Positions 1-64,000 of a stretch of DNA of 64,000 bases are shown one piece after another. The position numbers and the translations under genes were made by a program. Below the pieces are notes generated by a model. That model did not search any database. It had not been told where the DNA came from and saw only the letters and a list, made by a program, of their open reading frames with translations. Position 1 is the stretch's first letter. Each line of letters starts with the position of its first letter. The DNA comes from Comamonas testosteroni (lineage in GTDB: Bacteria > Pseudomonadota > Gammaproteobacteria > Burkholderiales > Burkholderiaceae_C). The stretch covers positions 4,436,501 to 4,500,500 of the forward strand of contig NZ_CP129672.1 in NCBI RefSeq assembly GCF_030505195.1. Direction: 5' to 3'.

Positions 1-501
1 AACCGCGCTGCTTCCCAGTTGGCTGCCAAGGGCGGCTTCAAGGTTGGCGACATCCGCAAGCTGACCGTGTGGGGCAACCACTCGCCCACCATGTACGCCG
101 ACTACCGCTTCGCCACCGTGGACGGCAAGTCCGTGAAGGAAGCCATCAACGACCAGGAATGGAATGCCAACGTGTTCCTGCCCACCGTGGGCAAGCGCGG
201 CGCCGCCATCATCGCTGCTCGCGGCCTGTCGTCGGCTGCTTCGGCTGCCAACGCTGCCATCGACCACATGCGTGACTGGGCCCTGGGCTCCAACGGCGAA
301 TGGGTCACCATGGGCGTGCCTTCCAACGGCGAGTACGGCATTCCCGCCGGTATCGTGTTCGGTTTCCCCGTGACCACCACGGCTGACGGCGAATACAAGA
401 TCGTCGAAGGTCTGGAAATCGATGCCTTCTCGCAAGAGTGCATCAACAAGACTCTGGCTGAGCTGCAAGGCGAGCAAGACGGCGTCAAGCACCTGCTGTA
501 A
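1..501 (+). CDS. mdh: Malate dehydrogenase, C-terminal part (cut by window start)
   Basis: This is the last 166 codons of an NAD-dependent malate dehydrogenase, the cytosolic TCA-cycle enzyme that interconverts malate and oxaloacetate. The reading frame is open from base 1, so the N-terminal NAD-binding half lies outside the window. The segment carries the conserved [13 protein letters not shown] block, which contains the catalytic histidine, and the late [12 protein letters not shown] block typical of the bacterial type that resembles the eukaryotic cytosolic enzyme. An internal ATG does not mark the real start. It is followed after 14 bases by a methyltransferase gene and then by other TCA-related genes ending in aconitase B, so this is a central-carbon locus. 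Identification is firm; only the missing 5' part limits it. Confidence 0.93.
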
Positions 502-515
502 TCAGCGCAAAACCT

Positions 516-1340
516 ATGCAAGACTGGAACCCTGCGCTGTATCTGCGCTTTGCCAATGAGCGCACGCGCCCTGCGGCAGAACTGCTGGCAAGAGTACCTT
601 CCAGCTTGCATTCACCCGCTCGCAGCCTCCGCATCGTGGATCTGGGCTGCGGGCCGGGCAACTCCACCGAACTTCTGGTGGAGCGTTTTCCCGGCGCCGA
701 TGTGCTCGGCGTCGACAATTCCGAAGCCATGCTGGAGACTGCGCGAAAGCAGTTGCCACAGGCCAGGTTCGAGGCCGGTGATATTGCCTCCTGGGCACCT
801 GCTGAAGGTGAGCCAGCACCTGATTTGATCTATGCGAATGCCTCCATCCAGTGGGTGGGCGAGCATGAGAGCCTGATTCCCCGTCTGTTTTCGCTGCTGG
901 CACCCGGTGGCGTGCTGGCCATACAGATGCCTGACAACCGTCAGGAACCCTCGCACCGAAACATGCGCGAAGTCGCGCAGCTGCCCCGGTTTGCCGCGCA
1001 CATCGGGGATGCGAGCAAGGTGCGTACCGAGATTTTGCCCATAGGGGTCTATTACGACCTGCTGGCAGCGCCCCAGCCGGCGGCTCCCATGAATGAGGCC
1101 GCGAGCGTGGATGTGTGGCACACCATCTACCAGCACCCCATGGACTCGGCCGCAGCGATTGTGCAGTGGCTCAGCAGCACGGGCCTCAAGCCTTTCGTGG
1201 AAGGTTTGCCCCAGCAGCTGCAAGCCGAGTATCTGAGCGAGTATCAAAGCCGCATCGATGCGGCTTATCCGGAGCGAGCCGACGGCAGGCGTCTGCTGGC
1301 TTTCCCCCGACTTTTCATGGTGGCTCAGCGCAAGTCATGA
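516..1340 (+). CDS. tam: Trans-aconitate 2-methyltransferase
   Basis: The product (274 residues) is a soluble SAM-dependent class I methyltransferase that matches the Tam family. Tam esterifies trans-aconitate, a toxic isomer formed spontaneously from the aconitase intermediate cis-aconitate. The SAM-binding motif I, VDLGCGPGNSTELL, is at about residues 42-55, followed by the acidic VDNSEAM loop and the ANASIQWV motif that is characteristic of Tam. The length is close to the usual 250-275 residues. It lies between mdh and acnB; a methyltransferase that detoxifies an aconitase side-product next to aconitase makes functional sense. Its stop codon overlaps the start of the next gene in an ATGA arrangement, which implies translational coupling. 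Confidence 0.85.
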   Translation: MQDWNPALYLRFANERTRPAAELLARVPSSLHSPARSLRIVDLGCGPGNSTELLVERFPGADVLGVDNSEAMLETARKQLPQARFEAGDIASWAPAEGEPAPDLIYANASIQWVGEHESLIPRLFSLLAPGGVLAIQMPDNRQEPSHRNMREVAQLPRFAAHIGDASKVRTEILPIGVYYDLLAAPQPAAPMNEAASVDVWHTIYQHPMDSAAAIVQWLSSTGLKPFVEGLPQQLQAEYLSEYQSRIDAAYPERADGRRLLAFPRLFMVAQRKS

Positions 1341-2341
1341 CGAAAGAACTGGTTCACCCCGCCACCGTGCTGCTAGATGCCCAGGGTGGCGCTCAGCGTC
1401 TGCCCGTCTGCGATCACTACAGCGGCGTGGAAGCGCGCATGCGCAAAAGCCTGCAGTTGCAGGCCGAGATGATGCAGGAGTTCGGCACCTGCGTGTTCGA
1501 TGTGACGCTGGACTGCGAGGACGGAGCGCCTGTCGGCCAGGAGGCCGGGCATGCGCGTCTGGTCGTCGAGCTGGCGAACGGCGCTGCTCAAGGCGCGCGT
1601 GTGGCGGCCCGGGTGCATGCGGTGGAGCATGCACATTTCCAGGCAGACATGGACATCATTGCCGGCGGCGCTGCTGACAAGCTCTGCCACATCATGATTC
1701 CCAAGGTGGAGTCGGTCGATGACGTCATCAAGGCCGAAGCAGCCCTGCAACGCGCAACAGACAAGCGTGTGCCGCTGCATGTCTTGATTGAGTCTCCTGC
1801 TGCCGTGCAGCAGGCCTTCGACATCGCCGCACATCCGGCCGTGCAGAGCATCTCCTTCGGACTGATGGATTTTGTCTCGGCCCATGGCGGCGCCATCCCC
1901 GCGTCCGCCATGACGGCGCAGGGCCAGTTCGAGCATCCGCTGGTCGTTCGCGCCAAGCTGGAGATCGCGGCAGCCTGCCATGCCCACGGCAAGGTGCCTT
2001 CGCACTGCGTGGTTACGGAATTCAAGAATCCTGAAGCTTTGGGTGCTTGTGCGCAAAAAGCCTCGCGTGAGCTTGGCTACACACGCATGTGGAGCATTCA
2101 TCCTGACCAGATTCGCCCGATTTTGCGTGCATTTGCGCCAGCCGAAGACGAAGTTCTGCAGGCGGCACAAATACTTACCTCTGCAGAGGTGCAGAATTGG
2201 GCGCCCATCAGTTTTGGTGGTGTACTACACGACCGCGCGAGCTACCGCTATTTTTGGCAGTTGCTGGAGCGCGCTCACCAGACGGGGCAGGTCTTGCCGG
2301 TTGAAGCTCAACCCTGGTTTGCCCCGGCCTCAATCCGTTGA
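1337..2341 (+). CDS. HpcH/HpaI aldolase / citrate lyase beta family CoA-ester lyase
   Basis: This 334-residue protein belongs to the HpcH/HpaI aldolase and CitE superfamily, whose members cleave or form C-C bonds in acyl-CoA esters such as malyl-CoA or citramalyl-CoA. It shows the metal and substrate blocks expected for the family: TLDCEDGAP near residue 55, a KVES block, a LIESPAAV block and an ISFGLMDF block, with a conserved C-terminal SIHPDQI motif. I placed the start at the ATG at 1337, which overlaps the tam stop, rather than at an in-frame ATG inside tam. The gene probably belongs to the mdh-tam transcript. The exact substrate cannot be read from the sequence; a malyl-CoA or citramalyl-CoA lyase role is inference from the family and the TCA-cycle neighbours. 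Confidence 0.8.
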   Translation: MTKELVHPATVLLDAQGGAQRLPVCDHYSGVEARMRKSLQLQAEMMQEFGTCVFDVTLDCEDGAPVGQEAGHARLVVELANGAAQGARVAARVHAVEHAHFQADMDIIAGGAADKLCHIMIPKVESVDDVIKAEAALQRATDKRVPLHVLIESPAAVQQAFDIAAHPAVQSISFGLMDFVSAHGGAIPASAMTAQGQFEHPLVVRAKLEIAAACHAHGKVPSHCVVTEFKNPEALGACAQKASRELGYTRMWSIHPDQIRPILRAFAPAEDEVLQAAQILTSAEVQNWAPISFGGVLHDRASYRYFWQLLERAHQTGQVLPVEAQPWFAPASIR

Positions 2342-2372
2342 ACTCATAACAAGTCTGCAGGAGCTAATTCCT

Positions 2373-2945
2373 ATGAAGACCCTGATCGCCACTTTGATGA
2401 TTGCCGCCCCCCTGGTCGCAATCAGCCACTCTGCCGTGGCAGAAACCGCTCCCAAGGCCAAGGCTGATGCCGCCAAGAAGGCTCCCGTTGCCAAGAAGGC
2501 AACCACTGCGTCCAAGAAGGGCAAGGCTGCCGCTGCCGTAGCTGCAGGTGGTGCGGGTGCCGCCGCAGTCGTGGCGGCCGGCCCGGCTTCCTCCCCCCTG
2601 GGCACGGAAGAGCTGGCCGTGGCCGAACGCGTGCACAAGGGCCGCATTGCCTGTGAGCTGGGTGCCTATGTGAACGTGAACGCCGACGCTGCCAACCCCG
2701 GCTACTTCATCGTGGACGGTCGTGGCTTCAAGTACCACATGTCTCCGGTCAAGACTTCCACGGGCACCGTGCGCCTGGAAGACAAGGCTGCCGGTGCCGT
2801 GTGGCTGCAGATCGCCAACAAGTCCATGCTGATGAACCAGAAGGCCGGCCAGCGTCTGGCGGATGAGTGCATGAGCCCCGAGCAGCAGCAAGTGGCCGAA
2901 GCCATCCGCAAGAACCCACCTCCCAGCCTGCTGGACAGCAAATAA
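2373..2945 (+). CDS. Secreted Lys/Ala-rich protein of unknown function
   Basis: I do not recognise this 190-residue protein. It starts with a clear signal peptide (MKTLIATLMIAAPLVAISHS, cleavage probably after AVA near residue 24), so it should be periplasmic. After that come about 40 residues of Ala/Lys-rich low-complexity linker, an Ala/Gly/Val stretch, and a C-terminal globular domain from about residue 75 (AERVHKGRIACELGAYV onward) with two cysteines and a PPPSLLDSK tail. A good ribosome-binding site (GCAGGAG, 2357-2363) precedes the ATG. It sits 31 bases after the CoA-ester lyase and 97 bases before acnB on the same strand. The Lys-rich linker could be a cell-envelope or nucleic-acid interaction region, but that is a guess. 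Confidence 0.75.
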   Translation: MKTLIATLMIAAPLVAISHSAVAETAPKAKADAAKKAPVAKKATTASKKGKAAAAVAAGGAGAAAVVAAGPASSPLGTEELAVAERVHKGRIACELGAYVNVNADAANPGYFIVDGRGFKYHMSPVKTSTGTVRLEDKAAGAVWLQIANKSMLMNQKAGQRLADECMSPEQQQVAEAIRKNPPPSLLDSK

Positions 2946-3042
2946 GTCTGGCGAGGCTGAGGGCTGGCGTATCGCACATGCGCCAGTCCTGTAATTCGCG
3001 CTCCACGCGCAGCCTTTTTCAAAAAACCATTGGAGAGAACCC

Positions 3043-5628
3043 ATGTTGAAAGCCTACCGTGACCATGTGGCAGAACGCGCCGCACTGGGCATCCCCCCGC
3101 TGCCTCTGGATGCCAAGCAGGTCGCCGACCTGATCGAGCTGATCAAGAACCCACCCGCCGGTGAAGACGCATTCCTGATGGATCTGCTGACTCATCGCGT
3201 GCCGCCGGGTGTGGATGATGCAGCCAAGGTCAAGGCTTCCTTCCTGGCTGCCGTGGCTCACGGCGACCTGAAGGTGGGTCTCATCTCCAAGGCCAAGGCC
3301 ACCGAGCTGCTGGGCACCATGGTGGGTGGCTACAACGTGCACCCCCTGATCGAGCTGCTGGACGATGCCGAAGTGGCCGGCGTGGCTGCCGACGCGCTGA
3401 AGAAGACATTGCTGATGTTCGACTTCTTCAACGACGTGGCCGACAAGGCCAAGGCCGGCAATGCCAAGGCCAAGGAAGTGATGCAAAGCTGGGCCGATGC
3501 CGAGTGGTTCACTTCGCGTCCCAAGGTCGAGGAAAAGATCACCGTCACCGTCTTCAAGGTGCCTGGCGAGACCAACACCGACGACCTGTCGCCCGCTCCT
3601 GACGCCTGGAGCCGTCCCGACATTCCTCTGCACTACCTGGCCATGCTCAAGAACACGCGTCCCGACGCGGCGTTCAAGCCCGAAGAAGACGGCAAGCGCG
3701 GCCCCATGCAGTTCATCGAAGACCTGAAGAAGAAGGGCCACCTGGTTGCCTACGTGGGTGACGTGGTCGGTACCGGGTCATCCCGCAAGTCCGCCACCAA
3801 CTCCATCATCTGGGCTACCGGCATGGACATCCCCTTTGTGCCTAACAAGCGCTTTGGTGGTGTGACCCTGGGCGGCAAGATCGCTCCCATCTTCTTCAAC
3901 ACGCAAGAAGACTCCGGCGCTCTGCCCATCGAAGTCGATGTCTCCAAGCTGGAAATGGGCGACGTGATCGACGTCTATCCCTACGCTGGCAAGATCGAAA
4001 AGAACGGCGCCAAGATCGCTGACTTCCAACTGAAGTCCGATGTGCTGCTGGATGAAGTGCAAGCCGGTGGCCGTATCAACCTGATCATCGGCCGCTCGCT
4101 GACAGCCAAGGCTCGCGAAGCCCTGGGTCTGCCCGCATCCAACGAATTCCGTCTGCCCCAGGCTCCTGCCGCTTCCAACGCTGGCTTTACGCTGGCTCAG
4201 AAGATGGTTGGCCGTGCCGTGGGTCTGCCAGAAGGCCAGGGCGTGCGCCCCGGTACTTACTGCGAACCCCGCATGACCACCGTTGGCTCGCAAGACACCA
4301 CCGGCCCCATGACCCGTGACGAGCTCAAGGATCTGGCTTGCCTGGGCTTCTCCGCCGACATGGTGATGCAGTCCTTCTGCCACACAGCGGCTTACCCCAA
4401 GCCCGTGGACGTGAAGACTCACCGCGAACTGCCCAACTTCATCAGCAACCGCGGCGGCGTGGCCCTGCGTCCTGGCGACGGTGTGATCCACAGCTGGCTC
4501 AACCGCCTGCTGCTGCCCGATACCGTCGGTACCGGCGGTGACTCGCACACCCGCTTCCCTATTGGTATCTCCTTCCCCGCTGGCTCCGGTCTGGTGGCCT
4601 TCGGCGCCGCTACCGGCGTGATGCCTCTGGACATGCCCGAATCGATCCTGGTGCGCTTCAAGGGTGAAATGCAGCCTGGCGTGACCCTGCGCGATCTGGT
4701 GCACGCGATTCCTCTGTACGCCATCAAGGCCGGTCTGCTGACCGTGGCCAAGGCCGGCAAGATCAACGAATTCTCGGGTCGCATCCTGGAAATCGAAGGC
4801 CTGCCCAACCTGAAGGTCGAGCAAGCGTTTGAGTTGTCCGACGCGTCCGCTGAACGTTCCGCTGCCGGTTGCACGATCAAGCTGAACCCCGAGCCCGTCA
4901 AGGAATACCTGACCTCGAACGTCGTTCTGATGAAGAACATGATCGCCGACGGTTACGCCGACGCCAAGACGCTGCAGCGCCGCATCGAGAAGGTCGAAGC
5001 CTGGCTGGCCAAGCCCGATCTGCTGGAAGCCGACGCCAACGCCGAGTACGCCCATGTCATCGAGATCGACATGAGCGACATCAAGGAACCCATCGTCTGC
5101 TGCCCCAACGATCCTGATGACGCCAAGACCTTGTCGGACGTGGCCGGTGCCAAGATCGACGAAGCCTTCATCGGCTCCTGCATGACCAATATCGGTCACT
5201 TCCGCGCCGCAGCCAAGCTGCTGGGCGGCCAGCGCGACATCCCCGTCAAGCTGTGGGTGGCTCCTCCCACCAAGATGGACCAGGACGAGCTGATCAAGGA
5301 AGGTCACTACTCTGCCTTTGGTACTGCCGGTGCCCGTACCGAAATGCCCGGCTGCTCGCTGTGCATGGGTAACCAGGCTCAAGTGCGTGAAGGTGCGACT
5401 GTCATCTCGACTTCCACTCGTAACTTCCCCAACCGTCTGGGCAAGAACACCAATGTGTATCTGGGCTCGGCCGAGCTGGCAGCCATCGCTTCGCGTCTGG
5501 GTTACCTGCCTTCCAAGGAAGAGTACCTGAAGGAAATGGGCGTGATCGATGCCGACAAGGCCTCCGTCTACCGCTACATGAACTTCAACGAAATCGCCGA
5601 GTACGCTGAAGTGGCCGCCAAGATCTAA
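3043..5628 (+). CDS. acnB: Aconitate hydratase B
   Basis: AcnB (861 residues, normal family length) is the main bacterial TCA-cycle aconitase and converts citrate to isocitrate through cis-aconitate with a [4Fe-4S] cluster. The domain order is AcnB-specific: an N-terminal HEAT-like helical domain (about 1-160), then the swivelling domain (the [12 protein letters not shown] motif near 245), then the three cluster-binding domains. Cluster cysteines are visible in the [10 protein letters not shown] motif and the two cysteines of GCSLCMGNQ. The start ATG follows GGAGAG. Apo-AcnB in other bacteria also binds mRNA; nothing in the sequence tests that here. A strong terminator follows directly. Confidence 0.97.
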
Positions 5629-5673
5629 GCGTCTAGGCACCAGAATCAAGGCCTTCAGGGGCCTTGCTAAAAA

Positions 5674-5706
5674 AGCCCGCAGGATGCAAGTCTTGCGGGC
5701 TTTTGC
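5674..5706 (+). terminator. Rho-independent terminator of acnB
   Basis: A GC-rich hairpin (GCCCGCA...TTGCGGGC) followed by a T-rich run lies 46 bases after the acnB stop and before the convergent XRE regulator gene. An A-run on its left side lets it work in both directions. Confidence 0.85.
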
Positions 5707-5709
5707 TTT

Positions 5710-6552
5710 TCAGGCGGCTCGGCGGCGCTGCTGCAACTGCAGCAGCGCCGCCTGGGTCTCGGCATTCGCCGGGAAGAAGGATTCGACGGCCAGCTCCTGC
5801 AGCGTCACGTCCACGGGCGTGCCGAAGATGGTGATGGTGCTGATGAAGCTCAGTGTGCCCAGATCGGTGTGCAGTTCAAAGGGGACGGCGATGGGGCTGG
5901 GCGGCGGGGAGCCCTTGTCCTCGGCGAACGGGTAGGCTGCGAGCTCGTCATGAAGCCTCTGCAGCTCGCTGTCTGCCGTGGCGGCGATCTGCTGCTGCAG
6001 GCGATGCAGCAGATGGGCGCGCCATTGGCCGGCATTGACCAGGCGCGCTCCCAGCCCCTCGGGGTGCAGGCTCAGGCGCAGCACATTCACGGGCGGCTCC
6101 AGCAGCCAGGGGGCCACGCCGTCCAGCAGCAGCGGCACGACGGCATTGGCGGCCACCAGGCTCCAGTGTCTGTCCACGGCCAGCGCCGGGTTGGGCTCGT
6201 GCCCCTTGAGCACCAGCTCGACGGCCTGGCGCGCGGCCGCCAGATCGGGGTGGTTCAGCGGGCGGGCCTGGTACATGGGGGCAAAACCTGCCGCTACCAG
6301 TAGTGCATTGCGCTCGCGCAGCGGCACCGACAGGCGCTCGGCCAGGCGCAGCACCATCTCGCGGCTGGGTTGGGCGCGGCCTGTTTCCACATAGCTCAGG
6401 TGGCGTGTCGAGATCTCGGCCTCCAGTGCCAGCCCTTGCTGGCTCAGCCGGCGGTGCTGGCGCCAGTGGCGCAGGTGGTCGCCGAACGGTGCGCGTGCGC
6501 CGGGAGGCTCATGAGCGGCATGAAAAGAAGAGGGGGCGGTGCTGGAGGTCAT
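5710..6552 (-). CDS. XRE-family regulator with MmyB-like ligand-binding domain
   Basis: The product (280 residues from the ATG at 6552) has an N-terminal XRE helix-turn-helix at about residues 20-75 (LRHWRQHRRLSQQGLALEAE then ISTRHLSYVETGRAQPSREM) and a C-terminal domain of the MmyB-like transcription regulator type, a PAS-like fold that probably binds a small fatty-acid-like ligand. The C-terminal HTDLGTLSFISTITIFGTP block is typical of that family. Two further upstream in-frame ATGs exist (6588, 6627), but the protein family begins close to the HTH. It is transcribed away from a small membrane-protein gene, a common arrangement for a regulator and its target. The ligand is unknown. Confidence 0.85.
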   Translation of the reverse strand: MTSSTAPSSFHAAHEPPGARAPFGDHLRHWRQHRRLSQQGLALEAEISTRHLSYVETGRAQPSREMVLRLAERLSVPLRERNALLVAAGFAPMYQARPLNHPDLAAARQAVELVLKGHEPNPALAVDRHWSLVAANAVVPLLLDGVAPWLLEPPVNVLRLSLHPEGLGARLVNAGQWRAHLLHRLQQQIAATADSELQRLHDELAAYPFAEDKGSPPPSPIAVPFELHTDLGTLSFISTITIFGTPVDVTLQELAVESFFPANAETQAALLQLQQRRRAA

Positions 6553-6692
6553 GGCCGCATCGTAGTGGCAGGCCGCATAGGCAGCCATGACCTGCGAGGT
6601 TATCGACGCTGTGCGCGCGGATGGCAATCATGGACCCCAGCAGCCGACACAGGGCCGGCCGCAAGAACTTGCTCTCAGAACAGGAGTTTTCC

Positions 6693-7115
6693 ATGTCCAT
6701 TTTTGCTTCTCCACGGTTTCTGCGCCATGTGATGTGGGCCGATACGGCCTCCTGCGCCGCCACGGGCGCGCTGCAACTGGCTGTCACGCAGCCGCTGGCA
6801 GATCTGACAGGTCTGCCAGCCTTGCTGCTGACGGGAACGGGTCTCTTCCTGCTGGCCTATGCATCGGCCGCCGCCTGGATGGCGCGTCGCGAGCCCTTGC
6901 CGCGCACGCTGATCGGTCTGGTGGCCCTTGGCAATCTGGGCTGGGCGATGGGCTGCGCGGTATGGGTGTTTGCCTTCGGGCCGGCGCTCAGTGCCTGGGG
7001 CCTGGCCTGGGTGGCGGCGCAGGCCGTCGTGGTGCTGGTGCTGGCCGATCTGCAGTGGGCAGGGCTGCGTGCCTCGCGCCATGCGGCCCGGCAGGAGGCG
7101 CAGCTCGTGCTTTGA
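6693..7115 (+). CDS. Small integral membrane protein of unknown function
   Basis: This 140-residue protein is predicted to have four transmembrane helices (about 20-40, 45-65, 75-95 and 100-120) separated by short loops, including a WMARREPLPR loop on the positive, cytoplasmic side. The ATG at 6693 follows a CAGGAG ribosome-binding site, so I prefer it over the upstream in-frame start at 6621. It is divergent from the XRE regulator and may be its target. I cannot assign a function. Confidence 0.65.
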   Translation: MSIFASPRFLRHVMWADTASCAATGALQLAVTQPLADLTGLPALLLTGTGLFLLAYASAAAWMARREPLPRTLIGLVALGNLGWAMGCAVWVFAFGPALSAWGLAWVAAQAVVVLVLADLQWAGLRASRHAARQEAQLVL

Positions 7116-7117
7116 GT

Positions 7118-7224
7118 GATACAAAAAGAATAGCGGCTAGCGCCTGCCAATCATTGAAAGCAGGAAGATTCATTGCTGAAAACAATGATTGGTAAGCGCT
7201 ACAAGCTATGCTTTTTGTTATATC
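7118..7224. repeat. Palindromic intergenic repeat, about 107 bp (MITE/REP-like)
   Basis: The two ends form an imperfect inverted repeat with arms of about 40 bases: the left arm begins GATACAAAAAGAATAGC and ends CCAATCATTG, and the right arm begins CAATGATTGG and ends TGCTTTTTGTTATATC. The arms are separated by about 26 bases. The AGCGCCTGCC-like core resembles a family of Comamonadaceae intergenic repeats that I remember from other genomes. It has no coding content and lies between the membrane protein and the queuosine transporter leader. Confidence 0.7.
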
Positions 7225-7322
7225 CGCCATGCGCCCGGGCGGATAAGCGGGCCGGGTGAGGCAGAGATAATTCCGTACCGCTTAAAATTCACGGTTGCGC
7301 CGCGCTGGCGCACTCTTCGCAA

Positions 7323-7360
7323 CCATGGGTTCCCTCGCCCCCATCGACCAAAAAGGACTG
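7323..7360 (+). promoter_or_regulatory. Probable preQ1-I riboswitch controlling translation of the queuosine precursor transporter
   Basis: A compact element directly before the transporter start matches the preQ1-I architecture. A short P1 stem pairs ATGGG (7325-7329) with CCCAT (7340-7344). Its loop contains TTCCC, and the stem is followed by a spacer and the A-rich tail AAAAAGGA (7350-7357). GGA (7355-7357) can pair with TCC in the loop (7331-7333), giving the H-type pseudoknot. The GGA is also the ribosome-binding site of the ATG at 7363, so ligand-stabilised folding would hide it. The downstream gene is a queuosine precursor transporter, exactly the gene this riboswitch class controls. 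I have no covariance-model score. Confidence 0.7.
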
Positions 7361-7362
7361 TC

Positions 7363-8043
7363 ATGACATCCGCTCATGCCGTGCAGACGCAAGCGTCGCG
7401 CGTGCCGTTTTACCTCTCCGTACTCGTGGCGTTCCATATCGCCCTGGTCATCGCCAGCAACTACCTGGTGCAACTGCCCATTACGCTGCTGGGCTTTCAC
7501 AGCACCTGGGGCGCCTTCAGCTTTCCGTTCATCTTTCTGGCCACCGATCTGACGGTGCGCCTGATCGGCAAGACTGCGGCGCGGCGCGTCATCATGCGTG
7601 CCATGCTGCCCGCGCTGGTGGTGTCCTATGTGGTGGGTGTGCTGTTCCACGAGGGCCGTTTCAATGGCTGGGAGGCGCTGCAAAGCTTCAACGGCTTTGT
7701 GTTCCGCATTGCCCTGGCCAGCTTTGCCGCCTATGTGCTGGGCCAGTTGCTGGACATTCAGGTCTTCGACCGCATCCGCCAGAAAAGCCATTCCTGGTGG
7801 CTGGCTCCGGCGGCTGCGTCGGTGTTCGGCCAGGTGCTGGACACCGCAGCCTTTTTCTCGATCGCCTTCTGGCATAGCTCCGATGCCTTCATGGCGGCCA
7901 ACTGGGTGGAAATCGCCATGGTCGACTATGTCATCAAGCTGGGGGTGAGTCTGCTGCTGTTTGTTCCCGCCTATGGCGTGGTGCTGGCGGCCATCGTGCG
8001 CAGCATGAAGGTTCAGGTCACGCCCGCAGCGGCAATCCGCTGA
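7363..8043 (+). CDS. yhhQ: Queuosine precursor transporter (VUT/YhhQ family)
   Basis: The product (226 residues) is a six-helix inner-membrane protein of the VUT/DUF165 family, which imports queuosine precursors such as preQ0 and preQ1 for tRNA modification. The family signature is visible: the ASNYLVQLPI segment near residue 30, the FPFIFLATDLTVR motif near residue 50 and a C-terminal VDYVIKLGVSLL helix. I chose the ATG at 7363 because it follows the AGGAC ribosome-binding site and the family begins there; upstream in-frame codons run through the leader RNA. A probable preQ1-I riboswitch overlaps its ribosome-binding site, which independently supports the assignment. Confidence 0.88.
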   Translation: MTSAHAVQTQASRVPFYLSVLVAFHIALVIASNYLVQLPITLLGFHSTWGAFSFPFIFLATDLTVRLIGKTAARRVIMRAMLPALVVSYVVGVLFHEGRFNGWEALQSFNGFVFRIALASFAAYVLGQLLDIQVFDRIRQKSHSWWLAPAAASVFGQVLDTAAFFSIAFWHSSDAFMAANWVEIAMVDYVIKLGVSLLLFVPAYGVVLAAIVRSMKVQVTPAAAIR

Positions 8044-8091
8044 GGATGGGGCGTGCAGGGCAGGCCCGGGTGCAGGGGCCTGTCCGACATA

Positions 8092-8117
8092 GGCATTGGC
8101 ATTGGCATTGGCATTGG
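8092..8117. repeat. Short tandem hexanucleotide repeat (GGCATT)4
   Basis: Four perfect GGCATT units followed by a partial unit lie in non-coding DNA after the queuosine transporter. Such tracts can change length by slippage. No promoter or start codon sits close enough to suggest phase variation. Confidence 0.8.
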
Positions 8118-8393
8118 CGTCGCCAGCTCCTGCTGGCAGCCGCAGCGCGTGCCCGGTTGGAGGCGAGCAGCGGCAGCCCCGTATGACATCCGCTGACGGC
8201 CGAGCCGCCCGCAGGGCTCTGACTTGTCGTTTTTCAACGAGTCAATGCGATGCCACAACGGCGTGAATTTTGTTGGAGCCTCGCTCCAGAAGATGGGTCA
8301 GGGCGAGCCTTGCAAGACCGGCAACCCGGAAGAAGGCCGCTGCGCCGCCATTGGTGGTGACTATGGTTTCTGGGCTTGTCTCAAGTCCATGAA

Positions 8394-8417
8394 AAAGGCC
8401 GTCTTTCAAGGACGGCC
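8394..8417 (-). terminator. Rho-independent terminator of the bacterioferritin gene
   Basis: Read on the minus strand, GGCCGTC and GACGGCC form a 7-bp perfect stem (8397-8403 with 8411-8417) followed by five T. It lies 33 bases after the bfr stop codon. Confidence 0.85.
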
Positions 8418-8449
8418 TCAGTATTGCTCCGCAACTGCGCTGCCGGGGC

Positions 8450-8914
8450 TCAGGTCTGGCTTTGCAGATAGTTCTGCAGTCCGACCTTGTCGATCAGCCC
8501 CAGCTGCTTTTCCAGCCAGTAGGCGTGATCTTCCTCGGTATCGTGCAACTGGGCCAGCAGGATGTCGCGGCTCACATAGTCGCGGTGCTGCTCGCACAGG
8601 GCCACGCCTTGCTGCAAAGCGGCACGGACTTCGTATTCGGTGTCCAGGTCCTTGCGCAGCATCTCGGGCACGGTCTCGCCGGGCGTGAACTCCTTGGGGC
8701 GCATGTCGGGGCGGCCGCCCAGCATCAGGATGCGGCGCAGCAGTGCGTCGGCGTGCTGGGTTTCTTCCTGCATCTCGTGGTCCAGGCGCGTGAAGAGCTT
8801 GCTGAACCCCTGGTCTTCATAGATGCGCGAGTGGGCGAAATACTGGTCGCGCGCCGCGAGTTCGCCGCGAAGCAGGTCCTTGAGGTAGTCGACGACTTCG
8901 GGATGGCCTTGCAT
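8450..8914 (-). CDS. bfr: Bacterioferritin, variant lacking the heme-ligand methionine
   Basis: This 154-residue protein is a ferritin-like four-helix-bundle subunit that oxidises Fe(II) and stores iron in a 24-mer shell. Ferroxidase ligands are present at the expected places: E18, E51, H54, E93 (the E94 equivalent), E127 and H130. The C-terminal KVGLQNYLQ helix is characteristic of Bfr. The heme-ligand methionine that follows E51 in E. coli Bfr (M52) is a threonine here, so homomeric heme binding is unlikely. I chose the ATG at 8914 because the family starts [11 protein letters not shown]; longer upstream reading is non-homologous. The gene stands alone with its own terminator. Confidence 0.92.
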
Positions 8915-9332
8915 AGTTGTTGTTCTCGGTGAGTTTTCGAAGCCTGAAGTATCCCGCGACCGGCTTCGGGAATCAAAGGCCGCTATCAATTCCCGCGCAC
9001 ACGTGCTCTGGATGCGGGCTGTAAGCAGATGCATTCGCATTGCTCAGAGCGTATCGAGGCTGATCGGGGTCGTCCGATTCCTCGAAAGGGATGGATGCAA
9101 GGGGTGGATGGCACCAAGCACTTTGGGTCGGCATGGACCGCTCAGCGATAAAGCAGGGGCCGCACTGGGTGCAGTTAGCAAGTCCTTGGCAGATGTCCCC
9201 TGCCCACAGTGGGCAGGGATGCTCCCTCCAGCTCTTCAGGGCTGCACTGCTTGCAACTGGCTGCGATGATGCCTCGAAAAATCGAGTGCCCCGCTCGCCT
9301 TTCTCAATCTCCGGGGGCTCGGATCGTACAGG
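8915..9332. other. Intergenic region upstream of bacterioferritin and downstream of puuE
   Basis: This 418-base stretch has no supported gene. It contains the bfr promoter region and one perfect 9-bp hairpin, CCCTGCCCA-CAG-TGGGCAGGG (9198-9218), without a T-run on either strand. Short open frames here lack ribosome-binding sites. Confidence 0.6.
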
Positions 9333-10301
9333 TCAGGCCGAGACGGCTTCCTTGAAAGGAAAACGCTCGGCCCAGTGACGAGCCAAATCAATACGGCGGC
9401 ACACCCACACGTTGTCGTGCTTCTGGATGTGGTCGAGAAAGCGCTGCAGCGCTGTAATCCGGCCGGGGCGGCCCAGCAGTCGGCAGTGCATGCCGATGCT
9501 CATCATCTTGGGGGCGTTGTCGCCGCTGGCATTGCCTTCGGCATACAGGACATCGAAGGTGTCCTTCATGTACTGGAAGAACGGATCGGCATGCGAGTAA
9601 CCCTGGGGCAGGGCAAAGCGCATGTCGTTCACGTCCAGCGTATAGGGAACGATGAGCTGCTGGTGCGTTGTTCCGTCGCTCTTGGCAACCTTCATCCAGA
9701 AGGGCAGGTCGTCGCCGTAGTAGTCGCTGTCGTAGCTGAAGCGGCCGGCATCGGCCACCAGGCGGTGGCTGTTGGGGCTGTCGCGGCCGGTGTACCAGCC
9801 CAGGCCGTGGTCGCCGCCCGTGCCGTACAGCTGTTCAAAGATGTCCACGCATTGCTGCATGTGGGCGCGCTCGATCTCCTCGGGCACGTTCTGGTAGTGA
9901 ATCCACTTCAGACCGTGGCAGGCCACTTCGTGACCGAGCTCGTCAAAGGCCTGGGCCAGCTCGCGATGCTTTTGCAGCGCCGTGGCCACGCCGAACACGG
10001 TCAGCGGCAGAGCGCGTTTCTCGAACTCCTTGAGAATGCGCCACACGCCGGCGCGCGAGCCGTATTCATAGATGCCGTCCATGCTCATGTGACGGTCCGG
10101 GTAGCTGGCGGGATTGAACATCTCCGACAGGAATTGCTCGCTGCCCGGGTCGCCATGCAGGATATGGTTCTCACCGCCTTCTTCGTAGTTCAGCACGAAC
10201 TGAACGGCCACGCGGGCTTTGCCGGGCCATTCGGGATGGGGCGTGTTGCGGCCGTAGCCAATCAGGTCGCGCGGATAGGAGGCGGTGGAATCGTAAGTCA
10301 T
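9333..10301 (-). CDS. puuE: PuuE-type allantoinase (polysaccharide-deacetylase family)
   Basis: The protein (322 residues) matches PuuE, the metal-independent allantoinase with a carbohydrate esterase 4-like fold that hydrolyses allantoin to allantoate in purine breakdown. Family marks include the N-terminal YPRDLIGYGRNTPHPEWPG block, VQFVLNYEEGGEN near residue 36, the HMSMDGIYEYGSR block, EVACHGLKW near residue 125 and GWYTGRDSPNSHRL. Its ATG overlaps the stop of the upstream GntR regulator as ATGA (10298-10301), so the two are co-transcribed and translationally coupled. Across the divergent region lie an NCS1 permease and a racemase, which supports a purine-nitrogen role. Confidence 0.92.
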   Translation of the reverse strand: MTYDSTASYPRDLIGYGRNTPHPEWPGKARVAVQFVLNYEEGGENHILHGDPGSEQFLSEMFNPASYPDRHMSMDGIYEYGSRAGVWRILKEFEKRALPLTVFGVATALQKHRELAQAFDELGHEVACHGLKWIHYQNVPEEIERAHMQQCVDIFEQLYGTGGDHGLGWYTGRDSPNSHRLVADAGRFSYDSDYYGDDLPFWMKVAKSDGTTHQQLIVPYTLDVNDMRFALPQGYSHADPFFQYMKDTFDVLYAEGNASGDNAPKMMSIGMHCRLLGRPGRITALQRFLDHIQKHDNVWVCRRIDLARHWAERFPFKEAVSA

Positions 10302-10975
10302 AGGGATACGGATGAAAGTGCCATCGACAGATCGTGCGTTGGCAAAGTACGGTTAAAGGACAGACCTTCTTCCAGATGATCGAGGTGCAGTTGCATCAGC
10401 TGCACCGCATGTTCGGCATCGCCCGCAGCCAGTGCGGTCACGATGTCGGCGTGTTCTTCGTGCGAATGCTCGGCCGCCGATGCAGACTGGTACATCAGCG
10501 TGATCAATGCGCAGCGGGAAATCAGCTCGCCCAGCAGCTGCGCCAGCACCTCGTTGCCCATGAGCTCGGCCATGCGCACGTGGAAGTTGCACAGCAGCTC
10601 GGTGCGCTGGCCCACGTCATTGACTTCCATGACCTTCTGCTCGGCAGCCACATGCGCTTTGAGCGCCAACAAGCGGGAGGGTGTCTGCTGGGCGGCAAAA
10701 TTGCGCACCATTCCAGCTTCGAGCATGCGACGCACAGCCAGGACCTGGCGCGCTTCTTCAACCGAGGGCGTAGCCACAAAGGCACCGCGCGTGGGCTCGA
10801 GCTTGATCAGCCGGTTCTGGGATGCCTGAAACAAAGCCTGGCGAACCAGAGTGCGGGAAACACCAAAATGATTGGCCAGCTTCTGTTCCGGCAACTTGGT
10901 GCCGGGCATCAGTCGATGTTCAACAATTGCTTTGGTCAGACTCTCTGCAATGGACCAAGTGAGTGAGGTTTCCAT
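10298..10975 (-). CDS. GntR-family (FadR/VanR type) regulator of the allantoin block
   Basis: The product (225 residues) has an N-terminal winged helix-turn-helix (about 10-75; PGTKLPEQKLANHFGVSRT then a recognition helix) and a C-terminal FCD domain (about 85-215) with the metal or ligand histidines expected in FadR-type regulators (NFHVRMAELMGN, HSEEHADIV-like and HLDHLE blocks). I start it at the ATG at 10975: a longer frame from 11014 would put the palindromic operator TTGTATACAA (11005-11014) inside the coding region, whereas the shorter start places that operator just upstream. It is the first gene of a two-gene transcript with puuE and probably represses itself and puuE until a purine intermediate binds. 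Confidence 0.85.
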   Translation of the reverse strand: METSLTWSIAESLTKAIVEHRLMPGTKLPEQKLANHFGVSRTLVRQALFQASQNRLIKLEPTRGAFVATPSVEEARQVLAVRRMLEAGMVRNFAAQQTPSRLLALKAHVAAEQKVMEVNDVGQRTELLCNFHVRMAELMGNEVLAQLLGELISRCALITLMYQSASAAEHSHEEHADIVTALAAGDAEHAVQLMQLHLDHLEEGLSFNRTLPTHDLSMALSSVSL

Positions 10976-11004
10976 TGCTTCATCATAAATCTTGAACTCA
11001 ACGC

Positions 11005-11014
11005 TTGTATACAA
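11005..11014. promoter_or_regulatory. Palindromic operator TTGTATACAA, first copy
   Basis: A perfect 10-bp palindrome of the TTGTATACAA type, widely used by FadR/VanR-type GntR regulators, flanked by CAACG on the left and CGTTG on the right. It lies 30 bases upstream of the GntR-puuE operon start. A near-identical copy lies upstream of the NCS1 permease. Confidence 0.6.
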
Positions 11015-11256
11015 CGTTGATTAAGGAAAAAGTAGGTGTTCTCCCTTAAGGCGTATCGGGCGTTTCTTGAGGCAATCGCAGGAGAAGAAAGATGAATAGC
11101 CCGCCAGGCGTATTTAACTTACGCTCCTCCTTCAGCCAGCGCTGCCACATGCTCTTTGGAGCGCAATATTTATCACCTGCCATTGCGGGCATGGTCGATG
11201 TATTGACTCTTCCGATCCTCAACTGCGTAACAGCTCGGTCGCATAAAATCAATTTA

Positions 11257-11958
11257 ATGAGTACTCCAGTCATCACCAAAACCAAGATCGCCGAGCGTCT
11301 CATAGAGTCGATCCTGACAGCCAAGCTCCGTCCGGGAGAGAAACTTGGTGAACAAGACATTGCGGACTTATTTCAGGTCAGCCGAACCCTGGTCCGCGAG
11401 GCATTGATGCACCTTCAGACCCGGGGTTTTGTGGAGGTCCGCTCCAGGGTTGGCTGGTACGTTGCGGAGCCTTCGTTTGAGGAGGCTCAGGAAACCTATG
11501 CAGCGAGGCGCGTCGTTGAGCCGGGCATGCTGCGTGACGCTGGTCAACCCTTGCAGGCAACACTGAAACGCCTGCGCAAGCACATCGCCGAAGAGCGCAA
11601 AGCCATTGCCGGTGGGGACGCAGAAGCCCGCAGCTGGCTGCTGGCCGACTTTCATATTTGCTTGGCAGAGTGTCTCGGCAATCGGTTCCTGACTTCCATG
11701 ATGGTCGATCTCTCGGCGCGAACAACGCTGATCTCAGATCTGTACCAATCGAAGACTGAGGCCAGAGTCTTCAATGACGATCACGCCGCCATTGTTGAGG
11801 CGCTGGCAGATGGAGACAATTTGCGGGCTGAACAATTAATGATTGCTCACATTGATGCGTTGGCATCGCGCCTTGATGAAAGCCTGATCGGTCGTCGCGG
11901 AGCACGCAACCGACTCCGCTCCATTCTGGCTCCTGAAGATTCGTCTTCAGCCAAATAG
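11257..11958 (+). CDS. Second GntR-family (FCD) regulator, divergent from the first
   Basis: This 233-residue protein has the same layout as its neighbour: winged HTH at about residues 8-72 (LRPGEKLGEQDIADLFQVSR then the recognition helix) and an FCD ligand-binding domain from about 85, with DFHICLAECLGN and DDHAAIVEAL carrying likely metal ligands. The two regulators are clearly paralogous. I chose the ATG at 11257; the upstream frame from 11092 lacks family similarity. It is transcribed divergently from the first GntR gene across about 280 bases and followed by a degraded region. Which of the two regulators reads the TTGTATACAA operators cannot be decided from sequence. Confidence 0.85.
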   Translation: MSTPVITKTKIAERLIESILTAKLRPGEKLGEQDIADLFQVSRTLVREALMHLQTRGFVEVRSRVGWYVAEPSFEEAQETYAARRVVEPGMLRDAGQPLQATLKRLRKHIAEERKAIAGGDAEARSWLLADFHICLAECLGNRFLTSMMVDLSARTTLISDLYQSKTEARVFNDDHAAIVEALADGDNLRAEQLMIAHIDALASRLDESLIGRRGARNRLRSILAPEDSSSAK

Positions 11959-12149
11959 GCGTTTGAAAGTCGACGGGAGTCCTTGGCGGGATCAAGCCTG
12001 GTTGAGCCGCTCGGCAGCGCGGCCGCATCGCTGATCTTGAGCTCCCAACACTTTCTCCGGCGAGCCGATATGGAAGCTTGAAGCGCTGGCCCCTGGCAGG
12101 GAGCGATTGAGCTCGCCATCTGTGCCGGTGATGACTTGAGCGTTCACTG

Positions 12150-12640
12150 ATCGTGCCCGGCAGCCTTCATCAAGGAGCCGCCTCGGTCCATGGTGATCAT
12201 GGCACCGGCGTTACGCCAGTTCCTCGACCAAGACTGGGAATGGCCCGCGTTGCAGATAGACGCCGTCACGGTTTCCATGAGGGCCATGAAACCGCATGGA
12301 TAGCCATCGGCATCCTGGAATGGTCTTCCAGCAAGAATTGCCAATGCCGCCGGTCGCAACAAAGCGCCCGTCTTCGCATTACCCGCCGAATGGACGATCC
12401 ATCTATCTCGACGGCTGCCGCGGTCACAGCCCGGCCCGGCATCGCCACTGATCTCAACGCCATGGGCGCACCAGCGCCGATTGCTCATTGGCGAGCGATA
12501 TTGCTGCGATGGGTGCGGGCTGAATGCCCGCTTTGCAACAGCTGACCGGTGACTACTGGTACTCATTGCGGTGTGTGACCTCGGCAATATTTTCCATGGC
12601 CCGTGATACGCACAGCGAGCTGGCTTTGCTCAGCGCGGAT
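12150..12640 (-). pseudogene. Remnant of an Ldh_2-family (AllD/malate-lactate dehydrogenase type) gene
   Basis: Translating the minus strand gives pieces in different frames that resemble consecutive parts of Ldh_2-family NAD(P)-dependent oxidoreductases. AAISLANEQSALVRPW fits the family block before the conserved GG. After a frame change, GFMALMETVTASICNAGHSQ fits the GFGLALMVEVL-type helix, followed by a stretch ending NAGAMITMD that fits the NVGHFFIAID-type strand. Frameshifts and stops interrupt it, so it cannot make the enzyme. AllD, the ureidoglycolate dehydrogenase of allantoin breakdown, belongs to this family, which fits the setting. The match is by eye only. Confidence 0.4.
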
Positions 12641-12842
12641 CGTGGAGCAGTTCATAGATGGATATCTGCGCAAAACAGCCATGATCAAAGTGTAGGTTCC
12701 TGCACCTCGCCCAGTGCAGAAATGTACGCCAGGGCTTGCTGCGCCTGCTATTGACCGTTTGTCCGCCCGTCTGAGGACTCCATCGAACCGCTATCTCTGG
12801 CCGATAGAACCAGGGTTCCTACTAGCATCTTGAATTCATGTC

Positions 12843-12852
12843 TTGTATACAT
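12843..12852. promoter_or_regulatory. Palindromic operator TTGTATACAT, second copy
   Basis: This differs by one base from the TTGTATACAA palindrome upstream of the GntR-puuE operon and lies 234 bases upstream of the NCS1 permease start. It suggests that the permease-racemase transcript and the puuE transcript share one regulator. Confidence 0.5.
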
Positions 12853-13085
12853 TGCATGCATGTCAGCGATGTGTTCAAAGCATTGCTGATCAAGTTTGCT
12901 GAAGCAGATGGACATGGGGCGGATTCGATTCGCTTCATAGGCATCACAGCTCTTCAGCAGCGAAAACATGGCTGCAGGCCTGCGTCGCCCGTAGCCGCTA
13001 ATAACGGTAGACAAACATGGCCTGCTCAGCCGAAATGAGGCCATGGCAAAGGGGCTCCACGGTGCACCCTGATGGAAGGCGGCAT

Positions 13086-14621
13086 ATGAACAACCTAGTA
13101 CTGGACACCCATGGTGAGTCATTAACCTCGGGGGCCAATACCGCAAGCCCAAAGCGAGATAAGGGCTTGCCGGCCGGAGTTTCTCCGGCGCTGTACAACC
13201 ACGATCTGGCACCAACCTCAAAGGAGGGGCGTACCTGGGGGAGCTACAGCCTGTTCACCCTTTGGGCCAACGATGTACACAGCCTCGGCAACTACGCGTT
13301 TGCCATTGGTCTTTTTACACTTGGGCTGGGAGGGCATCAGATCCTGATGGCGCTTTTGCTGGGGGCGGCATTTCTATTCGTGCTGCTGTCGCTCTCGGGC
13401 TTTATGGGGACCCGTACAGGGATTCCATTTCCGGTGATGAGTCGCATCAGCTTTGGTACACGCGGTGCGCAGATTCCTGCATTGATCCGTGGCGGAGTCG
13501 CCATTGCCTGGTTCGGCATTCAAACCTACCTGGCATCCATAGTCCTCGACGTGATGCTGATCACGCTGTTTCCCGGCTTGCAGTCGCTCAAAGAGCAAGT
13601 CGTACTGGGCCTGCCATTGCTGGGCTGGCTTAGCTTTTCCATCTTGTGGATTGTGCAGGTGCTCATTGCCTGCTGGGGCATGGAGAGCATCCGAAAGTAC
13701 GAGGCCTTTGCCGGACCTGTAATTCTGCTGACATTCATTGCCCTGGCTGGCTGGATCTTCTACAGCGCCAAGTGGACTCTGCACTGGTCCGCCCCTTTTG
13801 AAAGCAGCGGCAAAGCCATGTGGCTGCAGATCCTGGGCGCAGCCTCGCTGTGGGTCGCTATCTACGGTACCTTCGTGCTGAACTTCTGTGATTTCACACG
13901 GGCAGCTACCTCAAGCAGCGCTGTGGTGAAAGGCAATTTTTGGGGTATTCCGATCAATATGCTGATCTTCGGCTTGATCGTCGTCATTCTGACGGGGGGA
14001 CAACTTGCCATTGATGGCACGCTGATTCAAAGCCCGACCGACATCGTCCAGAAAATTCCCAACAAGCCACTGCTGATTCTGGCCAGTCTGTCACTGCTGA
14101 TCCTGACCATTGCCGTGAACCTGATGGCAAATTTCGTGGCTCCGGCCCTGGCGTTGGCCAACCTCATGCCCAGGCATCTGAACTTCCGCCGAGCAGCTCT
14201 TGTCAGTGCAGTTCTCGGTTTCATGATCCTGCCCTGGAATCTCTACAACTCTCCACTGGTCATCGTCTACTTCCTGGGAGGGCTGGGTTCATTTCTGGGG
14301 CCGCTGTTCGGCATCGTGATGGCCGACTACTGGCTGATCCGCAAACAGCGCGTGAACGTGCCGGCGCTCTATACACAGGACCCCGAAGGCCCCTATCACT
14401 ACCGCAATGGCATCAACCCCAAGGCAATTCAGGCCCTGATTCCTTCATCCCTGATCTCGCTGCTCTTTGCCTTCCTGCCGACGCTGCAATCGCTGTCCCA
14501 GTTCTCCTGGTTCATCGCAGCCGGACTTGGTGCCCTGTTCTATTGGATGCTTGCACCGAAGGGGCTCACCTACGAAGACCAGGATGGCGAAGCCATTTCC
14601 GTAGCCTCCGCCAAACACTGA
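13086..14621 (+). CDS. NCS1-family nucleobase:cation symporter (allantoin/uracil permease type)
   Basis: The protein (511 residues) is an inner-membrane transporter with about 12 helices of the NCS1 family, which imports allantoin, hydantoins, uracil or cytosine with protons or sodium. The family opening YNHDLAPTSKEGRTWGSYSL lies near residue 40, followed by FTLWANDVHSLGNYAFAIGL in helix 1 and the FPVMSRISFGTRGAQIPALI block of helix 3. I start at the ATG at 13086, preceded by GGAAGG; the longer frame from 13017 is non-homologous. It is 10-18 bases upstream of the racemase gene and surely in one operon with it. With PuuE nearby the most likely substrate is allantoin; a hydantoin is the alternative. 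Confidence 0.9.
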   Translation: MNNLVLDTHGESLTSGANTASPKRDKGLPAGVSPALYNHDLAPTSKEGRTWGSYSLFTLWANDVHSLGNYAFAIGLFTLGLGGHQILMALLLGAAFLFVLLSLSGFMGTRTGIPFPVMSRISFGTRGAQIPALIRGGVAIAWFGIQTYLASIVLDVMLITLFPGLQSLKEQVVLGLPLLGWLSFSILWIVQVLIACWGMESIRKYEAFAGPVILLTFIALAGWIFYSAKWTLHWSAPFESSGKAMWLQILGAASLWVAIYGTFVLNFCDFTRAATSSSAVVKGNFWGIPINMLIFGLIVVILTGGQLAIDGTLIQSPTDIVQKIPNKPLLILASLSLLILTIAVNLMANFVAPALALANLMPRHLNFRRAALVSAVLGFMILPWNLYNSPLVIVYFLGGLGSFLGPLFGIVMADYWLIRKQRVNVPALYTQDPEGPYHYRNGINPKAIQALIPSSLISLLFAFLPTLQSLSQFSWFIAAGLGALFYWMLAPKGLTYEDQDGEAISVASAKH

Positions 14622-14639
14622 AAAAGAAAGTTGAACATC

Positions 14640-15374
14640 ATGCGCATTCTGATCGTGAACGTGAACACCACTGAGTCGATGACCCATGCCATTGGCATGC
14701 AAGCTCGGAAAGTTGCTGCGCCTGGAACAGAGATAGTCGCGCTGACCCCGCGCTTTGGTGCCGAGTCGGTCGAGGGAAATTTTGAGAGCTACCTGGCCGC
14801 GGTCGGTGTCATGGATGCAGTGATGAGCTATGGACAGCCCTTTGATGCAGTCATTCAAGCCGGCTACGGTGAACATGGCCGCGAGGGCCTGCAGGAGTTG
14901 CTGGACGTTCCCGTGGTGGACATCACCGAGGCGGCGGCCACTGTGGCCATGTTCCTGGGCCACAAATACTCGGTGGTCACGACACTGGATCGCGCCGTGC
15001 CATTGATCGAGGACCGACTCAAGCTCGCCGGTCTTGACGAACGCTGTGCATCGGTTCGCGCCAGCGGCATGGCTGTGCTGGAGTTGGAGACTCAACCCGA
15101 GCGCGCGGTTGAAGCGATTGTTCGTCAAGCGGGCCTTGCCGTCAGTGAAGACCATGCCGAAGTCATCTGCCTCGGCTGTGGAGGCATGGCCGAGCTGGAT
15201 GCCAAGATCCGTGAACTGACCGGCGTACCAGTGGTTGATGGAGTGGCTGCGGCGGTGACCATTGCCGAGTCGCTGGTTCGACTGGGCCTGAGCACCTCCA
15301 AGGTCCGTACCTACGCTCCCCCCCGAGCCAAGCGAGTGACCGGCTTCCCATTCGCTAGCCAGGTCGCAGGATGA
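14640..15374 (+). CDS. Asp/Glu/hydantoin racemase family protein with one catalytic cysteine missing
   Basis: The 244-residue product belongs to the Asp/Glu/hydantoin racemase superfamily, whose two-domain members use two cysteines to invert allantoin, hydantoins or acidic amino acids. The opening RILIVNVNTTESMT is the family phosphate-loop-like start. The second cysteine is present (C180 in LGCGGMAEL). The first, expected in a CFGDPG-like motif near residue 75, is replaced: the sequence there is AGYGEHGREGL with glycine. I chose the ATG at 14640, which has AAAGAAAG at a proper distance; the TTG at 14631 would sit on top of it. In an operon with the permease, an allantoin racemase-like role is plausible, but the missing cysteine makes a different activity possible. 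Confidence 0.75.
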   Translation: MRILIVNVNTTESMTHAIGMQARKVAAPGTEIVALTPRFGAESVEGNFESYLAAVGVMDAVMSYGQPFDAVIQAGYGEHGREGLQELLDVPVVDITEAAATVAMFLGHKYSVVTTLDRAVPLIEDRLKLAGLDERCASVRASGMAVLELETQPERAVEAIVRQAGLAVSEDHAEVICLGCGGMAELDAKIRELTGVPVVDGVAAAVTIAESLVRLGLSTSKVRTYAPPRAKRVTGFPFASQVAG

Positions 15375-15531
15375 GTTGTCCGGCGTTGTGTCAATCGTCC
15401 TGGCCTCTTGTTTCCATTCAGACGAGAGTGCCTTGTGGGCGGTCGTTGCTAGCTCGAAGAATTCGGCAGTGAAGCGTTGACGTAGATCCGGGCAGGCCTG
15501 CCGGTCAGCGATGATCGGCCCTGACTTGGCG

Positions 15532-16419
15532 TCATAGTTCTGTCACCGCCTGCTGCAGGCAGCTCAGCAATGCCTGCACCAGCGGATTGGCCGGCGTAAG
15601 ACGCCACATGGCCAGCATCTCCGAAGATGGGTGTGAGCCTTTGAGCGGACGAAACACCAGGCGCGGCATGCCCACGCGCGTCAGCGCCTGGGGCACCAGG
15701 GCCACGCCCTGACCCAGCGAAACCAGCGAGATCACCGACAGCCAGTGCCGTACCTCGTGGCGTACTTCGGGTGCAAAGCCATGGGCCAGGCACATCTCGT
15801 AGATGCGCTGGTGATAGGTGGGCGAGACCAGGCTGGAGAACAGGATCAGACGCTCGTTTTTGAGTTCGGCCAGATCGATGGCGGCGCTGGCGTGCAGCGG
15901 GTGGCGGTCGGGCAGGCAGACCACGAATGGCTCTTCCATCAGCAGCCGGCTGGCAATGCCTTCGGGCGGCTGTATGGAGTGGACCAGGGCCATGTCCAGC
16001 CGCAGCTGCTGCAGGTCAAGGATTTGCTCCGCGCTGTTGGCCTCAAGCATGTCCACGCGCACCAGGGGGTGGTCGTGCTGGAACCGCTCCAGTGCCTGCG
16101 GCAAGCCGCGGTACAGGCTCGATCCCACGAAACCCAGGCGCAGATGGCCGCGCGTGCCCTGGGCCACGTCGCGCGTTTCCTGTGCGGCCTGCTGGCTCAG
16201 AGCCAATAGCTGGCGCGCCTTGCCCAGCAGATGTTCACCGGCCGCAGTCAGCCGTACGCCCTTGCTGCTGCGCTCGAACAGCTGGGCCTGCAGTTCCTGC
16301 TCCAGCTGCTTGATGGCCACGGACAGCGGGGGCTGGGAGATCGACAGCCGCTGGGCCGCACGGCTGAAATGAAGCTCTTCGGCGAGGGTGACAAAGTAGT
16401 GCAGCAGCCTCAGTTCCAT
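15532..16419 (-). CDS. LysR-family transcriptional regulator (CatR/BenM-like subgroup)
   Basis: This 295-residue LysR regulator has an N-terminal HTH (about 1-60; MELRLLHYFVTLAEELHFSR, then the LSISQPPLSVAIKQLE recognition helix) and a periplasmic-binding-like effector domain. The opening and the AEELHFSRAAQRL helix are typical of the CatR/BenM/CbbR-like branch that senses aromatic or organic acids. The ATG at 16419 is where the family begins; upstream in-frame ATGs lie in the AT-rich promoter region. It is divergent from the acyl-CoA dehydrogenase gene, so it probably activates that catabolic block. Confidence 0.88.
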   Translation of the reverse strand: MELRLLHYFVTLAEELHFSRAAQRLSISQPPLSVAIKQLEQELQAQLFERSSKGVRLTAAGEHLLGKARQLLALSQQAAQETRDVAQGTRGHLRLGFVGSSLYRGLPQALERFQHDHPLVRVDMLEANSAEQILDLQQLRLDMALVHSIQPPEGIASRLLMEEPFVVCLPDRHPLHASAAIDLAELKNERLILFSSLVSPTYHQRIYEMCLAHGFAPEVRHEVRHWLSVISLVSLGQGVALVPQALTRVGMPRLVFRPLKGSHPSSEMLAMWRLTPANPLVQALLSCLQQAVTEL

Positions 16420-16670
16420 GGTGTTTTGATATTTTAAAAGTATTGAGAAAGATTTTAATAATATTTGACGTGAATACATGCGGGTGCTGAAATTCGTGGC
16501 AGTCCTTGCCTCCATTGCCGGTTTTGTGTGCGGTACATATCGCCTGAATTCGTCACGGCCCAAACCAGAGACGGCAAGCAAGGTAAGCCCTGTAGCGAGG
16601 TTGTCGTCCTCTTTCCGATGAGAGGGCGCGCAGCGTTTCAGGGGATATTCGAATTCAGCAGGAGACGTTC
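16420..16670. promoter_or_regulatory. Divergent promoter region of LysR and acyl-CoA dehydrogenase genes
   Basis: This 251-base spacer has an AT-rich part next to the LysR start (TATTTTAAAAGTATTGAG and ATTTTAATAATATTTG), where LysR-type promoters usually lie, and a diverged copy of the Comamonadaceae repeat family at about 16570-16645. No exact T-N11-A operator can be singled out. Confidence 0.45.
16570..16645. repeat. Diverged copy of the GC-rich intergenic repeat family
   Basis: The part GTCGTCCTCTTTCCGATGAG with the following GCGCGCAGCG and TTCAGGGG aligns with the copy between tolR and tolQ (39693-39794), which has GTCGTCCCCCTTCCGATGAG and a CGCGAAGCGACTCAGGGT end. The 5' half is much less conserved. 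Confidence 0.5.
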
Positions 16671-18380
16671 ATGTCCGCCAACGATAAGAGCCAGATGCAC
16701 GCCTTGGCCCAGGCTGTCTGCGCCGCAGCACATCCCGTGCCTGATCGACACGGTGCCAATTTCTACGCCACCGATCCTGAGTTGCAGTCGCTGCTGGCGC
16801 TGTATCTGCCAGCCGACCTGCTGGCCCATCTGCAGCCCTATCTGCAGCGCATGGGGGAGCTGGCCGGTGGGCGCATCGACGAGCTGGCCGGCATTGCCGA
16901 CAGGAATCCGCCCACGCTCGAGCACCGCAACCGCGCGGGCCAGGACAGCCAGCGCATCATCAAGCATCCCGCCTATGAAGAGCTTGAGCGCATCGCCTAC
17001 GGCGAGTTCGGCCTGCAGGCCATCTCGCACCGGGACGACATGCTGGGCTGGAGCGGCAAGATGCCGCCCATCGTCAAGTACGCGCTGACCTTTCTGTTCG
17101 TGCAGTCCGAGTTCGGTCTGTGCTGCCCGTTGTCCATGACCGATTCGCTGACGCGCACGCTCAAGAAGTACGGCGCCCCCGAGCTGGTGGACAAGTATTT
17201 GCCTCAGCTGCTCTCGCTGGATTGGGAAAGCCAGGCCCAGGGCGCGATGTTCATGACCGAGCAGGCCGCAGGCTCGGACATCGCCAACACGCTGACTATG
17301 GCCGCCCCGCAGGCCGACGGCTCCTGGCTTCTCACCGGCGACAAGTGGTTCTGTTCCAACCCCGATGCCGAGCTTGCCATGGTGTTGGCCCGTGTGGAGG
17401 GCGGCTCGCCGGGCATGAAGGGCATCTCGCTGTTTCTGCTGCCGCGTTGCCTGGACGATGGCAGCACCAACCGCTGGCGCATCATCCGTCTCAAGGACAA
17501 GCTGGGCACCAAGTCCATGGCCAGCGGCGAGATCCGCATGGACGGCGCCGTGGCCTATCTCGTGGGCGAGCAGGGCCGGGGCTTTGTGCAGATGGCCGAC
17601 ATGGTCAACAACTCGCGTTTGTCCAACGGTGTGCGCTCCGCCGGCATGATGCGCCGCGCTGTGGCCGAGGCCGAATTCATCGCCCATGAACGCATTGCCT
17701 TTGGCAAGCGCCTGGAGCAGATGCCGCTGATGCAGCGCCAGCTCGACAAGCTGCGCGTGCCCGCCGAGCAGGCGCGCACCATGGTGTTCCAGACCGCGCA
17801 GACGCTGATGCGCTCCGACGCGGGCCAGCCGGATGCCTATGCGCTGCTGCGCATCCTGACGCCGCTGATCAAGTTCCGCGCCTGCCGCGATGCACGCAAG
17901 GTCACTGGCGATGCGATGGAAGTGCGCGGCGGCTGCGGCTATATCGAGGAGTGGAGCGATCCGCGTCTGGTGCGCGATGCCCACCTGGGCTCCATCTGGG
18001 AAGGTACAAGCAATATCGTGGCGTTGGACGTGATCCGCGCCATCAAGCGCGAAGGCTCGTTGCCTGTGCTGCAGCAGTATCTGCATGGCTTGCTCGACCG
18101 CGCCCGCCTGGTGCCCGGTTACCGCCAGGCGCTGGAAGATGCATTGGCCCGCGCCAGCACCCTGGCCGATAGGGCCGCTCAGGACGGCGGCGAAGTGCTG
18201 GCCCGTCAGGCCGCCACAGCTCTGTACAACTGCACCACGGCCATCGCCATGGCCTGGGAAGCCGCACAGACCGGCTCGGCTGAGCGCCTGCGCCTGTCGC
18301 AACTGGTGCTGCTGCACCGTGTGCTGCCGCGTGATCCGCTGGACGATGCGGCTGCCGTGCCGGTGCAGTGGCTGGAGTGA
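16671..18380 (+). CDS. Acyl-CoA dehydrogenase family protein (AidB/long-form type)
   Basis: The protein (569 residues) is an FAD-dependent acyl-CoA dehydrogenase-fold enzyme, longer than the usual 380 residues and laid out like the AidB/long-form group: extra N-terminal region, core with MFMTEQAAGSD near residue 200 (FAD and substrate loop), GVRSAGMMRRAVAEAEF, and the C-terminal EVRGGCGYIEEW followed by LGSIWEGTSNI, which holds the usual glutamate region. It has a clear ATG after GGAGACG. It is divergent from LysR and followed by Bug binding proteins, an amidohydrolase and a CoA-transferase on the same strand, so it likely oxidises the CoA thioester of the imported compound. The substrate is unknown. 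Confidence 0.85.
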   Translation: MSANDKSQMHALAQAVCAAAHPVPDRHGANFYATDPELQSLLALYLPADLLAHLQPYLQRMGELAGGRIDELAGIADRNPPTLEHRNRAGQDSQRIIKHPAYEELERIAYGEFGLQAISHRDDMLGWSGKMPPIVKYALTFLFVQSEFGLCCPLSMTDSLTRTLKKYGAPELVDKYLPQLLSLDWESQAQGAMFMTEQAAGSDIANTLTMAAPQADGSWLLTGDKWFCSNPDAELAMVLARVEGGSPGMKGISLFLLPRCLDDGSTNRWRIIRLKDKLGTKSMASGEIRMDGAVAYLVGEQGRGFVQMADMVNNSRLSNGVRSAGMMRRAVAEAEFIAHERIAFGKRLEQMPLMQRQLDKLRVPAEQARTMVFQTAQTLMRSDAGQPDAYALLRILTPLIKFRACRDARKVTGDAMEVRGGCGYIEEWSDPRLVRDAHLGSIWEGTSNIVALDVIRAIKREGSLPVLQQYLHGLLDRARLVPGYRQALEDALARASTLADRAAQDGGEVLARQAATALYNCTTAIAMAWEAAQTGSAERLRLSQLVLLHRVLPRDPLDDAAAVPVQWLE

Positions 18381-18475
18381 TTGCCGGCGGCATTGAGATA
18401 AGTAGAAGAAAAGGCTGAAGCGCTTCGTGAAAAAGGCGCTATCGACTCTCGGATCATTTCTGCAAGGAGACAAAT

Positions 18476-19471
18476 ATGCGCAATCACACAAGTGAGCGCC
18501 GAAGGCTGCTGGTCGCAGCCTCGGGAGCAGTGCTGCTGGGGGCATCCCATTTTGCCGCGCAGGCTCAGGGCGACTCCTATCCGGCTCGGCCGGTACGCCT
18601 GATTGTGCCTTATGGCGCGGGCGGACCGACGGACGCGCATTTGCGGGTGGTGGCACAGCAAGCGTCGCAGTTGCTGGGGCAACCGGTGGTCATAGAGAAC
18701 AAGCCAGGCGTCAACGGCACGTTTGGCGCGGTGGAGCTGGCGCGGGCTCAGCCTGATGGCTATACCCTGGCCGTGCTGCCTGCCAGCGTCTATCGCGAGC
18801 CTTATCTGAACCGGGTGAGCTTCGATCCCTTGAAGCTGAGCTATGTGATCGGCATGACCGACTACACCTTCGGGCTGGCTGTGCGTCGGGAAGCGCCGTG
18901 GAAGAGCTGGAAGGAGTTTGCCGAGGATGCGAGCAGGCGTCCCGGCCAGATCTCCGTCGGTGCGGCCGGCCCGGTGCAAACGCCCAGCATCGTGCTCAGC
19001 GAGCTGGTGCAGTCCACGGGCCTGCAGTTCAATCGCGTGCCCTACAAGGGTGACTCGGAGCAGGCCGTCGACCTGTTGGGCGGTCACATCGATGCGGGCG
19101 TGCTCTCCGGCGTAGCCTCCCAGCATATCCAGTCGGGCCGATTGCGCTATCTGGCAATGTTCACGTCCAGCCGTGTTCCGCAGTTCCCCCAGGTGCCCAC
19201 TTTGACAGAGCTGGGCGTGGACGCGGTGATCGAGTCGCCTTATGGGATTGCCGCCCCTGCCGGCTTGGCGCCGGCGCGGTTGCGCATCATTCATGACGCC
19301 TTCAAGGCAGCTCTGGAGTCGGCGCAGGGGCGCAAGATCCTCGAACAACTCAATCAGCCGCTGAACTACCGCAGCCCGCAAGAGTTCGAGCAGTACGCCA
19401 GGAGCGCCTACGCACGCGAGAAGACGCGCATGGAGCAGTTCAAGGCCGTTGCCGGCGGAACCCCCCAGTGA
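18476..19471 (+). CDS. Bug-family (TctC-like) periplasmic binding protein 1
   Basis: This 331-residue protein starts with a twin-arginine-like and hydrophobic signal (RRRLLVAASGAVLLG, cleavage near AQA) and continues as a Bug/TctC solute receptor: YPARPVRLIVPYGAGGPTDA near residue 38, VVIENKPGVNGTFGAVELA, and ARAQPDGYTLAV. Such proteins bind carboxylates or amides in the periplasm, usually for a tripartite TctAB importer, but betaproteobacteria carry many without a transporter, as here. A ribosome-binding site (AAGGAGA) precedes the ATG. It is followed by a second Bug gene after 41 bases. Confidence 0.9.
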   Translation: MRNHTSERRRLLVAASGAVLLGASHFAAQAQGDSYPARPVRLIVPYGAGGPTDAHLRVVAQQASQLLGQPVVIENKPGVNGTFGAVELARAQPDGYTLAVLPASVYREPYLNRVSFDPLKLSYVIGMTDYTFGLAVRREAPWKSWKEFAEDASRRPGQISVGAAGPVQTPSIVLSELVQSTGLQFNRVPYKGDSEQAVDLLGGHIDAGVLSGVASQHIQSGRLRYLAMFTSSRVPQFPQVPTLTELGVDAVIESPYGIAAPAGLAPARLRIIHDAFKAALESAQGRKILEQLNQPLNYRSPQEFEQYARSAYAREKTRMEQFKAVAGGTPQ

Positions 19472-19512
19472 TCTGGCTGGTTCATCGGCAACACCCTTCC
19501 AAGGAGACAGAC

Positions 19513-20496
19513 ATGCATAAAGCCAGACGCGCAGCGCTGGGCCTGATGGCATCCGCCGCCCTGTCGGCGGCACTGCCCGCGCTTGCCCAGGAGAAATACC
19601 CGACACGCCCCATCACGTTCATCGTGCCGTTTCCGCCGGGCGGCCCTACCGACGCCATGGCGCGCATTCTGGCGACCGAGCTGACCAAGGAGCTGGGCCA
19701 GAGCGTGATCGTGGAGAACAAGGCCGGCGCCGGCGGCAATATCGGAGCGGACTTCGTGGCCCGTGCCAAGCCTGACGGCTATACGCTGATGTTCGGGACT
19801 TCGGGTCCGCTGGCCATCAACAAGCCGCTGTACAAGTCCATCAGCTACGACCCGCGCACCAGCTTCACGCCCATCATCTACGTGGGCTATCTGCCCAATG
19901 TGCTGGTGGTTCGGCCGGATTTGGGCGTTGGCAACGTCAAGGAGCTGATCGCGCTGGACAAGAGCAAGCCCGGCAAGCTCAATTTCGCGTCTTCGGGCAA
20001 TGGCGCTTCATCCCATCTGGCGGGTGTGCTGTTCAACGGCCTGGCTGGCACCCAGCTGCAGCATGTGCCCTACAGGGGTACGGGGCCGGCACTCAACGAC
20101 CTGCTGGCCGGTCAGGTGGACATGACTTTCACCGACATCCTCACGGCCATGCCCTATATCAAGGCCGGCAAGGTCAAGGCCCTGGGCGTGGCCACGTCCA
20201 AACGCTCCAGTGCCCTGCCTCTGGTCCCCACGATCGCCGAGCAGGGTCTGGCTGGCTATGACGTGAGCGTGTTCTTCGGCGTGGTCGGCCCCAAGGGCAT
20301 GCCGGTAGAGCGGGTGGAGCTGCTCAATCAGGCCTATGCCAAAGCGCTGGATTCCGAGAATGTGAAGAAGGCCTTTGCGGCCCAGGGCCTTGAGCGCGGC
20401 GTGGACGTCAAGCCCGCCTATCTGGCCGGCTTCGTGAAGAGCGAACTCGACAAATGGAGCGAGGTAGTGCAAAAGGCCGGCGTGAAGCTTGACTGA
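19513..20496 (+). CDS. Bug-family (TctC-like) periplasmic binding protein 2
   Basis: The product (327 residues) has a signal peptide (about 1-22, ending ALPALAQ) followed by a complete Bug receptor: YPTRPITFIVPFPPGGPTDA, VIVENKAGAGGNIGADFVA and AKPDGYTLMFGTSGP. The start at 19513 follows AAGGAGACAG; the longer frame from 19468 overlaps the preceding gene and lacks a signal peptide. It is clearly distinct from Bug 1 and Bug 3, so the cluster may detect several related ligands. No TctA or TctB membrane gene is present in the window. Confidence 0.9.
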   Translation: MHKARRAALGLMASAALSAALPALAQEKYPTRPITFIVPFPPGGPTDAMARILATELTKELGQSVIVENKAGAGGNIGADFVARAKPDGYTLMFGTSGPLAINKPLYKSISYDPRTSFTPIIYVGYLPNVLVVRPDLGVGNVKELIALDKSKPGKLNFASSGNGASSHLAGVLFNGLAGTQLQHVPYRGTGPALNDLLAGQVDMTFTDILTAMPYIKAGKVKALGVATSKRSSALPLVPTIAEQGLAGYDVSVFFGVVGPKGMPVERVELLNQAYAKALDSENVKKAFAAQGLERGVDVKPAYLAGFVKSELDKWSEVVQKAGVKLD

Positions 20497-20564
20497 TGGC
20501 GCTGTCGCTTGGGCGCAAGCGCAGGCATGCCATCGAAGGTCGGACGTGTTAGAACTTTTCGAAA

Positions 20565-20587
20565 CTCCTCACCTCGGTCGTGAGGAG
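20565..20587. other. 8-bp perfect hairpin upstream of the M20 amidohydrolase
   Basis: CTCCTCAC (20565-20572) and GTGAGGAG (20580-20587) are perfect inverted repeats around a 7-base loop in the 168-base gap before the amidohydrolase. No T-run follows, so it may be an operator or mRNA structure instead of a terminator. Confidence 0.4.
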
Positions 20588-20664
20588 GACACTGTGTCGC
20601 ACTGCCTGCCACGCCCGAGAGTCCATGCAAGGCATGAGCCGGGGTCTTTCACCTATCCATAGCC

Positions 20665-21843
20665 ATGACATCTTCAACTTCCCTTCTGCTCGCTCAACTG
20701 CAGTGCGTCGCTGCCGAGTTCGTCGAGGTGCGCCGCAGCATCCATGCCCATCCCGAACTGGCCTTCGAAGAGAGGCGCACCAGCGATTTGGTGGCCGCAT
20801 CCCTGGCTCGCTGGGGCTATGCCGTGCACCGAGGCCTGGGCGTGACCGGCGTGGTTGGCGTGCTCAAGAAAGGCTCGGGCAGCAAGTCGCTGGGCATACG
20901 CGCGGACATGGATGCCTTGCCCATTCATGAAAGAACAGGCCTGGACTATGCCAGCCGTCTGCCCGGGAAAATGCACGCCTGCGGCCATGACGGACATACC
21001 GCCATCTTGCTGTGCGCGGCAAAGTACATCGCCGAAAAGCTCGATTTCGACGGTACGCTGAACCTGATCTTCCAGCCTGCCGAGGAGAATGAAGGCGGCG
21101 CCATGCGCATGGTGGACGAGGGCCTGTTCGAGCTGTTTCCCTGCGACGAGATCTATGCGCTGCACAACGCGCCAGGCCTGCCCGTGGGCCAGATGGCCAT
21201 CAGCTCCGGAGCGGCCATGGCCTCGTTCGACCGCGTGACCGTTACGCTGCGCGGGCGCAGCGCCCATGGAGCCATGCCGCACCACGGCATAGACAGCATG
21301 CAGTGCGCGGCCAGCATCGTGCTGGGCCTGCAGTCCATCATCACGCGCGAGATCGATGCCCAGCAGGCGGCCGTGATCACAGTGGGCTCCATCCAGGCCG
21401 GCGAGGTCTTCAACATCGTGCCCGAGAGCGCCGTGCTCAAGATCGGCGTGCGCGCCCTGAACCCGGACGTGCGCAGCTGGGTGGAGACGCGCATCAAGGC
21501 CTTTGTGCAGGCCCAGGCCGAGAGCTATCAGCTCAGCTGCGACATCGACTACGTGCACAAGTACCCGGTGCTCGTGAATTGCGCAGACCAGACCGAATAC
21601 GCGCGGCAGGTGGCCATACGCCTGCTGGGCGAGGACAAGGTGGGCGAGCGTACGCCGACCATGGGCAGCGAAGACTTTGCCTACATGCTGCAAAAGCGCC
21701 CCGGTGCCTATATCCGGCTGGGCAACGGCGTGGGCGAGGACGGAGGCTGCATGGTGCACAACCCGCTGTATGACTTCAACGACAAGGCCTTGCACATAGG
21801 CGCTGCCTTCTGGACGCAACTGGTGCAAAGCTACCTGGCCTGA
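20665..21843 (+). CDS. M20-family amidohydrolase (hippurate hydrolase / N-acyl amino acid hydrolase type)
   Basis: This 392-residue cytosolic enzyme is an M20D-type metallo-amidohydrolase that splits N-acylated amino acids or similar amides. Metal-binding motifs are visible: MHACGHDGHTA near residue 105, PAEENEGGA near 138, and the C-terminal MGSEDFAYML near 332, with HAMPHHGID carrying the dimerisation-domain histidine. The opening EFVEVRRSIHAHPELAFEE is typical. It has no signal peptide. In the middle of a Bug / CoA-transferase cluster it probably cleaves an imported N-acyl compound and releases an acid for CoA activation. Confidence 0.9.
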   Translation: MTSSTSLLLAQLQCVAAEFVEVRRSIHAHPELAFEERRTSDLVAASLARWGYAVHRGLGVTGVVGVLKKGSGSKSLGIRADMDALPIHERTGLDYASRLPGKMHACGHDGHTAILLCAAKYIAEKLDFDGTLNLIFQPAEENEGGAMRMVDEGLFELFPCDEIYALHNAPGLPVGQMAISSGAAMASFDRVTVTLRGRSAHGAMPHHGIDSMQCAASIVLGLQSIITREIDAQQAAVITVGSIQAGEVFNIVPESAVLKIGVRALNPDVRSWVETRIKAFVQAQAESYQLSCDIDYVHKYPVLVNCADQTEYARQVAIRLLGEDKVGERTPTMGSEDFAYMLQKRPGAYIRLGNGVGEDGGCMVHNPLYDFNDKALHIGAAFWTQLVQSYLA

Positions 21844-21873
21844 GCGGCCGCATATCGAAGAGGGAGACAGGAG

Positions 21874-22881
21874 ATGGGTACATGGAACCGCCGCGGCTTT
21901 GTGCGGCACACACTGTGGCATGCGGCCGCCTTGGCCGCCGGTGCGGGCGGGGCCCGCGCGGCCGAGAGCTTTCCGGCCAAGCCACTGATTCTCATGGTGC
22001 CTTTTCCCGCTGGCGGGGCCAGCGATGTGGCGGCGCGCATCTTTGCCGACTCCATAGGCCGCAGCATCAGGCAGCAGGTGGTGGTGGAGAACCTGGGCGG
22101 CGGCACGGGCCTGATTGCCGCAGCCAAGGTGCTCAACGCGCCTGCAGACGGCTATATGTTCTTCCATGGCTCGGCCAACGAGATCTTCCTGGCGCCCATG
22201 CTCAATACGGCAGCGCGCTACAAGCCGGGCGATTTCACGCTGGCGGCTCCCACGACGGAGTCGCCCATCGTGCTCATGGTCAAGAGCAGGCTGCCTGTCG
22301 AAAGCTATGACGAGTTCATCGAATATGCACGCGCCAGCAAAAGCGGCCCGCTGACCTATGGCTCGGTGGGCGTGGACTCCATGTACAACCTGATGGGCGA
22401 TGCGTTGGCAGCCAGACTGAAGCTGCCGTTTTTGCATGTGCCCTACAAGGGCAGCGCGCCGGCCCTGCAGGACCTGGCAGGCGGGCAGGTGGACTTCGCC
22501 ATCCTGCCTTATCAGGCCAGCTTCGAAGGTATGGCCAAGCAGGGACGGCTGAAGATACTGACCAGCTTTTCCAAGGCCTTGCCCAAGGAACTGGCCCATG
22601 TGCCGCTGATATCGCAAAGCCGCCTCAGCCCCGACTTCGAATACACGGTCAGTGCGGGCTACTTCGTGAAAAAAGGCACACCCGCCGACCGCGTGGCCGC
22701 GCTGCGCAGCGCCGTAGGGCAGGCGCTGGTGAATCCGGAAATCCGCGCCAAGCTGGAGCTGGAGGGCAAGCACCTTCGCGAGCCCGTTGCATCGCAGGTA
22801 GAGGCGGACCAGAGCTTCCATGCCATCCATCAGCGCCTGAGTGCGCTGGTGCACGGCGTGGGCCGAAAGCCTCTGGCCTGA
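21874..22881 (+). CDS. Bug-family (TctC-like) periplasmic binding protein 3
   Basis: The product (335 residues) has a signal with a basic start (NRRGFVRHTLW) and an alanine-rich core ending near residue 29, and then the Bug fold: KPLILMVPFPAGGASDVAAR, VVVENLGGGTGLIAAAKVL, NAPADGYMFFHGSANE. It lies 30 bases after the amidohydrolase and 90 bases before the CoA-transferase. In this copy the ligand loop differs from the other two (GASD instead of GPTD), which suggests a different ligand. Confidence 0.9.
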   Translation: MGTWNRRGFVRHTLWHAAALAAGAGGARAAESFPAKPLILMVPFPAGGASDVAARIFADSIGRSIRQQVVVENLGGGTGLIAAAKVLNAPADGYMFFHGSANEIFLAPMLNTAARYKPGDFTLAAPTTESPIVLMVKSRLPVESYDEFIEYARASKSGPLTYGSVGVDSMYNLMGDALAARLKLPFLHVPYKGSAPALQDLAGGQVDFAILPYQASFEGMAKQGRLKILTSFSKALPKELAHVPLISQSRLSPDFEYTVSAGYFVKKGTPADRVAALRSAVGQALVNPEIRAKLELEGKHLREPVASQVEADQSFHAIHQRLSALVHGVGRKPLA

Positions 22882-22971
22882 GGCGTGAGCTGCCGCGACT
22901 GGCGGCGCAAGCCTACGCAATCGTTGATCAACACGCGGGCCATGGGCCCGCATTCTGTCTGAAAGTGAAAC

Positions 22972-24111
22972 ATGCACAATCCAGCCGCGGCTGGCGCCGG
23001 AGCCCTGCAGGGCGTCAAGGTGCTTGATCTGTCACGCATTCTGGGCGGCCCGTTCTGTGGCCAGATACTGGGCGACCATGGCGCCGATGTGCTCAAGGTG
23101 GAGCCGCCACAGGGCGACGACACCCGCACCTGGGGGCCTCCGTTTCGCGACGGTGTGGCCTCCTACTACTTTGGCTTGAACCGCAACAAGCGCCTCCAGT
23201 ATCTCGACCTGTCCGTGCCAGAAGGCCAGCAGCGCGTGCGCGAGCTGATGGCCCAGGCCGATGTGGTGGTGGAGAACTTCAAGGTCGGCACCATGGAGAA
23301 ATGGGGCATAGGCTATGAGCAGATGCGAGAAGAGCTGCCGCATCTGATCTGGTGCCGCGTCACGGGCTTTGGTGCCGACGGCCCCCTGGGAAGCCTGCCC
23401 GGGTATGACGCCGCGATCCAGGCCATGGCCGGCATCATGAGCATCAACGGCGAGGCCGACGGCGACCCGTTGCGCGTGGGACTGCCGGTGGTGGACATGG
23501 TGACGGGGCTGAACGCCACCATCGGCGTGTTGCTGGCCCTGCACGAGCGGGGGCGCAGCGGACAGGGTCAACTGGTGGACGCCTCGCTCTATGACTCCGG
23601 GCTGTCGCTGCTCCATCCTCATGCGGCCAACTGGTTCATGGGGCGCAAGGTGCCGCAGCGCTCGGGCAATGCCCATCCCAATATCTATCCCTATGACGTG
23701 ATCAGCACGGGCGGTGCCCCCATCTTTTTGGCCGTGGGCAACGACCGGCAGTTCCGGTTGCTGTGCAACCATATCGGGCAGGCGGGGCTGGCGCAGGATG
23801 AGCGCTTTGCCACCGCAGGCCAGCGTTCCGTCCATCGTGACCAGCTCAAGCCCTTGCTGCAGCAGGCGTTTGCGCCGCTCGACGGCGTGCAGCTTGCCGA
23901 TGAGTTGATGGCCATCGGCGTGCCAGCAGCGCCGGTGCTCGATGTAGCTCAGGCGCTCGAGCATCCGCATACCGTGCACCGCGAGATGGTGGTGACCATG
24001 GGCCAATACCAGGGGCTGGGCGCTCCGGTCAAGCTCAGCCGCACGCCGGCCAGCTACCGCCTTGCGCCCTTGAGCGAAGGACAGGAGTTTCTGCCGGACG
24101 CCGGCACCTGA
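22972..24111 (+). CDS. CaiB/BaiF family (class III) CoA-transferase
   Basis: This 379-residue enzyme is a class III CoA-transferase, which moves CoA from one acid to another through an aspartyl-CoA thioester. The opening [20 protein letters not shown] and the following [18 protein letters not shown] block are family hallmarks, as is the catalytic-aspartate region [14 protein letters not shown]. It ends the cluster that begins with the acyl-CoA dehydrogenase and should activate the acid set free by the amidohydrolase or imported via the Bug proteins. A terminator lies 27 bases after the stop. Confidence 0.92.
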
Positions 24112-24137
24112 GCCTGAACCTGCTTCACCGTACCTCC

Positions 24138-24166
24138 AGCCCGCCCAGCGCGGGCTTTCTTTTTTT
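24138..24166 (+). terminator. Rho-independent terminator after the CoA-transferase
   Basis: AGCCCGC (24138-24144) pairs with GCGGGCT (24150-24156) and is followed by TTCTTTTTTT. It separates the catabolic cluster from acnA. Confidence 0.88.
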
Positions 24167-24284
24167 GCGCCCCTGTGAGCCGGTTTGCGTTGCCGGGGCC
24201 CTGTCCCACCCTTTTCCCGGGAGTTGTGTGCACAATGGAATGCAAAAGCGTTTTCCCTGTGTTCTGTCCATGGAGAGTCTCACG

Positions 24285-27188
24285 ATGTCGCATGCTTTTG
24301 CCAAAACCCTGAAGTCCTTTGAACTGGCCGAAGGCAAGAAGGGCAAGTTCTATTCCTTGCCGGCCCTGGCCAAGCAGTTCCCGGAGATCAAGCGCCTGCC
24401 GGTCTCGATCCGTATCGTGCTCGAATCGGTGCTGCGCAACTGCGATGGCAACAAGATCACCGAGGAGCATGTGGCGCAGCTGGCGCGCTGGCAACCCAAG
24501 GCCGAGCGTGTCGACGAGATTCCGTTTGTCGTCGCGCGCGTGGTGCTGCAGGACTTCACCGGCGTGCCCTTGCTGGCCGACCTGGCCGCCATGCGCAGCA
24601 CGGCTGCCAAGCTGGGCAAGAAGCCCAAGTCCATCGAGCCGCTGGTGCCCGTGGATCTGGTGGTGGATCACTCCATCATGGTCGACTACTTCGGCACCAA
24701 GAAGGCGCTGGACCTGAACATGAAGCTGGAGTTCCAGCGCAACCAGGAGCGCTACCAGTTCATGAAATGGGGCATGCAGGCCTTCGACACGTTCGGTGTC
24801 GTGCCGCCGGGCTTCGGCATCGTGCACCAGGTCAATCTGGAATATCTGGCGCGCGGCGTGCACAAGGCCAGGAACGGCAAGGGGGATGCGGTGTACTACC
24901 CCGACACCCTGGTCGGCACCGACAGCCACACCACCATGATCAACGGCATAGGCGTGGTGGCCTGGGGTGTGGGCGGCATCGAGGCCGAGGCGGCCATGCT
25001 GGGCCAGCCCGTGTACTTCCTCACGCCTGATGTGGTGGGCTTCGAGCTGACCGGCCAGTTGCGCGAGGGGGTGACCGCCACCGATCTGGTGCTCACCGTC
25101 ACGGAGCTGCTGCGCAAGGAAAAAGTGGTCGGAAAGTTCGTCGAGTTCTTTGGCGAAGGCACGCGCAGCCTGTCCCTGCCGGATCGTGCCACCATCGGCA
25201 ATATGGCTCCTGAATATGGGGCAACCATGGGTTTCTTCCCTGTCGATGAGAAAACCATCGAGTACTTCAAGGGCACCGGACGCACCAAGAGCGAGATCCA
25301 GGCTTTCGAAGCCTATTTCAAGGCGCAGCAGCTGTTTGGCGTGCCCAAGGCGGGCGATATCGATTACTCGCAAGTGGTCAAGCTCGATCTCGGTGCCGTG
25401 GCCCCGAGTCTGGCCGGCCCCAAGCGTCCGCAGGACCGTATCGAAATCGGCGATGTGGCGCGCAAGTTCACCGAGCTGTTCACGGCATCGGCAGCGGTCA
25501 ACGGCTTCAATCAGCCGGCACACAAGCTCGATCAGCGCTATCGCGTGGGTTGCGGCGAAGGTGAGCAGGCGACCGATGCACCGCCGCCCAAGGCAGGAGC
25601 GGAGCGGGCAGTGGTGGAAATGGTCGGCAACCGGCCCACCTTGGAAACCGCTCACGACGATGCGATGGCCACGTCCGTATGCGATCTGCCGGGGATCAAC
25701 GAGCCGGTGCTGCATGTCGGCAATGGCGATGTGCTGATTGCCGCCATCACGAGCTGCACCAACACCTCCAACCCCAGCGTCATGCTGGCGGCGGGCCTGC
25801 TGGCCAAGAAGGCGGTGCAGGCGGGACTCAAGGTTCAGCCGCATATCAAGACTTCGCTGGCGCCGGGCTCTCGCCTGGTGACCCGTTATCTGACCGAGGC
25901 GGGCTTGCTGCCCTATCTGGAGAAGCTGGGCTTTGCGCTGGCCGGCTATGGCTGCACCACCTGCATCGGCAATGCCGGCGACCTGACGCCCGAGCTCAAC
26001 GATGTCATCACCCGCAATGAGCTGGTCTGCGCGGCCGTTCTGTCAGGCAACCGCAATTTCGAAGCCCGCATTCACCCCAACATCAAGGCCAACTTCCTGG
26101 CCAGCCCTCCGCTGGTGGTGGCCTATGCGATCGCCGGGACGGTGCGCAAGGACCTGATGACCGAGCCGGTGGGCAAGGGCAAGGGCGGCAAGGACGTGTA
26201 TCTGGGCGATATCTGGCCCAGCAGCGAGGAGATCCAGGAGCTGCTCAAGTTCGCCATGAATGGCAAGGCTTTCCGCAGCAATTACGAGCAGGTGGCGAGC
26301 GAGCCGGGCAAGCTCTGGGAAAAGATCCAGGGCGTGACGGGCTCCACCTACACCTGGCCCGAGAGCACCTATATCGCCGAGCCGCCGTTCTTTGCAGACT
26401 TTGCTCTGGAGCTGAAAGCGCCGTCCGCCACGACAGACAAGGCATCCAACCCAAGCGCGGTGCATGGTGCCCGCATCATGGCCTTGTTCGGAGACTCCAT
26501 CACCACCGACCATATCTCGCCCGCCGGCTCCATCAAGGAGTCTTCGCCGGCCGGCAAGTGGCTGCTTGAGCATGGAGTGCAAAAAGCCGACTTCAACAGC
26601 TATGGCTCGCGCCGGGGCAACCACGAGGTGATGATGCGCGGCACCTTTGCCAATGTGCGTATCAAGAATCTCATGATTCCCGCCGCAGCTGACGGCTCGC
26701 GCGAGGAGGGCGGCATCACGCTGTACCGTGACGACAATGGCAAAGCCGAGAAAATGGCCATTTACGACGCGGCCATGAAGTACCAGGCAGCGGGCCGAGC
26801 CACCGTGGTGCTGGCCGGCGAGGAGTACGGCACGGGATCGAGCCGCGACTGGGCGGCCAAGGGCACACAGCTGCTGGGCATCAAGGCCGTGGTGGCGCGC
26901 AGCTTCGAGCGCATTCACCGCTCCAATCTGGTGGGCATGGGCGTGTTGCCGCTGCAGTTCAAGGGCAATGACAGCTGGCAAAGCCTGGGCCTGACGGGCG
27001 AGGAGTTCGTCGATGTGATCCCTGCCGCTGACCTTGCGCCGCAAAGCGATGCCCAGCTGGTGATCACCAGGCCCGACGGCAGCAAGAAAACCGTGACCGT
27101 GAAGCTGCGCATCGATACACCCATCGAGGTGGACTACTACCGCCATGGCGGCATCCTGCCCTATGTGCTGAGGCAGCTGCTGGCCTGA
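24285..27188 (+). CDS. acnA: Aconitate hydratase A
   Basis: AcnA (967 residues, longer than the usual 890) is the second aconitase of the window, the monomeric type related to mitochondrial aconitase and IRP. [4Fe-4S] cysteines are visible in [13 protein letters not shown] and in the pair of [10 protein letters not shown]. The fourth domain carries the [15 protein letters not shown] motif. Extra residues lie around [17 protein letters not shown] and [18 protein letters not shown]. The start at 24285 follows GGAGAG; the frame upstream to 24165 has no homology. AcnA is often the stress-stable form and AcnB the growth-phase form in other bacteria; here the two are about 19 kb apart. Confidence 0.96.
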
Positions 27189-27207
27189 TTGCGCCCGCTT
27201 GCCAGAC

Positions 27208-27242
27208 AAAAAGGCCTGCGCTCCTTGGAGGCAGGCCTTTTT
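27208..27242. terminator. Bidirectional terminator between acnA and the VOC gene
   Basis: AAAGGCCTGC (27210-27219) and GCAGGCCTTT (27231-27240) form a 10-bp perfect stem with T-runs on both strands, serving the convergent acnA and VOC genes. Confidence 0.9.
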
Positions 27243-27260
27243 CGTGGACTGGTGCGAGCC

Positions 27261-27650
27261 CTATTTCATCGAGTGCAGGCCAAACATATTGCCTTCGGTG
27301 TCGATGGCCAGGGCAATAAAGCCATAAGGGCCTATGGAGACTTTGTCGCGGTGCAGGCTGCCGCCGTTGCGTGCGACGCGGGCGGCCTGCTCGGCGCAGT
27401 CTTCACAGACGAAATAGACCAGCGTGCCGCCGCCGCCAGAGGGGCATTCCGGCATGCGGACCAGCGCCCCGGTGGCGCCGGCGTGATCCGGCTGTCCGGG
27501 GAAGGTCCACATTTCCATATCAGGGTGCTCGCCGCCTTCCGGCATGGCCAGCGCTTGCAGCTGACAGCCCAGCACGGCTTCGTAGAAGCTCCTGGCGCGC
27601 GACATGTCCTGCACGTAGATCTCGAACCAGCCAACGGGATTCATAGCCAT
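27261..27650 (-). CDS. VOC-superfamily (glyoxalase/bleomycin-resistance fold) protein
   Basis: The 129-residue protein has the vicinal-oxygen-chelate beta-alpha-beta fold as a paired module: NPVGWFEIYVQDMSRARSFY at the start and VYFVCEDCAEQAARVARNGG in the second half, followed by IGPYGFIALAIDTEGNMFGL, the usual family ending. It probably acts as a dimer. These single-domain VOC proteins often have no known substrate. It is convergent with acnA and upstream of the PepSY gene region with no obvious operon partner. Confidence 0.85.
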   Translation of the reverse strand: MAMNPVGWFEIYVQDMSRARSFYEAVLGCQLQALAMPEGGEHPDMEMWTFPGQPDHAGATGALVRMPECPSGGGGTLVYFVCEDCAEQAARVARNGGSLHRDKVSIGPYGFIALAIDTEGNMFGLHSMK

Positions 27651-27786
27651 CTTCAGCTCCTTGTCTGCTTATCGGTGGAAGTCCAGATGCAGAGGCCGCA
27701 GAGGCTGTGATAAAAGCAGGCCCGGCCCTGAACAGGGGTATCCTAGCCTGCAACGTGGAGCAAGGGCCGGGCTCCGGTCCGCGCTC

Positions 27787-28902
27787 TCAGGGCTTCGCAA
27801 GCTTTCTGGCCTTGCGGCGGTGCCACCAGAGCCAGATTCCGCTGATGCCCAAGCCGCCCAGCACCAGACCGTTGAGACCGGCCAGGATTTCCATCAGCAC
27901 GCCACCGAGCTCGCCCGTGTGCAGCGGATAGGCCACGGCCACCGCCGCAGCGCCGGGGTCGAGCTCATTCCAGCGCCTGACGTCCAGCACCGCCCCGTTG
28001 CGCGGGTCCAGCCATACCGAGCTGATGCCGTTGGGGTGCGGCTCGCCGGGGGCGCGAAAGCGGATGCGTACGGCCTGTTTGGCATTGGGCGGCAGCTGCA
28101 CGAAGCTGGCCTGGGCATCGGGCATGGCCGCGCGGGCTGCGGCCAGCATGGCGTCCACATCGGCGGGCAGCGGTTGGGCGGCGCCTTCCTCAGCCAGTGC
28201 GGGCAGCTTGGGCGGCTTGACTGCCGTGCTGCTGGCGAGCACATTGAGCCAGTCGCCCAGCGGCCGCCATGCCATATAGGCACCGGTGACGACCGAGACC
28301 GCAATCAGCAGGCCCATGATCACGCCGCCGATGCGGTGCATGTCGAACAGGGCGCGCACCAGGGATTTGTTGAGCTCTATGCGCCAGTTGCCCGGCCAGC
28401 GCTTGGGCCACCAGAGAATGACGCCCGTCAGCAGCAGCAGCACATAGGCCAGCGTGGTCCAGGCCAGTATGGCCTTGCCATTGGCGTCGAGCAGCAAGGT
28501 GCTGTGCAGCTTGAACAGCGTGTTGACAAAGCCCTCGGTCTCGCCGCGCCGGCCCTGCTCCTGTCCGGTCACAGGGTCCAGGTAGATGGTGCCGCGCCAG
28601 TCCGTCGCCTGAACGCGCAGCCACAGGCTGTCCTGCCGCTGCTGAGGCAGCCGGAAGCGCAAAGTGGCTTTGCTGCCGAATTCCTCATGGGCTCTTGCCA
28701 GTATCGGTGCCAGTGCTGCGCCCTGCTGGGCCTGCTGGGCATTCGTAGTGCGGGCCTGGAACAGCTCGGGGTGTGCCATGCGGTCCAGCGGCTGGCCGAT
28801 GATGAGCAGGGTGCCGGTGAGCCCGGCCAGGATCAGGATCCAGCCCAGGCCCAGGGCGAACCAGCGATGCAGCCGTAGCCACAGAGAACGGAGCGAAGTC
28901 AT
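27787..28902 (-). CDS. PepSY-associated transmembrane protein (iron-regulated membrane protein)
   Basis: This 371-residue inner-membrane protein has the four-helix PepSY_TM layout: helix 1 at about 12-36 (LGWILILAGLTGTLLIIGQ), a periplasmic PepSY domain, two central helices (AWTTLAYVLLLLTGVILWWP and GLLIAVSVVTGAYMAW), a second PepSY-like segment, and a last helix near the C-terminus (GLGISGIWLWWHRRK). Such proteins accompany siderophore receptors and may help reduce or release iron. It lies 62 bases after the receptor gene on the same strand, so both are likely one iron-regulated operon. Confidence 0.88.
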   Translation of the reverse strand: MTSLRSLWLRLHRWFALGLGWILILAGLTGTLLIIGQPLDRMAHPELFQARTTNAQQAQQGAALAPILARAHEEFGSKATLRFRLPQQRQDSLWLRVQATDWRGTIYLDPVTGQEQGRRGETEGFVNTLFKLHSTLLLDANGKAILAWTTLAYVLLLLTGVILWWPKRWPGNWRIELNKSLVRALFDMHRIGGVIMGLLIAVSVVTGAYMAWRPLGDWLNVLASSTAVKPPKLPALAEEGAAQPLPADVDAMLAAARAAMPDAQASFVQLPPNAKQAVRIRFRAPGEPHPNGISSVWLDPRNGAVLDVRRWNELDPGAAAVAVAYPLHTGELGGVLMEILAGLNGLVLGGLGISGIWLWWHRRKARKLAKP

Positions 28903-28964
28903 TGCGCGTGATGGTGTGATGCCCCAAGAGAGCGGCCTTGAGGGTGGACTCGCGGGGCCGCCGC

Positions 28965-31187
28965 TTAGAACGGCAGGGTGGCCTGAACGTACAGGGTGCG
29001 TGGCATGCCCACGTATTTGCCACCGCCGTTGTTGTCGGTGGAGCGGGTGAAGTAGCGGCGGTCAAGCACGTTCTTCATGCCCACGGTCAGGCGCAGATTG
29101 TTCAGCTCCTTGCCCGCCTGGTAGCTGGTGCGCAGGCCCAGGATGGCAAAGCCGGGGATGTCGCCCAGATTGCCGTTGGCATCTTCCTGCGTGATGTAGG
29201 AGTTGGGCTTGGCGCTGGTGCCGGGCGTGCCGGGCGAGCGTTGCCTGGACTGGGCGTTCAGATCGGCATTGAAGGTCCAGCGCTCCATCGCATAACGTGC
29301 CGACAGGCCGGCCGTATGGCGCGAATAAAGCGGCAGGTCGCGGCCCGCGAAGGGGCCGGCCTGGCTGGTGGCCTGGGTGAAGGTATAGCTCACGCCCAGC
29401 GACAGGCCCTTGAGTGCCGGGTAGTTCTTGCCGAAGTCATAGCGCAGCGCCGATTCCAGACCACGGTGGCGCGTGGCACCCAGATCGGTCCAGATGCCGT
29501 TGCCGGTGCCGTCGCCCGGGCGGTCCAGGAACAGCTCCTTGTTGAAGTCGATGTTGAACAGCGTCAGCTCGCCGTTCCAGGTGTCGCTCTTGTAGTGCGT
29601 GCCCAGCTCATAGGTCTTGGCCGATTCGGGATAGAGCTGGTTGTTGGACGACTGGGCCAGCTGCGCGTACTGCTGGGGCCCGAAGGACTTGCCGGCATTG
29701 GCGAACACCGACCAGTGGCTGTCGACGCGGTAGAGCACCGACAGCGTGGGCAGCAGTTCGTTGGCGGCCGCCGTCGGGTGGATGGCCGCTGCGCTCGCGC
29801 CCTTGTAGTCCACCACATTGTTGAAGGAGCGGATGCGCTCGTAGCGCACGCCGGGCGTGATGGTCCAGTTGCCCACATCGATGCGGTTGTCGATATAGAA
29901 GGCATTGGCCGTGGTGCCGCCCTGGCTGGTCTGGGTGGTGTTCAGCGGCAGGGCCATGGCATCGACCTGGCCGGGCACATAGAAGCCGGAAGTGGCCAGC
30001 GACGTTTCGGAGCTCTTTTCCTTCAGGTAGCGATAGCCAACGCTGACTTCCTGCACCACGGAGCCGGTCTCGAAAATGCGCGAGTAGCGTGGCTCCACGC
30101 CGTAGTAGCTGTAGTCGCGCGGTGCGGCCGTGAGGCTGCGCTTGCCGGCATTGGCGCCGGTGGCGTCGCGTTCGATATAGCTGCCGCGAAAGGAGTCCAC
30201 GTAGTAGCTGAGCACTTCGAAGTTGTTGCGCCCGTCCTTGTAGCTGTACTTGAGCGAGCCATCGGTGCGGCGGCCCGTGAACTGGTCATAGCTGCGCGTG
30301 CTCTGGAACGGATCGGCTGCGTACTGGGCCGTGGTCAGGCCGCCGGGCATCTGGCCCTTGCCCTCGAAGTGGTGCAGCGAAGCGGAGATGCTGCTGTTGT
30401 TGCTGAGCTTGTAGCTGCCCTTGAGCAGCAGATCGTCGATGTCGGTCTTGTCGTTGCTGCTGCGCCAGCCCTTGCCGTGCGTGCCCGAATACAGCACGGC
30501 CAGGCCCAGGCCCGACTCGTTGGTGCCGCCCACAAAGAAGCTGGGCGTGGTCTTCACATTGCCGCCGTGGCTGTAGATCTCGGTGCCGATGGAGGCTTCG
30601 GCCGCAAAGGTCTTGGGAATGGCGCGCGTCGTGAAGTTGATGATGCCGCCCACGTTCTGCGGGCCGTAGCGCACGGAGCCTGCGCCGCGCACCACGTCGA
30701 TGGAGTCCAGATTGCCCAGCGCCACGGGCGCCAGCGACAGCTGGGGCTGACCGTAGGGAGCGTAGGAGACGGGCACGCCATCCTGCAGCACATAGGAGCG
30801 TGGCGACAGGCGCGCGGTCAGACCGCGCACGCTCAGGTTCAGCGAGATATCGCTGCCGCCCGTGCCGTTGCTGTCCTGAACCTGCACACCGGGCACCAGG
30901 CGCAGCGCTTCGCGCAAGGTGGCAGCGCCGCTTTCCTGTATGCGCTCGCGCTCGACGATGGTGCGGGCACCCGGATGCTCCAGCACCTTTTCGGCACTGG
31001 ACATGTCGCCGTCCAGCCAGTTGCCGGTGACGGTGACCGAGTCCAGGGCGGCTTCGGCAGCGGCTGCGGTGGCGCTGGTCGTCTGTGCATGGACGGGGCT
31101 GGCGAGCACGCCAAGGGCTGCGGCAACGGCAGCGGCGGCGCTGCTCAGGCGAAAAGCAGGGGTGTCGGAAAAATGGAGGTGAGCCAT
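28965..31187 (-). CDS. TonB-dependent siderophore receptor, FecA-like
   Basis: The product (740 residues from the ATG at 31187) has a signal peptide (cleavage near VHAQ, residue 35), a plug domain (about 45-170) and a 22-strand barrel ending in the outer-membrane signature with C-terminal phenylalanine (LYVQATLPF). The plug segment with APYGQPQLSLAPVALGN and VVRGAGSVRYGPQNVGGIIN is close to the E. coli ferric-citrate receptor FecA. There is no long N-terminal signalling extension, and no FecI/FecR pair is next to it, so it is probably controlled by Fur alone. The ligand could be ferric citrate or another carboxylate siderophore. Confidence 0.92.
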   Translation of the reverse strand: MAHLHFSDTPAFRLSSAAAAVAAALGVLASPVHAQTTSATAAAAEAALDSVTVTGNWLDGDMSSAEKVLEHPGARTIVERERIQESGAATLREALRLVPGVQVQDSNGTGGSDISLNLSVRGLTARLSPRSYVLQDGVPVSYAPYGQPQLSLAPVALGNLDSIDVVRGAGSVRYGPQNVGGIINFTTRAIPKTFAAEASIGTEIYSHGGNVKTTPSFFVGGTNESGLGLAVLYSGTHGKGWRSSNDKTDIDDLLLKGSYKLSNNSSISASLHHFEGKGQMPGGLTTAQYAADPFQSTRSYDQFTGRRTDGSLKYSYKDGRNNFEVLSYYVDSFRGSYIERDATGANAGKRSLTAAPRDYSYYGVEPRYSRIFETGSVVQEVSVGYRYLKEKSSETSLATSGFYVPGQVDAMALPLNTTQTSQGGTTANAFYIDNRIDVGNWTITPGVRYERIRSFNNVVDYKGASAAAIHPTAAANELLPTLSVLYRVDSHWSVFANAGKSFGPQQYAQLAQSSNNQLYPESAKTYELGTHYKSDTWNGELTLFNIDFNKELFLDRPGDGTGNGIWTDLGATRHRGLESALRYDFGKNYPALKGLSLGVSYTFTQATSQAGPFAGRDLPLYSRHTAGLSARYAMERWTFNADLNAQSRQRSPGTPGTSAKPNSYITQEDANGNLGDIPGFAILGLRTSYQAGKELNNLRLTVGMKNVLDRRYFTRSTDNNGGGKYVGMPRTLYVQATLPF

Positions 31188-31323
31188 AGGTGTTGTAGGG
31201 GAGGGCACACAGCACCTGGCTGGCATGAACAGCGCGCTGCCCCAGCCTTGCGCTGGCGGCATCTCTTGTCTTCAGTCGGGGCCGGAGGGGGCTATGTGGC
31301 GTTTATTGGCAGGCGCGAATATT

Positions 31324-31342
31324 AATGAGAATTGCTGTCATT
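31324..31342 (-). promoter_or_regulatory. Fur-box-like inverted repeat upstream of the receptor
   Basis: AATGAGAAT-T-GCTGTCATT is a 19-bp element that matches the AATGAGAAT-N-ATTCTCATT form of the Fur box at 15 of 18 arm positions. It lies 137 bases upstream of the receptor start. Iron repression of the receptor-PepSY operon is the expected effect. Confidence 0.6.
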
Positions 31343-31366
31343 TGGCTGTATGTGGTTATGTTGAGA

Positions 31367-31412
31367 CACAAAAAAACAGCCTCCCCGTCCGGCAATCTGG
31401 CCGTGCGGGGAG
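31367..31412 (-). terminator. Rho-independent terminator of the ParB-like gene
   Basis: On the minus strand CAGCCTCCCCG pairs with CGGGGAGGCTG over an 11-bp GC-rich stem, followed by a run of seven T. It lies about 35 bases after the stop codon. Confidence 0.88.
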
Positions 31413-31443
31413 GCTGCATGTGGGAGCCGGGCGAGAGGGCGGC

Positions 31444-32304
31444 TTAACCCTGTTCTGCCAGCAGGTCCTGCAAGGTCTTGACCTGCAGGCGCAGGCGCTC
31501 GTTCTCGGCCTCCAGCTCGGTGACGCGGGCCTGCAGCTCTTCGGGGCTGGCGGCTGGCGCGGCTTCAGCCGATTCATCGGCTTCGGGCTTGGCGGCCTTG
31601 GGCTTTTTCTTGGCGTCGCGCACGCGCTTGGCGGCCTGCTTGAGCGCATCGGCGCCTTCGGCGGCCACGGCCTGCTGCTCTTCCTCGGGCAGGGTGGCGA
31701 CCACGGCAGCGGCGTTGAGCGAGAGTTCGCCGGCCTTGACCGCGGCCACGACTTCGGGGGCGGCCTTTTCCTGGATGGTCTCGATCATCTTGACCTGGCC
31801 GGCCGACAGGCGGGCGGCGCGTGCCAGGGCTTCACGTGTGTCCAGCGCTTCGTCGGGCACCTTGGCAACACTGGCCAGGGCCTCGGCCACCACGGGGTCG
31901 GTATCCCCTTCCCAGGGGGCTTGCTCGCTGGCCGGCTGCGCGGCCTTGGCGGCGTTCACGGCAGCGGCCGCTGCAGCGCGTCGCTCGGCAATGATCTCGC
32001 GCTTGCGCAGCGCCAGCACGCCGCGCTGGAAGTCGGAGACCGATCGGCGGCCCAGATGCTGGTCGATCATCCACAGATGCACGTCGTCCATGTTCTTGAA
32101 CTGGGTGGCCTGCACGGTGTTGAAGGGCAGGCCGTGCTTGCGGCAGATGCCGTAGCGGTTGTGGCCGTCGATGAGCAGATCGCCCCAGACCACCAGGGAG
32201 TCGCGGCAGCCTTCGGCGAGGATGCTGCGCTCCAGCGATTCGTACTCGTCCGGGGTCAGAGGGTCGATATAGGCCTTCAGGCCTTCGTCAATCTTCAGTT
32301 CCAT
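31444..32304 (-). CDS. ParB/Srx-domain protein with C-terminal coiled coil, orphan
   Basis: This 286-residue protein has an N-terminal ParB/Srx-like domain (about 1-95) with the DLLIDGHNRYGICRKHGLPF motif in place of the GERR box of chromosomal ParB, then a segment resembling the ParB HTH region (LDTREALARAARLSAGQVKM, with alternating EVVAAVKAGELSLNAAAVVA), an Ala/Lys/Glu-rich linker and a C-terminal coiled coil (ELQARVTELEAENERLRLQV). No parA or parS-like repeats are nearby, so it is not a normal chromosome-partition pair. It may be a DNA-binding or CTP-using regulator left from a mobile element. The function is unknown. Confidence 0.75.
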   Translation of the reverse strand: MELKIDEGLKAYIDPLTPDEYESLERSILAEGCRDSLVVWGDLLIDGHNRYGICRKHGLPFNTVQATQFKNMDDVHLWMIDQHLGRRSVSDFQRGVLALRKREIIAERRAAAAAAVNAAKAAQPASEQAPWEGDTDPVVAEALASVAKVPDEALDTREALARAARLSAGQVKMIETIQEKAAPEVVAAVKAGELSLNAAAVVATLPEEEQQAVAAEGADALKQAAKRVRDAKKKPKAAKPEADESAEAAPAASPEELQARVTELEAENERLRLQVKTLQDLLAEQG

Positions 32305-32410
32305 GTGTGTTCTTCAAATTAAGGAGCTGCTTGCGCTTATTGGCATTCGTTTTCAGCATGAAATCTATTTGAATTCAATAGATAACGTGCGATGGCAGCT
32401 ATAGATAAAA

Positions 32411-32437
32411 GAGCAACGCCCCAGCGAATGGGGCGTT
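32411..32437 (-). terminator. Rho-independent terminator of the U32 peptidase-family gene
   Basis: AACGCCCCA and TGGGGCGTT form a 9-bp stem with a 4-base loop followed on the minus strand by GCTCTTTTA. It lies 23 bases after the stop codon. Confidence 0.8.
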
Positions 32438-32459
32438 GGAAAAGCAAAGCCGGTCGAGC

Positions 32460-33827
32460 TTACAGCAGACGCGAAATCAGCGCACCTTCCACAGGGCCTT
32501 CCAGCGGAATGCGCACGCGCACGGGGTTGCCTTGAGCGACTTCCACGGGCTGGCCTTCGAGGTTGAACATCTTCTCCAGCTTGACTTGGCGGTTGCCCTG
32601 GGGATGAATCACTTCGATGGTGTCGCCCACGGCGAAACGGTTCATGGTTTCAATCTCGGCCATGCCGTCGGCCCAGCCGCGCACCGCGCCCACGAAGTGG
32701 CTGCGCTGCAGCACGCTGTGGCCGGTTTCGTAGTTCTGGTAGTCGTTGGCAGGGCGGCGCTCCAGCAGGCCGCCGGTATAGCCGCGGTTGGCCAGGCCTT
32801 CGAGCTCGGTGATCAGGTGCGGGTTGAAGGGGCGTCCGGCCGCGGCGTCGTCGATGGCGCGGCGGTAGGTCTGGGCCGTGCGGGCGACGTAGTACAGGCT
32901 CTTGGTGCGGCCTTCGATCTTGAGCGAGTCCACGCCGATCTTGGTCAGGCGCTCCACATGCTCCACGGCGCGCAGGTCCTTGGAGTTCATGATGTAGGTG
33001 CCGTGCTCATCTTCCATGATGGGCATCATCTCGCCGGGGCGGCCCTTTTCCTCGAGCAGATAGATGGCATCGGCCTTGGGATGGCGCTGCTGGTCGCCGC
33101 AGGTGCTGGTGAACTGGTTGTCCAGATCGTTCTTGGCTTCTTCGAAGCTGAAGCCGTTTTCCATGGTCTGGCCCAGGGCCTCGCCAGTGTTGGGGTCCAC
33201 GACCGCGTCATGCGTCTTGTAGTCCCAGCGGCAGGCGTTGGTGCAGGTGCCCTGGTTGGGGTCGCGGCGGTTGAAGTAGCCCGACAGCAGGCAGCGGCCC
33301 GAGTAGGCGATGCACAGCGCGCCGTGCACAAATACTTCCAGCTCCATGTCGGGGCATTCCTGGCGGATCTTCTCGATCTCGTCCAGGCTCAGCTCGCGCG
33401 ACAGGATGATGCGCGAGACGCCCATCTTCTGCCAGAACTTCACGGTGGCGTGGTTGGTGGTGTTGGCCTGCACGGACAGGTGGATTTCCTGCTCGGGCCA
33501 CTTTTCCTTGACCATCATGATGAGCCCCGGGTCGGCCATGATCATGGCGTCGGGCTTCATGGCGATGATGGGTTCGATATCGCGGATATAGGTGCGCACC
33601 TTGTCGTTGTGCGCAATCAGATTGCTGGTCAGGAAGAACTTCTTGCCGCGTGCATGCGCCTCGGCAATGCCCTGGCCGATCTGCTCCAGGCGGAATTCGT
33701 TGTTGCGCGCGCGCAAGCTGTAGCGCGGTTGGCCGGCGTAGACCGCGTCGGCACCAAAGTCGTAGGCGGCACGCATCTTGTCGAGCGAGCCGGCAGGCAG
33801 CAGCAGTTCGGGGGCTTTGAGGGTCAT
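32460..33827 (-). CDS. trhP: U32-family protein TrhP/YegQ (tRNA hydroxylation)
   Basis: The protein (455 residues from the ATG at 33827) matches the peptidase U32 family of the YegQ/TrhP type, which is needed for prephenate-dependent 5-hydroxyuridine formation at tRNA position 34. It shows ELLLPAGSLDKMRAAYDFGA at the start, the EVFVHGALCIAYSGRCLLS motif with iron-sulfur-type cysteines, and CTNACRWDYKTHDA, which supplies further cysteines. The length is the usual 450. I placed the start at the ATG before LKAPELLLPA because that is where the family begins. It stands alone with its own terminator. Confidence 0.9.
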   Translation of the reverse strand: MTLKAPELLLPAGSLDKMRAAYDFGADAVYAGQPRYSLRARNNEFRLEQIGQGIAEAHARGKKFFLTSNLIAHNDKVRTYIRDIEPIIAMKPDAMIMADPGLIMMVKEKWPEQEIHLSVQANTTNHATVKFWQKMGVSRIILSRELSLDEIEKIRQECPDMELEVFVHGALCIAYSGRCLLSGYFNRRDPNQGTCTNACRWDYKTHDAVVDPNTGEALGQTMENGFSFEEAKNDLDNQFTSTCGDQQRHPKADAIYLLEEKGRPGEMMPIMEDEHGTYIMNSKDLRAVEHVERLTKIGVDSLKIEGRTKSLYYVARTAQTYRRAIDDAAAGRPFNPHLITELEGLANRGYTGGLLERRPANDYQNYETGHSVLQRSHFVGAVRGWADGMAEIETMNRFAVGDTIEVIHPQGNRQVKLEKMFNLEGQPVEVAQGNPVRVRIPLEGPVEGALISRLL

Positions 33828-33875
33828 GATGGCGCTATTGTCCCGCATAGCGCTTTTCACCATAGCTTGCTAAGG

Positions 33876-34781
33876 CTACGCGGTCTGTAGCAGTTGCGCG
33901 TGCAGTTGCTGCGCCGGCAATGACAGGGCGGCCGTGGCGGCGGGTGTGCACAGCAGCAGCTGGCGCTGCGCCCAGGCATCGGACAGTGGCACGGCCACCA
34001 CGCCGGTGGCACCGCCGTGGCGCTGCACGGCGGCCAGCGGCAGCACGGCAATGCCCACGCCCTGGCCCACGAGCTGGCACAGTCCCTCGAAATGCTGCAG
34101 CTGCACCTGCATGCGCAGCAGCCTGTCGCCGATCCGCAAGGCCTGTTTTTGCAGCAGCTGCTGCAAGGCGGAGTCGCGTGGCAGGCCGACCCAGTTCTCG
34201 TGCAGCAGCTCGGCCAGCGGCAGTTGCCGGCGCCCGGCCAGCGCATGTCCCAGCGGCAATGCGGCGGCCAGCGGGTCCGGCCTCCAGGGCTGGCAGTGCA
34301 GGCCAGCCAGGGCGCTGCTGTCTTGGGCATCCCAGGCGGCCACGCCGATATCGCACAGGCCCTGGCGCAGTCCGGCCAGCACTTCGCTGCTGGGGCATTC
34401 CTGCAGCTCCAGTGCCATCTGCGGGTGCTGGCGCAGAAAGCCGCTGACGGCCAGCGGCAGATGCTCGCGCACGGCCGAAGTATTGCCGCGCAGCCGGATC
34501 TGCCCGGCCAGGCCGGCACCGAATTCGCCCATGGCTCCGCGCAGGAGCTGCATCTGGCTGAGCACCTGGCGCGCATGCTGGCCCAGGGTATGGCCTGCGG
34601 CCGTGGGCTGCACGCCGCGTGCCTTGCGAATGAGCAGCGCCGTGCCCAGAAGCGCCTCCATGCCGCGCACGCGCTCGCTGGCCGAGGCCAGCGTGAGATG
34701 GCTGCGCTGTGCAGCTGCCGTCAGCGTGCCGCTGTCGAGGATGTGCACAAACAGCTGGAGGTCGGTCAGGTCAAAGCGCAT
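33876..34781 (-). CDS. LysR-family regulator, divergent from a TauE/SafE exporter
   Basis: This 301-residue LysR regulator has its HTH at about 1-60 (FDLTDLQLFVHILDSGTLTA, then THLTLASASERVRGME-like recognition region) and an effector domain with the GQGVGIAVLPLAAVQRHG block. The ATG at 34781 fits the family start; a TTG three codons upstream is an alternative. The LysR/TauE pair is divergent over 146 bases, a standard layout in which the regulator controls the exporter. The inducer cannot be read from sequence. Confidence 0.88.
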   Translation of the reverse strand: MRFDLTDLQLFVHILDSGTLTAAAQRSHLTLASASERVRGMEALLGTALLIRKARGVQPTAAGHTLGQHARQVLSQMQLLRGAMGEFGAGLAGQIRLRGNTSAVREHLPLAVSGFLRQHPQMALELQECPSSEVLAGLRQGLCDIGVAAWDAQDSSALAGLHCQPWRPDPLAAALPLGHALAGRRQLPLAELLHENWVGLPRDSALQQLLQKQALRIGDRLLRMQVQLQHFEGLCQLVGQGVGIAVLPLAAVQRHGGATGVVAVPLSDAWAQRQLLLCTPAATAALSLPAQQLHAQLLQTA

Positions 34782-34927
34782 GGGGGTCAAGCCTAAGGTT
34801 TATACGAAGTCTGGTTTTGGCAAATCCCGCTGGTCAGGCGCGTCTTATCGCCTGATTATCAGAGCCATGCAAGGTGTTGGTGATTCCTGCTTGGCTTTTA
34901 TGGTTCGGATGATACGAAGGATTGATG

Positions 34928-35698
34928 ATGTGGAACGAAGGCTGGATGGCTGCGGCAGCCATTGCCGTGTTTGGACTGGCGGGTTGTGTCAAGGGGGTGG
35001 TGGGTCTGGGCCTGCCCACGGTTTCCATGGCCTTGCTGGCGGTGTTCATGCCGCCTGCGCAGGCGGCGGCCCTGCTGCTGTTGCCATCGCTGGTGACGAA
35101 TCTGGTGCAGATGCGGCCTGTGGCGGGTTTGCGGCCCTTGCTGCAGCGACTGGGCTGGATGCAGCTGGGCATCGTGCTGGGCACGCTGGCAGGCGTGGCC
35201 CTCTGGGGCGGAGTCGGCAGCCTGCCTGCCGCCAGGCCGGCCCTGGGCCTGGCGCTGGTGGTGTATGCCCTGTGGGGGCTGTCGGGCCTGCGCTGGCAGA
35301 CGCCGGCGCCGCACCAGGCCTGGCTGGGGGCGGTATGCGGCTTGCTGACGGGCGCCATCACGGCGGTGACTGGTGTCTTTGTCGTGCCAGCCGTGGCCTT
35401 TTTGCAGTCGCTGGGCCTGTCCCGTCCCGCACTCATGCAGGCCATGGGCCTGTGCTTTACCACCTCCACGCTGGCCCTGGGGGCTGGGTTGCTATGGCAA
35501 GCGCCAGGGACGGGCGCTCAGGCCCAGGAGATGGGACTGGGACTAGAACTGGGGCTGCTGGTTTCGGCCCTGATGCTGATTCCGGCTCTGGCCGGCATGC
35601 ACTGGGGCGAGCTGCTGCGCGAAAAACTCTCGCCCGAGCTCTTCCGGAAGCTGCTGATGCTCAGTCTGCTGGCCCTGGGTGTCTACCTGTGCTTCTGA
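34928..35698 (+). CDS. TauE/SafE-family sulfite/anion exporter
   Basis: The product (256 residues) is an inner-membrane protein with about eight helices of the TauE/SafE (DUF81) family, which exports sulfite, sulfoacetate or other organosulfur anions. The first repeat shows AGCVKGVVGLGLPTVSMALL and the second GLLTGAITAVTGVFVVPAVA, the paired glycine-rich helices typical of the family. Three in-frame starts (34922, 34925, 34928) are possible; I chose the third because GAAGG lies seven bases upstream. It is divergent from a LysR regulator. Confidence 0.85.
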   Translation: MWNEGWMAAAAIAVFGLAGCVKGVVGLGLPTVSMALLAVFMPPAQAAALLLLPSLVTNLVQMRPVAGLRPLLQRLGWMQLGIVLGTLAGVALWGGVGSLPAARPALGLALVVYALWGLSGLRWQTPAPHQAWLGAVCGLLTGAITAVTGVFVVPAVAFLQSLGLSRPALMQAMGLCFTTSTLALGAGLLWQAPGTGAQAQEMGLGLELGLLVSALMLIPALAGMHWGELLREKLSPELFRKLLMLSLLALGVYLCF

Positions 35699-35827
35699 GT
35701 GGCCGGGCCGTAGTTGCAAGGCATGCAGGCCCAGCCACAGGCTGCCGGGCAGCAGCCCGGCAGGCCGCTGCGACATGGCCGCCACTCCTGGCTTCGGGAG
35801 GAAGTCGGCAAAGCCGCCCAGGGGCGC

Positions 35828-36415
35828 TTACAGGCGGAAGACCTTGACGGCCCGGCCGCGCTCGACTTCCCAGTGCTGCTGGCTGCGCAGGCGCTGCGCC
35901 TGCCCCTGGCTGCGCGCATTGTGCTGCGCCAGCTTGATGGCCAGCAGCTCGCGCGCCAGCCGCTTGTTGGCATGCTGGCTGCGTTCGCTCATGACCTTGA
36001 CGGCAAGCCCGCTGGGCACATGCAGGGCATGGACGGCCGAGTCCGTGGTGTTGACATGCTGGCCGCCCTTGCCCGACGCCTTGCAGGACTGGAACTGGAT
36101 CTCGCCGTCCATGGCCAGTTGGCGCGGCGGCTCGCAGCGCTGCACGGCGACGAACCAGTTCCTGCGCGGATGCCGGGGCCGAAAGGGGCTGGCGAAGATC
36201 CACTGGATGGTGCCCAGCCATTCGCGCAGGGCGGGCGTCTCGCGCTCGCAGCGCAGCAGCACCGACCTGTAGCCGGCCGGGGTGCGGAATTCCTCCAGCA
36301 CTTCGACGGCCAGGTCCTCGGCCGCGCAGGCCAGCAGCAGCTTGCGCAGCGTCAGCTGCAGCGCGTATTCGCACTCGGCAGGGCCATGGGCGGAGCTCAG
36401 TTGCATCAGCAGCAT
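35828..36415 (-). CDS. prfH: Peptide chain release factor homolog PrfH
   Basis: PrfH (195 residues) is a release-factor-1/2-like protein with the GGQ peptidyl-tRNA hydrolysis loop (SGKGGQHVNTTDSAV, near residue 120) but without the codon-recognition domain. In characterised RtcB-PrfH pairs it frees ribosomes whose 16S rRNA decoding centre has been cut, so that RtcB can repair them. The start at 36415 gives the opening MLLMQLSSAHGP seen in the family, and the longer upstream frame is antisense shadow inside rtcB. It overlaps the rtcB stop by ten bases, so the two are translated together. Confidence 0.92.
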   Translation of the reverse strand: MLLMQLSSAHGPAECEYALQLTLRKLLLACAAEDLAVEVLEEFRTPAGYRSVLLRCERETPALREWLGTIQWIFASPFRPRHPRRNWFVAVQRCEPPRQLAMDGEIQFQSCKASGKGGQHVNTTDSAVHALHVPSGLAVKVMSERSQHANKRLARELLAIKLAQHNARSQGQAQRLRSQQHWEVERGRAVKVFRL

Positions 36416-37560
36416 TGCATGCCTGCCTTCTTGTAGGTCAGCAAGGGCTTGAGACGCGCGACCAGCTCCACCAGTCCGGCTTGCTGCAGGCTGGCGACCA
36501 CGGAGTCCACATCCTTGTAGGCCTGGGGGGCCTCCTCGTAGACCAGCTCGCGGTCCGCGCAGACCACGGCGCTGCCGAAGCGCGTGCGCAGCAGCTCGTC
36601 CAGCGTGAAGCGGGGCCGCAGCCGGCCCATGCAGTCCGTGCGCGCCCATTTGCGGCCGGCGCCGTGGGCCAGCGAATCCAGGGCCTCGTGCCGCCCGGCG
36701 ACGGGCCGCACCAGATAGCTGTAGTCGCCGCGTGAGCCTGGAATGACGACCAGACCCCGGTCCGCCGGCGTAGCACCCTTGCGGTGCAGAAAACCGTCCT
36801 GGCCCTGCCAGTGGTGGGCAAGCACATGGTTGTGCGTGATGTCGAGCACGGCCTCGCCCTGGGTGCGGATCGCGCGCAGCAGGCGCTGGGCGATGCTGCG
36901 GCGGTTGAGCTGCGCATAGTCAATGGCGGCATCGTGCTGCAGCAGGTATTGCCTGGCGGCTTCGCTGCCGGCGGCCAGGCCGTCGTGGCTGAAGCGCTGC
37001 ACATGCTCGCGCAGTATGGCGCTGCCAAGGCCCCGCGAGCCGCTGTGCACCATGAGGTGCACGCGCTTTTTGTCGAGCGCGCCTTCCTCGTAGAGGGTCT
37101 CGACCTGCTGCAGTTCGGCAAAGTGGTTGCCGCCGCCGATGGTGCCCAGACTCTGCAGCAGATAGGCCAGATCGGCGACGCCGCTGGTCTGCGCGATCTG
37201 TTGCAGCTGCTCCATGTCCACGGTCTCCAGCAGCTCCTGGGGCAGAGGGCCGTTGATATTGCCCACGGCTTTTTCGAGCCTGACGCCCGAAGTCTTGTGC
37301 ACGGCCAGATCGGTCGCGTACAGGGACATGCCGCAGCCTATGTCGCCGCCGACCAGGGCCGGGTAGAAGTGTCCTGTCGAGAAGAATGCCGCGCCCACGG
37401 GATAGCCCCGGCCCGGATGCAGGTCGGGAAGACCCACGGCGGCGCGGATGCCGTCCAGATGGGCGGCGGTGGTGTGAAGTTGCTGGATGGCAGCGTCCTC
37501 GATCCAGACGCTGCGGTTGGCGAACACCTTGATGTAGGTGTCCGAAAAAGAATTGCCCAT
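36406..37560 (-). CDS. rtcB: RtcB-family RNA ligase, PrfH-associated type
   Basis: The 384-residue protein is an RtcB RNA ligase, which joins a 2',3'-cyclic phosphate or 3'-phosphate to a 5'-OH with GTP and Mn. Conserved blocks are GDIGCGMSLYATDL (metal ligands), GGGNHFAELQQ, LMVHSGSRGLGSA, ITHNHVLAHH and DSLAHGAGRKWAR, whose histidine is the guanylylation site. It is a little shorter than stand-alone RtcB (about 408), as in the PrfH-linked form. It directly precedes and overlaps prfH, so the pair is a ribosome-repair operon. Upstream on the same strand lies a 13-codon ORF within a structured leader. Confidence 0.93.
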   Translation of the reverse strand: MGNSFSDTYIKVFANRSVWIEDAAIQQLHTTAAHLDGIRAAVGLPDLHPGRGYPVGAAFFSTGHFYPALVGGDIGCGMSLYATDLAVHKTSGVRLEKAVGNINGPLPQELLETVDMEQLQQIAQTSGVADLAYLLQSLGTIGGGNHFAELQQVETLYEEGALDKKRVHLMVHSGSRGLGSAILREHVQRFSHDGLAAGSEAARQYLLQHDAAIDYAQLNRRSIAQRLLRAIRTQGEAVLDITHNHVLAHHWQGQDGFLHRKGATPADRGLVVIPGSRGDYSYLVRPVAGRHEALDSLAHGAGRKWARTDCMGRLRPRFTLDELLRTRFGSAVVCADRELVYEEAPQAYKDVDSVVASLQQAGLVELVARLKPLLTYKKAGMQCC

Positions 37561-37718
37561 GAGTGGCCCTTGGTCGAATGCATGAAATCAGCGATGGGGC
37601 AGTCGCGACATGCTCGGCCAAGAGGCATCCGGAAATACACGCGCAGCGCAAAGCCTGACTCCATGTCGTTCCATGGGTCGGCCAGGGTCTGCAGCGTGGC
37701 GGGAAGCGCTAGAAGGCT

Positions 37719-37760
37719 TTAGGCGTACACGACTGCAAAGGGATTGGTCGTCTGGGACAT
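37719..37760 (-). CDS. Putative 13-residue leader peptide upstream of rtcB-prfH
   Basis: ATG at 37760 is preceded by GCAAAGGAGAG, the strongest ribosome-binding site in this region, and opens a frame of 13 codons (MSQTTNPFAVVYA) ending in TAA. It lies 158 bases upstream of rtcB on the same strand, with crossed inverted repeats between the two. Nothing is known of it; it could be a regulatory leader that senses translation. The short size means the case rests on the ribosome-binding site and location alone. Confidence 0.4.
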   Translation of the reverse strand: MSQTTNPFAVVYA

Positions 37761-37894
37761 GGCTCTCTCCTTTGCGTGAGTGGGTGAGGCGCGCAATCCT
37801 TCGTGGAGTGCGGCAAAGAAAGTCATGCTATGGACTGGCGGGCGGCGGCGCAAGCTGCGCAGCTCGCTGCGTTGCGGATTGGCCACAGATATGA

Positions 37895-37926
37895 AAAAGC
37901 CCCGCAGGCCATGCCTGCGGGGCTTG
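37895..37926 (-). terminator. Rho-independent terminator of tolA
   Basis: On the minus strand AAGCCCCGCAGGC pairs with GCCTGCGGGGCTT and is followed by five T. It lies about 28 bases after the tolA stop, so tolA is the last gene of its transcript and tolB/pal do not follow. Confidence 0.9.
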
Positions 37927-37953
37927 GAGGGGCGCGCGGGGAGCCGTCCCGCG

Positions 37954-39135
37954 TCAGTCCTGGGGTCTGAAGCCGATGACCAGATCCGAGGGCACCTTGC
38001 CGTCGATATCGCGCGGCAGTTTGTCGGTCTTGTGCAATGCGCGGACCACGGCCTCATCCCAGGCCGCGTTGCCGCTGGACTTGGAGATCGTGGCACTGGT
38101 GATGGTGCCGTCCGGTGCCGTGCGCACGCGAACTTCGGCGCGCGGATTGCCGCTGACCGTATCGGGGTAGACGATGTTGGGCTTGACGCGTGCGGCCACC
38201 TTGGCACCGTAGCCGGCAGAGGGGCCGCCGCTGGCGCTGCTGCCCGCACCGCCGGTGCGACTGCCGCCAGTGCCGCTGTGATCGCTGCCACCGCTGCCGC
38301 CGGCATTGCCAGAGCCTCCGGCCAGCCCTTGCAGGCGTGCCAACTCGGCCTTGCGGCGCTCATCGGCTGCCTTGGCATCCCGGGCGTCCTTGGCCGCCTT
38401 CTCCTTGGCTTCCTTGGCCGCTTTTTCCTTTTCAGCCTTGTCCTTCTCGGCCTTTTCCCTGGCCGCCTTGTCCTTGGCAGCTTTTTCGGCTTTCTCCTTC
38501 TCAGCCTTTTCCGCTTTTTCCGCTTTTTCCTTCTCGGCCTTGTCCTTGGCCGCCTTTTCGGCCTTTTCCTTTTTCTCGTGCTCGAGCTTTTCCTTGCGTT
38601 CCTTTTCCGCTTTTTCCGCCTTTTCAGCCTTTTGCTTTTCCTGCTGCGTCTTTTCGGCCTTTTCCTTTTCGGCCTTGTCCTTCTCGGCTTTTTCCTTGCG
38701 CTCTTTTTCCCGCTGCTCGCGGGCTTCCTGCTCGGCCTTTTCCTTCTTCAGCTGCTCCTGCTTTTTCTTTTTGGCCAGGGCAATCTCGGCCTCATGATCG
38801 TCGTCATGGGCCTGAGCCTTGGGGGCCGGCGCAGGAGGCGGCAGCGGTACCACCACGGGCTCTGGCGGAGGAGGCGGCGGCTCGGGAGCCGGTGCGGGCT
38901 GCGGCGTGGGCTCCGGAGCGGGAGGCGGCGGTGTCACGGCGGCTGCGGAAGCCGGGGCGGAACTGCTCCAGACCTCGGCTTCGACCATGGCTTCGTCGGC
39001 TTCCTTGGGGGGGCGCACCGTCCACAGCAGGGCCGCGATCAGCAGCCCGTGCGCGGCCAGGGCGAGCGACCATGAGCGCGCCCGGCCTTTGGGGCGGGGC
39101 GGGGCAAACTGATCGCGATCTTGCTGGTTAGGCAT
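37954..39135 (-). CDS. tolA: TolA, cell-envelope integrity protein
   Basis: TolA (393 residues) bridges the inner-membrane TolQR motor to TolB-Pal at the outer membrane and is needed for envelope constriction at division. It has a short cytosolic start, one transmembrane helix at about 23-41 (SLALAAHGLLIAALLW), a proline-rich segment (about 68-105), a long Lys/Glu/Ala helix of AEKxKAEKxK repeats (about 115-265), a glycine/serine-rich linker and a C-terminal TonB-like domain (about 300-393) with AEVRVRTAPDGTITSATISK. It lies 77 bases downstream of tolR. The repeat region is low complexity but normal for TolA. Confidence 0.95.
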   Translation of the reverse strand: MPNQQDRDQFAPPRPKGRARSWSLALAAHGLLIAALLWTVRPPKEADEAMVEAEVWSSSAPASAAAVTPPPPAPEPTPQPAPAPEPPPPPPEPVVVPLPPPAPAPKAQAHDDDHEAEIALAKKKKQEQLKKEKAEQEAREQREKERKEKAEKDKAEKEKAEKTQQEKQKAEKAEKAEKERKEKLEHEKKEKAEKAAKDKAEKEKAEKAEKAEKEKAEKAAKDKAAREKAEKDKAEKEKAAKEAKEKAAKDARDAKAADERRKAELARLQGLAGGSGNAGGSGGSDHSGTGGSRTGGAGSSASGGPSAGYGAKVAARVKPNIVYPDTVSGNPRAEVRVRTAPDGTITSATISKSSGNAAWDEAVVRALHKTDKLPRDIDGKVPSDLVIGFRPQD

Positions 39136-39212
39136 GGTGAATTGGTGGTCTGCGCGGGCTACGGCTTCGAGGCATCAAAGTCGCGGCTGGCGGCAGAGCT
39201 TCATGTATGGGG

Positions 39213-39644
39213 TCAATTGCTGGAAGAGGACACAACGCCGAAGGCTATGCGCTTGACGCCAGCCTTGGACAGCGTGGTATGCGCCTTCATGACGTCATCG
39301 AAGGGCAGGCCCTTGTCGGCGACGATCTGGATGGCGCTGTCCTCGCCCTGGCCTTGCTGCCAGGACTGGGCCAGACCCTGGAGGTCGCCCGGCTTGATGG
39401 TCTGGGTGTTGCTGCCGCTCTTGAACTGGATGCTGCCGTCCTTGTCGAGCAGTACATAGGCAATGTTCTTGGTCGGCGGGCGCGAGGACTTGCCGGCGCT
39501 GGGGACGTTGATGGAGCCGGGCGTGAGCATGGGGGCCGTCACCATGAAGATGATGAGCAGCACCAGCATCACGTCGATGAAGGGCACCATATTGATTTCG
39601 TTGACGGTGCGGCGATTGCGACCGCGTGAACTCATGGCTGGCAT
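39213..39644 (-). CDS. tolR: TolR, biopolymer transport protein
   Basis: The 143-residue protein is the ExbD/TolR-type stator component. It has an N-terminal cytosolic piece (SSRGRNRRTVNEINMVPF), one transmembrane helix with the essential aspartate in PFIDVMLVLLIIFM (about residues 21-34), and a periplasmic domain. The start at 39644 has AAGGAG ten bases upstream; ATG at 39635 is also possible. It lies 154 bases downstream of tolQ with a repeat copy in the gap, wider than the usual tight tolQR spacing. Confidence 0.94.
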   Translation of the reverse strand: MPAMSSRGRNRRTVNEINMVPFIDVMLVLLIIFMVTAPMLTPGSINVPSAGKSSRPPTKNIAYVLLDKDGSIQFKSGSNTQTIKPGDLQGLAQSWQQGQGEDSAIQIVADKGLPFDDVMKAHTTLSKAGVKRIAFGVVSSSSN

Positions 39645-39692
39645 GGATCACTCACTCCTTACAAATAGAGACTGCACAGCGCAGGCTGAAGA

Positions 39693-39794
39693 CACCGAGC
39701 AAGGGCCGCCCCGCAGCAGGGACTGCCCCGGCGAAGGTGTCGTCCCCCTTCCGATGAGAGAGGGGGAAGGCGCGAAGCGACTCAGGGTGGGCTT
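39693..39794. repeat. GC-rich intergenic repeat copy between tolQ and tolR
   Basis: About 100 bases beginning ACCGAGCAAGGGCCGCCCCG and ending CTCAGGGTGGGCTT align with the copy beside the ferredoxin gene (44894-44982), which begins TCGAGCAAGAGCCGCCCCG and ends GCTCAGTGGGG. The copy abuts the tolQ stop codon. Confidence 0.75.
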
Positions 39795-39798
39795 CATC

Positions 39799-40503
39799 TC
39801 AATGGCCGGAGGCGGAGCCGCTGGCGGTGGAGCCGACATTGCGCTGCAAGATATTGGAGAACTCTTCGATGAAGGTTTCTTCCTGGCTGGCGATGCGGTC
39901 GATATGGTGGGCGTAGCGGTTATAGGCCGTCACGGCGGGGATGGCCGCAAACAGACCCATGGCGGTGGCCACCAGGGCTTCGGCAATGCCGGGGGCCACG
40001 GTGGCCAGCGTGATCTGCTCCATGTTGGCAAAGCCGGTGAAGGCGTGCATCACGCCCCACACGGTGCCGAACAGGCCGACGTAGGGCGAGACCGAGGCCA
40101 CGGTGCCGAGAAAGGACAGGCCGGATTCGATCTCGTCGAGTTCGCGCTGAAAGCTCGCGCGCATGGCGCGGCGCGTGCCGTCCATCAGCGTGGCGACATC
40201 GCCGATGCGGCGCTCGCGCAGCTTCTGGTACTCACGCATGCCGCTGGCAAAGATGCGCTCCATGGGGCCGCCGGTCTTGGCGTTCTGCGCGGCAGAGGCG
40301 TAGAGGTCGTTGAGACTGGTGCCCGACCAGAAGTCCTGCTCGAAGTTGTCGTTGAGCGAGCGCACGCGCTTCAAGGTCTGGGCCTTGCGAAAAATGGTGG
40401 CCCAGCTCGCTATGGATGCGATCACCAGGATCAGCATGACCAGCTGTACCACCCAGCTGGCCTGCATGACGAGGCTGAGGATGGACATGTCTTGGGAGTT
40501 CAT
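39799..40503 (-). CDS. tolQ: TolQ, proton-channel component of the Tol system
   Basis: TolQ (234 residues) is the MotA/TolQ/ExbB-type stator ring protein. It has a first helix at about 13-35 (VMQASWVVQLVMLILVIASI), then a cytosolic stretch, and two further helices in the MotA/ExbB domain (FLGTVASVSPYVGLFGTVWG and VAPGIAEALVATAMGLFAAI). The start at 40503 gives MNSQDMSIL, and overlaps the ybgC stop in an ATGA arrangement (40500-40503). Confidence 0.95.
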   Translation of the reverse strand: MNSQDMSILSLVMQASWVVQLVMLILVIASIASWATIFRKAQTLKRVRSLNDNFEQDFWSGTSLNDLYASAAQNAKTGGPMERIFASGMREYQKLRERRIGDVATLMDGTRRAMRASFQRELDEIESGLSFLGTVASVSPYVGLFGTVWGVMHAFTGFANMEQITLATVAPGIAEALVATAMGLFAAIPAVTAYNRYAHHIDRIASQEETFIEEFSNILQRNVGSTASGSASGH

Positions 40504-41072
40504 GAAAGTTGCTCCAGGATATGGTTTGGAATTCTCGCGGGGCGCATGGTTGTGCCATCCACCCACCCAATTCGGATGGAGCCCGTGCACAGTGGCGTGG
40601 GCTCTTGGGCTTGACTGTTGGAGTGGACCAGCAGCGCCTGTTGCTCGATTGTGAGCGAAGCACGGCCGGCACTTTTCAAGCTAGCGGTAACAAAGAGTTG
40701 GTCATCGAGTCGCGCCGGATGCAGATATTCAAGCTGCGCAGACGTTACGACAAAGATGCCGCCGGTTTGTTCCCGCAGCTTTTGCTGGGCGATGCCCAGC
40801 GAGCGCAACCACTCGGTGCGGGCACGCTCGAAGAACTTCAGATAGTTGGCATAGAACACGACGCCGCCGGTATCGGTGTCTTCCCAGTAAACGCGCATCG
40901 GGAAAGCGAATCTCCCCTGAGCAACTGCGTTGCTTCCCCTCGCCAGGCCCCCCCCAAGGGGGGCAATGCCTTCGCTGGGGCCGCCCATGCGGCGAGGCGG
41001 CTCTTGCTTGGCATCACGGGCTTGGGGTGCGTCAGTTTGCGGTGCCGGGGATTCTTGCTTGCTCTGTGTCAT
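40500..41072 (-). CDS. ybgC: YbgC-type acyl-CoA thioesterase with repeat-derived N-terminal insert
   Basis: This hotdog-fold thioesterase of the tol-pal operon (190 residues from 41072) has the core VYWEDTDTGGVVFYANYLKF, the family signature, from residue 61. Normal YbgC starts right before that motif. Here about 55 extra residues precede it, and residues 20-54 are encoded by a copy of the GC-rich repeat (40911-41015). So the reading frame runs through the repeat. ATG at 41087, 41072 or the internal ATG at residue 29 or 59 could be the real start; the last two would avoid part or all of the insert. It is coupled to tolQ by ATGA. Confidence 0.85.
   Translation of the reverse strand: MTQSKQESPAPQTDAPQARDAKQEPPRRMGGPSEGIAPLGGGLARGSNAVAQGRFAFPMRVYWEDTDTGGVVFYANYLKFFERARTEWLRSLGIAQQKLREQTGGIFVVTSAQLEYLHPARLDDQLFVTASLKSAGRASLTIEQQALLVHSNSQAQEPTPLCTGSIRIGWVDGTTMRPARIPNHILEQLS
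40911..41015. repeat. GC-rich repeat copy inside the ybgC reading frame
   Basis: This copy is in the opposite orientation to the tolQ-tolR and ferredoxin copies. It reads TCTCCCCTGAGC at one end and GCGGCTCTTGCTTGGCATC at the other, with CCCCCCCCAAGGGGGG in the middle, matching the reverse complement of 44894-44982 over most of its length. Confidence 0.75.
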
Positions 41073-41079
41073 CACTGTT

Positions 41080-42273
41080 TTAGGCAAGAAGCTTCTTCAG
41101 GCGTGCAATGGCTTCCTGCAACTGCTCCATGGAGTTGGCAGTGGAAAAGCGCACATAGTTCGCCGTCTCGGCCTGACCAAAGTCGCGGCCCGGGGTGATG
41201 GCCAGGTGTGCCTGGTTCATCAGCGCATAGGCAAAGTCCCAGCTGCCCTTGACGCCGAGCTTTTCGGCAGCGGCGCGGCAGTCAGCCCAGGCGTAGAAGG
41301 CGCCGTCGGGCTTGACGGGCACGGGCATGCCGATCGATTCGAGAGCCGGGATGAAGTAGTCGCGGCGGGCCTTGAACTCGGCGCGGCGGCGTTCGTATTC
41401 GGCAATGCTTTCGGGCTCGAAGCAGGCCAGGGCCGCATATTGCGACACGGTGCTGGCGCAGATGAACAGATGCTGGGCCAGCATCTCGATGGGCGCGACC
41501 AGCGATTCGGGCACCACCATCCAGCCCAGGCGCCAGCCCGTCATATTGAAGTATTTGCTGAAGCTGTTGATGGAGATGATGTCGTCGCCGAGAGTCAGGG
41601 CCGATTGGCCATAGGCTTCGTCGTAGGACAGGCCCAGATAGATTTCGTCGACGATGGTCAGCCCGCCTTTGGCGCGCACGACTTCGTGAATGCGACGCAG
41701 CTCGTCAGGCGCAATCGAGGTGCCCGTGGGGTTGGAGGGCGAGGCCAGCATCACGCCGCGCGTGCGCTCGCCCCAGGCCGCTTCGACCTTGGCGGCGCTG
41801 AGCTGAAAGCGCTCCGCCGCCGAGGAGGGGATCAGCACCGGCTTGCCCTCGGCCGCCGAGACAAAGTGGCGGTTGCAGGGGTAGCTGGGGTCTGGCATCA
41901 GCACCTCGTCGCCATCGTCGATCAGTGCCAGGCAGGCCAGCTGCAGCGCGGCCGAGGCGCCGGCCGTGATGATGATGCGGCGCGCCGGCACGTCCACGCC
42001 GAAGCGGCTGGCGTACCAGGCGCTGATGCGCTCGCGCAGCTCGGGCAGGCCCGGGGCCTGGGTGTATTGCGTGCGGCCGCCGCGGATGGCGCGCTCGGCC
42101 GCTTGCTGCACCAGGGGCGGGGCGCTGAAGTCCGGCTCGCCAATGTTCAGATAGATCATGGGCGTGCCGCTGGCGCTGGACTGGCGGGCCACTTCCTGCG
42201 CGTGCTTGGCCATTTCCATGACGTAAAAAGGCTCGATGCGTTGGGCGCGGCGGGAAAGCTCGATGACGGACAT
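41080..42273 (-). CDS. Pyridoxal-phosphate class I aminotransferase (AspC-like)
   Basis: The protein (397 residues from the ATG at 42273) is a fold-type I aminotransferase, cytosolic. It has the N-terminal NIGEPDFSAPPLVQQAAERA block, the YTQAPGLPELRERI arm, SPSNPTGTSI, the PLP-binding lysine in SFSKYFNMTGWRLGW, and the C-terminal VRFSTANSMEQL with the carboxylate-binding arginine. Position in front of ybgC-tolQR is usual in this family of bacteria. Substrate preference (aspartate, aromatic or other) cannot be fixed. Confidence 0.88.
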   Translation of the reverse strand: MSVIELSRRAQRIEPFYVMEMAKHAQEVARQSSASGTPMIYLNIGEPDFSAPPLVQQAAERAIRGGRTQYTQAPGLPELRERISAWYASRFGVDVPARRIIITAGASAALQLACLALIDDGDEVLMPDPSYPCNRHFVSAAEGKPVLIPSSAAERFQLSAAKVEAAWGERTRGVMLASPSNPTGTSIAPDELRRIHEVVRAKGGLTIVDEIYLGLSYDEAYGQSALTLGDDIISINSFSKYFNMTGWRLGWMVVPESLVAPIEMLAQHLFICASTVSQYAALACFEPESIAEYERRRAEFKARRDYFIPALESIGMPVPVKPDGAFYAWADCRAAAEKLGVKGSWDFAYALMNQAHLAITPGRDFGQAETANYVRFSTANSMEQLQEAIARLKKLLA

Positions 42274-42480
42274 GGACGACGTTATTCTTTCAATCAATCA
42301 GCGTTCGGGTGCAGCCTGGTGCCGGTGGGTGCCGCCGGTGCAGCAGCCTCGCGCCCATAAAAAAACTGCAACCAGCCAGCCGGTGCACGATAGCACCTGC
42401 GGCCCTGTTGCAGTATTTGCATTGACTATGCATGTGGCGCCAGCAGGGCCGCGCAGGCACGGCGCTGCAGCTCAAGCGGT

Positions 42481-43017
42481 TCAGCTGGCAGACTTGCTCG
42501 CGCGGTCATGCGCCACTTCGGCGCTGCGCAGCTCGGGAGCCAGCCCGTTGAGCACGGCGTTGACATACTTGTGACCGTCGGTGCCGCCAAATTCCTTGGC
42601 CAGTTCGATGCACTCGTTGAGCACCACGCGCCAGGGCACGTCCTGGCAGTTCTGGAATTCATATACGCCAATCCACATGCAGGCATGTTCGATGGGCGAG
42701 ATCTCGGTCAGGCCGCGATCGAGCTTGGGCGTGATCAGTGCATCCAGTGCAGCCTCGTTTTCCACGCAGCCGCGCAGCAGTGCATCGTAGTGCACCACGT
42801 CGGCCTTGTGAAAGCCGGCCAGATCGCGCGTGAAGCGGTCGATGTCGAGCACTGCATTGCGGCCCACGATGTGCTGATACAGGCCTTGCAGTGCGAACTC
42901 GCGTGCGCGGCTGCGATTGGATTTGGAGCCCGCCTTGCGTGCGCCGGTGCTGGTCAGACCGGTGCGCTTCTGGGGAGGGCGGCGCGAGCCGGACTCGCTG
43001 GATTGTTCTTCACTCAT
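42481..43017 (-). CDS. nusB: NusB transcription antitermination factor
   Basis: NusB (178 residues) is the all-helical factor that binds boxA RNA with S10 in rRNA antitermination. The core has [17 protein letters not shown] at the start, [11 protein letters not shown], and the C-terminal [13 protein letters not shown] and [18 protein letters not shown] blocks that are diagnostic. A charged N-terminal extension ([19 protein letters not shown]) is normal in this group. Its start overlaps the end of ribH. Confidence 0.95.
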
Positions 43018-43483
43018 GATCGTCGTAGGAGTTGAGCAGGTTGGCCATTTCCACGGCGACGCGGGCTGCGTCGCGGCCCTTCTCGACCTGGCGGGCAATG
43101 GCTTGCTCCATGTTTTCAGTGGTGATGATCGCGTTGGCGATCGGCAGTCGGTAGTCCAGGCTCAGACGTGTCACGCCCGCGCCCGATTCGTTGGCTACCA
43201 GCTCGAAGTGGTATGTCTCCCCACGGATGATGCAGCCCAGCGCCACCAGGGCGTCGTACTGATCGGTGTCGGCCAGTGTCTGCAGCGCCACGGGCACTTC
43301 GAGTGCGCCGGGGACTGTGACATGGTCGATGTTCTCGCTCTTCACACCCAGTGCCAGCAGCTCGTCGCGGCAGGAGGCAAACAGGGTGTTGGTAATGCTT
43401 TCGTTGAAGCGTGCTTGCACGATGCCGATCTTCAGCTCGGCGCCGTTGAGGTTCTGGCCTTGGCCTTTTTCTGCGTTTTGCAT
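43010..43483 (-). CDS. ribH: Lumazine synthase (6,7-dimethyl-8-ribityllumazine synthase)
   Basis: RibH (157 residues) condenses the RibB product with the pyrimidine intermediate in riboflavin synthesis and forms icosahedral or decameric shells. Marks are [32 protein letters not shown], and [20 protein letters not shown], whose histidine is catalytic. It lies between ribB and nusB on one strand with tight spacing, a common arrangement. Confidence 0.96.
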
Positions 43484-43498
43484 CTGGTGTTCCGTCTC

Positions 43499-44620
43499 TT
43501 ATTCTTTGGGGATGTAACCCGTGATTTCCAGGCCGTAGCCAGCCATGCTGGGCATGCGGCGGGGTTGGCCCATGAGGTGCATCTTGCTCACGCCCAGCTC
43601 GCGCAGGATTTGCGCGCCCACGCCATAGGTGCGCAGATCCATGCGGCCGCGCTCGGGCGCCTGGGCCGAGCGGGCCTTGCCTTCGAATTGCGTCAGCAGT
43701 TGCTCGCCGGACTCGCTGCAGTTGAGCAGCACAGCCACGCCCTGGCCATTGCCGTTGATGTACTTGAGGCTCTCGTCCAGGCACCAGGAATGCTGGTTGC
43801 GGCCGGTTTCGAGCGCATCGAGCACCGACAGCGGCTCATGCACGCGCACGGGCACGGTGGTGTCGGGCTGCCATTCGCCCTTGACCAGTGCCAGGTGCAC
43901 GGAGCCGCTGGGCAGGTCGCGGAAGGCATGGGCGATGAATTCGCCATGGGCCGTCTGCATGGGGCGGCTGCCCACCTTCTGCAGCAGCGATTCGTTGCGG
44001 CTGCGGTATTCGATGAGGTCGGCAATCGTGCCGATCTTGATGCCATGCTCGGCGCAGAACAGCTGCAGATCGGGCAGGCGAGCCATGGTGCCGTCGTCCT
44101 TCATGATCTCGCAGATCACGGCCGAGGGCGTGCAGCCAGCCAGCGCGGCCAGATCGCAACCGGCCTCGGTATGGCCGGCGCGCATGAGCACGCCGCCGTC
44201 CACGGCCTGCAGCGGAAAGACATGGCCGGGCTGCACCAGATCGCTGGGCTGGCTGTTCTTGTTCACGGCCACCTGGATGGTGCGCGCGCGGTCGGCGGCC
44301 GAGATGCCGGTGGTCACGCCTTCGGCGGCTTCGATGGAGATCGTGAAGGCCGTGCTGTACACGGTGCCGTTGCGCGCGGCCATGGGCGGCAGCTTGAGGA
44401 ATTCGCAGCGCTCGCGGGTCAGCGTCAGACAGATCAGGCCACGGCCGAAGCGGGCCATGAAGTTGATGGCCTCCGCTGTGACATGGTCGGATGCCAGAAC
44501 CAGATCGCCTTCGTTCTCGCGGTCCTCTTCGTCAACGAGAACGACCATGCGGCCGGCACGCATTTCCGCCACGATTTCCTCGACGGGCGAGATGGGCACG
44601 GGTTGGAGGGAGCTGTTCAT
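43499..44620 (-). CDS. ribB: 3,4-dihydroxy-2-butanone-4-phosphate synthase with degenerate GTP cyclohydrolase II domain
   Basis: This 373-residue protein makes the four-carbon riboflavin precursor from ribulose 5-phosphate. The N-terminal RibB domain (about 1-210) is complete: VVLVDEEDRENEGDLV metal motif, MRAGHTEAGCDLA and CEIMKDDGTMA. The C-terminal half has the RibA length but lacks the three zinc cysteines and the FGSxRCDCGEQL block of GTP cyclohydrolase II, reading SWCLDESLKYINGNGQGVAV instead. It is thus the RibBX-type form in which only the first activity is expected. The ATG at 44620 follows GGAGGG. Confidence 0.93.
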   Translation of the reverse strand: MNSSLQPVPISPVEEIVAEMRAGRMVVLVDEEDRENEGDLVLASDHVTAEAINFMARFGRGLICLTLTRERCEFLKLPPMAARNGTVYSTAFTISIEAAEGVTTGISAADRARTIQVAVNKNSQPSDLVQPGHVFPLQAVDGGVLMRAGHTEAGCDLAALAGCTPSAVICEIMKDDGTMARLPDLQLFCAEHGIKIGTIADLIEYRSRNESLLQKVGSRPMQTAHGEFIAHAFRDLPSGSVHLALVKGEWQPDTTVPVRVHEPLSVLDALETGRNQHSWCLDESLKYINGNGQGVAVLLNCSESGEQLLTQFEGKARSAQAPERGRMDLRTYGVGAQILRELGVSKMHLMGQPRRMPSMAGYGLEITGYIPKE

Positions 44621-44982
44621 GGAATGCCTTCTTGGACGTGAACTGGAGGCGATGCACTGCAGTCGGCGGCTGGCGCATGACACGCACCAGTGAGGCATTG
44701 CCGACGCCGCCATGGGCGCAGGCAGGACTTCCAAAGAACGTGTGAGGCGGGGGCCGCCTGGGCGGAGCCGCTTTCTGCAGGGCAGGGCCTTGCGGAAAGC
44801 GCTCATTCTATTGCAGAGCGGGCTTTGAGCGCGCGAGCCGACCCTGAAACCATGATGCAGTGCAAGAACGGGACGCAGCTCCAAGGCATGGCATCGAGCA
44901 AGAGCCGCCCCGCAGCATGGGCCGCCCCCGCCATGATGCCGTCCCCTTTGGGGGGAGAAGCGGCAAGGCCGCTCAGTGGGGA
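44621..44982. other. Upstream region of the ribB operon with a repeat copy
   Basis: This 362-base gap contains the ribB promoter region and a GC-rich repeat copy next to the ferredoxin stop. I looked for an FMN riboswitch before ribB and see no convincing RFN motif. Confidence 0.55.
44894..44982. repeat. GC-rich intergenic repeat copy beside the ferredoxin gene
   Basis: About 89 bases with the ends TCGAGCAAGAGCCGCCCCG and GCTCAGTGGGG and a central CCTTTGGGG segment. It is homologous to the copies at 39693-39794 and, inverted, at 40911-41015. It ends exactly at the ferredoxin stop codon. Confidence 0.75.
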
Positions 44983-45285
44983 CTAATACTCGTGATCCTT
45001 GAGCACCACATCGCTGTCGGGATAGGCGCAGCAGGGCAGCACATAGCCTTCGGCCTGTTCCTCGCTCGTCACGCCCGGCCACTCAATGTCGTAGCGCACG
45101 CTGCCCGATACCAGCTGTCCCAGGCAGGTGCGGCAGGTGCCGTTGCGGCAGGAGCTGGGCCAGTTCACGCCGCCGCTCTCCAGCGAGTCCAGCAGCGACT
45201 GGTCGGCCCAGGCATCGACCTGCTGGCCGCTGGGCTCGCACTTGGCGATGAAGAAGGGAGGGGCAAATGCGGAGTCGTTGGACAT
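44983..45285 (-). CDS. 2Fe-2S ferredoxin (plant/bacterial oxygenase type)
   Basis: The 100-residue protein is a [2Fe-2S] ferredoxin with the cluster motif CRNGTCRTCLGQL (C46, C51, C54) and the fourth cysteine in LPCCAYPDSDVVL. Such small ferredoxins carry electrons to oxygenases or other enzymes in the cytosol. It is a single gene without an obvious enzyme partner in the window. Confidence 0.88.
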   Translation of the reverse strand: MSNDSAFAPPFFIAKCEPSGQQVDAWADQSLLDSLESGGVNWPSSCRNGTCRTCLGQLVSGSVRYDIEWPGVTSEEQAEGYVLPCCAYPDSDVVLKDHEY

Positions 45286-45863
45286 GAGGCGCTGTGGAGA
45301 TTCTTTGCAAAACCCGTTGTTGTAGCCGGTTTGCCAAGGCCGTGGGGTCGGTGCGGGTTGCCTGTTTTTTAGGCGCCTGGAGATGAGTCGTTTGAAATCA
45401 ATGACTTGTCCGACTTATTCATGAGGTGGGTGCAGTTGTTCACAAGGATGTCCAGCGTAGGACGGGATAAGTGGCTGTCTGTCGGAGGGGGTCTGATCAA
45501 AAAACAGGCAATTTGAAAAATATCTGAAAAATCAACTGCTTGAAGCATTGCTGCAAAAGCTATTCAGGCTTGTCCACAGGCTTGTTGAGAAAAATTGGGG
45601 AAAAGCCTGACGCTTGTATTTTGGGTAGTTAAAGTCGTAAACCCAAGCTGGTTTGGATGATTTTGGTCGATGAAATTCACGCGAAGCACATTCCAGTGGT
45701 GTGCTTCGATGCGATGGAAATTGCTCTGTTGGAGCGCTTTTTCTTTTGTGTACCTGATTCTTCCTCGAATCTCCGTGCCCCCTAAAAGTAGAGCATGCTT
45801 CAACGGGCGTCCCTGCTGCGGCTCTTCATAGGAACGCCACCCCTAAGCCAGCACGAGCCGGGC
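45286..45863. other. Intergenic region between ferredoxin and the catabolic cluster
   Basis: This 578-base stretch is AT-richer than its surroundings and holds the ferredoxin promoter and the 3' end of the cluster. A minus-strand open frame of 79 codons at 45564-45803 has no ribosome-binding site and no recognisable domain, so I do not call it. A TTGTCCACAGG segment near 45570 resembles a DnaA box but is isolated. Confidence 0.5.
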
Positions 45864-47285
45864 TCAGTTCTGCAGTACCAGCAATGCCTGGACTTCCGCC
45901 TTGGCCTGTATCCCGAGCCGCTCGAGATCAAGGCCTGTTGGTAAGTCATCTTCGAGGATGACCTTGCCTGCACACAGCACCCACTTGAGGTGGGGGCGCC
46001 CGCCGCTGGCGATGGGGCCGATGGCCGGGTCGTGCAGTCCAAAATATCGGGGGTCATCGAGTGCATATACGGCCAGATCGGCAGCCATACCGGCTGATAG
46101 ATGGCCGACACCTTCAAAGCCGAGCATCTGCGCGCCGCTGTGGCTGGCCCAGTGGATGATTTGTTCCACGGTGGTGGCGTCGCCGCCTTCTTCGCCTAGC
46201 CCTTCGGGTCTGGCGCGGGAAAGCGCGCCAGCCTGGGCGCGGTGGAGCATCCACGCAAAATGCAGCTCGCTGATCATGTCTGCGGCTTCGTTGGAGGCCG
46301 CGCCATCAACGCCCATCGTAACGGGGGAGCCCATTTTGGCTAGCGCAGGTGCGGGCGCGATTCCATCGGCTAGGCGGGCATTGCTTTGCGGACAGTGGGC
46401 AATGCCGGTACGGCTTTCTCCCAGCATCCTGATTTCCTCGGGGCTCAGGTGTACCAGGTGGGCCAGCCATACATCGGGCCCCAGCCACTCATTGCGGGCA
46501 AGATATTCGATGGGTAGACAACCGAATTTTTCACGGCAATGCTCGATATAGGCCACGGACTCCGACATGTGGCTGTGCAGTCGCAAGCCCATGGAGCGCG
46601 CGGCTCTGGCCACTTCCTTGAGCTCCTGTTTTGGCAGCGAGACATGGACAGAGGTGGGGGCCATGGCCACTTTGCTCATGGCCATGGGGGTGGTCTGGTG
46701 GAAATACTTGGCCGTGGCTTGTACCGAGCTCAGCATCTGATCCAGTGTTTCGGTGGCCTGTAACAGCTTTTCATCGGCCTCCAGCTTGCGGGTGACGGTG
46801 GCACCGCCGCGCAGCAACATGAAGCGCATGCCCAGCGCGCTGGCTTCCTCGAAAAGAATGGCGGCAGCATCAAAGTCCTGTCCGGGCTGGAACAGGTAGT
46901 GATGGTCGGCTACGGTGGTGCAGCCTGAGCGTAGCAGCTCCACCAGACCAATGCGCACGGCTATGCGCAAACGCTTTTCATCAAAGCTGCGCCGGTAGCT
47001 GAAGGGCACAGCCTGCAGCCACGGGCTCAGCGTCAGATTGATGCCCGCAGGCACACCTTTGAGTAAAGACTGGAACAGGTGGTGGTGGGTATTGACCCAG
47101 CCGGGGTAGATGACGCAGTTGCTAGCATCGAGCTGCTCCTCGTCGGGCAGGGGCGGTAGTCCGTTGCCCATCTCGGTGATGACGCCGCTCTCGATGCGGA
47201 TGTCGCGGGCAGGGCTTCTGGCCTTGCTTCCCGGCAGCCCCGTCATGATGGCTGCCGCATTGCGGATCAGAATATTATTTTTCAT
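45864..47285 (-). CDS. Amidohydrolase of the 8-oxoguanine deaminase / triazine hydrolase type
   Basis: This 473-residue cytosolic metal-dependent deaminase belongs to the subtype III amidohydrolases that includes 8-oxoguanine deaminase, AtzB and TrzN. It has the WVNTHHHLFQSLLKG motif (HxH near residue 71), LHSHMSESVAYIEHC, a late histidine in WLAHLVHLS, and the catalytic aspartate in MGVDGAASNEAADM. It is the last gene of the same-strand cluster, right after the nucleoside-type ABC transporter. The context of NCS2 permease, BMP transporter and molybdenum hydroxylase makes a purine- or pteridine-like amino heterocycle a likely substrate. Confidence 0.85.
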   Translation of the reverse strand: MKNNILIRNAAAIMTGLPGSKARSPARDIRIESGVITEMGNGLPPLPDEEQLDASNCVIYPGWVNTHHHLFQSLLKGVPAGINLTLSPWLQAVPFSYRRSFDEKRLRIAVRIGLVELLRSGCTTVADHHYLFQPGQDFDAAAILFEEASALGMRFMLLRGGATVTRKLEADEKLLQATETLDQMLSSVQATAKYFHQTTPMAMSKVAMAPTSVHVSLPKQELKEVARAARSMGLRLHSHMSESVAYIEHCREKFGCLPIEYLARNEWLGPDVWLAHLVHLSPEEIRMLGESRTGIAHCPQSNARLADGIAPAPALAKMGSPVTMGVDGAASNEAADMISELHFAWMLHRAQAGALSRARPEGLGEEGGDATTVEQIIHWASHSGAQMLGFEGVGHLSAGMAADLAVYALDDPRYFGLHDPAIGPIASGGRPHLKWVLCAGKVILEDDLPTGLDLERLGIQAKAEVQALLVLQN

Positions 47286-47292
47286 GGGGCTC

Positions 47293-48408
47293 TCAGTTCT
47301 TGGGCATCAGGCCGTCCACGCCTTGGACCAGATAGTTCATATTGGCCAGATCATCGGGCGAGATATTCTGGCCCGCTGGAACGCGTGTCGTGCCTTGCTG
47401 ATCGACCACAGGGCCGGTGAAAATCTGGCGCTGACCTGAAGCAATTTCCTTGGTGAGGGTTTCAACCTGGTTGCGCACCTCGGCAGGAATGGCTGAGTTC
47501 AGCGGTGCCAGCTTGATGATGCCGTCGCTGAGGCTGCCCATGACGCTTTCAGGCTTCCATTTGTCCGCTAGTACTTCGTTGACGACCTTGATGTAGAAGT
47601 TGCCCCAGTTTTGGGTAATAGTGGTGAGATTGGTCGTGGGGCCGAACTTGGACATGTTCGAGTAGTAGCCCAGTGTGTAGACCTTTTTCTCTTCGCCGGT
47701 GGTGACGATGGAAACGCCCGAGGTGGCATAGGCAAGGGTGTCTGAACCCAGCTTGATGAGGGCATTGGCGGCATCGCGCTCCTTGCCCGGGTCATACCAG
47801 GAATTTACCCAGATCAGGCGCAACTGAGCTTTTGGATTGGCGCTTTTCATGCCGAGTGCGAAAGCGTTCACGCCTTGCAGCACCTCGGGGATAGGGAAGG
47901 CGCCCACGTAGCCGACCACATTGTTCTTGGTCATATGACCGGCGATCACACCTTCCAGATAACGGCCCTCATACCAGCGGGCGTTGTAGGTGCCGACATT
48001 GCTTGCTGTCTTGTAGCCGGTGCCGTTCATGAAGATGATTTTGGGAGCGGTGCGCGCCACCTTGAGCGTGGGCTCCATGAAGCCAAAGGAGGGCGTGAAG
48101 ATCAGTTTGCAGCCGTCTTTCACAAAATTGCGTACAACGCGCTCTGCGTCTGGGCCTTCTGCGATGTTTTCTACGTATTGGGTGCTGATTTTGTCGCCGA
48201 GGGCAGCGACCAGTTCCTTGCGCGCCAGCTCATGCTGATAGGTCCAGCCGCTCTCTCCGATCGGGTTGGAATAGAGAAAACAGACTTTGAGTGGCTCGGC
48301 GGCTGAGGCGCTGCTCAGGCCCAGCATAAAGAGCGACGCTGCGCTCCATGCCGCAAGACAGGGAAATGCGGTCGATCGGTGCGTGTGGCGCACGTTGTTG
48401 CTGTTCAT
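47293..48408 (-). CDS. BMP-family (nucleoside-type) ABC transporter substrate-binding protein
   Basis: The 371-residue protein has a signal peptide (about 1-35, SAASLFMLGLSSASA) followed by the BMP/PnrA-like receptor domain: KVCFLYSNPIGESGWTYQHE, KLIFTPSFGFMEPTLKVA, and NVVGYVGAFPIPEVLQGVNA. BMP receptors of this group bind nucleosides, nucleobases and related heterocycles. The start at 48408 fits the AAGGAGG ribosome-binding site at seven bases; the ATG at 48414 sits too close. It follows the two permease genes in the transporter operon. Confidence 0.9.
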   Translation of the reverse strand: MNSNNVRHTHRSTAFPCLAAWSAASLFMLGLSSASAAEPLKVCFLYSNPIGESGWTYQHELARKELVAALGDKISTQYVENIAEGPDAERVVRNFVKDGCKLIFTPSFGFMEPTLKVARTAPKIIFMNGTGYKTASNVGTYNARWYEGRYLEGVIAGHMTKNNVVGYVGAFPIPEVLQGVNAFALGMKSANPKAQLRLIWVNSWYDPGKERDAANALIKLGSDTLAYATSGVSIVTTGEEKKVYTLGYYSNMSKFGPTTNLTTITQNWGNFYIKVVNEVLADKWKPESVMGSLSDGIIKLAPLNSAIPAEVRNQVETLTKEIASGQRQIFTGPVVDQQGTTRVPAGQNISPDDLANMNYLVQGVDGLMPKN

Positions 48409-48457
48409 GGTCATGCCTCCTTGGTTTTAGTCGTAGGGAACGCGATGCTTTGACACT

Positions 48458-49390
48458 TCAACTTTCCGGCTTGTAGCTCTGTCCCAGCGAGGCGGGAGAG
48501 TTCAGCTTGATCGTGGTCTTGTTGCGCGATATCAGCACCAGCACGACGATGGTGGCGATATAGGGTAGGGCGGACAGCCATTGCGAAGGGAGCTCCAGTG
48601 CCAGGCCTGAGCCTTGGACAAACAGCTGGGAGACCAGCACGCCGCCGAACAGATAGGCGCCGACCAGAATGCGCAGGGGGCGCCAGGTGGCAAAAACCAC
48701 CAGTGCCAGCGCAATCCAGCCCCGGCCTGCGACCATGCCGTCCGCCCAGAGTGGCGTGTAGAACACGGACAGAAACGCTCCGCCCAGACCGGCCATGGCT
48801 CCGCCATAGAGCACTGCCATGTAGCGGATGGCGATCACCGGGTAGCCAATGGCGTGGGCTGCGGTGGGTGACTCTCCGACGGCGCGCAGCACCAGACCTC
48901 CACGGCTGCGATCCAGAAACCAGGCGGTTGCGGCTACCAGTACCCACGAACCGTAGACAAGCCAGTGCTGGTGAAACAATGCGGTGCCCAGAAACGGTAT
49001 GTCCCCAAGTATGGGAATGGTGGGGACGGGCACGGCCGTCAGTGGCGCGGATTCATAGGACTTGCCCAAAAAGGCCGACAGACCCACTCCGAAGATGGCC
49101 AGGGCCAGCCCGCTGGCGACCTGGTTGGCCTGCATGGTCAGGCACAGATAGCCGAAGATGAGCGCCAGCGCTGCACCTGCGAGCATGCCCACTGCGGCCG
49201 CGGTCCAGGGGCCAGCTCCTGCAAAGGCAGCGGCAAAAGCAGCAACCGCGCCCACGGACATAATGCCTTCTGCGCCAAGGTTGAGCACACCAGAGCGTTC
49301 GACGATCAGCTCGCCCAGTGCGACGATGATCAGTGGTGTGCCTGCGACCAAGGTGGCCGCCAGGATGGAGGAAATCAGAGAGGTATCCAT
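48458..49390 (-). CDS. Nucleoside-type ABC transporter permease (second subunit)
   Basis: This 310-residue inner-membrane protein has about eight or nine helices and belongs to the BPD_transp_2 branch that includes the nucleoside permeases YufQ and NupQ. The conserved LGAEGIMSVGAVAAFAAAFA helix and the PLIIVALGELIVERSGVLNL opening are seen. It lies two bases after the other permease and pairs with it to form the channel. Confidence 0.9.
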   Translation of the reverse strand: MDTSLISSILAATLVAGTPLIIVALGELIVERSGVLNLGAEGIMSVGAVAAFAAAFAGAGPWTAAAVGMLAGAALALIFGYLCLTMQANQVASGLALAIFGVGLSAFLGKSYESAPLTAVPVPTIPILGDIPFLGTALFHQHWLVYGSWVLVAATAWFLDRSRGGLVLRAVGESPTAAHAIGYPVIAIRYMAVLYGGAMAGLGGAFLSVFYTPLWADGMVAGRGWIALALVVFATWRPLRILVGAYLFGGVLVSQLFVQGSGLALELPSQWLSALPYIATIVVLVLISRNKTTIKLNSPASLGQSYKPES

Positions 49391-49392
49391 GG

Positions 49393-50466
49393 TCAGGCCC
49401 TGCGGAGACCGCCTTGCCAGCGCAGACGGTAAGCAATGAACAGATCCGAGGCCAGCAGGAAAAACAGCAGCATTCCCTGGAAAACCTTGGAGATGGAGGA
49501 CGGCAGGTTCAGTTGCTGCTGGGCTTGCTCGCCGCCCAGGAAGAACAAGGCCATGATCAGGCTGCTGGCCAGAATACCCACGGGGTGCAGGCGTCCGACA
49601 AAGGCCACGATGATGGCGGCAAAGCCATAGCCGGCGGAGATTTGCGCCGTCAACTGACCCATGGGACCTGAAACCTCGGTCATCCCGGCCACGCCGGCCA
49701 GCGCGCCGCCCGCCAGTAGCCCGACCCAGATGGCCTGCTTTCCCGAAAAACCGGCATAGCGTGCGGCATCAGGTGCCTGACCACCGACCTGCATGCGAAA
49801 GCCCTGCATGCTCAATTGCAGAAACACATAGCCTGCCAGCAGTACAAACAACGCCAGAATGAAGCCAGCATGCAGGCGTGTACCTTCGATCAGCACGGGC
49901 AATAGCGCACTGTCGCCAAAGCTGCGGGTTTGGGGAAAGTTGTAGCCGTCAGGGTCCTTCCATGGGCCATAGATCAGCCAAGATGCCAGCAACTGGGCTA
50001 CATAGACCAGCATCAGCGACACCAGGATCTCATTGGTGCCAAAGCGTGTGCGCAACCAGGCTGGGATGGCCGCCCACAGCGCGCCGCCCCAGGCACCGGC
50101 CAGCACCATCGCGGGCATGGCCCAGAAAGCGTTTCGGTCTCCCACCATCAGCGCAATGCCGGTGGCAAACACGGCGCCAAGAATGAACTGACCTTCTGCG
50201 CCGATATTCCAGACTCCAGCACGAAAGCCGATGGCCAGCCCCATGCTGATCAGCATGAGCGGTGTGGCCTTGAGCAGCAACTCGCTCAGGCCATACAGGT
50301 CACTGATGGGCTGAATGAAGAAGGCATGAATGCCGTGCAGCGGTTTTTGACCCAGCGCAGCAAAAAGCAGTGCTCCGCTGAGCACAGTAAGCAGCACGGC
50401 CAGCAGTGGCGACAGCCAGCGCATGGAGCGCGAGGCTTCGGGACGTTTTTCAAGCTTGAGCCACAC
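49393..50466 (-). CDS. Nucleoside-type ABC transporter permease (first subunit)
   Basis: The product (357 residues) is a BPD_transp_2 permease with nine or ten helices, including GFRAGVWNIGAEGQFILGAV and GAWGGALWAAIPAWLR. I start it at the GTG at 50466, which has AGAGAGG six bases upstream and begins WLKLEKRPEAS; the longer frame from 50523 would lie well inside the ATPase gene. It overlaps the ATPase 3' end by 17 bases. Confidence 0.87.
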   Translation of the reverse strand: MWLKLEKRPEASRSMRWLSPLLAVLLTVLSGALLFAALGQKPLHGIHAFFIQPISDLYGLSELLLKATPLMLISMGLAIGFRAGVWNIGAEGQFILGAVFATGIALMVGDRNAFWAMPAMVLAGAWGGALWAAIPAWLRTRFGTNEILVSLMLVYVAQLLASWLIYGPWKDPDGYNFPQTRSFGDSALLPVLIEGTRLHAGFILALFVLLAGYVFLQLSMQGFRMQVGGQAPDAARYAGFSGKQAIWVGLLAGGALAGVAGMTEVSGPMGQLTAQISAGYGFAAIIVAFVGRLHPVGILASSLIMALFFLGGEQAQQQLNLPSSISKVFQGMLLFFLLASDLFIAYRLRWQGGLRRA

Positions 50467-52063
50467 GGCAGACCTCTCTTTCTGTATGAAGAGTGGGCGG
50501 TACAGAATGGAGAAGGGGGGCACTCTCTTGAGGCCACATTCCGCTCATCCACAGGCCTATGGTCTCGACATCGGTCTCGTCAATGGCAACTACGGGAGAT
50601 AGGCAGCCATCAGCAATCACGGCAATGCGGTCGCAGATTTCGAATAGCTCGTCCAGCTCTTCGGAGACCACAAGCAGGCTGGCGCCGCTGTTTCTCAGCT
50701 CAATCAGCGACTGGCGAATGAAAGCTGCCGCTCCCACATCCACGCCCCAGGTGGGCTGGGCTGCGATGAGTACTTGAGGCTTTTGCATCAGCTCCCTTCC
50801 CACGATGAACTTTTGCAGATTGCCGCCCGAGAGCGAGTTGGCAGGCGCTTGCGGTCCTGAGCATTTGACGTGAAAGCCTGCTATGCAGTTCTGCGCAAAC
50901 TGGGTCACCGCATCTCTGCGAATCAGACCATGCTGCAGCAGGCCTTGGTCATAGGCCGTCAGCAAGGTGTTTTCGGCCAGGCTCATGGCTGGAACCGCAC
51001 CACGTCCCAGACGTTCCTCTGGAACAAAGCCCAAGCCTTGTGTGCGGCGACTGGCGCTGTTCAGGTGCGCGACTGGCCGGCCATTGAGATGAATCATGGC
51101 GGCATCGCGCGGCGGAAGCGGGTCTTCCCCTGATAGGGCAAACATCAGCTCCTGCTGGCCGTTGCCGGACACTCCGGCAATGCCCAGGATTTCACCGGGC
51201 TTGAGGGTAAAGCTGATGTCCTGTAATGCCGTGCCAAAAGGATGGCTGGCAGCGCGGGACAGAGAATGGACTTGTAGCCTGGCAGTGTCTTCTGTATTGG
51301 CCATGGGCTTGGGGCGCTGGCAGGGTACCAGCTCCTTGCCAATCATCATGCGGGCCATGGAAGCTGGTGTCTCCTGGGCCGGAATGCAATGGCTCGTCAC
51401 GCGACCGCTTCGCAAAACAGTAGCACTGTGGCAAAGCTCTTGAACTTCATCCAGCTTGTGGCTGATGTAGAGAATGCTGCAGCCTTCATCGGCCAGCTGG
51501 CGCAGGGTTTCAAATAGCTTGCGCACGGCCTGCGGCGTGAGAACCGAGGTCGGCTCATCCATGATGAGTAGCTTTGGATTTTGAAGCAGGCAGCGGATGA
51601 TTTCCACGCGCTGGCGCTCGCCGACGGAGAGGGTGTGCACCAGCCGCAGCGGGTCTGTGGGCAAGCCATAGCGCTGGCCGACCGCATGAATGCGCTGACA
51701 CAGGTCAGCCAGGTCGGGGCGACCCGGCAAGGCGAGGGCCACGTTCTGCACGACGGTGAGTGTCTCGAACAGCTGAAAATGCTGAAACACCATGCCAATG
51801 CCCAGTGCGCGAGCCAGGCCGGGGCTGCCCATCTGCACGCGCTCGCTTTGCCAGTAGATCTCTCCGTCGGTTGGAGTAGTCACCCCGTAGATGATTTTCA
51901 TCAGCGTGGATTTTCCCGCGCCGTTTTCGCCAAGGATGGCTTGAATTTCACCGGGTGCCACGACCAGGTCGATGCCGTCATTGGCAACCACGGAGGAATA
52001 GACCTTGCGAATGCCTCGCAGCTCCAGCTGGGTTTTGCCTTGAGAAGGGATGAGACTTGGCAT
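50450..52063 (-). CDS. Nucleoside-type ABC transporter ATP-binding protein, two ATPase domains
   Basis: This 537-residue protein is a double-ATPase of the sugar/nucleoside (CUT2-like, YufO) class. The first domain is canonical: GENGAGKSTLMKIIYG Walker A (about residue 44), LSVGERQRVEIIRCL signature and LLIMDEPTSVL Walker B. The second has a degenerate Walker A (GVSGNGQQELMFAL) and signature LSGGNLQKFIVGREL, as usual for this class. It powers the BMP-dependent importer. It starts one base after the NCS2 permease stop. Confidence 0.93.
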   Translation of the reverse strand: MPSLIPSQGKTQLELRGIRKVYSSVVANDGIDLVVAPGEIQAILGENGAGKSTLMKIIYGVTTPTDGEIYWQSERVQMGSPGLARALGIGMVFQHFQLFETLTVVQNVALALPGRPDLADLCQRIHAVGQRYGLPTDPLRLVHTLSVGERQRVEIIRCLLQNPKLLIMDEPTSVLTPQAVRKLFETLRQLADEGCSILYISHKLDEVQELCHSATVLRSGRVTSHCIPAQETPASMARMMIGKELVPCQRPKPMANTEDTARLQVHSLSRAASHPFGTALQDISFTLKPGEILGIAGVSGNGQQELMFALSGEDPLPPRDAAMIHLNGRPVAHLNSASRRTQGLGFVPEERLGRGAVPAMSLAENTLLTAYDQGLLQHGLIRRDAVTQFAQNCIAGFHVKCSGPQAPANSLSGGNLQKFIVGRELMQKPQVLIAAQPTWGVDVGAAAFIRQSLIELRNSGASLLVVSEELDELFEICDRIAVIADGCLSPVVAIDETDVETIGLWMSGMWPQESAPLLHSVPPTLHTEREVCRVAQA

Positions 52064-52064
52064 G

Positions 52065-53456
52065 TCAGGCCGCCTTTTCTAGAGCGTGAAGGGATGGCTC
52101 CTGGCTGGTGCTGGCGTTAAACAGGACGTTCAGCAGCACGGCGGTGAAGGTGCCCAGCAAAATCCCGTTCTGGCAGAATTTGGCCAGCAGATCTGGCAGG
52201 CGCATGAAGAAGCGGTCCGCGACCAGAGGAATCATGCCCATGGCCAGGCTGATGGCCACGATGTAGGCGTTCTTGCGGTTTTCGACAAAATCCACATGGC
52301 TGAGGATGCGCACGCCCGTGGCTGCCACCATGCCGAACATCACCATGGCTGCGCCGCCCAGCACATACTGGGGAATGGATGCGGCGATGAAAGACAGTTT
52401 GGGAAAGCTGCTGATCACGATCAGCATTACCCCGGCTGTTACGCAGACCCAGCGGCTGCGTACCCCGGTGACCTGCACCAGTCCGATGTTCTGCGCATAG
52501 GAGGTGTATGTGAACGTGTTGAAGATGCCACCCACGATGGCTCCAACACCATCGGCGCGGAGGCCGCGGGCGATATCGTCTTTCTCCAACGGACGCTCCA
52601 CCACTTCTGAAAGGGCCAGGAACTGACCCACGCCCTCGATCATGATGACAACCATCACCACGCACAGCGTGACCGTGGTCATCACGTCAACGGTGGGAAT
52701 GCCAAAGTGAAACGGCGTGATGATGCGTATCCACTGTGTGGATTGCATGCCCACGAAGTTGACCTGGCCTGATGCCAGCGTGATCAAAAAGCCAACGGCG
52801 ATGCCGATCAGGACGGCGATGTTTGACAGAAAACCCTTGCACCAGGCGATGATGAAGAGAATCGTCATCAGCACGATGCCGGAGATGGCTATGTGCGAGG
52901 GAATGCCATAGGCTGGGTTGTTGATGGGGCCGTTGGGGCCGGGGATGGTGGGGTTTCCACCCGCTGCCCAGTTGATTCCCACGCGCATCAGCGAAATGCC
53001 AATGATCAGAACGACGGAGCCGGTGACCACGGGTGGAAACCAGCGCAGTAGACGGCTGACATAAGGAGCAACTAGCAGCGTGAATATGCCCGCGATGATG
53101 ACTCCGCCAAAAACCGCTCTAAGACCTAGCCCTGGTGTGCTGCCTGCTGCAATAATAGGAGCGACTGCGGTGAAGGTCACTCCCATCATCATGGGCAGGC
53201 GTATGCCCACCTTGCCAATGCCCATGCTCTGGATGATAGTCACCAGCCCGCAGCAGAACAGGTCTGCTGCGATCAGGAATGCTGTGTCCTCTTTGGTCAG
53301 TTTGAGGGCGTTGCCAATGATGAGGGGAACGGCAATCGCCCCCGCATACATAACCAGCACATGCTGCAGTCCCAGTGCTGTTAGTTTGGGCAAAGGCAGT
53401 TTTTCATCGACTGGATGTACTGCGGGCGGACTATGGTTCGTGGTGCTCGTCGTCAT
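52065..53456 (-). CDS. NCS2-family uracil-xanthine permease
   Basis: The 463-residue protein is a membrane symporter of the NCS2/NAT family with about 14 helices. It has the NAT signature QNIGLVQVTGV near residue 325, the LPKLTALGLQHVLVMYAG opening and the FGMVAATGVRIL helix. NCS2 members import xanthine, uric acid, uracil or related bases with protons. Together with the ABC transporter it gives the cluster two import routes. The xanthine-type rather than uracil-type choice is uncertain. Confidence 0.9.
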   Translation of the reverse strand: MTTSTTNHSPPAVHPVDEKLPLPKLTALGLQHVLVMYAGAIAVPLIIGNALKLTKEDTAFLIAADLFCCGLVTIIQSMGIGKVGIRLPMMMGVTFTAVAPIIAAGSTPGLGLRAVFGGVIIAGIFTLLVAPYVSRLLRWFPPVVTGSVVLIIGISLMRVGINWAAGGNPTIPGPNGPINNPAYGIPSHIAISGIVLMTILFIIAWCKGFLSNIAVLIGIAVGFLITLASGQVNFVGMQSTQWIRIITPFHFGIPTVDVMTTVTLCVVMVVIMIEGVGQFLALSEVVERPLEKDDIARGLRADGVGAIVGGIFNTFTYTSYAQNIGLVQVTGVRSRWVCVTAGVMLIVISSFPKLSFIAASIPQYVLGGAAMVMFGMVAATGVRILSHVDFVENRKNAYIVAISLAMGMIPLVADRFFMRLPDLLAKFCQNGILLGTFTAVLLNVLFNASTSQEPSLHALEKAA

Positions 53457-53540
53457 GGTTTGTCTCCTGAACAGGTTTCGAGCGGTCTGGAAACACCTGG
53501 CTTTTTCAGCTCTGTGTGTCCCAGACGGTTTATGGCTGTC

Positions 53541-54938
53541 TCATGTGTCGTTGCGCAGGCTGGAGAGAATCAAGGGTTGAACACGCTGCATGGCTTCGGG
53601 ACTGATGCGTGCCCGCAAGCCGTCGAACTTGGGTCCCCGCGTGGCATCAATGCCAAGGCGTGAGGTGGTTCCATCGGCGGAAGAGGACGGGTCCAGCGGG
53701 CTGCCAGGTAGTCCGTCCACCATGAACAGATCTTGGTGCGGCTGGAAATGCGTTGCCATGGCCCAGAGCACTTCTTCATCGCGGGTGATGTCCACATCCT
53801 CGTCAACGGCAAACACTGTCTTCAGATATGGGTCCCAGCCCAGCAGGCCCAGCATGACCTGGCGTGCTTCTCCGGGGCGTGATTGCTTGAGCGCGACATA
53901 GGCGTGGAAGTGCGTTCCGGAATTGGGGTAGTGCACTGCAGTCACGCCGGGAAAGCGCTCCTTGAGCTTTTCCACCATCTCGGACTCTCTGGGGATACGG
54001 CCCAGATTCAGGTGCTCGGCCGAATTGCCTCCCACCACATCGAGCAGCCAGGCATCGCTGCGCTGCATCAGGGCCTCGACCTTGAAGACGTTGTTGGTGG
54101 ATCGGTCCGAGGAGTAGCCGGTGAATTCGCCGAAAGGCCCTTCTTCGGCGCGCATGCTGGGGTCAATCACGCCTTCAAGAACGAACTCCGCATGGGCAGG
54201 AACGGAAATGCCGTACTTTGGAGTTTTGACGACTTGCAGCGGAGCACCGATCAGGCCACCCGCCACGTGGCGCTCATCGATGCCATAGGGCAGGCGTGCA
54301 GCCGCGGCCAGCATGAACAGCGGATGTGCACCGATGACCATGGCCACTGGCAGGGGTTTGCCTTGGGTTTCGGCGGCCCGCAACATGCGCCACAGGTGAC
54401 CGCGCGAGTGCAGGCTGGTGGCGATCTCCGTGTCTGAGTGAACCATGGAGCGGTGATAGCTCACATTGCTTATGCCATCGAACTCGGAAATCAGAATGGA
54501 GTTGGTGATGTAGGGGCCGCGATCACTGGCGAAATGCTTGATGGTCGGGATGTCGGTATGCAGATTGATCTGGCTGCTCTTGATTTGCTGCAGGACTTTG
54601 CCGTCCTGAATCAACTGCGGCTGCAGCAGGTTTCTGCTGCGAGCTTGGTATTCGGCGTGTAGGCCCGCGGCACCCACTCCGCCCAGCATGCGGCCCACGC
54701 GTTCACGTGAGGCAAACAGATTGGTAATTAATGGGCGCTGCAGGTCCTCAATCTGGTTGAAGCGCAGCAAGGGGTGAAGACCTTGAGCGGCGAGGGACCA
54801 GACGATGGCAGTGACATCCTGGTCGCGACCGGCGGGGTGGTCGATGGACAGAACATCCTCCGGCCAGCTGTCGGCATAGGCTGCATAGAAGTCGTGCAAA
54901 TCCTGACCGGTGTCCATCATTGTTGTTCTGGCATTCAT
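53541..54938 (-). CDS. UbiD-family prenylated-FMN decarboxylase
   Basis: This 465-residue enzyme is a UbiD-family decarboxylase, which uses prenylated FMN to (de)carboxylate aromatic, heteroaromatic or conjugated acids. Marks include AARLPYGIDERHVAGGL, EGPFGEFTGYSSDRSTNN (metal and prFMN region, with the catalytic ER/D residues), and ISEFDGISNVSYHRSMV. The start at 54938 follows GAGGAGG. A UbiX gene, which makes prFMN, heads the same cluster. The substrate is likely a heteroaromatic acid but cannot be fixed. Confidence 0.92.
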   Translation of the reverse strand: MNARTTMMDTGQDLHDFYAAYADSWPEDVLSIDHPAGRDQDVTAIVWSLAAQGLHPLLRFNQIEDLQRPLITNLFASRERVGRMLGGVGAAGLHAEYQARSRNLLQPQLIQDGKVLQQIKSSQINLHTDIPTIKHFASDRGPYITNSILISEFDGISNVSYHRSMVHSDTEIATSLHSRGHLWRMLRAAETQGKPLPVAMVIGAHPLFMLAAAARLPYGIDERHVAGGLIGAPLQVVKTPKYGISVPAHAEFVLEGVIDPSMRAEEGPFGEFTGYSSDRSTNNVFKVEALMQRSDAWLLDVVGGNSAEHLNLGRIPRESEMVEKLKERFPGVTAVHYPNSGTHFHAYVALKQSRPGEARQVMLGLLGWDPYLKTVFAVDEDVDITRDEEVLWAMATHFQPHQDLFMVDGLPGSPLDPSSSADGTTSRLGIDATRGPKFDGLRARISPEAMQRVQPLILSSLRNDT

Positions 54939-55037
54939 CGAGTGCCTCCTCGGCAAAGCGAAACGGGGAGCCAGCGATTGCTGGCACTTTCTCTGTATGG
55001 GGTGCCCACCGCCCGTGGGCGATGGGCGAGAGCCGCA

Positions 55038-55985
55038 CTATTTGGCTGCGGCGAAGGTCATGGCTTCTTTTCTTTCGACACCTGCGTAGGTGTCTTTCAG
55101 GCGGGCCTTTGCGTCTTCCTGGCTTTTCGGCGGAGGTGTGGTTTCAATGCCCACTAGTCGCGCAATGTTGTTGCCCAGGTAGTCTTCCAGCGTGTCCTCG
55201 TCGAGGTCGATTCCGTGCGGTGCGGGGCGGCACAGCATTTCCAGCTCGCGAAGCCACATGCCGGGCTCGTTGGGAGGGCTGTCCGTGCCGAACACCAGCT
55301 TGTTGCGCGGTAGTTCCTTGGCAAACTCGGCAATGCGCGCCTGGAAGCACCAGCCGGATTCGACATAGACATTGGGCGTGTCCATGGCCATCCAGAAGGT
55401 CTCGAACGAATAGTTGCCACCGGTCTGAATGCCAAAGTGCGCGATCACGAAGTTCACCATGGGGAACTCGCGAATGATCGGGTAGAACATCGTGGGAATG
55501 GTGAACGGGCCGTCACCGGTGTGGATCAGCACAACGATGTTGTACTTGGCGCAGACCTTCATCGCCGGGCGCAGCCATTCCAGCGCGCGATCAGGCCGGT
55601 AGCCATGCATATTGGCGTGCAGCTTGATCATCTTGAAGCCATAGGCCAGATGGTGGTACTCGATTTCGGCAGCACCGTTTTCGGGACCCCAGCGCGGGTT
55701 GTAGGTGAAGTTGCCGATGAAACGGTCAGGGTACTTCTGAGTGAGCTCGGCAATGTAAGACATATAGTCACGGATGCCGTCACGGCCGCGGCGGTTGCCA
55801 TCACGGTAGCCGGTATTACCGGGTGGGGGCTGGATGAAGCCCATGTCGATGCGGCGCGGCTTGCCGTTGATCATGTAGGGACCATCCATGAGCTTGAGCA
55901 TGCGCTCGCCATTGAAGGGCGTACCTGTGTGGCGCCACGCCTCGTCCACCAGATTGGTGGGGTGCAGGTGGGTGTCGATAATCAT
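55038..55985 (-). CDS. Amidohydrolase_2 (ACMSD-type) protein A, metal motif intact
   Basis: The 315-residue TIM-barrel protein is an amidohydrolase_2-family enzyme; members decarboxylate or hydrolyse carboxy-substituted rings and chains using one divalent metal. The HxH motif is present at MIIDTHLHPTN (H6, H8), with further ligands in LIHTGDGPF, VIAHFGIQTGG and VFGTDSPPNEPG. It is closely similar to its neighbour at 56006-56941 through most of the length. The two may be one heteromeric enzyme or act on sequential intermediates. Confidence 0.88.
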   Translation of the reverse strand: MIIDTHLHPTNLVDEAWRHTGTPFNGERMLKLMDGPYMINGKPRRIDMGFIQPPPGNTGYRDGNRRGRDGIRDYMSYIAELTQKYPDRFIGNFTYNPRWGPENGAAEIEYHHLAYGFKMIKLHANMHGYRPDRALEWLRPAMKVCAKYNIVVLIHTGDGPFTIPTMFYPIIREFPMVNFVIAHFGIQTGGNYSFETFWMAMDTPNVYVESGWCFQARIAEFAKELPRNKLVFGTDSPPNEPGMWLRELEMLCRPAPHGIDLDEDTLEDYLGNNIARLVGIETTPPPKSQEDAKARLKDTYAGVERKEAMTFAAAK

Positions 55986-56005
55986 TTGGTGTCTCCGGGC
56001 TTGAA

Positions 56006-56941
56006 TTAGTACAGTTCGATCACGGGCTGGCGCTCGGCCTTGTGGCCCAACATCTGCTCAGCCTCTTCAAAGGTGCGAGGCGCTGGCGTGGGTTCGATGC
56101 CGATCATTCGGGCGATGTTGTTGCCCAGGTAGTCCTCTAACGTTTCCTCGTCGAGGTTCATGCCCTGTGGGGGGTTGGTACACAGCACTTCCAGCAGGCG
56201 CAGCCACATGCCGGGCTCGTTGGGTGGGGTGTCGGTGCCAAAAATGATCTTGTGCTTGGGCAGTACCTTGGCAAACTCCACAATGCGCGACTGCAGGCAC
56301 CAGCCGGATTCGCAATAGACATTGGGCAGATCCATGGCGGCTTGAAAGGGCTCAAAGCAATAGACGCCGCCGGTCTGCACGCCGAAGTGGGCCATGATGA
56401 AGTTCACATTGGGGAACTCCTGAATCATGGGAATCCATTCGGAGGGGATGCTGTAGGGGCCGTCGCCCGTATGCAGCTTCACCGGCACACCCAGCTCGGC
56501 GCATTTTTCGAAAGCCGGGCGCACCCAGTCCAGCGCGCGGTCGGGCCGGTAGGCATGCATATTGGCCTGCATCTGAACCATCTTGAAGCCATGCTCCTTG
56601 ACATAGCGCTCTATGGCTTCGACGCCGTTCTTGACGCCGCAGCGAGGGTTGTAGACAAAGCAGCCAATGAAGCGGTCGGGATGCTCCTGCACGCATTTGA
56701 GGGTGTAAGCCATGTAATCGTCGATGGACTCGCGGCCCGACTTCTCACCGTCGCTCCATGTGTAGATGGTGTTGCCCTGGGGCGGCTGAATGAATGCCTT
56801 GTCGATACGGCGGGGTTTGCCATTGACGTAGTAGGGGCCATCCATGGTTTTGAGCAGCCGGTCCACGGTATAGGGTTTGCCGTCGTGCCACCAAGCCAGG
56901 TCAACCTGGTCGGTGGGGTAGCAACTGATGTCGATGATCAT
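56006..56941 (-). CDS. Amidohydrolase_2 (ACMSD-type) protein B, HxH motif lost
   Basis: This 311-residue paralog of the neighbouring protein A keeps the later histidines and aspartate (KLHTGDGPY, MAHFGVQTGG, FGTDTPPNEPG), but the N-terminal metal motif reads DISCYPTD, so H6 and H8 are serine and tyrosine. The ATG at 56941 matches the start of protein A. It may bind metal differently, be a non-catalytic partner of protein A, or have a new activity. It lies 20 bases upstream of protein A. Confidence 0.87.
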   Translation of the reverse strand: MIIDISCYPTDQVDLAWWHDGKPYTVDRLLKTMDGPYYVNGKPRRIDKAFIQPPQGNTIYTWSDGEKSGRESIDDYMAYTLKCVQEHPDRFIGCFVYNPRCGVKNGVEAIERYVKEHGFKMVQMQANMHAYRPDRALDWVRPAFEKCAELGVPVKLHTGDGPYSIPSEWIPMIQEFPNVNFIMAHFGVQTGGVYCFEPFQAAMDLPNVYCESGWCLQSRIVEFAKVLPKHKIIFGTDTPPNEPGMWLRLLEVLCTNPPQGMNLDEETLEDYLGNNIARMIGIEPTPAPRTFEEAEQMLGHKAERQPVIELY

Positions 56942-56975
56942 GTGTCTCTCCTTCTGTGATGACGGTTGAAGCGCT

Positions 56976-58088
56976 TCAGGCGGCTTCCTGAGCCTCGATG
57001 GAAACCAGGTGGCGAGTGAGTGCGCTTCGCAGCTGCGAGGCATTGAGATGGCGACCAATGAAGACCAGCTTGCTGCCGGGTGTTTCATCCCACCAGGGCA
57101 GGGCGGGCTTGAGTTCGAGCAGGCGGTGAACCCCTTGCAGCACATGGCGGCGGTCATCGCCTTGCACATGCAAAATTCCTTTGACGCGGTAGATGTCGTC
57201 GCCGTGTTCGCTCAGCAGTGCATTCAGCGTGGGCATCAGGGCATCGATATCGAAGGGCCGGTCAAAGGTGAACGACACAGAGTTCACGGACGGGTCGTGC
57301 GTGTGAGCATGCTCAGCGGACGGGCCAATGGCCGGCAGATGATCGTGTTCCTGGTGCGTGCAATGCTCGTCGCAGACATGGGCACCGATGGGGCCGCCAA
57401 TGGCTGGCTTGTGCAGAAAGTCGGGGTCTGTCATGGACAGTGCATCGGACTCATATGTCTGCAATCCCAGAATCTGGGATAGGTCCACTTGGGCCTGCAC
57501 AGTGCGCATCACAGGCGCAATGCTGTTGAGTGTGCGGATGCGGCGCTCCAGCTCCTTGAGCTCGGACTCGCCGACCAGATCGGACTTGTTCAGCAGGATT
57601 CGGTCTGCAACCACAATTTGCGTGACGGCCTGGTTGTCATACTCGGCCAAGGCTGGATCGTCCAGGTGAGGCTGGACGTGTACGGCATCTACCAGAGTGA
57701 CGATGCCGTCCAGCATCACTTTCTTGGCCACGTCGTTGTCCATGAAGAAGGTGGCGGCCACGGGCGAGGGGTCCGCCAGTCCGCTGGTCTCCACCAGGAT
57801 GTGGTCAAACTGGTCCTTGCGGTCGAGCAGCTTCTGCAGAATCTGCACCAGATCGTTGCGCACATCGACTACGCAGCAGATGCATCCATTGGCGACCTGG
57901 AAGATTTCCTCTTCGGAGGCCATCACCAGATCGGAGTCCACATCTATTTCGCCGAACTCGTTTTCGATCACAGCGATGCGGTGACCATGCTTTTCCGTGA
58001 GGATGTGATTGAGCAGCGTCGTCTTGCCTGCCCCCAGAAAGCCAGTGAGTATGGTGACGGGAATGGGGCGTTGAGAGGTCGAGGTCAT
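56976..58088 (-). CDS. CobW/P47K-family GTPase (COG0523 metallochaperone)
   Basis: The 370-residue G3E GTPase has Walker [16 protein letters not shown] (residue 15 onward), the metal-binding GCICC motif near residue 68, [13 protein letters not shown], the NKSD guanine motif, and a histidine-rich linker ([12 protein letters not shown] near residue 240) before the CobW C-terminal domain. Such proteins move zinc or other metals to client enzymes. Its overlap with the molybdenum subunit gene (ATGA) and the adjacent zinc-type amidohydrolases make them the probable clients. Confidence 0.9.
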
Positions 58089-60379
58089 GTGTAAGCTCCT
58101 TCTGTGACACGGTGGCCTTGCGCAGTCCGGGCTTTGAGCGCTTGCAGCACTTGCTCGGGACGGATGGGGTAGTGACGAAAGCGCACGCCGATGGCGTCAT
58201 ACACGGCGTTCACGATGGCCGGACCGATGGCGATGATGGGGTCCTCGCCCACGCCTTTGGCGCCATACGGACCGCCTGGATCGGGCGCGGTCTCCAGCAG
58301 CACGGTGCGTATCTGAGGCATGTCCATGGACAGCGGCATCTTGTAGTCGACAAAGTTGGCATTCAGTGAGCGCCCGGTACTCATGTCGATCTGGTAGTCC
58401 TCGTAAAGCGTGTGACCTATGCCCTGCTGTATGCCGCCTTCGATCTGGCCGGCAGCCGCAATCGGATGGATCACCTTGCCGATTTCATGCACGGGTACAA
58501 CCTGCAGTACCGTGATCTGACCGGTTTCGGTGTCCACGCTGACCTCGGCAAAGTGGGCCGCGAAGGAATAGGCCTTGGTGGGGTGATAGGTGGCTGTGCC
58601 CACCAGTTGCGCAGCCGGAATGCCTTTGCGCGCTGCGACGGCATCACGCACGCTCATGCTTTTGCCATCGGGGCCACATATCACGCCCTGTGACACCTGG
58701 AGGTTGGAGGCAGCAGTGTCAAGATAGCCTGCAGCGCGCTCCAGCAGTTGCTCTTTGACCTTCGCTGCCGCCATCTGGGCCGCTCGCCCACCCATATAGG
58801 TTGTGTGGCTGGCAAATGCGCCAATGTCCCAGGGAACGACGTCGGTGTCTCCATGCATGACGCTGACGGCCTCAAAGCACAGGCCCAGCTCCTGGGCCAC
58901 GATTTGTGCCAGCGCCGTATGGGCGCCTGTGCCCAGACCAGCAGTGCCCGTCAGCAGTACTACCGTGCCGTCTTCATTCATCTTGACGATGGCATTGCCT
59001 TGCTCCTTGATGCCGGGGTAGGCGCTGCTGCCATGCATTTCGCAGCCCATGCCCCAGCCTCGGCGTACCGGGCCCTCTTTCGGGCTTGAGCCACGCGGCC
59101 AGTGCACCTCTTGCATGCCGCGGCGTATGCAGTCGGGCAAGCCGTGGCCTACGATGGGGTGGCCCGAAGGGGCCAGATCGCCCTGGCTGACGGCATTCAT
59201 CAGCTTGAGCTCTGCCGGGTTCATGCCCAAGACCTGCGCCGCTTCATCAAGCTGCAGGTCCAGCGCAAAATAGGTCTGAACGACGCCATAGCCGCGAAAC
59301 GCGCCAGCGATGGGGCTATTGGTATAGACGCATAGCCCTTCCAGGTCCACGTTCTCGCAGCGGTACAGCGATGTCAGGGATGCGGTGCCCACGTTGGTCA
59401 CGCCCGGGCCATGTGAGCCGTAGGCACCTGAGTTGAAGACCACGCGGGCCTGGCGCGCGGTGATGCTGCCGTCCTTGCGAAAACCCTGTTTGAGCCAGAT
59501 CTTGAAGGGGTGTCGGGTGCGGCCTCCGAGGAAGGTTTCTTCCCGCGAAAACTCCATGCGCACAGGACGGCGCGTCTGTTTGGCTAGCAGCGCGCAGAGA
59601 AACTCGCTCTGGAACAAGTCCTGCTTGGCACCAAAGCCTCCGCCCATATGGTCAACCAGCACGCGCACCTTATGCAGCGGCAGGCCCAGCACTTCGGCCA
59701 TGATGCCGCGTACCATGAAAGCCGTCTGCGTGGAGATCCAGACCGTGAGATTGCCGTTGCCATCCCACTGGCACATGCAGGCGTTGGGCTCCATATAGGC
59801 GGGAGTAGGGCGGCCGCCTTCATACTCGCCTTCGAGGACAAAGTCGGCTTCCTCAAAGCCTTTGACGATGTCCCCGCGCTGTACCCGAACCGGTGGCAGC
59901 ACCAGATTGCCACCAGGCTCTCGGTCGTGAATGAGTTGGGAGGCTGGTGCGGCCAGAGCTTCTTCGGTGGTGAAAAAAGCCGGAAGTAGCTCATATTCGA
60001 CATCAATGAGATCAAGAGCCTGCTCTGCAATTTCTTCGCTGGTTGCCGCGACCACCGCAACACTTTCGCCCCAGTACCTGACCTTGCTGTCAAGAATGTA
60101 CTGATCGCAGGTGACCGATGCAGAGCGTGGGTGTGGTGAGCCTGCGTGCAGCACGCGCGGTACGTTCTCATGGGTCAGAACGGCTTTCACTCCCGGCAGG
60201 GCCAGAGCCCGGCTGGTGTCGATCTTCACGATGCGGGCATGGGCGACATTGCTGCGCTTGGTCCTGGCATACAGCATGCCGGGCAGATGCATGTCAGCCA
60301 CATATTTGGCGTCGCCTGTGACCTTGGCCAGCAAGTCGTTGCGCCTGACGCTGGTTCCGATGATGGATTTTTGGCTCAT
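58085..60379 (-). CDS. Molybdenum-binding subunit of a xanthine dehydrogenase-family hydroxylase
   Basis: The protein (764 residues) is the large subunit that carries the molybdopterin cytosine dinucleotide cofactor. It has [20 protein letters not shown] at the start, the [19 protein letters not shown] loop near residue 235, [16 protein letters not shown], and the active-site glutamate in [14 protein letters not shown] near the C-terminus. The enzyme inserts oxygen from water into an N-heterocycle. It overlaps the Fe-S subunit gene and the CobW gene by ATGA at both ends. Confidence 0.93.
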
Positions 60380-60864
60380 GATGCGCTGGCCTCCTGTGCG
60401 ATGGGGGCGGCTGCAACAATGGCGTCCAGAATTTTGGTGTATCCCGTGCAGCGACAGATGTTGCCGGCGATGGCAAAGCGGATGTCTTCGGTGCTCGGGC
60501 AGGGGTTCTCGTCCAGCAAGGCTTTGGCAGCGACCAGAATGCCGGGTGTGCAGAAGCCGCATTGCGCCGCGCCGCATTGCATAAAGCATTCCTGCAAGGG
60601 ATGAAGCTTGCCGTCTGCACCTTGCAGACCTTCAACGGTGGTGATTTCGGCTCCCTGGGCTTCTGCTGCCAGAATCAGGCAGGCGTTGGCAGGGCGGCCA
60701 TTGAACAAGATGGTGCAGGAGCCGCATTCGCCCACATCGCAGCCTTTCTTGGTGCCCGTCAGACCCATCTCGGTGCGCAGCGCGTCCAGCAGACTGCGGT
60801 TGGGTGCGACATCGAAGTCCAGCAGGTCGCCATTGACCGTGCAGGAAACATTGAGCTTGTTCAT
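60376..60864 (-). CDS. 2Fe-2S subunit of the molybdenum hydroxylase
   Basis: This 162-residue subunit binds two [2Fe-2S] clusters: the plant-ferredoxin-like one (KKGCDVGECGSCTILFNG, with a later cysteine) and the helical one (CGFCTPGILVAAKALL and NICRCTGYTKIL). It passes electrons from Mo to FAD. Its start and stop overlap the FAD and Mo subunit genes. Confidence 0.95.
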   Translation of the reverse strand: MNKLNVSCTVNGDLLDFDVAPNRSLLDALRTEMGLTGTKKGCDVGECGSCTILFNGRPANACLILAAEAQGAEITTVEGLQGADGKLHPLQECFMQCGAAQCGFCTPGILVAAKALLDENPCPSTEDIRFAIAGNICRCTGYTKILDAIVAAAPIAQEASAS

Positions 60865-61730
60865 TGTTGTGCCTCCTTGATGGCTTGTGTCAGTGAGCGA
60901 GCAGTCAGCACGCGCACCATGTCCCGGCGGTAGCCAGCGCTGGCGCGCACATCGCTGATGGGTGTCGCTGCAGTAGCTGCCGCCAGACTTGCTGCTGCGA
61001 TATCCTGTTCATCAGGTATGCGCCCCTTGAGCAGAGCCTCTGCGGCCGCAGCCCGCAAAGGCGTGGGCCCCACTGCGGCAAGAACGATGGATATGGAGTC
61101 CACTTTTCCTGCGGCGTTGAGCGTCACGCTGACCGCCACGCCGACGGTGGCCAGCTCCATCTGGCTGCGCCGGCCATGTTTGATGTAGACCTTGCCGGTG
61201 CGCTGAGCAGGTGCGGGAAGTTGGATATGGGTGACGATTTCATCGGTCGCCAAAGTGGTGCGTCCCCTGCCTTGCAGAAAATCTTCTACCCGGCATTGGC
61301 GCTGCCCTTGCGTGCCGTAGATGTGCAGCACGGCACCGTCGGCAATCAGCGGCGGCAGGCTGTCTGCCGAAGGCGAGGCACGGCAGACATTGCCCACCAG
61401 CGTGGCGCGGTTGCGGACCTGGATGGAGGCGAAGTCTGTGCAGGCCTTGGCCAGACTGGCGTAGTGCCTGAGTGCGATGTCCGAGGTCTCGATCTGTCGG
61501 GTGGTCACCAGTGCGCCCAGGCGCAGACCGCCTTCCAAAGTGAAACTGAAGTCATCCAGGCCCGGAATCTTCTTGATGTTGACCACATGCGAAGGTGCTC
61601 GCACATGCTCTTTCATCATCACCAGCAAATCCGTACCTCCGGCCATCAGGCTGGCAGTGCCTGCGCAGCTTTGCAGCAGTTCTGCGGTCTCCTGCAGGCT
61701 GGTGGGTTCTGCATACTCAAAGAACTTCAT
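60861..61730 (-). CDS. FAD-binding subunit of the molybdenum hydroxylase (CoxM-like)
   Basis: The 289-residue subunit belongs to the FAD-binding CoxM/PaoB-like group. It shows the SLMAGGTDLLVMMKEHV flavin loop near residue 28 and IQVRNRATLVGNVCRASPSA near residue 110. It starts 16 bases after ubiX. Together with the next two genes it gives a complete FAD-2Fe2S-Mo hydroxylase with subunits in the order seen in CO dehydrogenase-type enzymes. Confidence 0.93.
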   Translation of the reverse strand: MKFFEYAEPTSLQETAELLQSCAGTASLMAGGTDLLVMMKEHVRAPSHVVNIKKIPGLDDFSFTLEGGLRLGALVTTRQIETSDIALRHYASLAKACTDFASIQVRNRATLVGNVCRASPSADSLPPLIADGAVLHIYGTQGQRQCRVEDFLQGRGRTTLATDEIVTHIQLPAPAQRTGKVYIKHGRRSQMELATVGVAVSVTLNAAGKVDSISIVLAAVGPTPLRAAAAEALLKGRIPDEQDIAAASLAAATAATPISDVRASAGYRRDMVRVLTARSLTQAIKEAQQ

Positions 61731-61746
61731 GCTTGTGACTCCTGTT

Positions 61747-62355
61747 TCATGAGACTTCGCTGCGGCGGATGGCCGAAAGCCCTTGCCAGCGCTTAACGGT
61801 GTTCACTTCGATATCGAAAAGATCCAGGACCCGGCCCAGCGAGTGGTCCACCATCTCGTCGAGATTGGCTGGGCGGGTGTAGAAGGCGGGCACCGGCGGG
61901 GTGACGATGGCGCCCATTTCCGTCACGGCCAGCATGTTTTTGAGGTGGGTGAGTGTCAGCGGCGTCTCTCTTGCCATCAGCACCAGGCGGCGGCGCTCCT
62001 TGAGCATCACGTCGGCAGCGCGAGAAATCAGCGTGGAGCCAATGCCGTTGGCAATCTCGGCCAGCGTTTTCATCGAGCAAGGTGCAATCACCATGCCCAG
62101 TGATTTGCAGGAGCCGCTGGCAACGCAGGCGCCGATGTCCTCGTTCTTGTGAACCTGTGCCGCCAATGCAGTGACCTGAGACAGCTTGAGATCGGTTTCC
62201 GCGCCCATGGTGATCAGCGCGGCGCGGCTCAGGATCAGGTGCGCATCAATGTCCGTACCCTGCAAAAGCTGTAGTAGCCTGTAGCCATAGATGAATCCGG
62301 ATGCTCCGGAGATGGCCACGATCAGACGCTGACGGTTGACCTGCTGCATCTTCAT
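61747..62355 (-). CDS. ubiX: UbiX-family flavin prenyltransferase
   Basis: The 202-residue product matches UbiX, which makes prenylated FMN from FMN and dimethylallyl phosphate. It has LIVAISGASGFIYGYRLLQ at the start (FMN loop), VIAPCSMKTLAEIANGI, and RRRLVLMARETPLTLTHLKN near the end. The start is the ATG at 62355 (MKMQQVNRQ) with GGGAGA upstream. It is the first gene of the same-strand cluster and very likely serves its UbiD enzyme. Confidence 0.92.
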   Translation of the reverse strand: MKMQQVNRQRLIVAISGASGFIYGYRLLQLLQGTDIDAHLILSRAALITMGAETDLKLSQVTALAAQVHKNEDIGACVASGSCKSLGMVIAPCSMKTLAEIANGIGSTLISRAADVMLKERRRLVLMARETPLTLTHLKNMLAVTEMGAIVTPPVPAFYTRPANLDEMVDHSLGRVLDLFDIEVNTVKRWQGLSAIRRSEVS

Positions 62356-62372
62356 GAAACTCTCCCAGACAT

Positions 62373-62783
62373 ATGAAAGCCATGACCCCGGAACAGGCCT
62401 GGAAGGAAATCGGTGAGCGCTATGCGGTTCCCGGTCGTGCGGCTGAGCTGCTGCTGCAGCAGGACGAGCGCGGGGTGGATGTGGTTCTGGAGCTTTTCTG
62501 CGAATGCGCGCAGGCTCGTGGATTCCGGCTCGATGCCCGGGACAGGCAAGAGGCTGATGATTGCGTGCGCGATTGGCGTGCGCAGGTGGTGCAGCCACTG
62601 CGTCAGGTTCGCCGTGCGCTGAAGCCCATGATGGAGCGGGTGAGCGATGCTGCGCAACTCAGAGCCCAGATTCAAGCGTCCGAGCTGCAAGCCGAACGCG
62701 TGCAAGTGGCGATGCTCTGCGAGTGGCTCGATAAATACCTGGCTCGATCTGCTGCGGCGAGTGCCGCTGGCTGCAAGATCTGA
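62373..62783 (+). CDS. TIGR02444/DUF2390-family protein
   Basis: The 136-residue protein resembles the TIGR02444 (DUF2390) family: PGRAAELLLQQDERGVDVVL followed by an LFCECAQARG helix. The function of the family is unknown to me. The start is the ATG at 62373 (or 62382). It is divergent from ubiX across only 17 bases and is followed by a LysR gene. Confidence 0.65.
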   Translation: MKAMTPEQAWKEIGERYAVPGRAAELLLQQDERGVDVVLELFCECAQARGFRLDARDRQEADDCVRDWRAQVVQPLRQVRRALKPMMERVSDAAQLRAQIQASELQAERVQVAMLCEWLDKYLARSAAASAAGCKI

Positions 62784-62961
62784 AGCTCCCCTTGAGAACG
62801 TGAGGGTAGAGCACAGCATCCTGGCCTCCTGCTTAGGAAAACCGACCCGACGAAGCCCTTTCGTCACGGGGATGAGTCAATGCTGGCAGAAGGTGAAGCT
62901 TTGTAAAACTATCGAGGGCTTATATATTCATTGCTGATTCATATGATTTGGCGATAAATAT

Positions 62962-63942
62962 ATGTCGATTACCCTACGTCAGCTGGAAGTGTTTGTCGCG
63001 GTTTCTGAGGAGGGTAGTCTCACCAGAGCCGGTGAATCGCTGGGCTTGCCGCAGTCCAGCATCAGCACCCAACTCAAGGAACTGGAGGGGTTGCTCGGCC
63101 TCAAGCTCTTCGATCGTCACACGCGCATGCTGCGCCTGACCGAGGGCGGCATGCAGATACTGCCGCTGGCGCGCAAAACACTGGCGGATCTGGCGGCCAT
63201 GCTCGACGGCTCAGCGCAGCTCAAGACGCTGGAGAGGGGGCGGGTTTCGATTGCGGCTTCTTCCATGCAGGCGGCTCTGGTGCTTCCCCGAATGGTCAAG
63301 TTCTTCAGCGAGATGCATCCGGGCATCAAGATTGAGCTGCTCGATGTTACCCAGGACGATGTCATCCAGATGGTCAAAGGCGGTGCTGTGGATTTTGGCG
63401 TGGGTACGGCCTTTGGTGACCATGGAGATTTGTCTATGAAAACACTGTGGTCAGAACCTTTTTTTGCCGTGATGCCGCACGACCATGCTTTGGCGAAAAA
63501 AAGAAGCGTGACCTGGAAGGAGTTGCAAAAACACCCCTTGATAGGATCTCGCAAGGGAAATCCGGTGAGAACGGCGCTGGAGTTTTCTCTGGCTAGTGAA
63601 GGCGTGTCGCTGAAATACGTGCATGAAGTTGCACTGCCGTTGACCATTGTCGGTATGGTTGCAGGGGGACTGGGTGTGGGTGTTCTGACGGGCTCTACAC
63701 GCCGCCTTTCGGAGTCGATGGGGTTAGTGCTTAAGCCTATTTCCCAACCTCGAATGGAGCGAGAAGTCGTGCTAGTGCTTCATGCCGCGCGTTCACTGTC
63801 TCCTGCAGCAAAGAAGTTCAGTGACGCATTGGTGAGTTGGACGAGTCTTAAAAGATCGCGCTCTAACGAAGATGACAATGATGGCCATTGGTTCTGCAAT
63901 GTTTGCTATCAATTTGGATGCGCACTAAAGCATCAGATGTGA
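62962..63942 (+). CDS. LysR-family regulator, probable controller of the 45.9-62.4 kb cluster
   Basis: This 326-residue LysR protein has the HTH at 1-60 (MSITLRQLEVFVAVSEEGSL, then GLPQSSISTQLKELEGLLG) and the effector-binding domain with DFGVGTAFGDHGDLSM. The last 30 residues after TSLKRSRS are atypical and may be a misread tail. It is oriented away from the cluster and separated from ubiX only by the DUF2390 gene, so it likely controls the cluster. The inducer is unknown. Confidence 0.85.
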   Translation: MSITLRQLEVFVAVSEEGSLTRAGESLGLPQSSISTQLKELEGLLGLKLFDRHTRMLRLTEGGMQILPLARKTLADLAAMLDGSAQLKTLERGRVSIAASSMQAALVLPRMVKFFSEMHPGIKIELLDVTQDDVIQMVKGGAVDFGVGTAFGDHGDLSMKTLWSEPFFAVMPHDHALAKKRSVTWKELQKHPLIGSRKGNPVRTALEFSLASEGVSLKYVHEVALPLTIVGMVAGGLGVGVLTGSTRRLSESMGLVLKPISQPRMEREVVLVLHAARSLSPAAKKFSDALVSWTSLKRSRSNEDDNDGHWFCNVCYQFGCALKHQM

Positions 63943-64000
63943 TTCTGACCAGAGTTTTCTACATGGTTTTCAGGGCCCTGCTGATTGCGCACGTTCCTGC

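Follow-up and report, generated by a model that had tools for sequence, protein, structure and literature searches.

We propose that a gene cluster of Comamonas testosteroni imports an oxidised pteridine and converts it in four steps to xanthine, a reading to which we assign a probability of roughly 55%. The imported compound is probably isoxanthopterin, with pterin-6-carboxylate as a probable second substrate; the cluster, common to many species, would then produce xanthine from pterin pigments and from products of folate breakdown. The direction from pteridine to purine is supported by genomic context. The cluster occupies positions 45864..63942 of the window, the 64,000-nucleotide stretch of DNA analysed here.

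Should this hold, candidate genes become available for tetrahydroxypteridine cycloisomerase (EC 5.5.1.3), an activity reportedly named in the 1960s. A link would also arise between oxidised pterins (insect pigments, folate debris) and the degradation of purines by soil bacteria such as Sinorhizobium (S.) meliloti, and isoxanthopterin deaminase would gain a genomic context.

Gene content and conservation of the cluster

Fourteen same-strand genes run on the minus strand from about 62355 down to 45864, all with intact open reading frames (Table 1). Their families follow the order given by the first-pass annotation: ubiX, a three-subunit molybdenum hydroxylase, cobW, two Amidohydro_2 genes, ubiD, an NCS2 permease, an ABC ATPase, two permeases, a BMP protein and an amidohydrolase/deaminase. 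The ATGA overlaps and the LysR gene at the head that it described are likewise present. The former occur at three junctions (moFAD/moFeS, moFeS/moCo and moCo/cobW). Another pair shares 17 nt, and the remaining gaps measure 1-99 nt with the starts chosen here. The LysR gene is divergent and presumably regulates the cluster in the window. The start of ubiX is probably the ATG near 62355 rather than an upstream GTG; UbiX makes the prFMN used by UbiD.

Table 1 Features of the C. testosteroni cluster (positions in the window).
Feature	Position	Strand	Evidence and remarks
LysR-type regulator, divergent	62962..63942	+	PF03466, PF00126
ubiX, flavin prenyltransferase	61747..62355	-	PRK06029 and TIGR00421 above cut-off; start inferred from ATG
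Mo hydroxylase FAD subunit (moFAD)	60861..61730	-	PF00941, PF03450
Mo hydroxylase 2Fe-2S subunit (moFeS)	60376..60864	-	PF01799; ATGA overlap
Mo hydroxylase Mo-binding subunit (moCo)	58085..60379	-	PF02738, PF20256
cobW-type GTPase, metallochaperone family	56976..58088	-	PF02492, PF07683
amhB, Amidohydro_2 paralogue without HxH metal motif	56006..56941	-	PF04909
amhA, Amidohydro_2 enzyme, metal site intact	55038..55985	-	PF04909
ubiD, prFMN decarboxylase	53541..54938	-	TIGR00148 above cut-off
NCS2 permease, xanthine permease subfamily	52065..53456	-	TIGR03173 pbuX, 517 vs cut-off 414 bits
ABC transporter ATPase	50450..52063	-	PF00005
ABC permease 1	49393..50466	-	PF02653; start uncertain (GTG)
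ABC permease 2	48458..49390	-	PF02653
BMP/PnrA-type substrate-binding protein	47293..48408	-	PF02608
Isoxanthopterin/pterin-type deaminase	45864..47285	-	NF009059 above cut-off

The co-occurrence search suggested by the first-pass annotation revealed a conserved core in a block that recurs in many genera, so the cluster is not a chance grouping. Among 399 genomes of the order, AmhA is found in five, each time with AmhB, and UbiD at an identity of at least 65% occurs in exactly these five. The deaminase family is present in 18 of the 399, comprising all five AmhA-positive genomes and 13 without AmhA. One score line, at 46 bits, was drawn after the scores had been seen; it falls in the gap between 64.4, the lowest score above it, and 44.6, the highest below. 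The cluster of C. testosteroni ATCC 11996 is near-identical to that of the window. In the laboratory strain S. meliloti 1021, amhAB occupies 151.2-153.1 kb of pSymB and ubiD 149.7-151.1 kb.

We also compared the best 80 of 327 loci by similarity to AmhA, with identity thresholds set by hand for each gene: AmhA is present in 80, AmhB in 78, a close UbiD in 77, CobW in 71, UbiX in 60 and the deaminase in 39. Because of this selection, and since 24 of the 80 loci are shorter than 20 kb, the counts lean to close relatives and understate genes at the edges. In six of 18 genomes checked, a deaminase lies 2.3-3.3 kb beyond the locus edge (contig identity was confirmed in five of them and assumed in L036). 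A cytosine-deaminase-like gene is present in some clusters, and others show no deaminase in view.

Proposed deamination and oxidation of the pteridine

In the route that we infer, a pterin would pass through lumazine, tetrahydroxypteridine and xanthine-8-carboxylate to xanthine. The deaminase, of PRK12393 type, would act first and yield a 2,4-dioxopteridine (lumazine type). Its earlier label, 8-oxoguanine-deaminase-like, did not survive profile comparison: the enzyme misses the PRK08203 cut-off (368.4 vs 532 bits) and passes that of NF009059/PRK12393 (678 vs 543 bits).

The best relative in the PDB, matching over the full length (residues 4-469, E 1e-163), is 2PAJ, which we take to be an isoxanthopterin/pterin-6-carboxylate deaminase. 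Hall reportedly described this isoxanthopterin deaminase in 2010, with Gln, Tyr, Thr and Thr as substrate residues. The window enzyme reads Q72, Y130, T211 and S212 in this pocket, matching three of the four, but with Ser in place of the second Thr. In the cluster deaminases Gln, Tyr and the first Thr are kept in 39/39, while the second Thr is kept in 33 and replaced by Ser in six; this Ser type is the window's own clade (the window itself with five near relatives, and in addition the ATCC 11996 copy). The second PDB match, 3HPA, presumably an 8-oxoguanine deaminase template, reads APCS at the same positions. Triazine hydrolases are also among the superfamily matches. From family and three of the four pocket residues, the deaminase can be assigned with good confidence to the isoxanthopterin/pterin type. 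In the excerpts consulted, PMC5270733 and PMC11121863 both cite Hall 2010 on isoxanthopterin deaminase, and the former states that 2PAJ-type enzymes accept pterin-6-carboxylate.

In the second step, the molybdenum hydroxylase would oxidise the pyrazine ring to give 2,4,6,7-tetrahydroxypteridine. Its FAD subunit scores below the XdhB xanthine dehydrogenase equivalog cut-offs. Canonical xanthine dehydrogenase (TIGR02965) was rejected for the Mo-binding subunit (299.6 bits against a cut-off of 849.5); a gene at 2.04 Mb in the same genome is the canonical enzyme, with 1326.6 bits.

Proposed ring contraction and decarboxylation, and competing explanations

AmhA, with AmhB as partner, would open the 6,7-dioxo amide and reclose it as an imidazole, giving xanthine-8-carboxylate; CobW perhaps loads the AmhA metal. 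Chemistry and gene context thus make AmhA a candidate catalytic subunit for EC 5.5.1.3. The first-pass annotation had called both proteins ACMSD-type amidohydrolases. Both do belong to PF04909, and in AmhA the metal ligands H6, H8, H155, H183 and D235 are present in 80/80 loci, as is the intact HxH. In AmhB, transcribed first of the two, HxH is absent in 78/78: Ser (77 loci; Gly in one) and Tyr (78/78) stand at its positions, and the later His, Glu and Asp are retained.

AmhA is predicted to fold as an ACMSD-type barrel. Decarboxylases, the LigJ hydratase, pyrone-dicarboxylate hydrolase and iso-orotate decarboxylase all lie within about 3 Z units of it, so the predicted fold does not name the reaction. 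Its Pfam family and barrel are shared with LigW, ACMSD and iso-orotate decarboxylase, but similarity to solved chains is weak, and here the enzymes form a tandem pair with one partner lacking HxH.

In the fourth step, UbiD, with prFMN made by UbiX, would decarboxylate xanthine-8-carboxylate to xanthine, which would enter ordinary xanthine and urate breakdown. UbiD catalysis relies on an Arg and two Glu; the corresponding R163, E266 and E271 are present in 75/75 aligned sequences (75 of the 77 loci carrying UbiD passed the coverage rule), and a ubiX partner lies in the cluster. The nearest PDB match is 6H6V, presumably the furan-acid decarboxylase HmfF. Besides the Arg-Glu-Glu set common to UbiD decarboxylases, its H296 and R304 are matched by a His and an Arg (counted by hand); the cluster UbiD, in contrast to HmfF and the others, forms a separate clade tied to amhAB. 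The enzyme is thus a candidate xanthine-8-carboxylate decarboxylase, although it would be unusual for prFMN to act at a carbon that has nitrogen on both sides.

A pathway from isoxanthopterin to xanthine, including EC 5.5.1.3, was reportedly described by McNutt in Alcaligenes faecalis (1963-64). Its deamination, pyrazine oxidation, ring contraction and decarboxylation match the cluster enzymes in number and kind. It comes to us as enzyme activities only, whereas the genes here are proposals from C. testosteroni; we know of no gene assigned to EC 5.5.1.3. The earlier statement that no characterised pathway has this gene set is therefore right only in part: the biochemistry was reportedly described, but our literature searches found no genes for the McNutt pathway, and a search for the S. 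meliloti cluster under guessed locus tags gave a bare table entry only.

The first-pass annotation suggested a pterin carboxylate decarboxylated by UbiD. In a folate route of this kind, pterin-6-carboxylate would lose its amino group, gain a hydroxyl at C7 and be decarboxylated by UbiD at C6, and AmhA/AmhB would then hydrolyse the ring. Acceptance of pterin-6-carboxylate by 2PAJ-type enzymes speaks for it, as does the usual UbiD chemistry, which acts at a carbon adjacent to another carbon; the excerpt of PMC9513972 presents lumazine-6-carboxylate as a candidate intermediate in the degradation of folate by bacteria. Yet a further route would be needed after decarboxylation, and the xanthine-riboswitch relative and urate neighbours are less directly explained. 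The ring-contraction route fits better because the carboxylate forms by contraction and two amidohydrolases gain a job; we consider the folate route possible but unlikely.

That the cluster degrades some unrelated heterocycle, be it 8-oxoguanine, a triazine or a different acid of the pyridine or pyrimidine type, seems improbable. The BMP protein does have 3S99 and 6PI5 (atrazine periplasmic binding protein) as its nearest solved chains, and triazine hydrolases belong to the deaminase superfamily. Against this stand the missed 8-oxoguanine deaminase cut-off and the different pocket letters; moreover, deamination of 8-oxoguanine gives urate, a route that calls for neither UbiD nor AmhA. Least probable of all, we think, is an exchange of roles within the same pteridine-to-purine direction, with ACMSD-type AmhA as decarboxylase and UbiD acting elsewhere or on a side substrate. 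The only sequence relatives of AmhA in the PDB are, admittedly, 5-carboxyvanillate decarboxylases (a weak match), and iso-orotate decarboxylase, among its fold matches, acts on a carboxylated uracil. But two decarboxylases leave ring contraction without an enzyme, and UbiD is conserved about as tightly as AmhA (77/80 loci, the same 5/399 genomes), which makes a side role unlikely. Riboflavin or lumichrome breakdown was rejected by comparison with the available part of PMC12746152, where a lumichrome cluster was sought via P450, amidases and catechol dioxygenase: neither a P450 nor a catechol dioxygenase gene is present in the window cluster.

Urate neighbours and the amhB leader RNA

Nitrogen-heterocycle breakdown, and above all the pteridine option raised by the first-pass annotation, is supported by the deaminase signature, co-occurrence, the xanthine-family permease, urate neighbours and a relative of the xanthine riboswitch. 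In one locus (L053), PuuE, OHCU decarboxylase and allantoate amidohydrolase score above cut-off one gene away from amhB; a HIUase-like gene beside them falls below (79.5 vs 87.45 bits). The window's genome has two PuuE as well as the canonical xanthine dehydrogenase, and ATCC 11996 gave no match to PuuE. Of 30 AmhA-positive genomes that we picked from the 80 loci, 27 have PuuE above cut-off, versus 35 of 150 of the order, a control set that includes three AmhA-positive genomes (G000, G002, G158) and other lineages. It lies inside the cluster locus in only 1/80 loci. The coordinates of G002 are the same as those of the L053 genome.

In 35 of the 80 related loci, and also in S. meliloti, amhB is preceded by a leader RNA akin to the xanthine riboswitch (RF03054, NMT1 motif). 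The leaders share the P1, J1 and P2a layout of RF03054, set by hand from Rfam (the L034 row is six bases off). In 50 genomes the gathering score of 36 bits is reached before amhB in L042 and L060 and missed in 18 more, leaving 18/20 leaders under the Rfam threshold. A search of the window for a riboswitch, this variant included, found none.

What distinguishes the leaders is pair 13-38, beside the ligand by our own mapping to crystal numbering: it is G.G, G.A or U.G in 35/35 (U.G wobble in three) and Watson-Crick in 0/35, versus Watson-Crick in 22/22 ordinary RF03054 members picked up by motif. The motifs fix most core letters, making core conservation partly a matter of construction, but leave positions 13 and 38 free. 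The set of 22 contains close relatives and draws on both AmhA-positive genomes and the order sample; L098 and L107, though retrieved as ordinary hits, are absent because they do not match the motif.

Tentatively, and with less confidence than in the pathway itself, we suggest that the leader is a new variant whose specificity has moved away from xanthine and towards a compound of the pteridine pathway, be it tetrahydroxypteridine, 7-hydroxylumazine or xanthine-8-carboxylate. The genes under its control might then be the first known for an enzyme-catalysed pteridine-to-purine contraction, namely those for a two-subunit metallo-amidohydrolase and a prFMN enzyme decarboxylating a carbon between two nitrogens. 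The altered pair beside the ligand makes such a specificity change directly testable. Genes associated with xanthine riboswitches include PRK12393 deaminases (PMC7373994). At the gathering score, Rfam applied to 29 loci returned two tRNAs and the L042 match.

Layout and conservation of the cluster

The genome of the window (6.08 Mb, two contigs) carries the cluster as fourteen genes; three junctions overlap at ATGA and most gaps are short. In Comamonas testosteroni ATCC 11996, these genes and the LysR gene, 15 in all, are kept in the same order at 97-100% protein identity. A whole-genome Pfam search returned the cluster ubiD as the sole UbiD-family gene; because there is only this one, the usual UbiD step of ubiquinone synthesis lacks an evident gene of its own.

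Coordinates and locations of features in the window and in related loci
Feature	Record	Position	Strand	Remark
Cluster, ubiX to deaminase	window	start about 62355, end 45864	minus	LysR gene divergent
PuuE gene	window	9357-10277		one of two in the genome
Allantoin/urate-type set	window	9333-16581		contains the PuuE gene of the row above; by eye only: GntR gene, permease, hydantoin-racemase-like gene
ubiX match	S. meliloti ABS7 (L082)	18513-19104		two pieces; no gene listed (gene table incomplete)
Gene weakly like arylmalonate decarboxylase/EutA	L021, L027, L048, L054, L059, L063, L064, L068, L072, L074, L076, L079			12 of 80 loci, close to the cluster; below cut-offs

Scanning genomes with the AmhA/AmhB alignment gave 327 relatives, the best 80 of which were retained as loci (56 at least 20 kb long). 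The first-pass annotation had read these genes as one route and proposed a search for their co-occurrence elsewhere; the block does recur. Among these best 80 of 327, AmhA is found in 80, AmhB in 78, a close UbiD in 77, CobW in 71, UbiX in 60 and NCS2 in 52. The three-subunit molybdenum enzyme is present in 41, with a second type, recognised by its 2Fe-2S subunit, in 22 further loci; the PRK12393 deaminase is present in 39, and an ABC transporter of the window's type in 11-12. The deaminase also lies 2.3-3.3 kb outside the locus edge in 6 of 18 genomes searched (Cupriavidus and one Ralstonia-named; positions matched by hand). A cytosine-deaminase-like gene, under its family cut-off, stands near the cluster in four loci and on S. 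meliloti pSymB.

Of 399 genomes sampled from the order, 5 have AmhA, always with AmhB in tandem. UbiD at 65% identity or more is confined to the same 5, with one more genome at 40%, and the deaminase is found in 18, including all 5. The block is scattered among genomes, yet kept together.

Two loci deserve separate mention. L065, from a record titled Enemella evansiae and labelled an actinobacterium, carries a cluster whose AmhA is 82% identical, through horizontal transfer or contamination. The ubiX match split in S. meliloti ABS7 is in one piece in S. meliloti 1021 (L083).

Enzymes and the proposed route

The cluster deaminase exceeds the PRK12393 cut-off (678 bits against 543). Among solved structures, 2PAJ is much the closest relative (E 1e-163; the second, 3HPA, 6.3e-67); we take it to be the isoxanthopterin/pterin-6-carboxylate deaminase of Hall 2010, reportedly binding the pteridine by one Gln, one Tyr and two Thr. 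In the alignment Gln72, Tyr130 and Thr211 are conserved in 39/39 cluster deaminases; the fourth pocket position carries Thr in 33 of them and Ser in the remaining 6, the window's clade. Accessible passages of PMC5270733 and PMC11121863 credit isoxanthopterin deaminase to Hall 2010. An 8-oxoguanine deaminase identity was rejected, as the family cut-off is missed (368.4 of 532 bits).

AmhA conserves the HxH motif, two later His and Asp in 80/80 sequences. At the HxH positions AmhB has Ser (77/78; Gly in one) and then Tyr (78/78), and its later His, His, Glu and Asp are conserved in all 78. A branch supported at 100/100 separates AmhA-type from AmhB-type rows in a 72-row tree (one locus in three, together with 19 proteins from databases), so the split is old. 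The predicted AmhA structure is an ACMSD-type barrel (mean pLDDT 78.2); decarboxylases, LigJ hydratase and iso-orotate decarboxylase all score no more than about 3 Z units below the top match, so the reaction cannot be read from the fold alone. In UbiD, the catalytic Arg and two Glu are conserved in 75/75, as are H309 and R317, aligned with H296 and R304 of the nearest solved relative, 6H6V, presumably HmfF.

McNutt (1963-64) is said to have described in Alcaligenes faecalis a route from isoxanthopterin through 7-hydroxylumazine, tetrahydroxypteridine and xanthine-8-carboxylate to xanthine, and the gene set fits these steps one by one. We infer that in a route of this type AmhA and AmhB would naturally serve the ring contraction, and UbiD and UbiX the decarboxylation of xanthine-8-carboxylate. 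The contraction is an isomerisation (tetrahydroxypteridine and xanthine-8-carboxylate are given one mass in PMC5941619) and requires amide hydrolysis followed by reclosure, plausible for a metallo-amidohydrolase. According to PMC9513972, folate is deaminated in Variovorax; its available text leaves the later fate of the pterin part open. Looking in the open-access literature for the McNutt route and its compounds, we found no genes for this route.

Purine and urate genes

Locus L053 has, one gene upstream of amhB, PuuE, OHCU decarboxylase and allantoate amidohydrolase, all three above their cut-offs, with a HIUase-like gene slightly under its own (79.5 of 87.45 bits); the remaining loci of the 80 show no PuuE within view. 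A canonical xanthine dehydrogenase and two PuuE genes are present in the window's genome. PuuE exceeds its cut-off in 27 of 30 AmhA-positive genomes of our selection versus 35 among 150 genomes from the order; ATCC 11996, with no PuuE match, counts against the association.

A riboswitch-like leader RNA

RF03054, the xanthine riboswitch model, matches directly before amhB in L042 (36.8 bits, threshold 36) and L060 (37.3 bits). At E 0.1 or better it is found in 27 of 50 genomes, and just before amhB in 20 of the 50, 18 of these below threshold (positions converted by hand). A model built from 21 amhB leaders (R1) detects the element upstream of amhB in S. meliloti and in 35 of the 80 loci, of which 19 had supplied training sequences. 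L035 and L045 carry it ahead of cobW, and L049, L067 and L080 give a weak match ahead of a gene for a substrate-binding protein; the window lacks the element. Nine of the 399 sampled genomes contain a match at E 1e-4 or better. The four highest-scoring ones (64 bits or more) precede amhB in four of the five AmhA genomes, and the others reach at most 45 bits.

The leader helices are supported by covariation, with two-sided changes at 10 of 17 pairs, a count reached by 0 of 500 shuffles. According to the accessible part of PMC8266621, xanthine is gripped at its 2-oxopyrimidine moiety by G10 and U40; pair 13-38, U-A in the published structure, closes stem P2a by the pocket. By our own mapping of that numbering, the pair is Watson-Crick in 22/22 ordinary xanthine riboswitches from two genome sets (4 G-C, 18 U-A); among 35 amhB leaders it is G.G in 30, U.G in 3 and G.A in 2, in S. 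meliloti G.A, and in the two cobW leaders A.A and A.G. The available portion of PMC7373994 lists xanthine and uric acid as ligands, PRK12393 deaminases among the associated genes and isoxanthopterin among purchased compounds; that portion does not describe the amhB-leader variant, the word 'variant' appearing three times there, always in the reference list.

More diverged leaders (GAGTAGAAGC ... AATTGCTC) precede amhB in L058, L061, L065, L069 and L073 and escape R1; in L065 and L069 the P2 stem is almost absent. In L090, L095, L097, L105, L106 and L109, ordinary xanthine riboswitches occur in two copies, one on each strand, separated by a few hundred bases.
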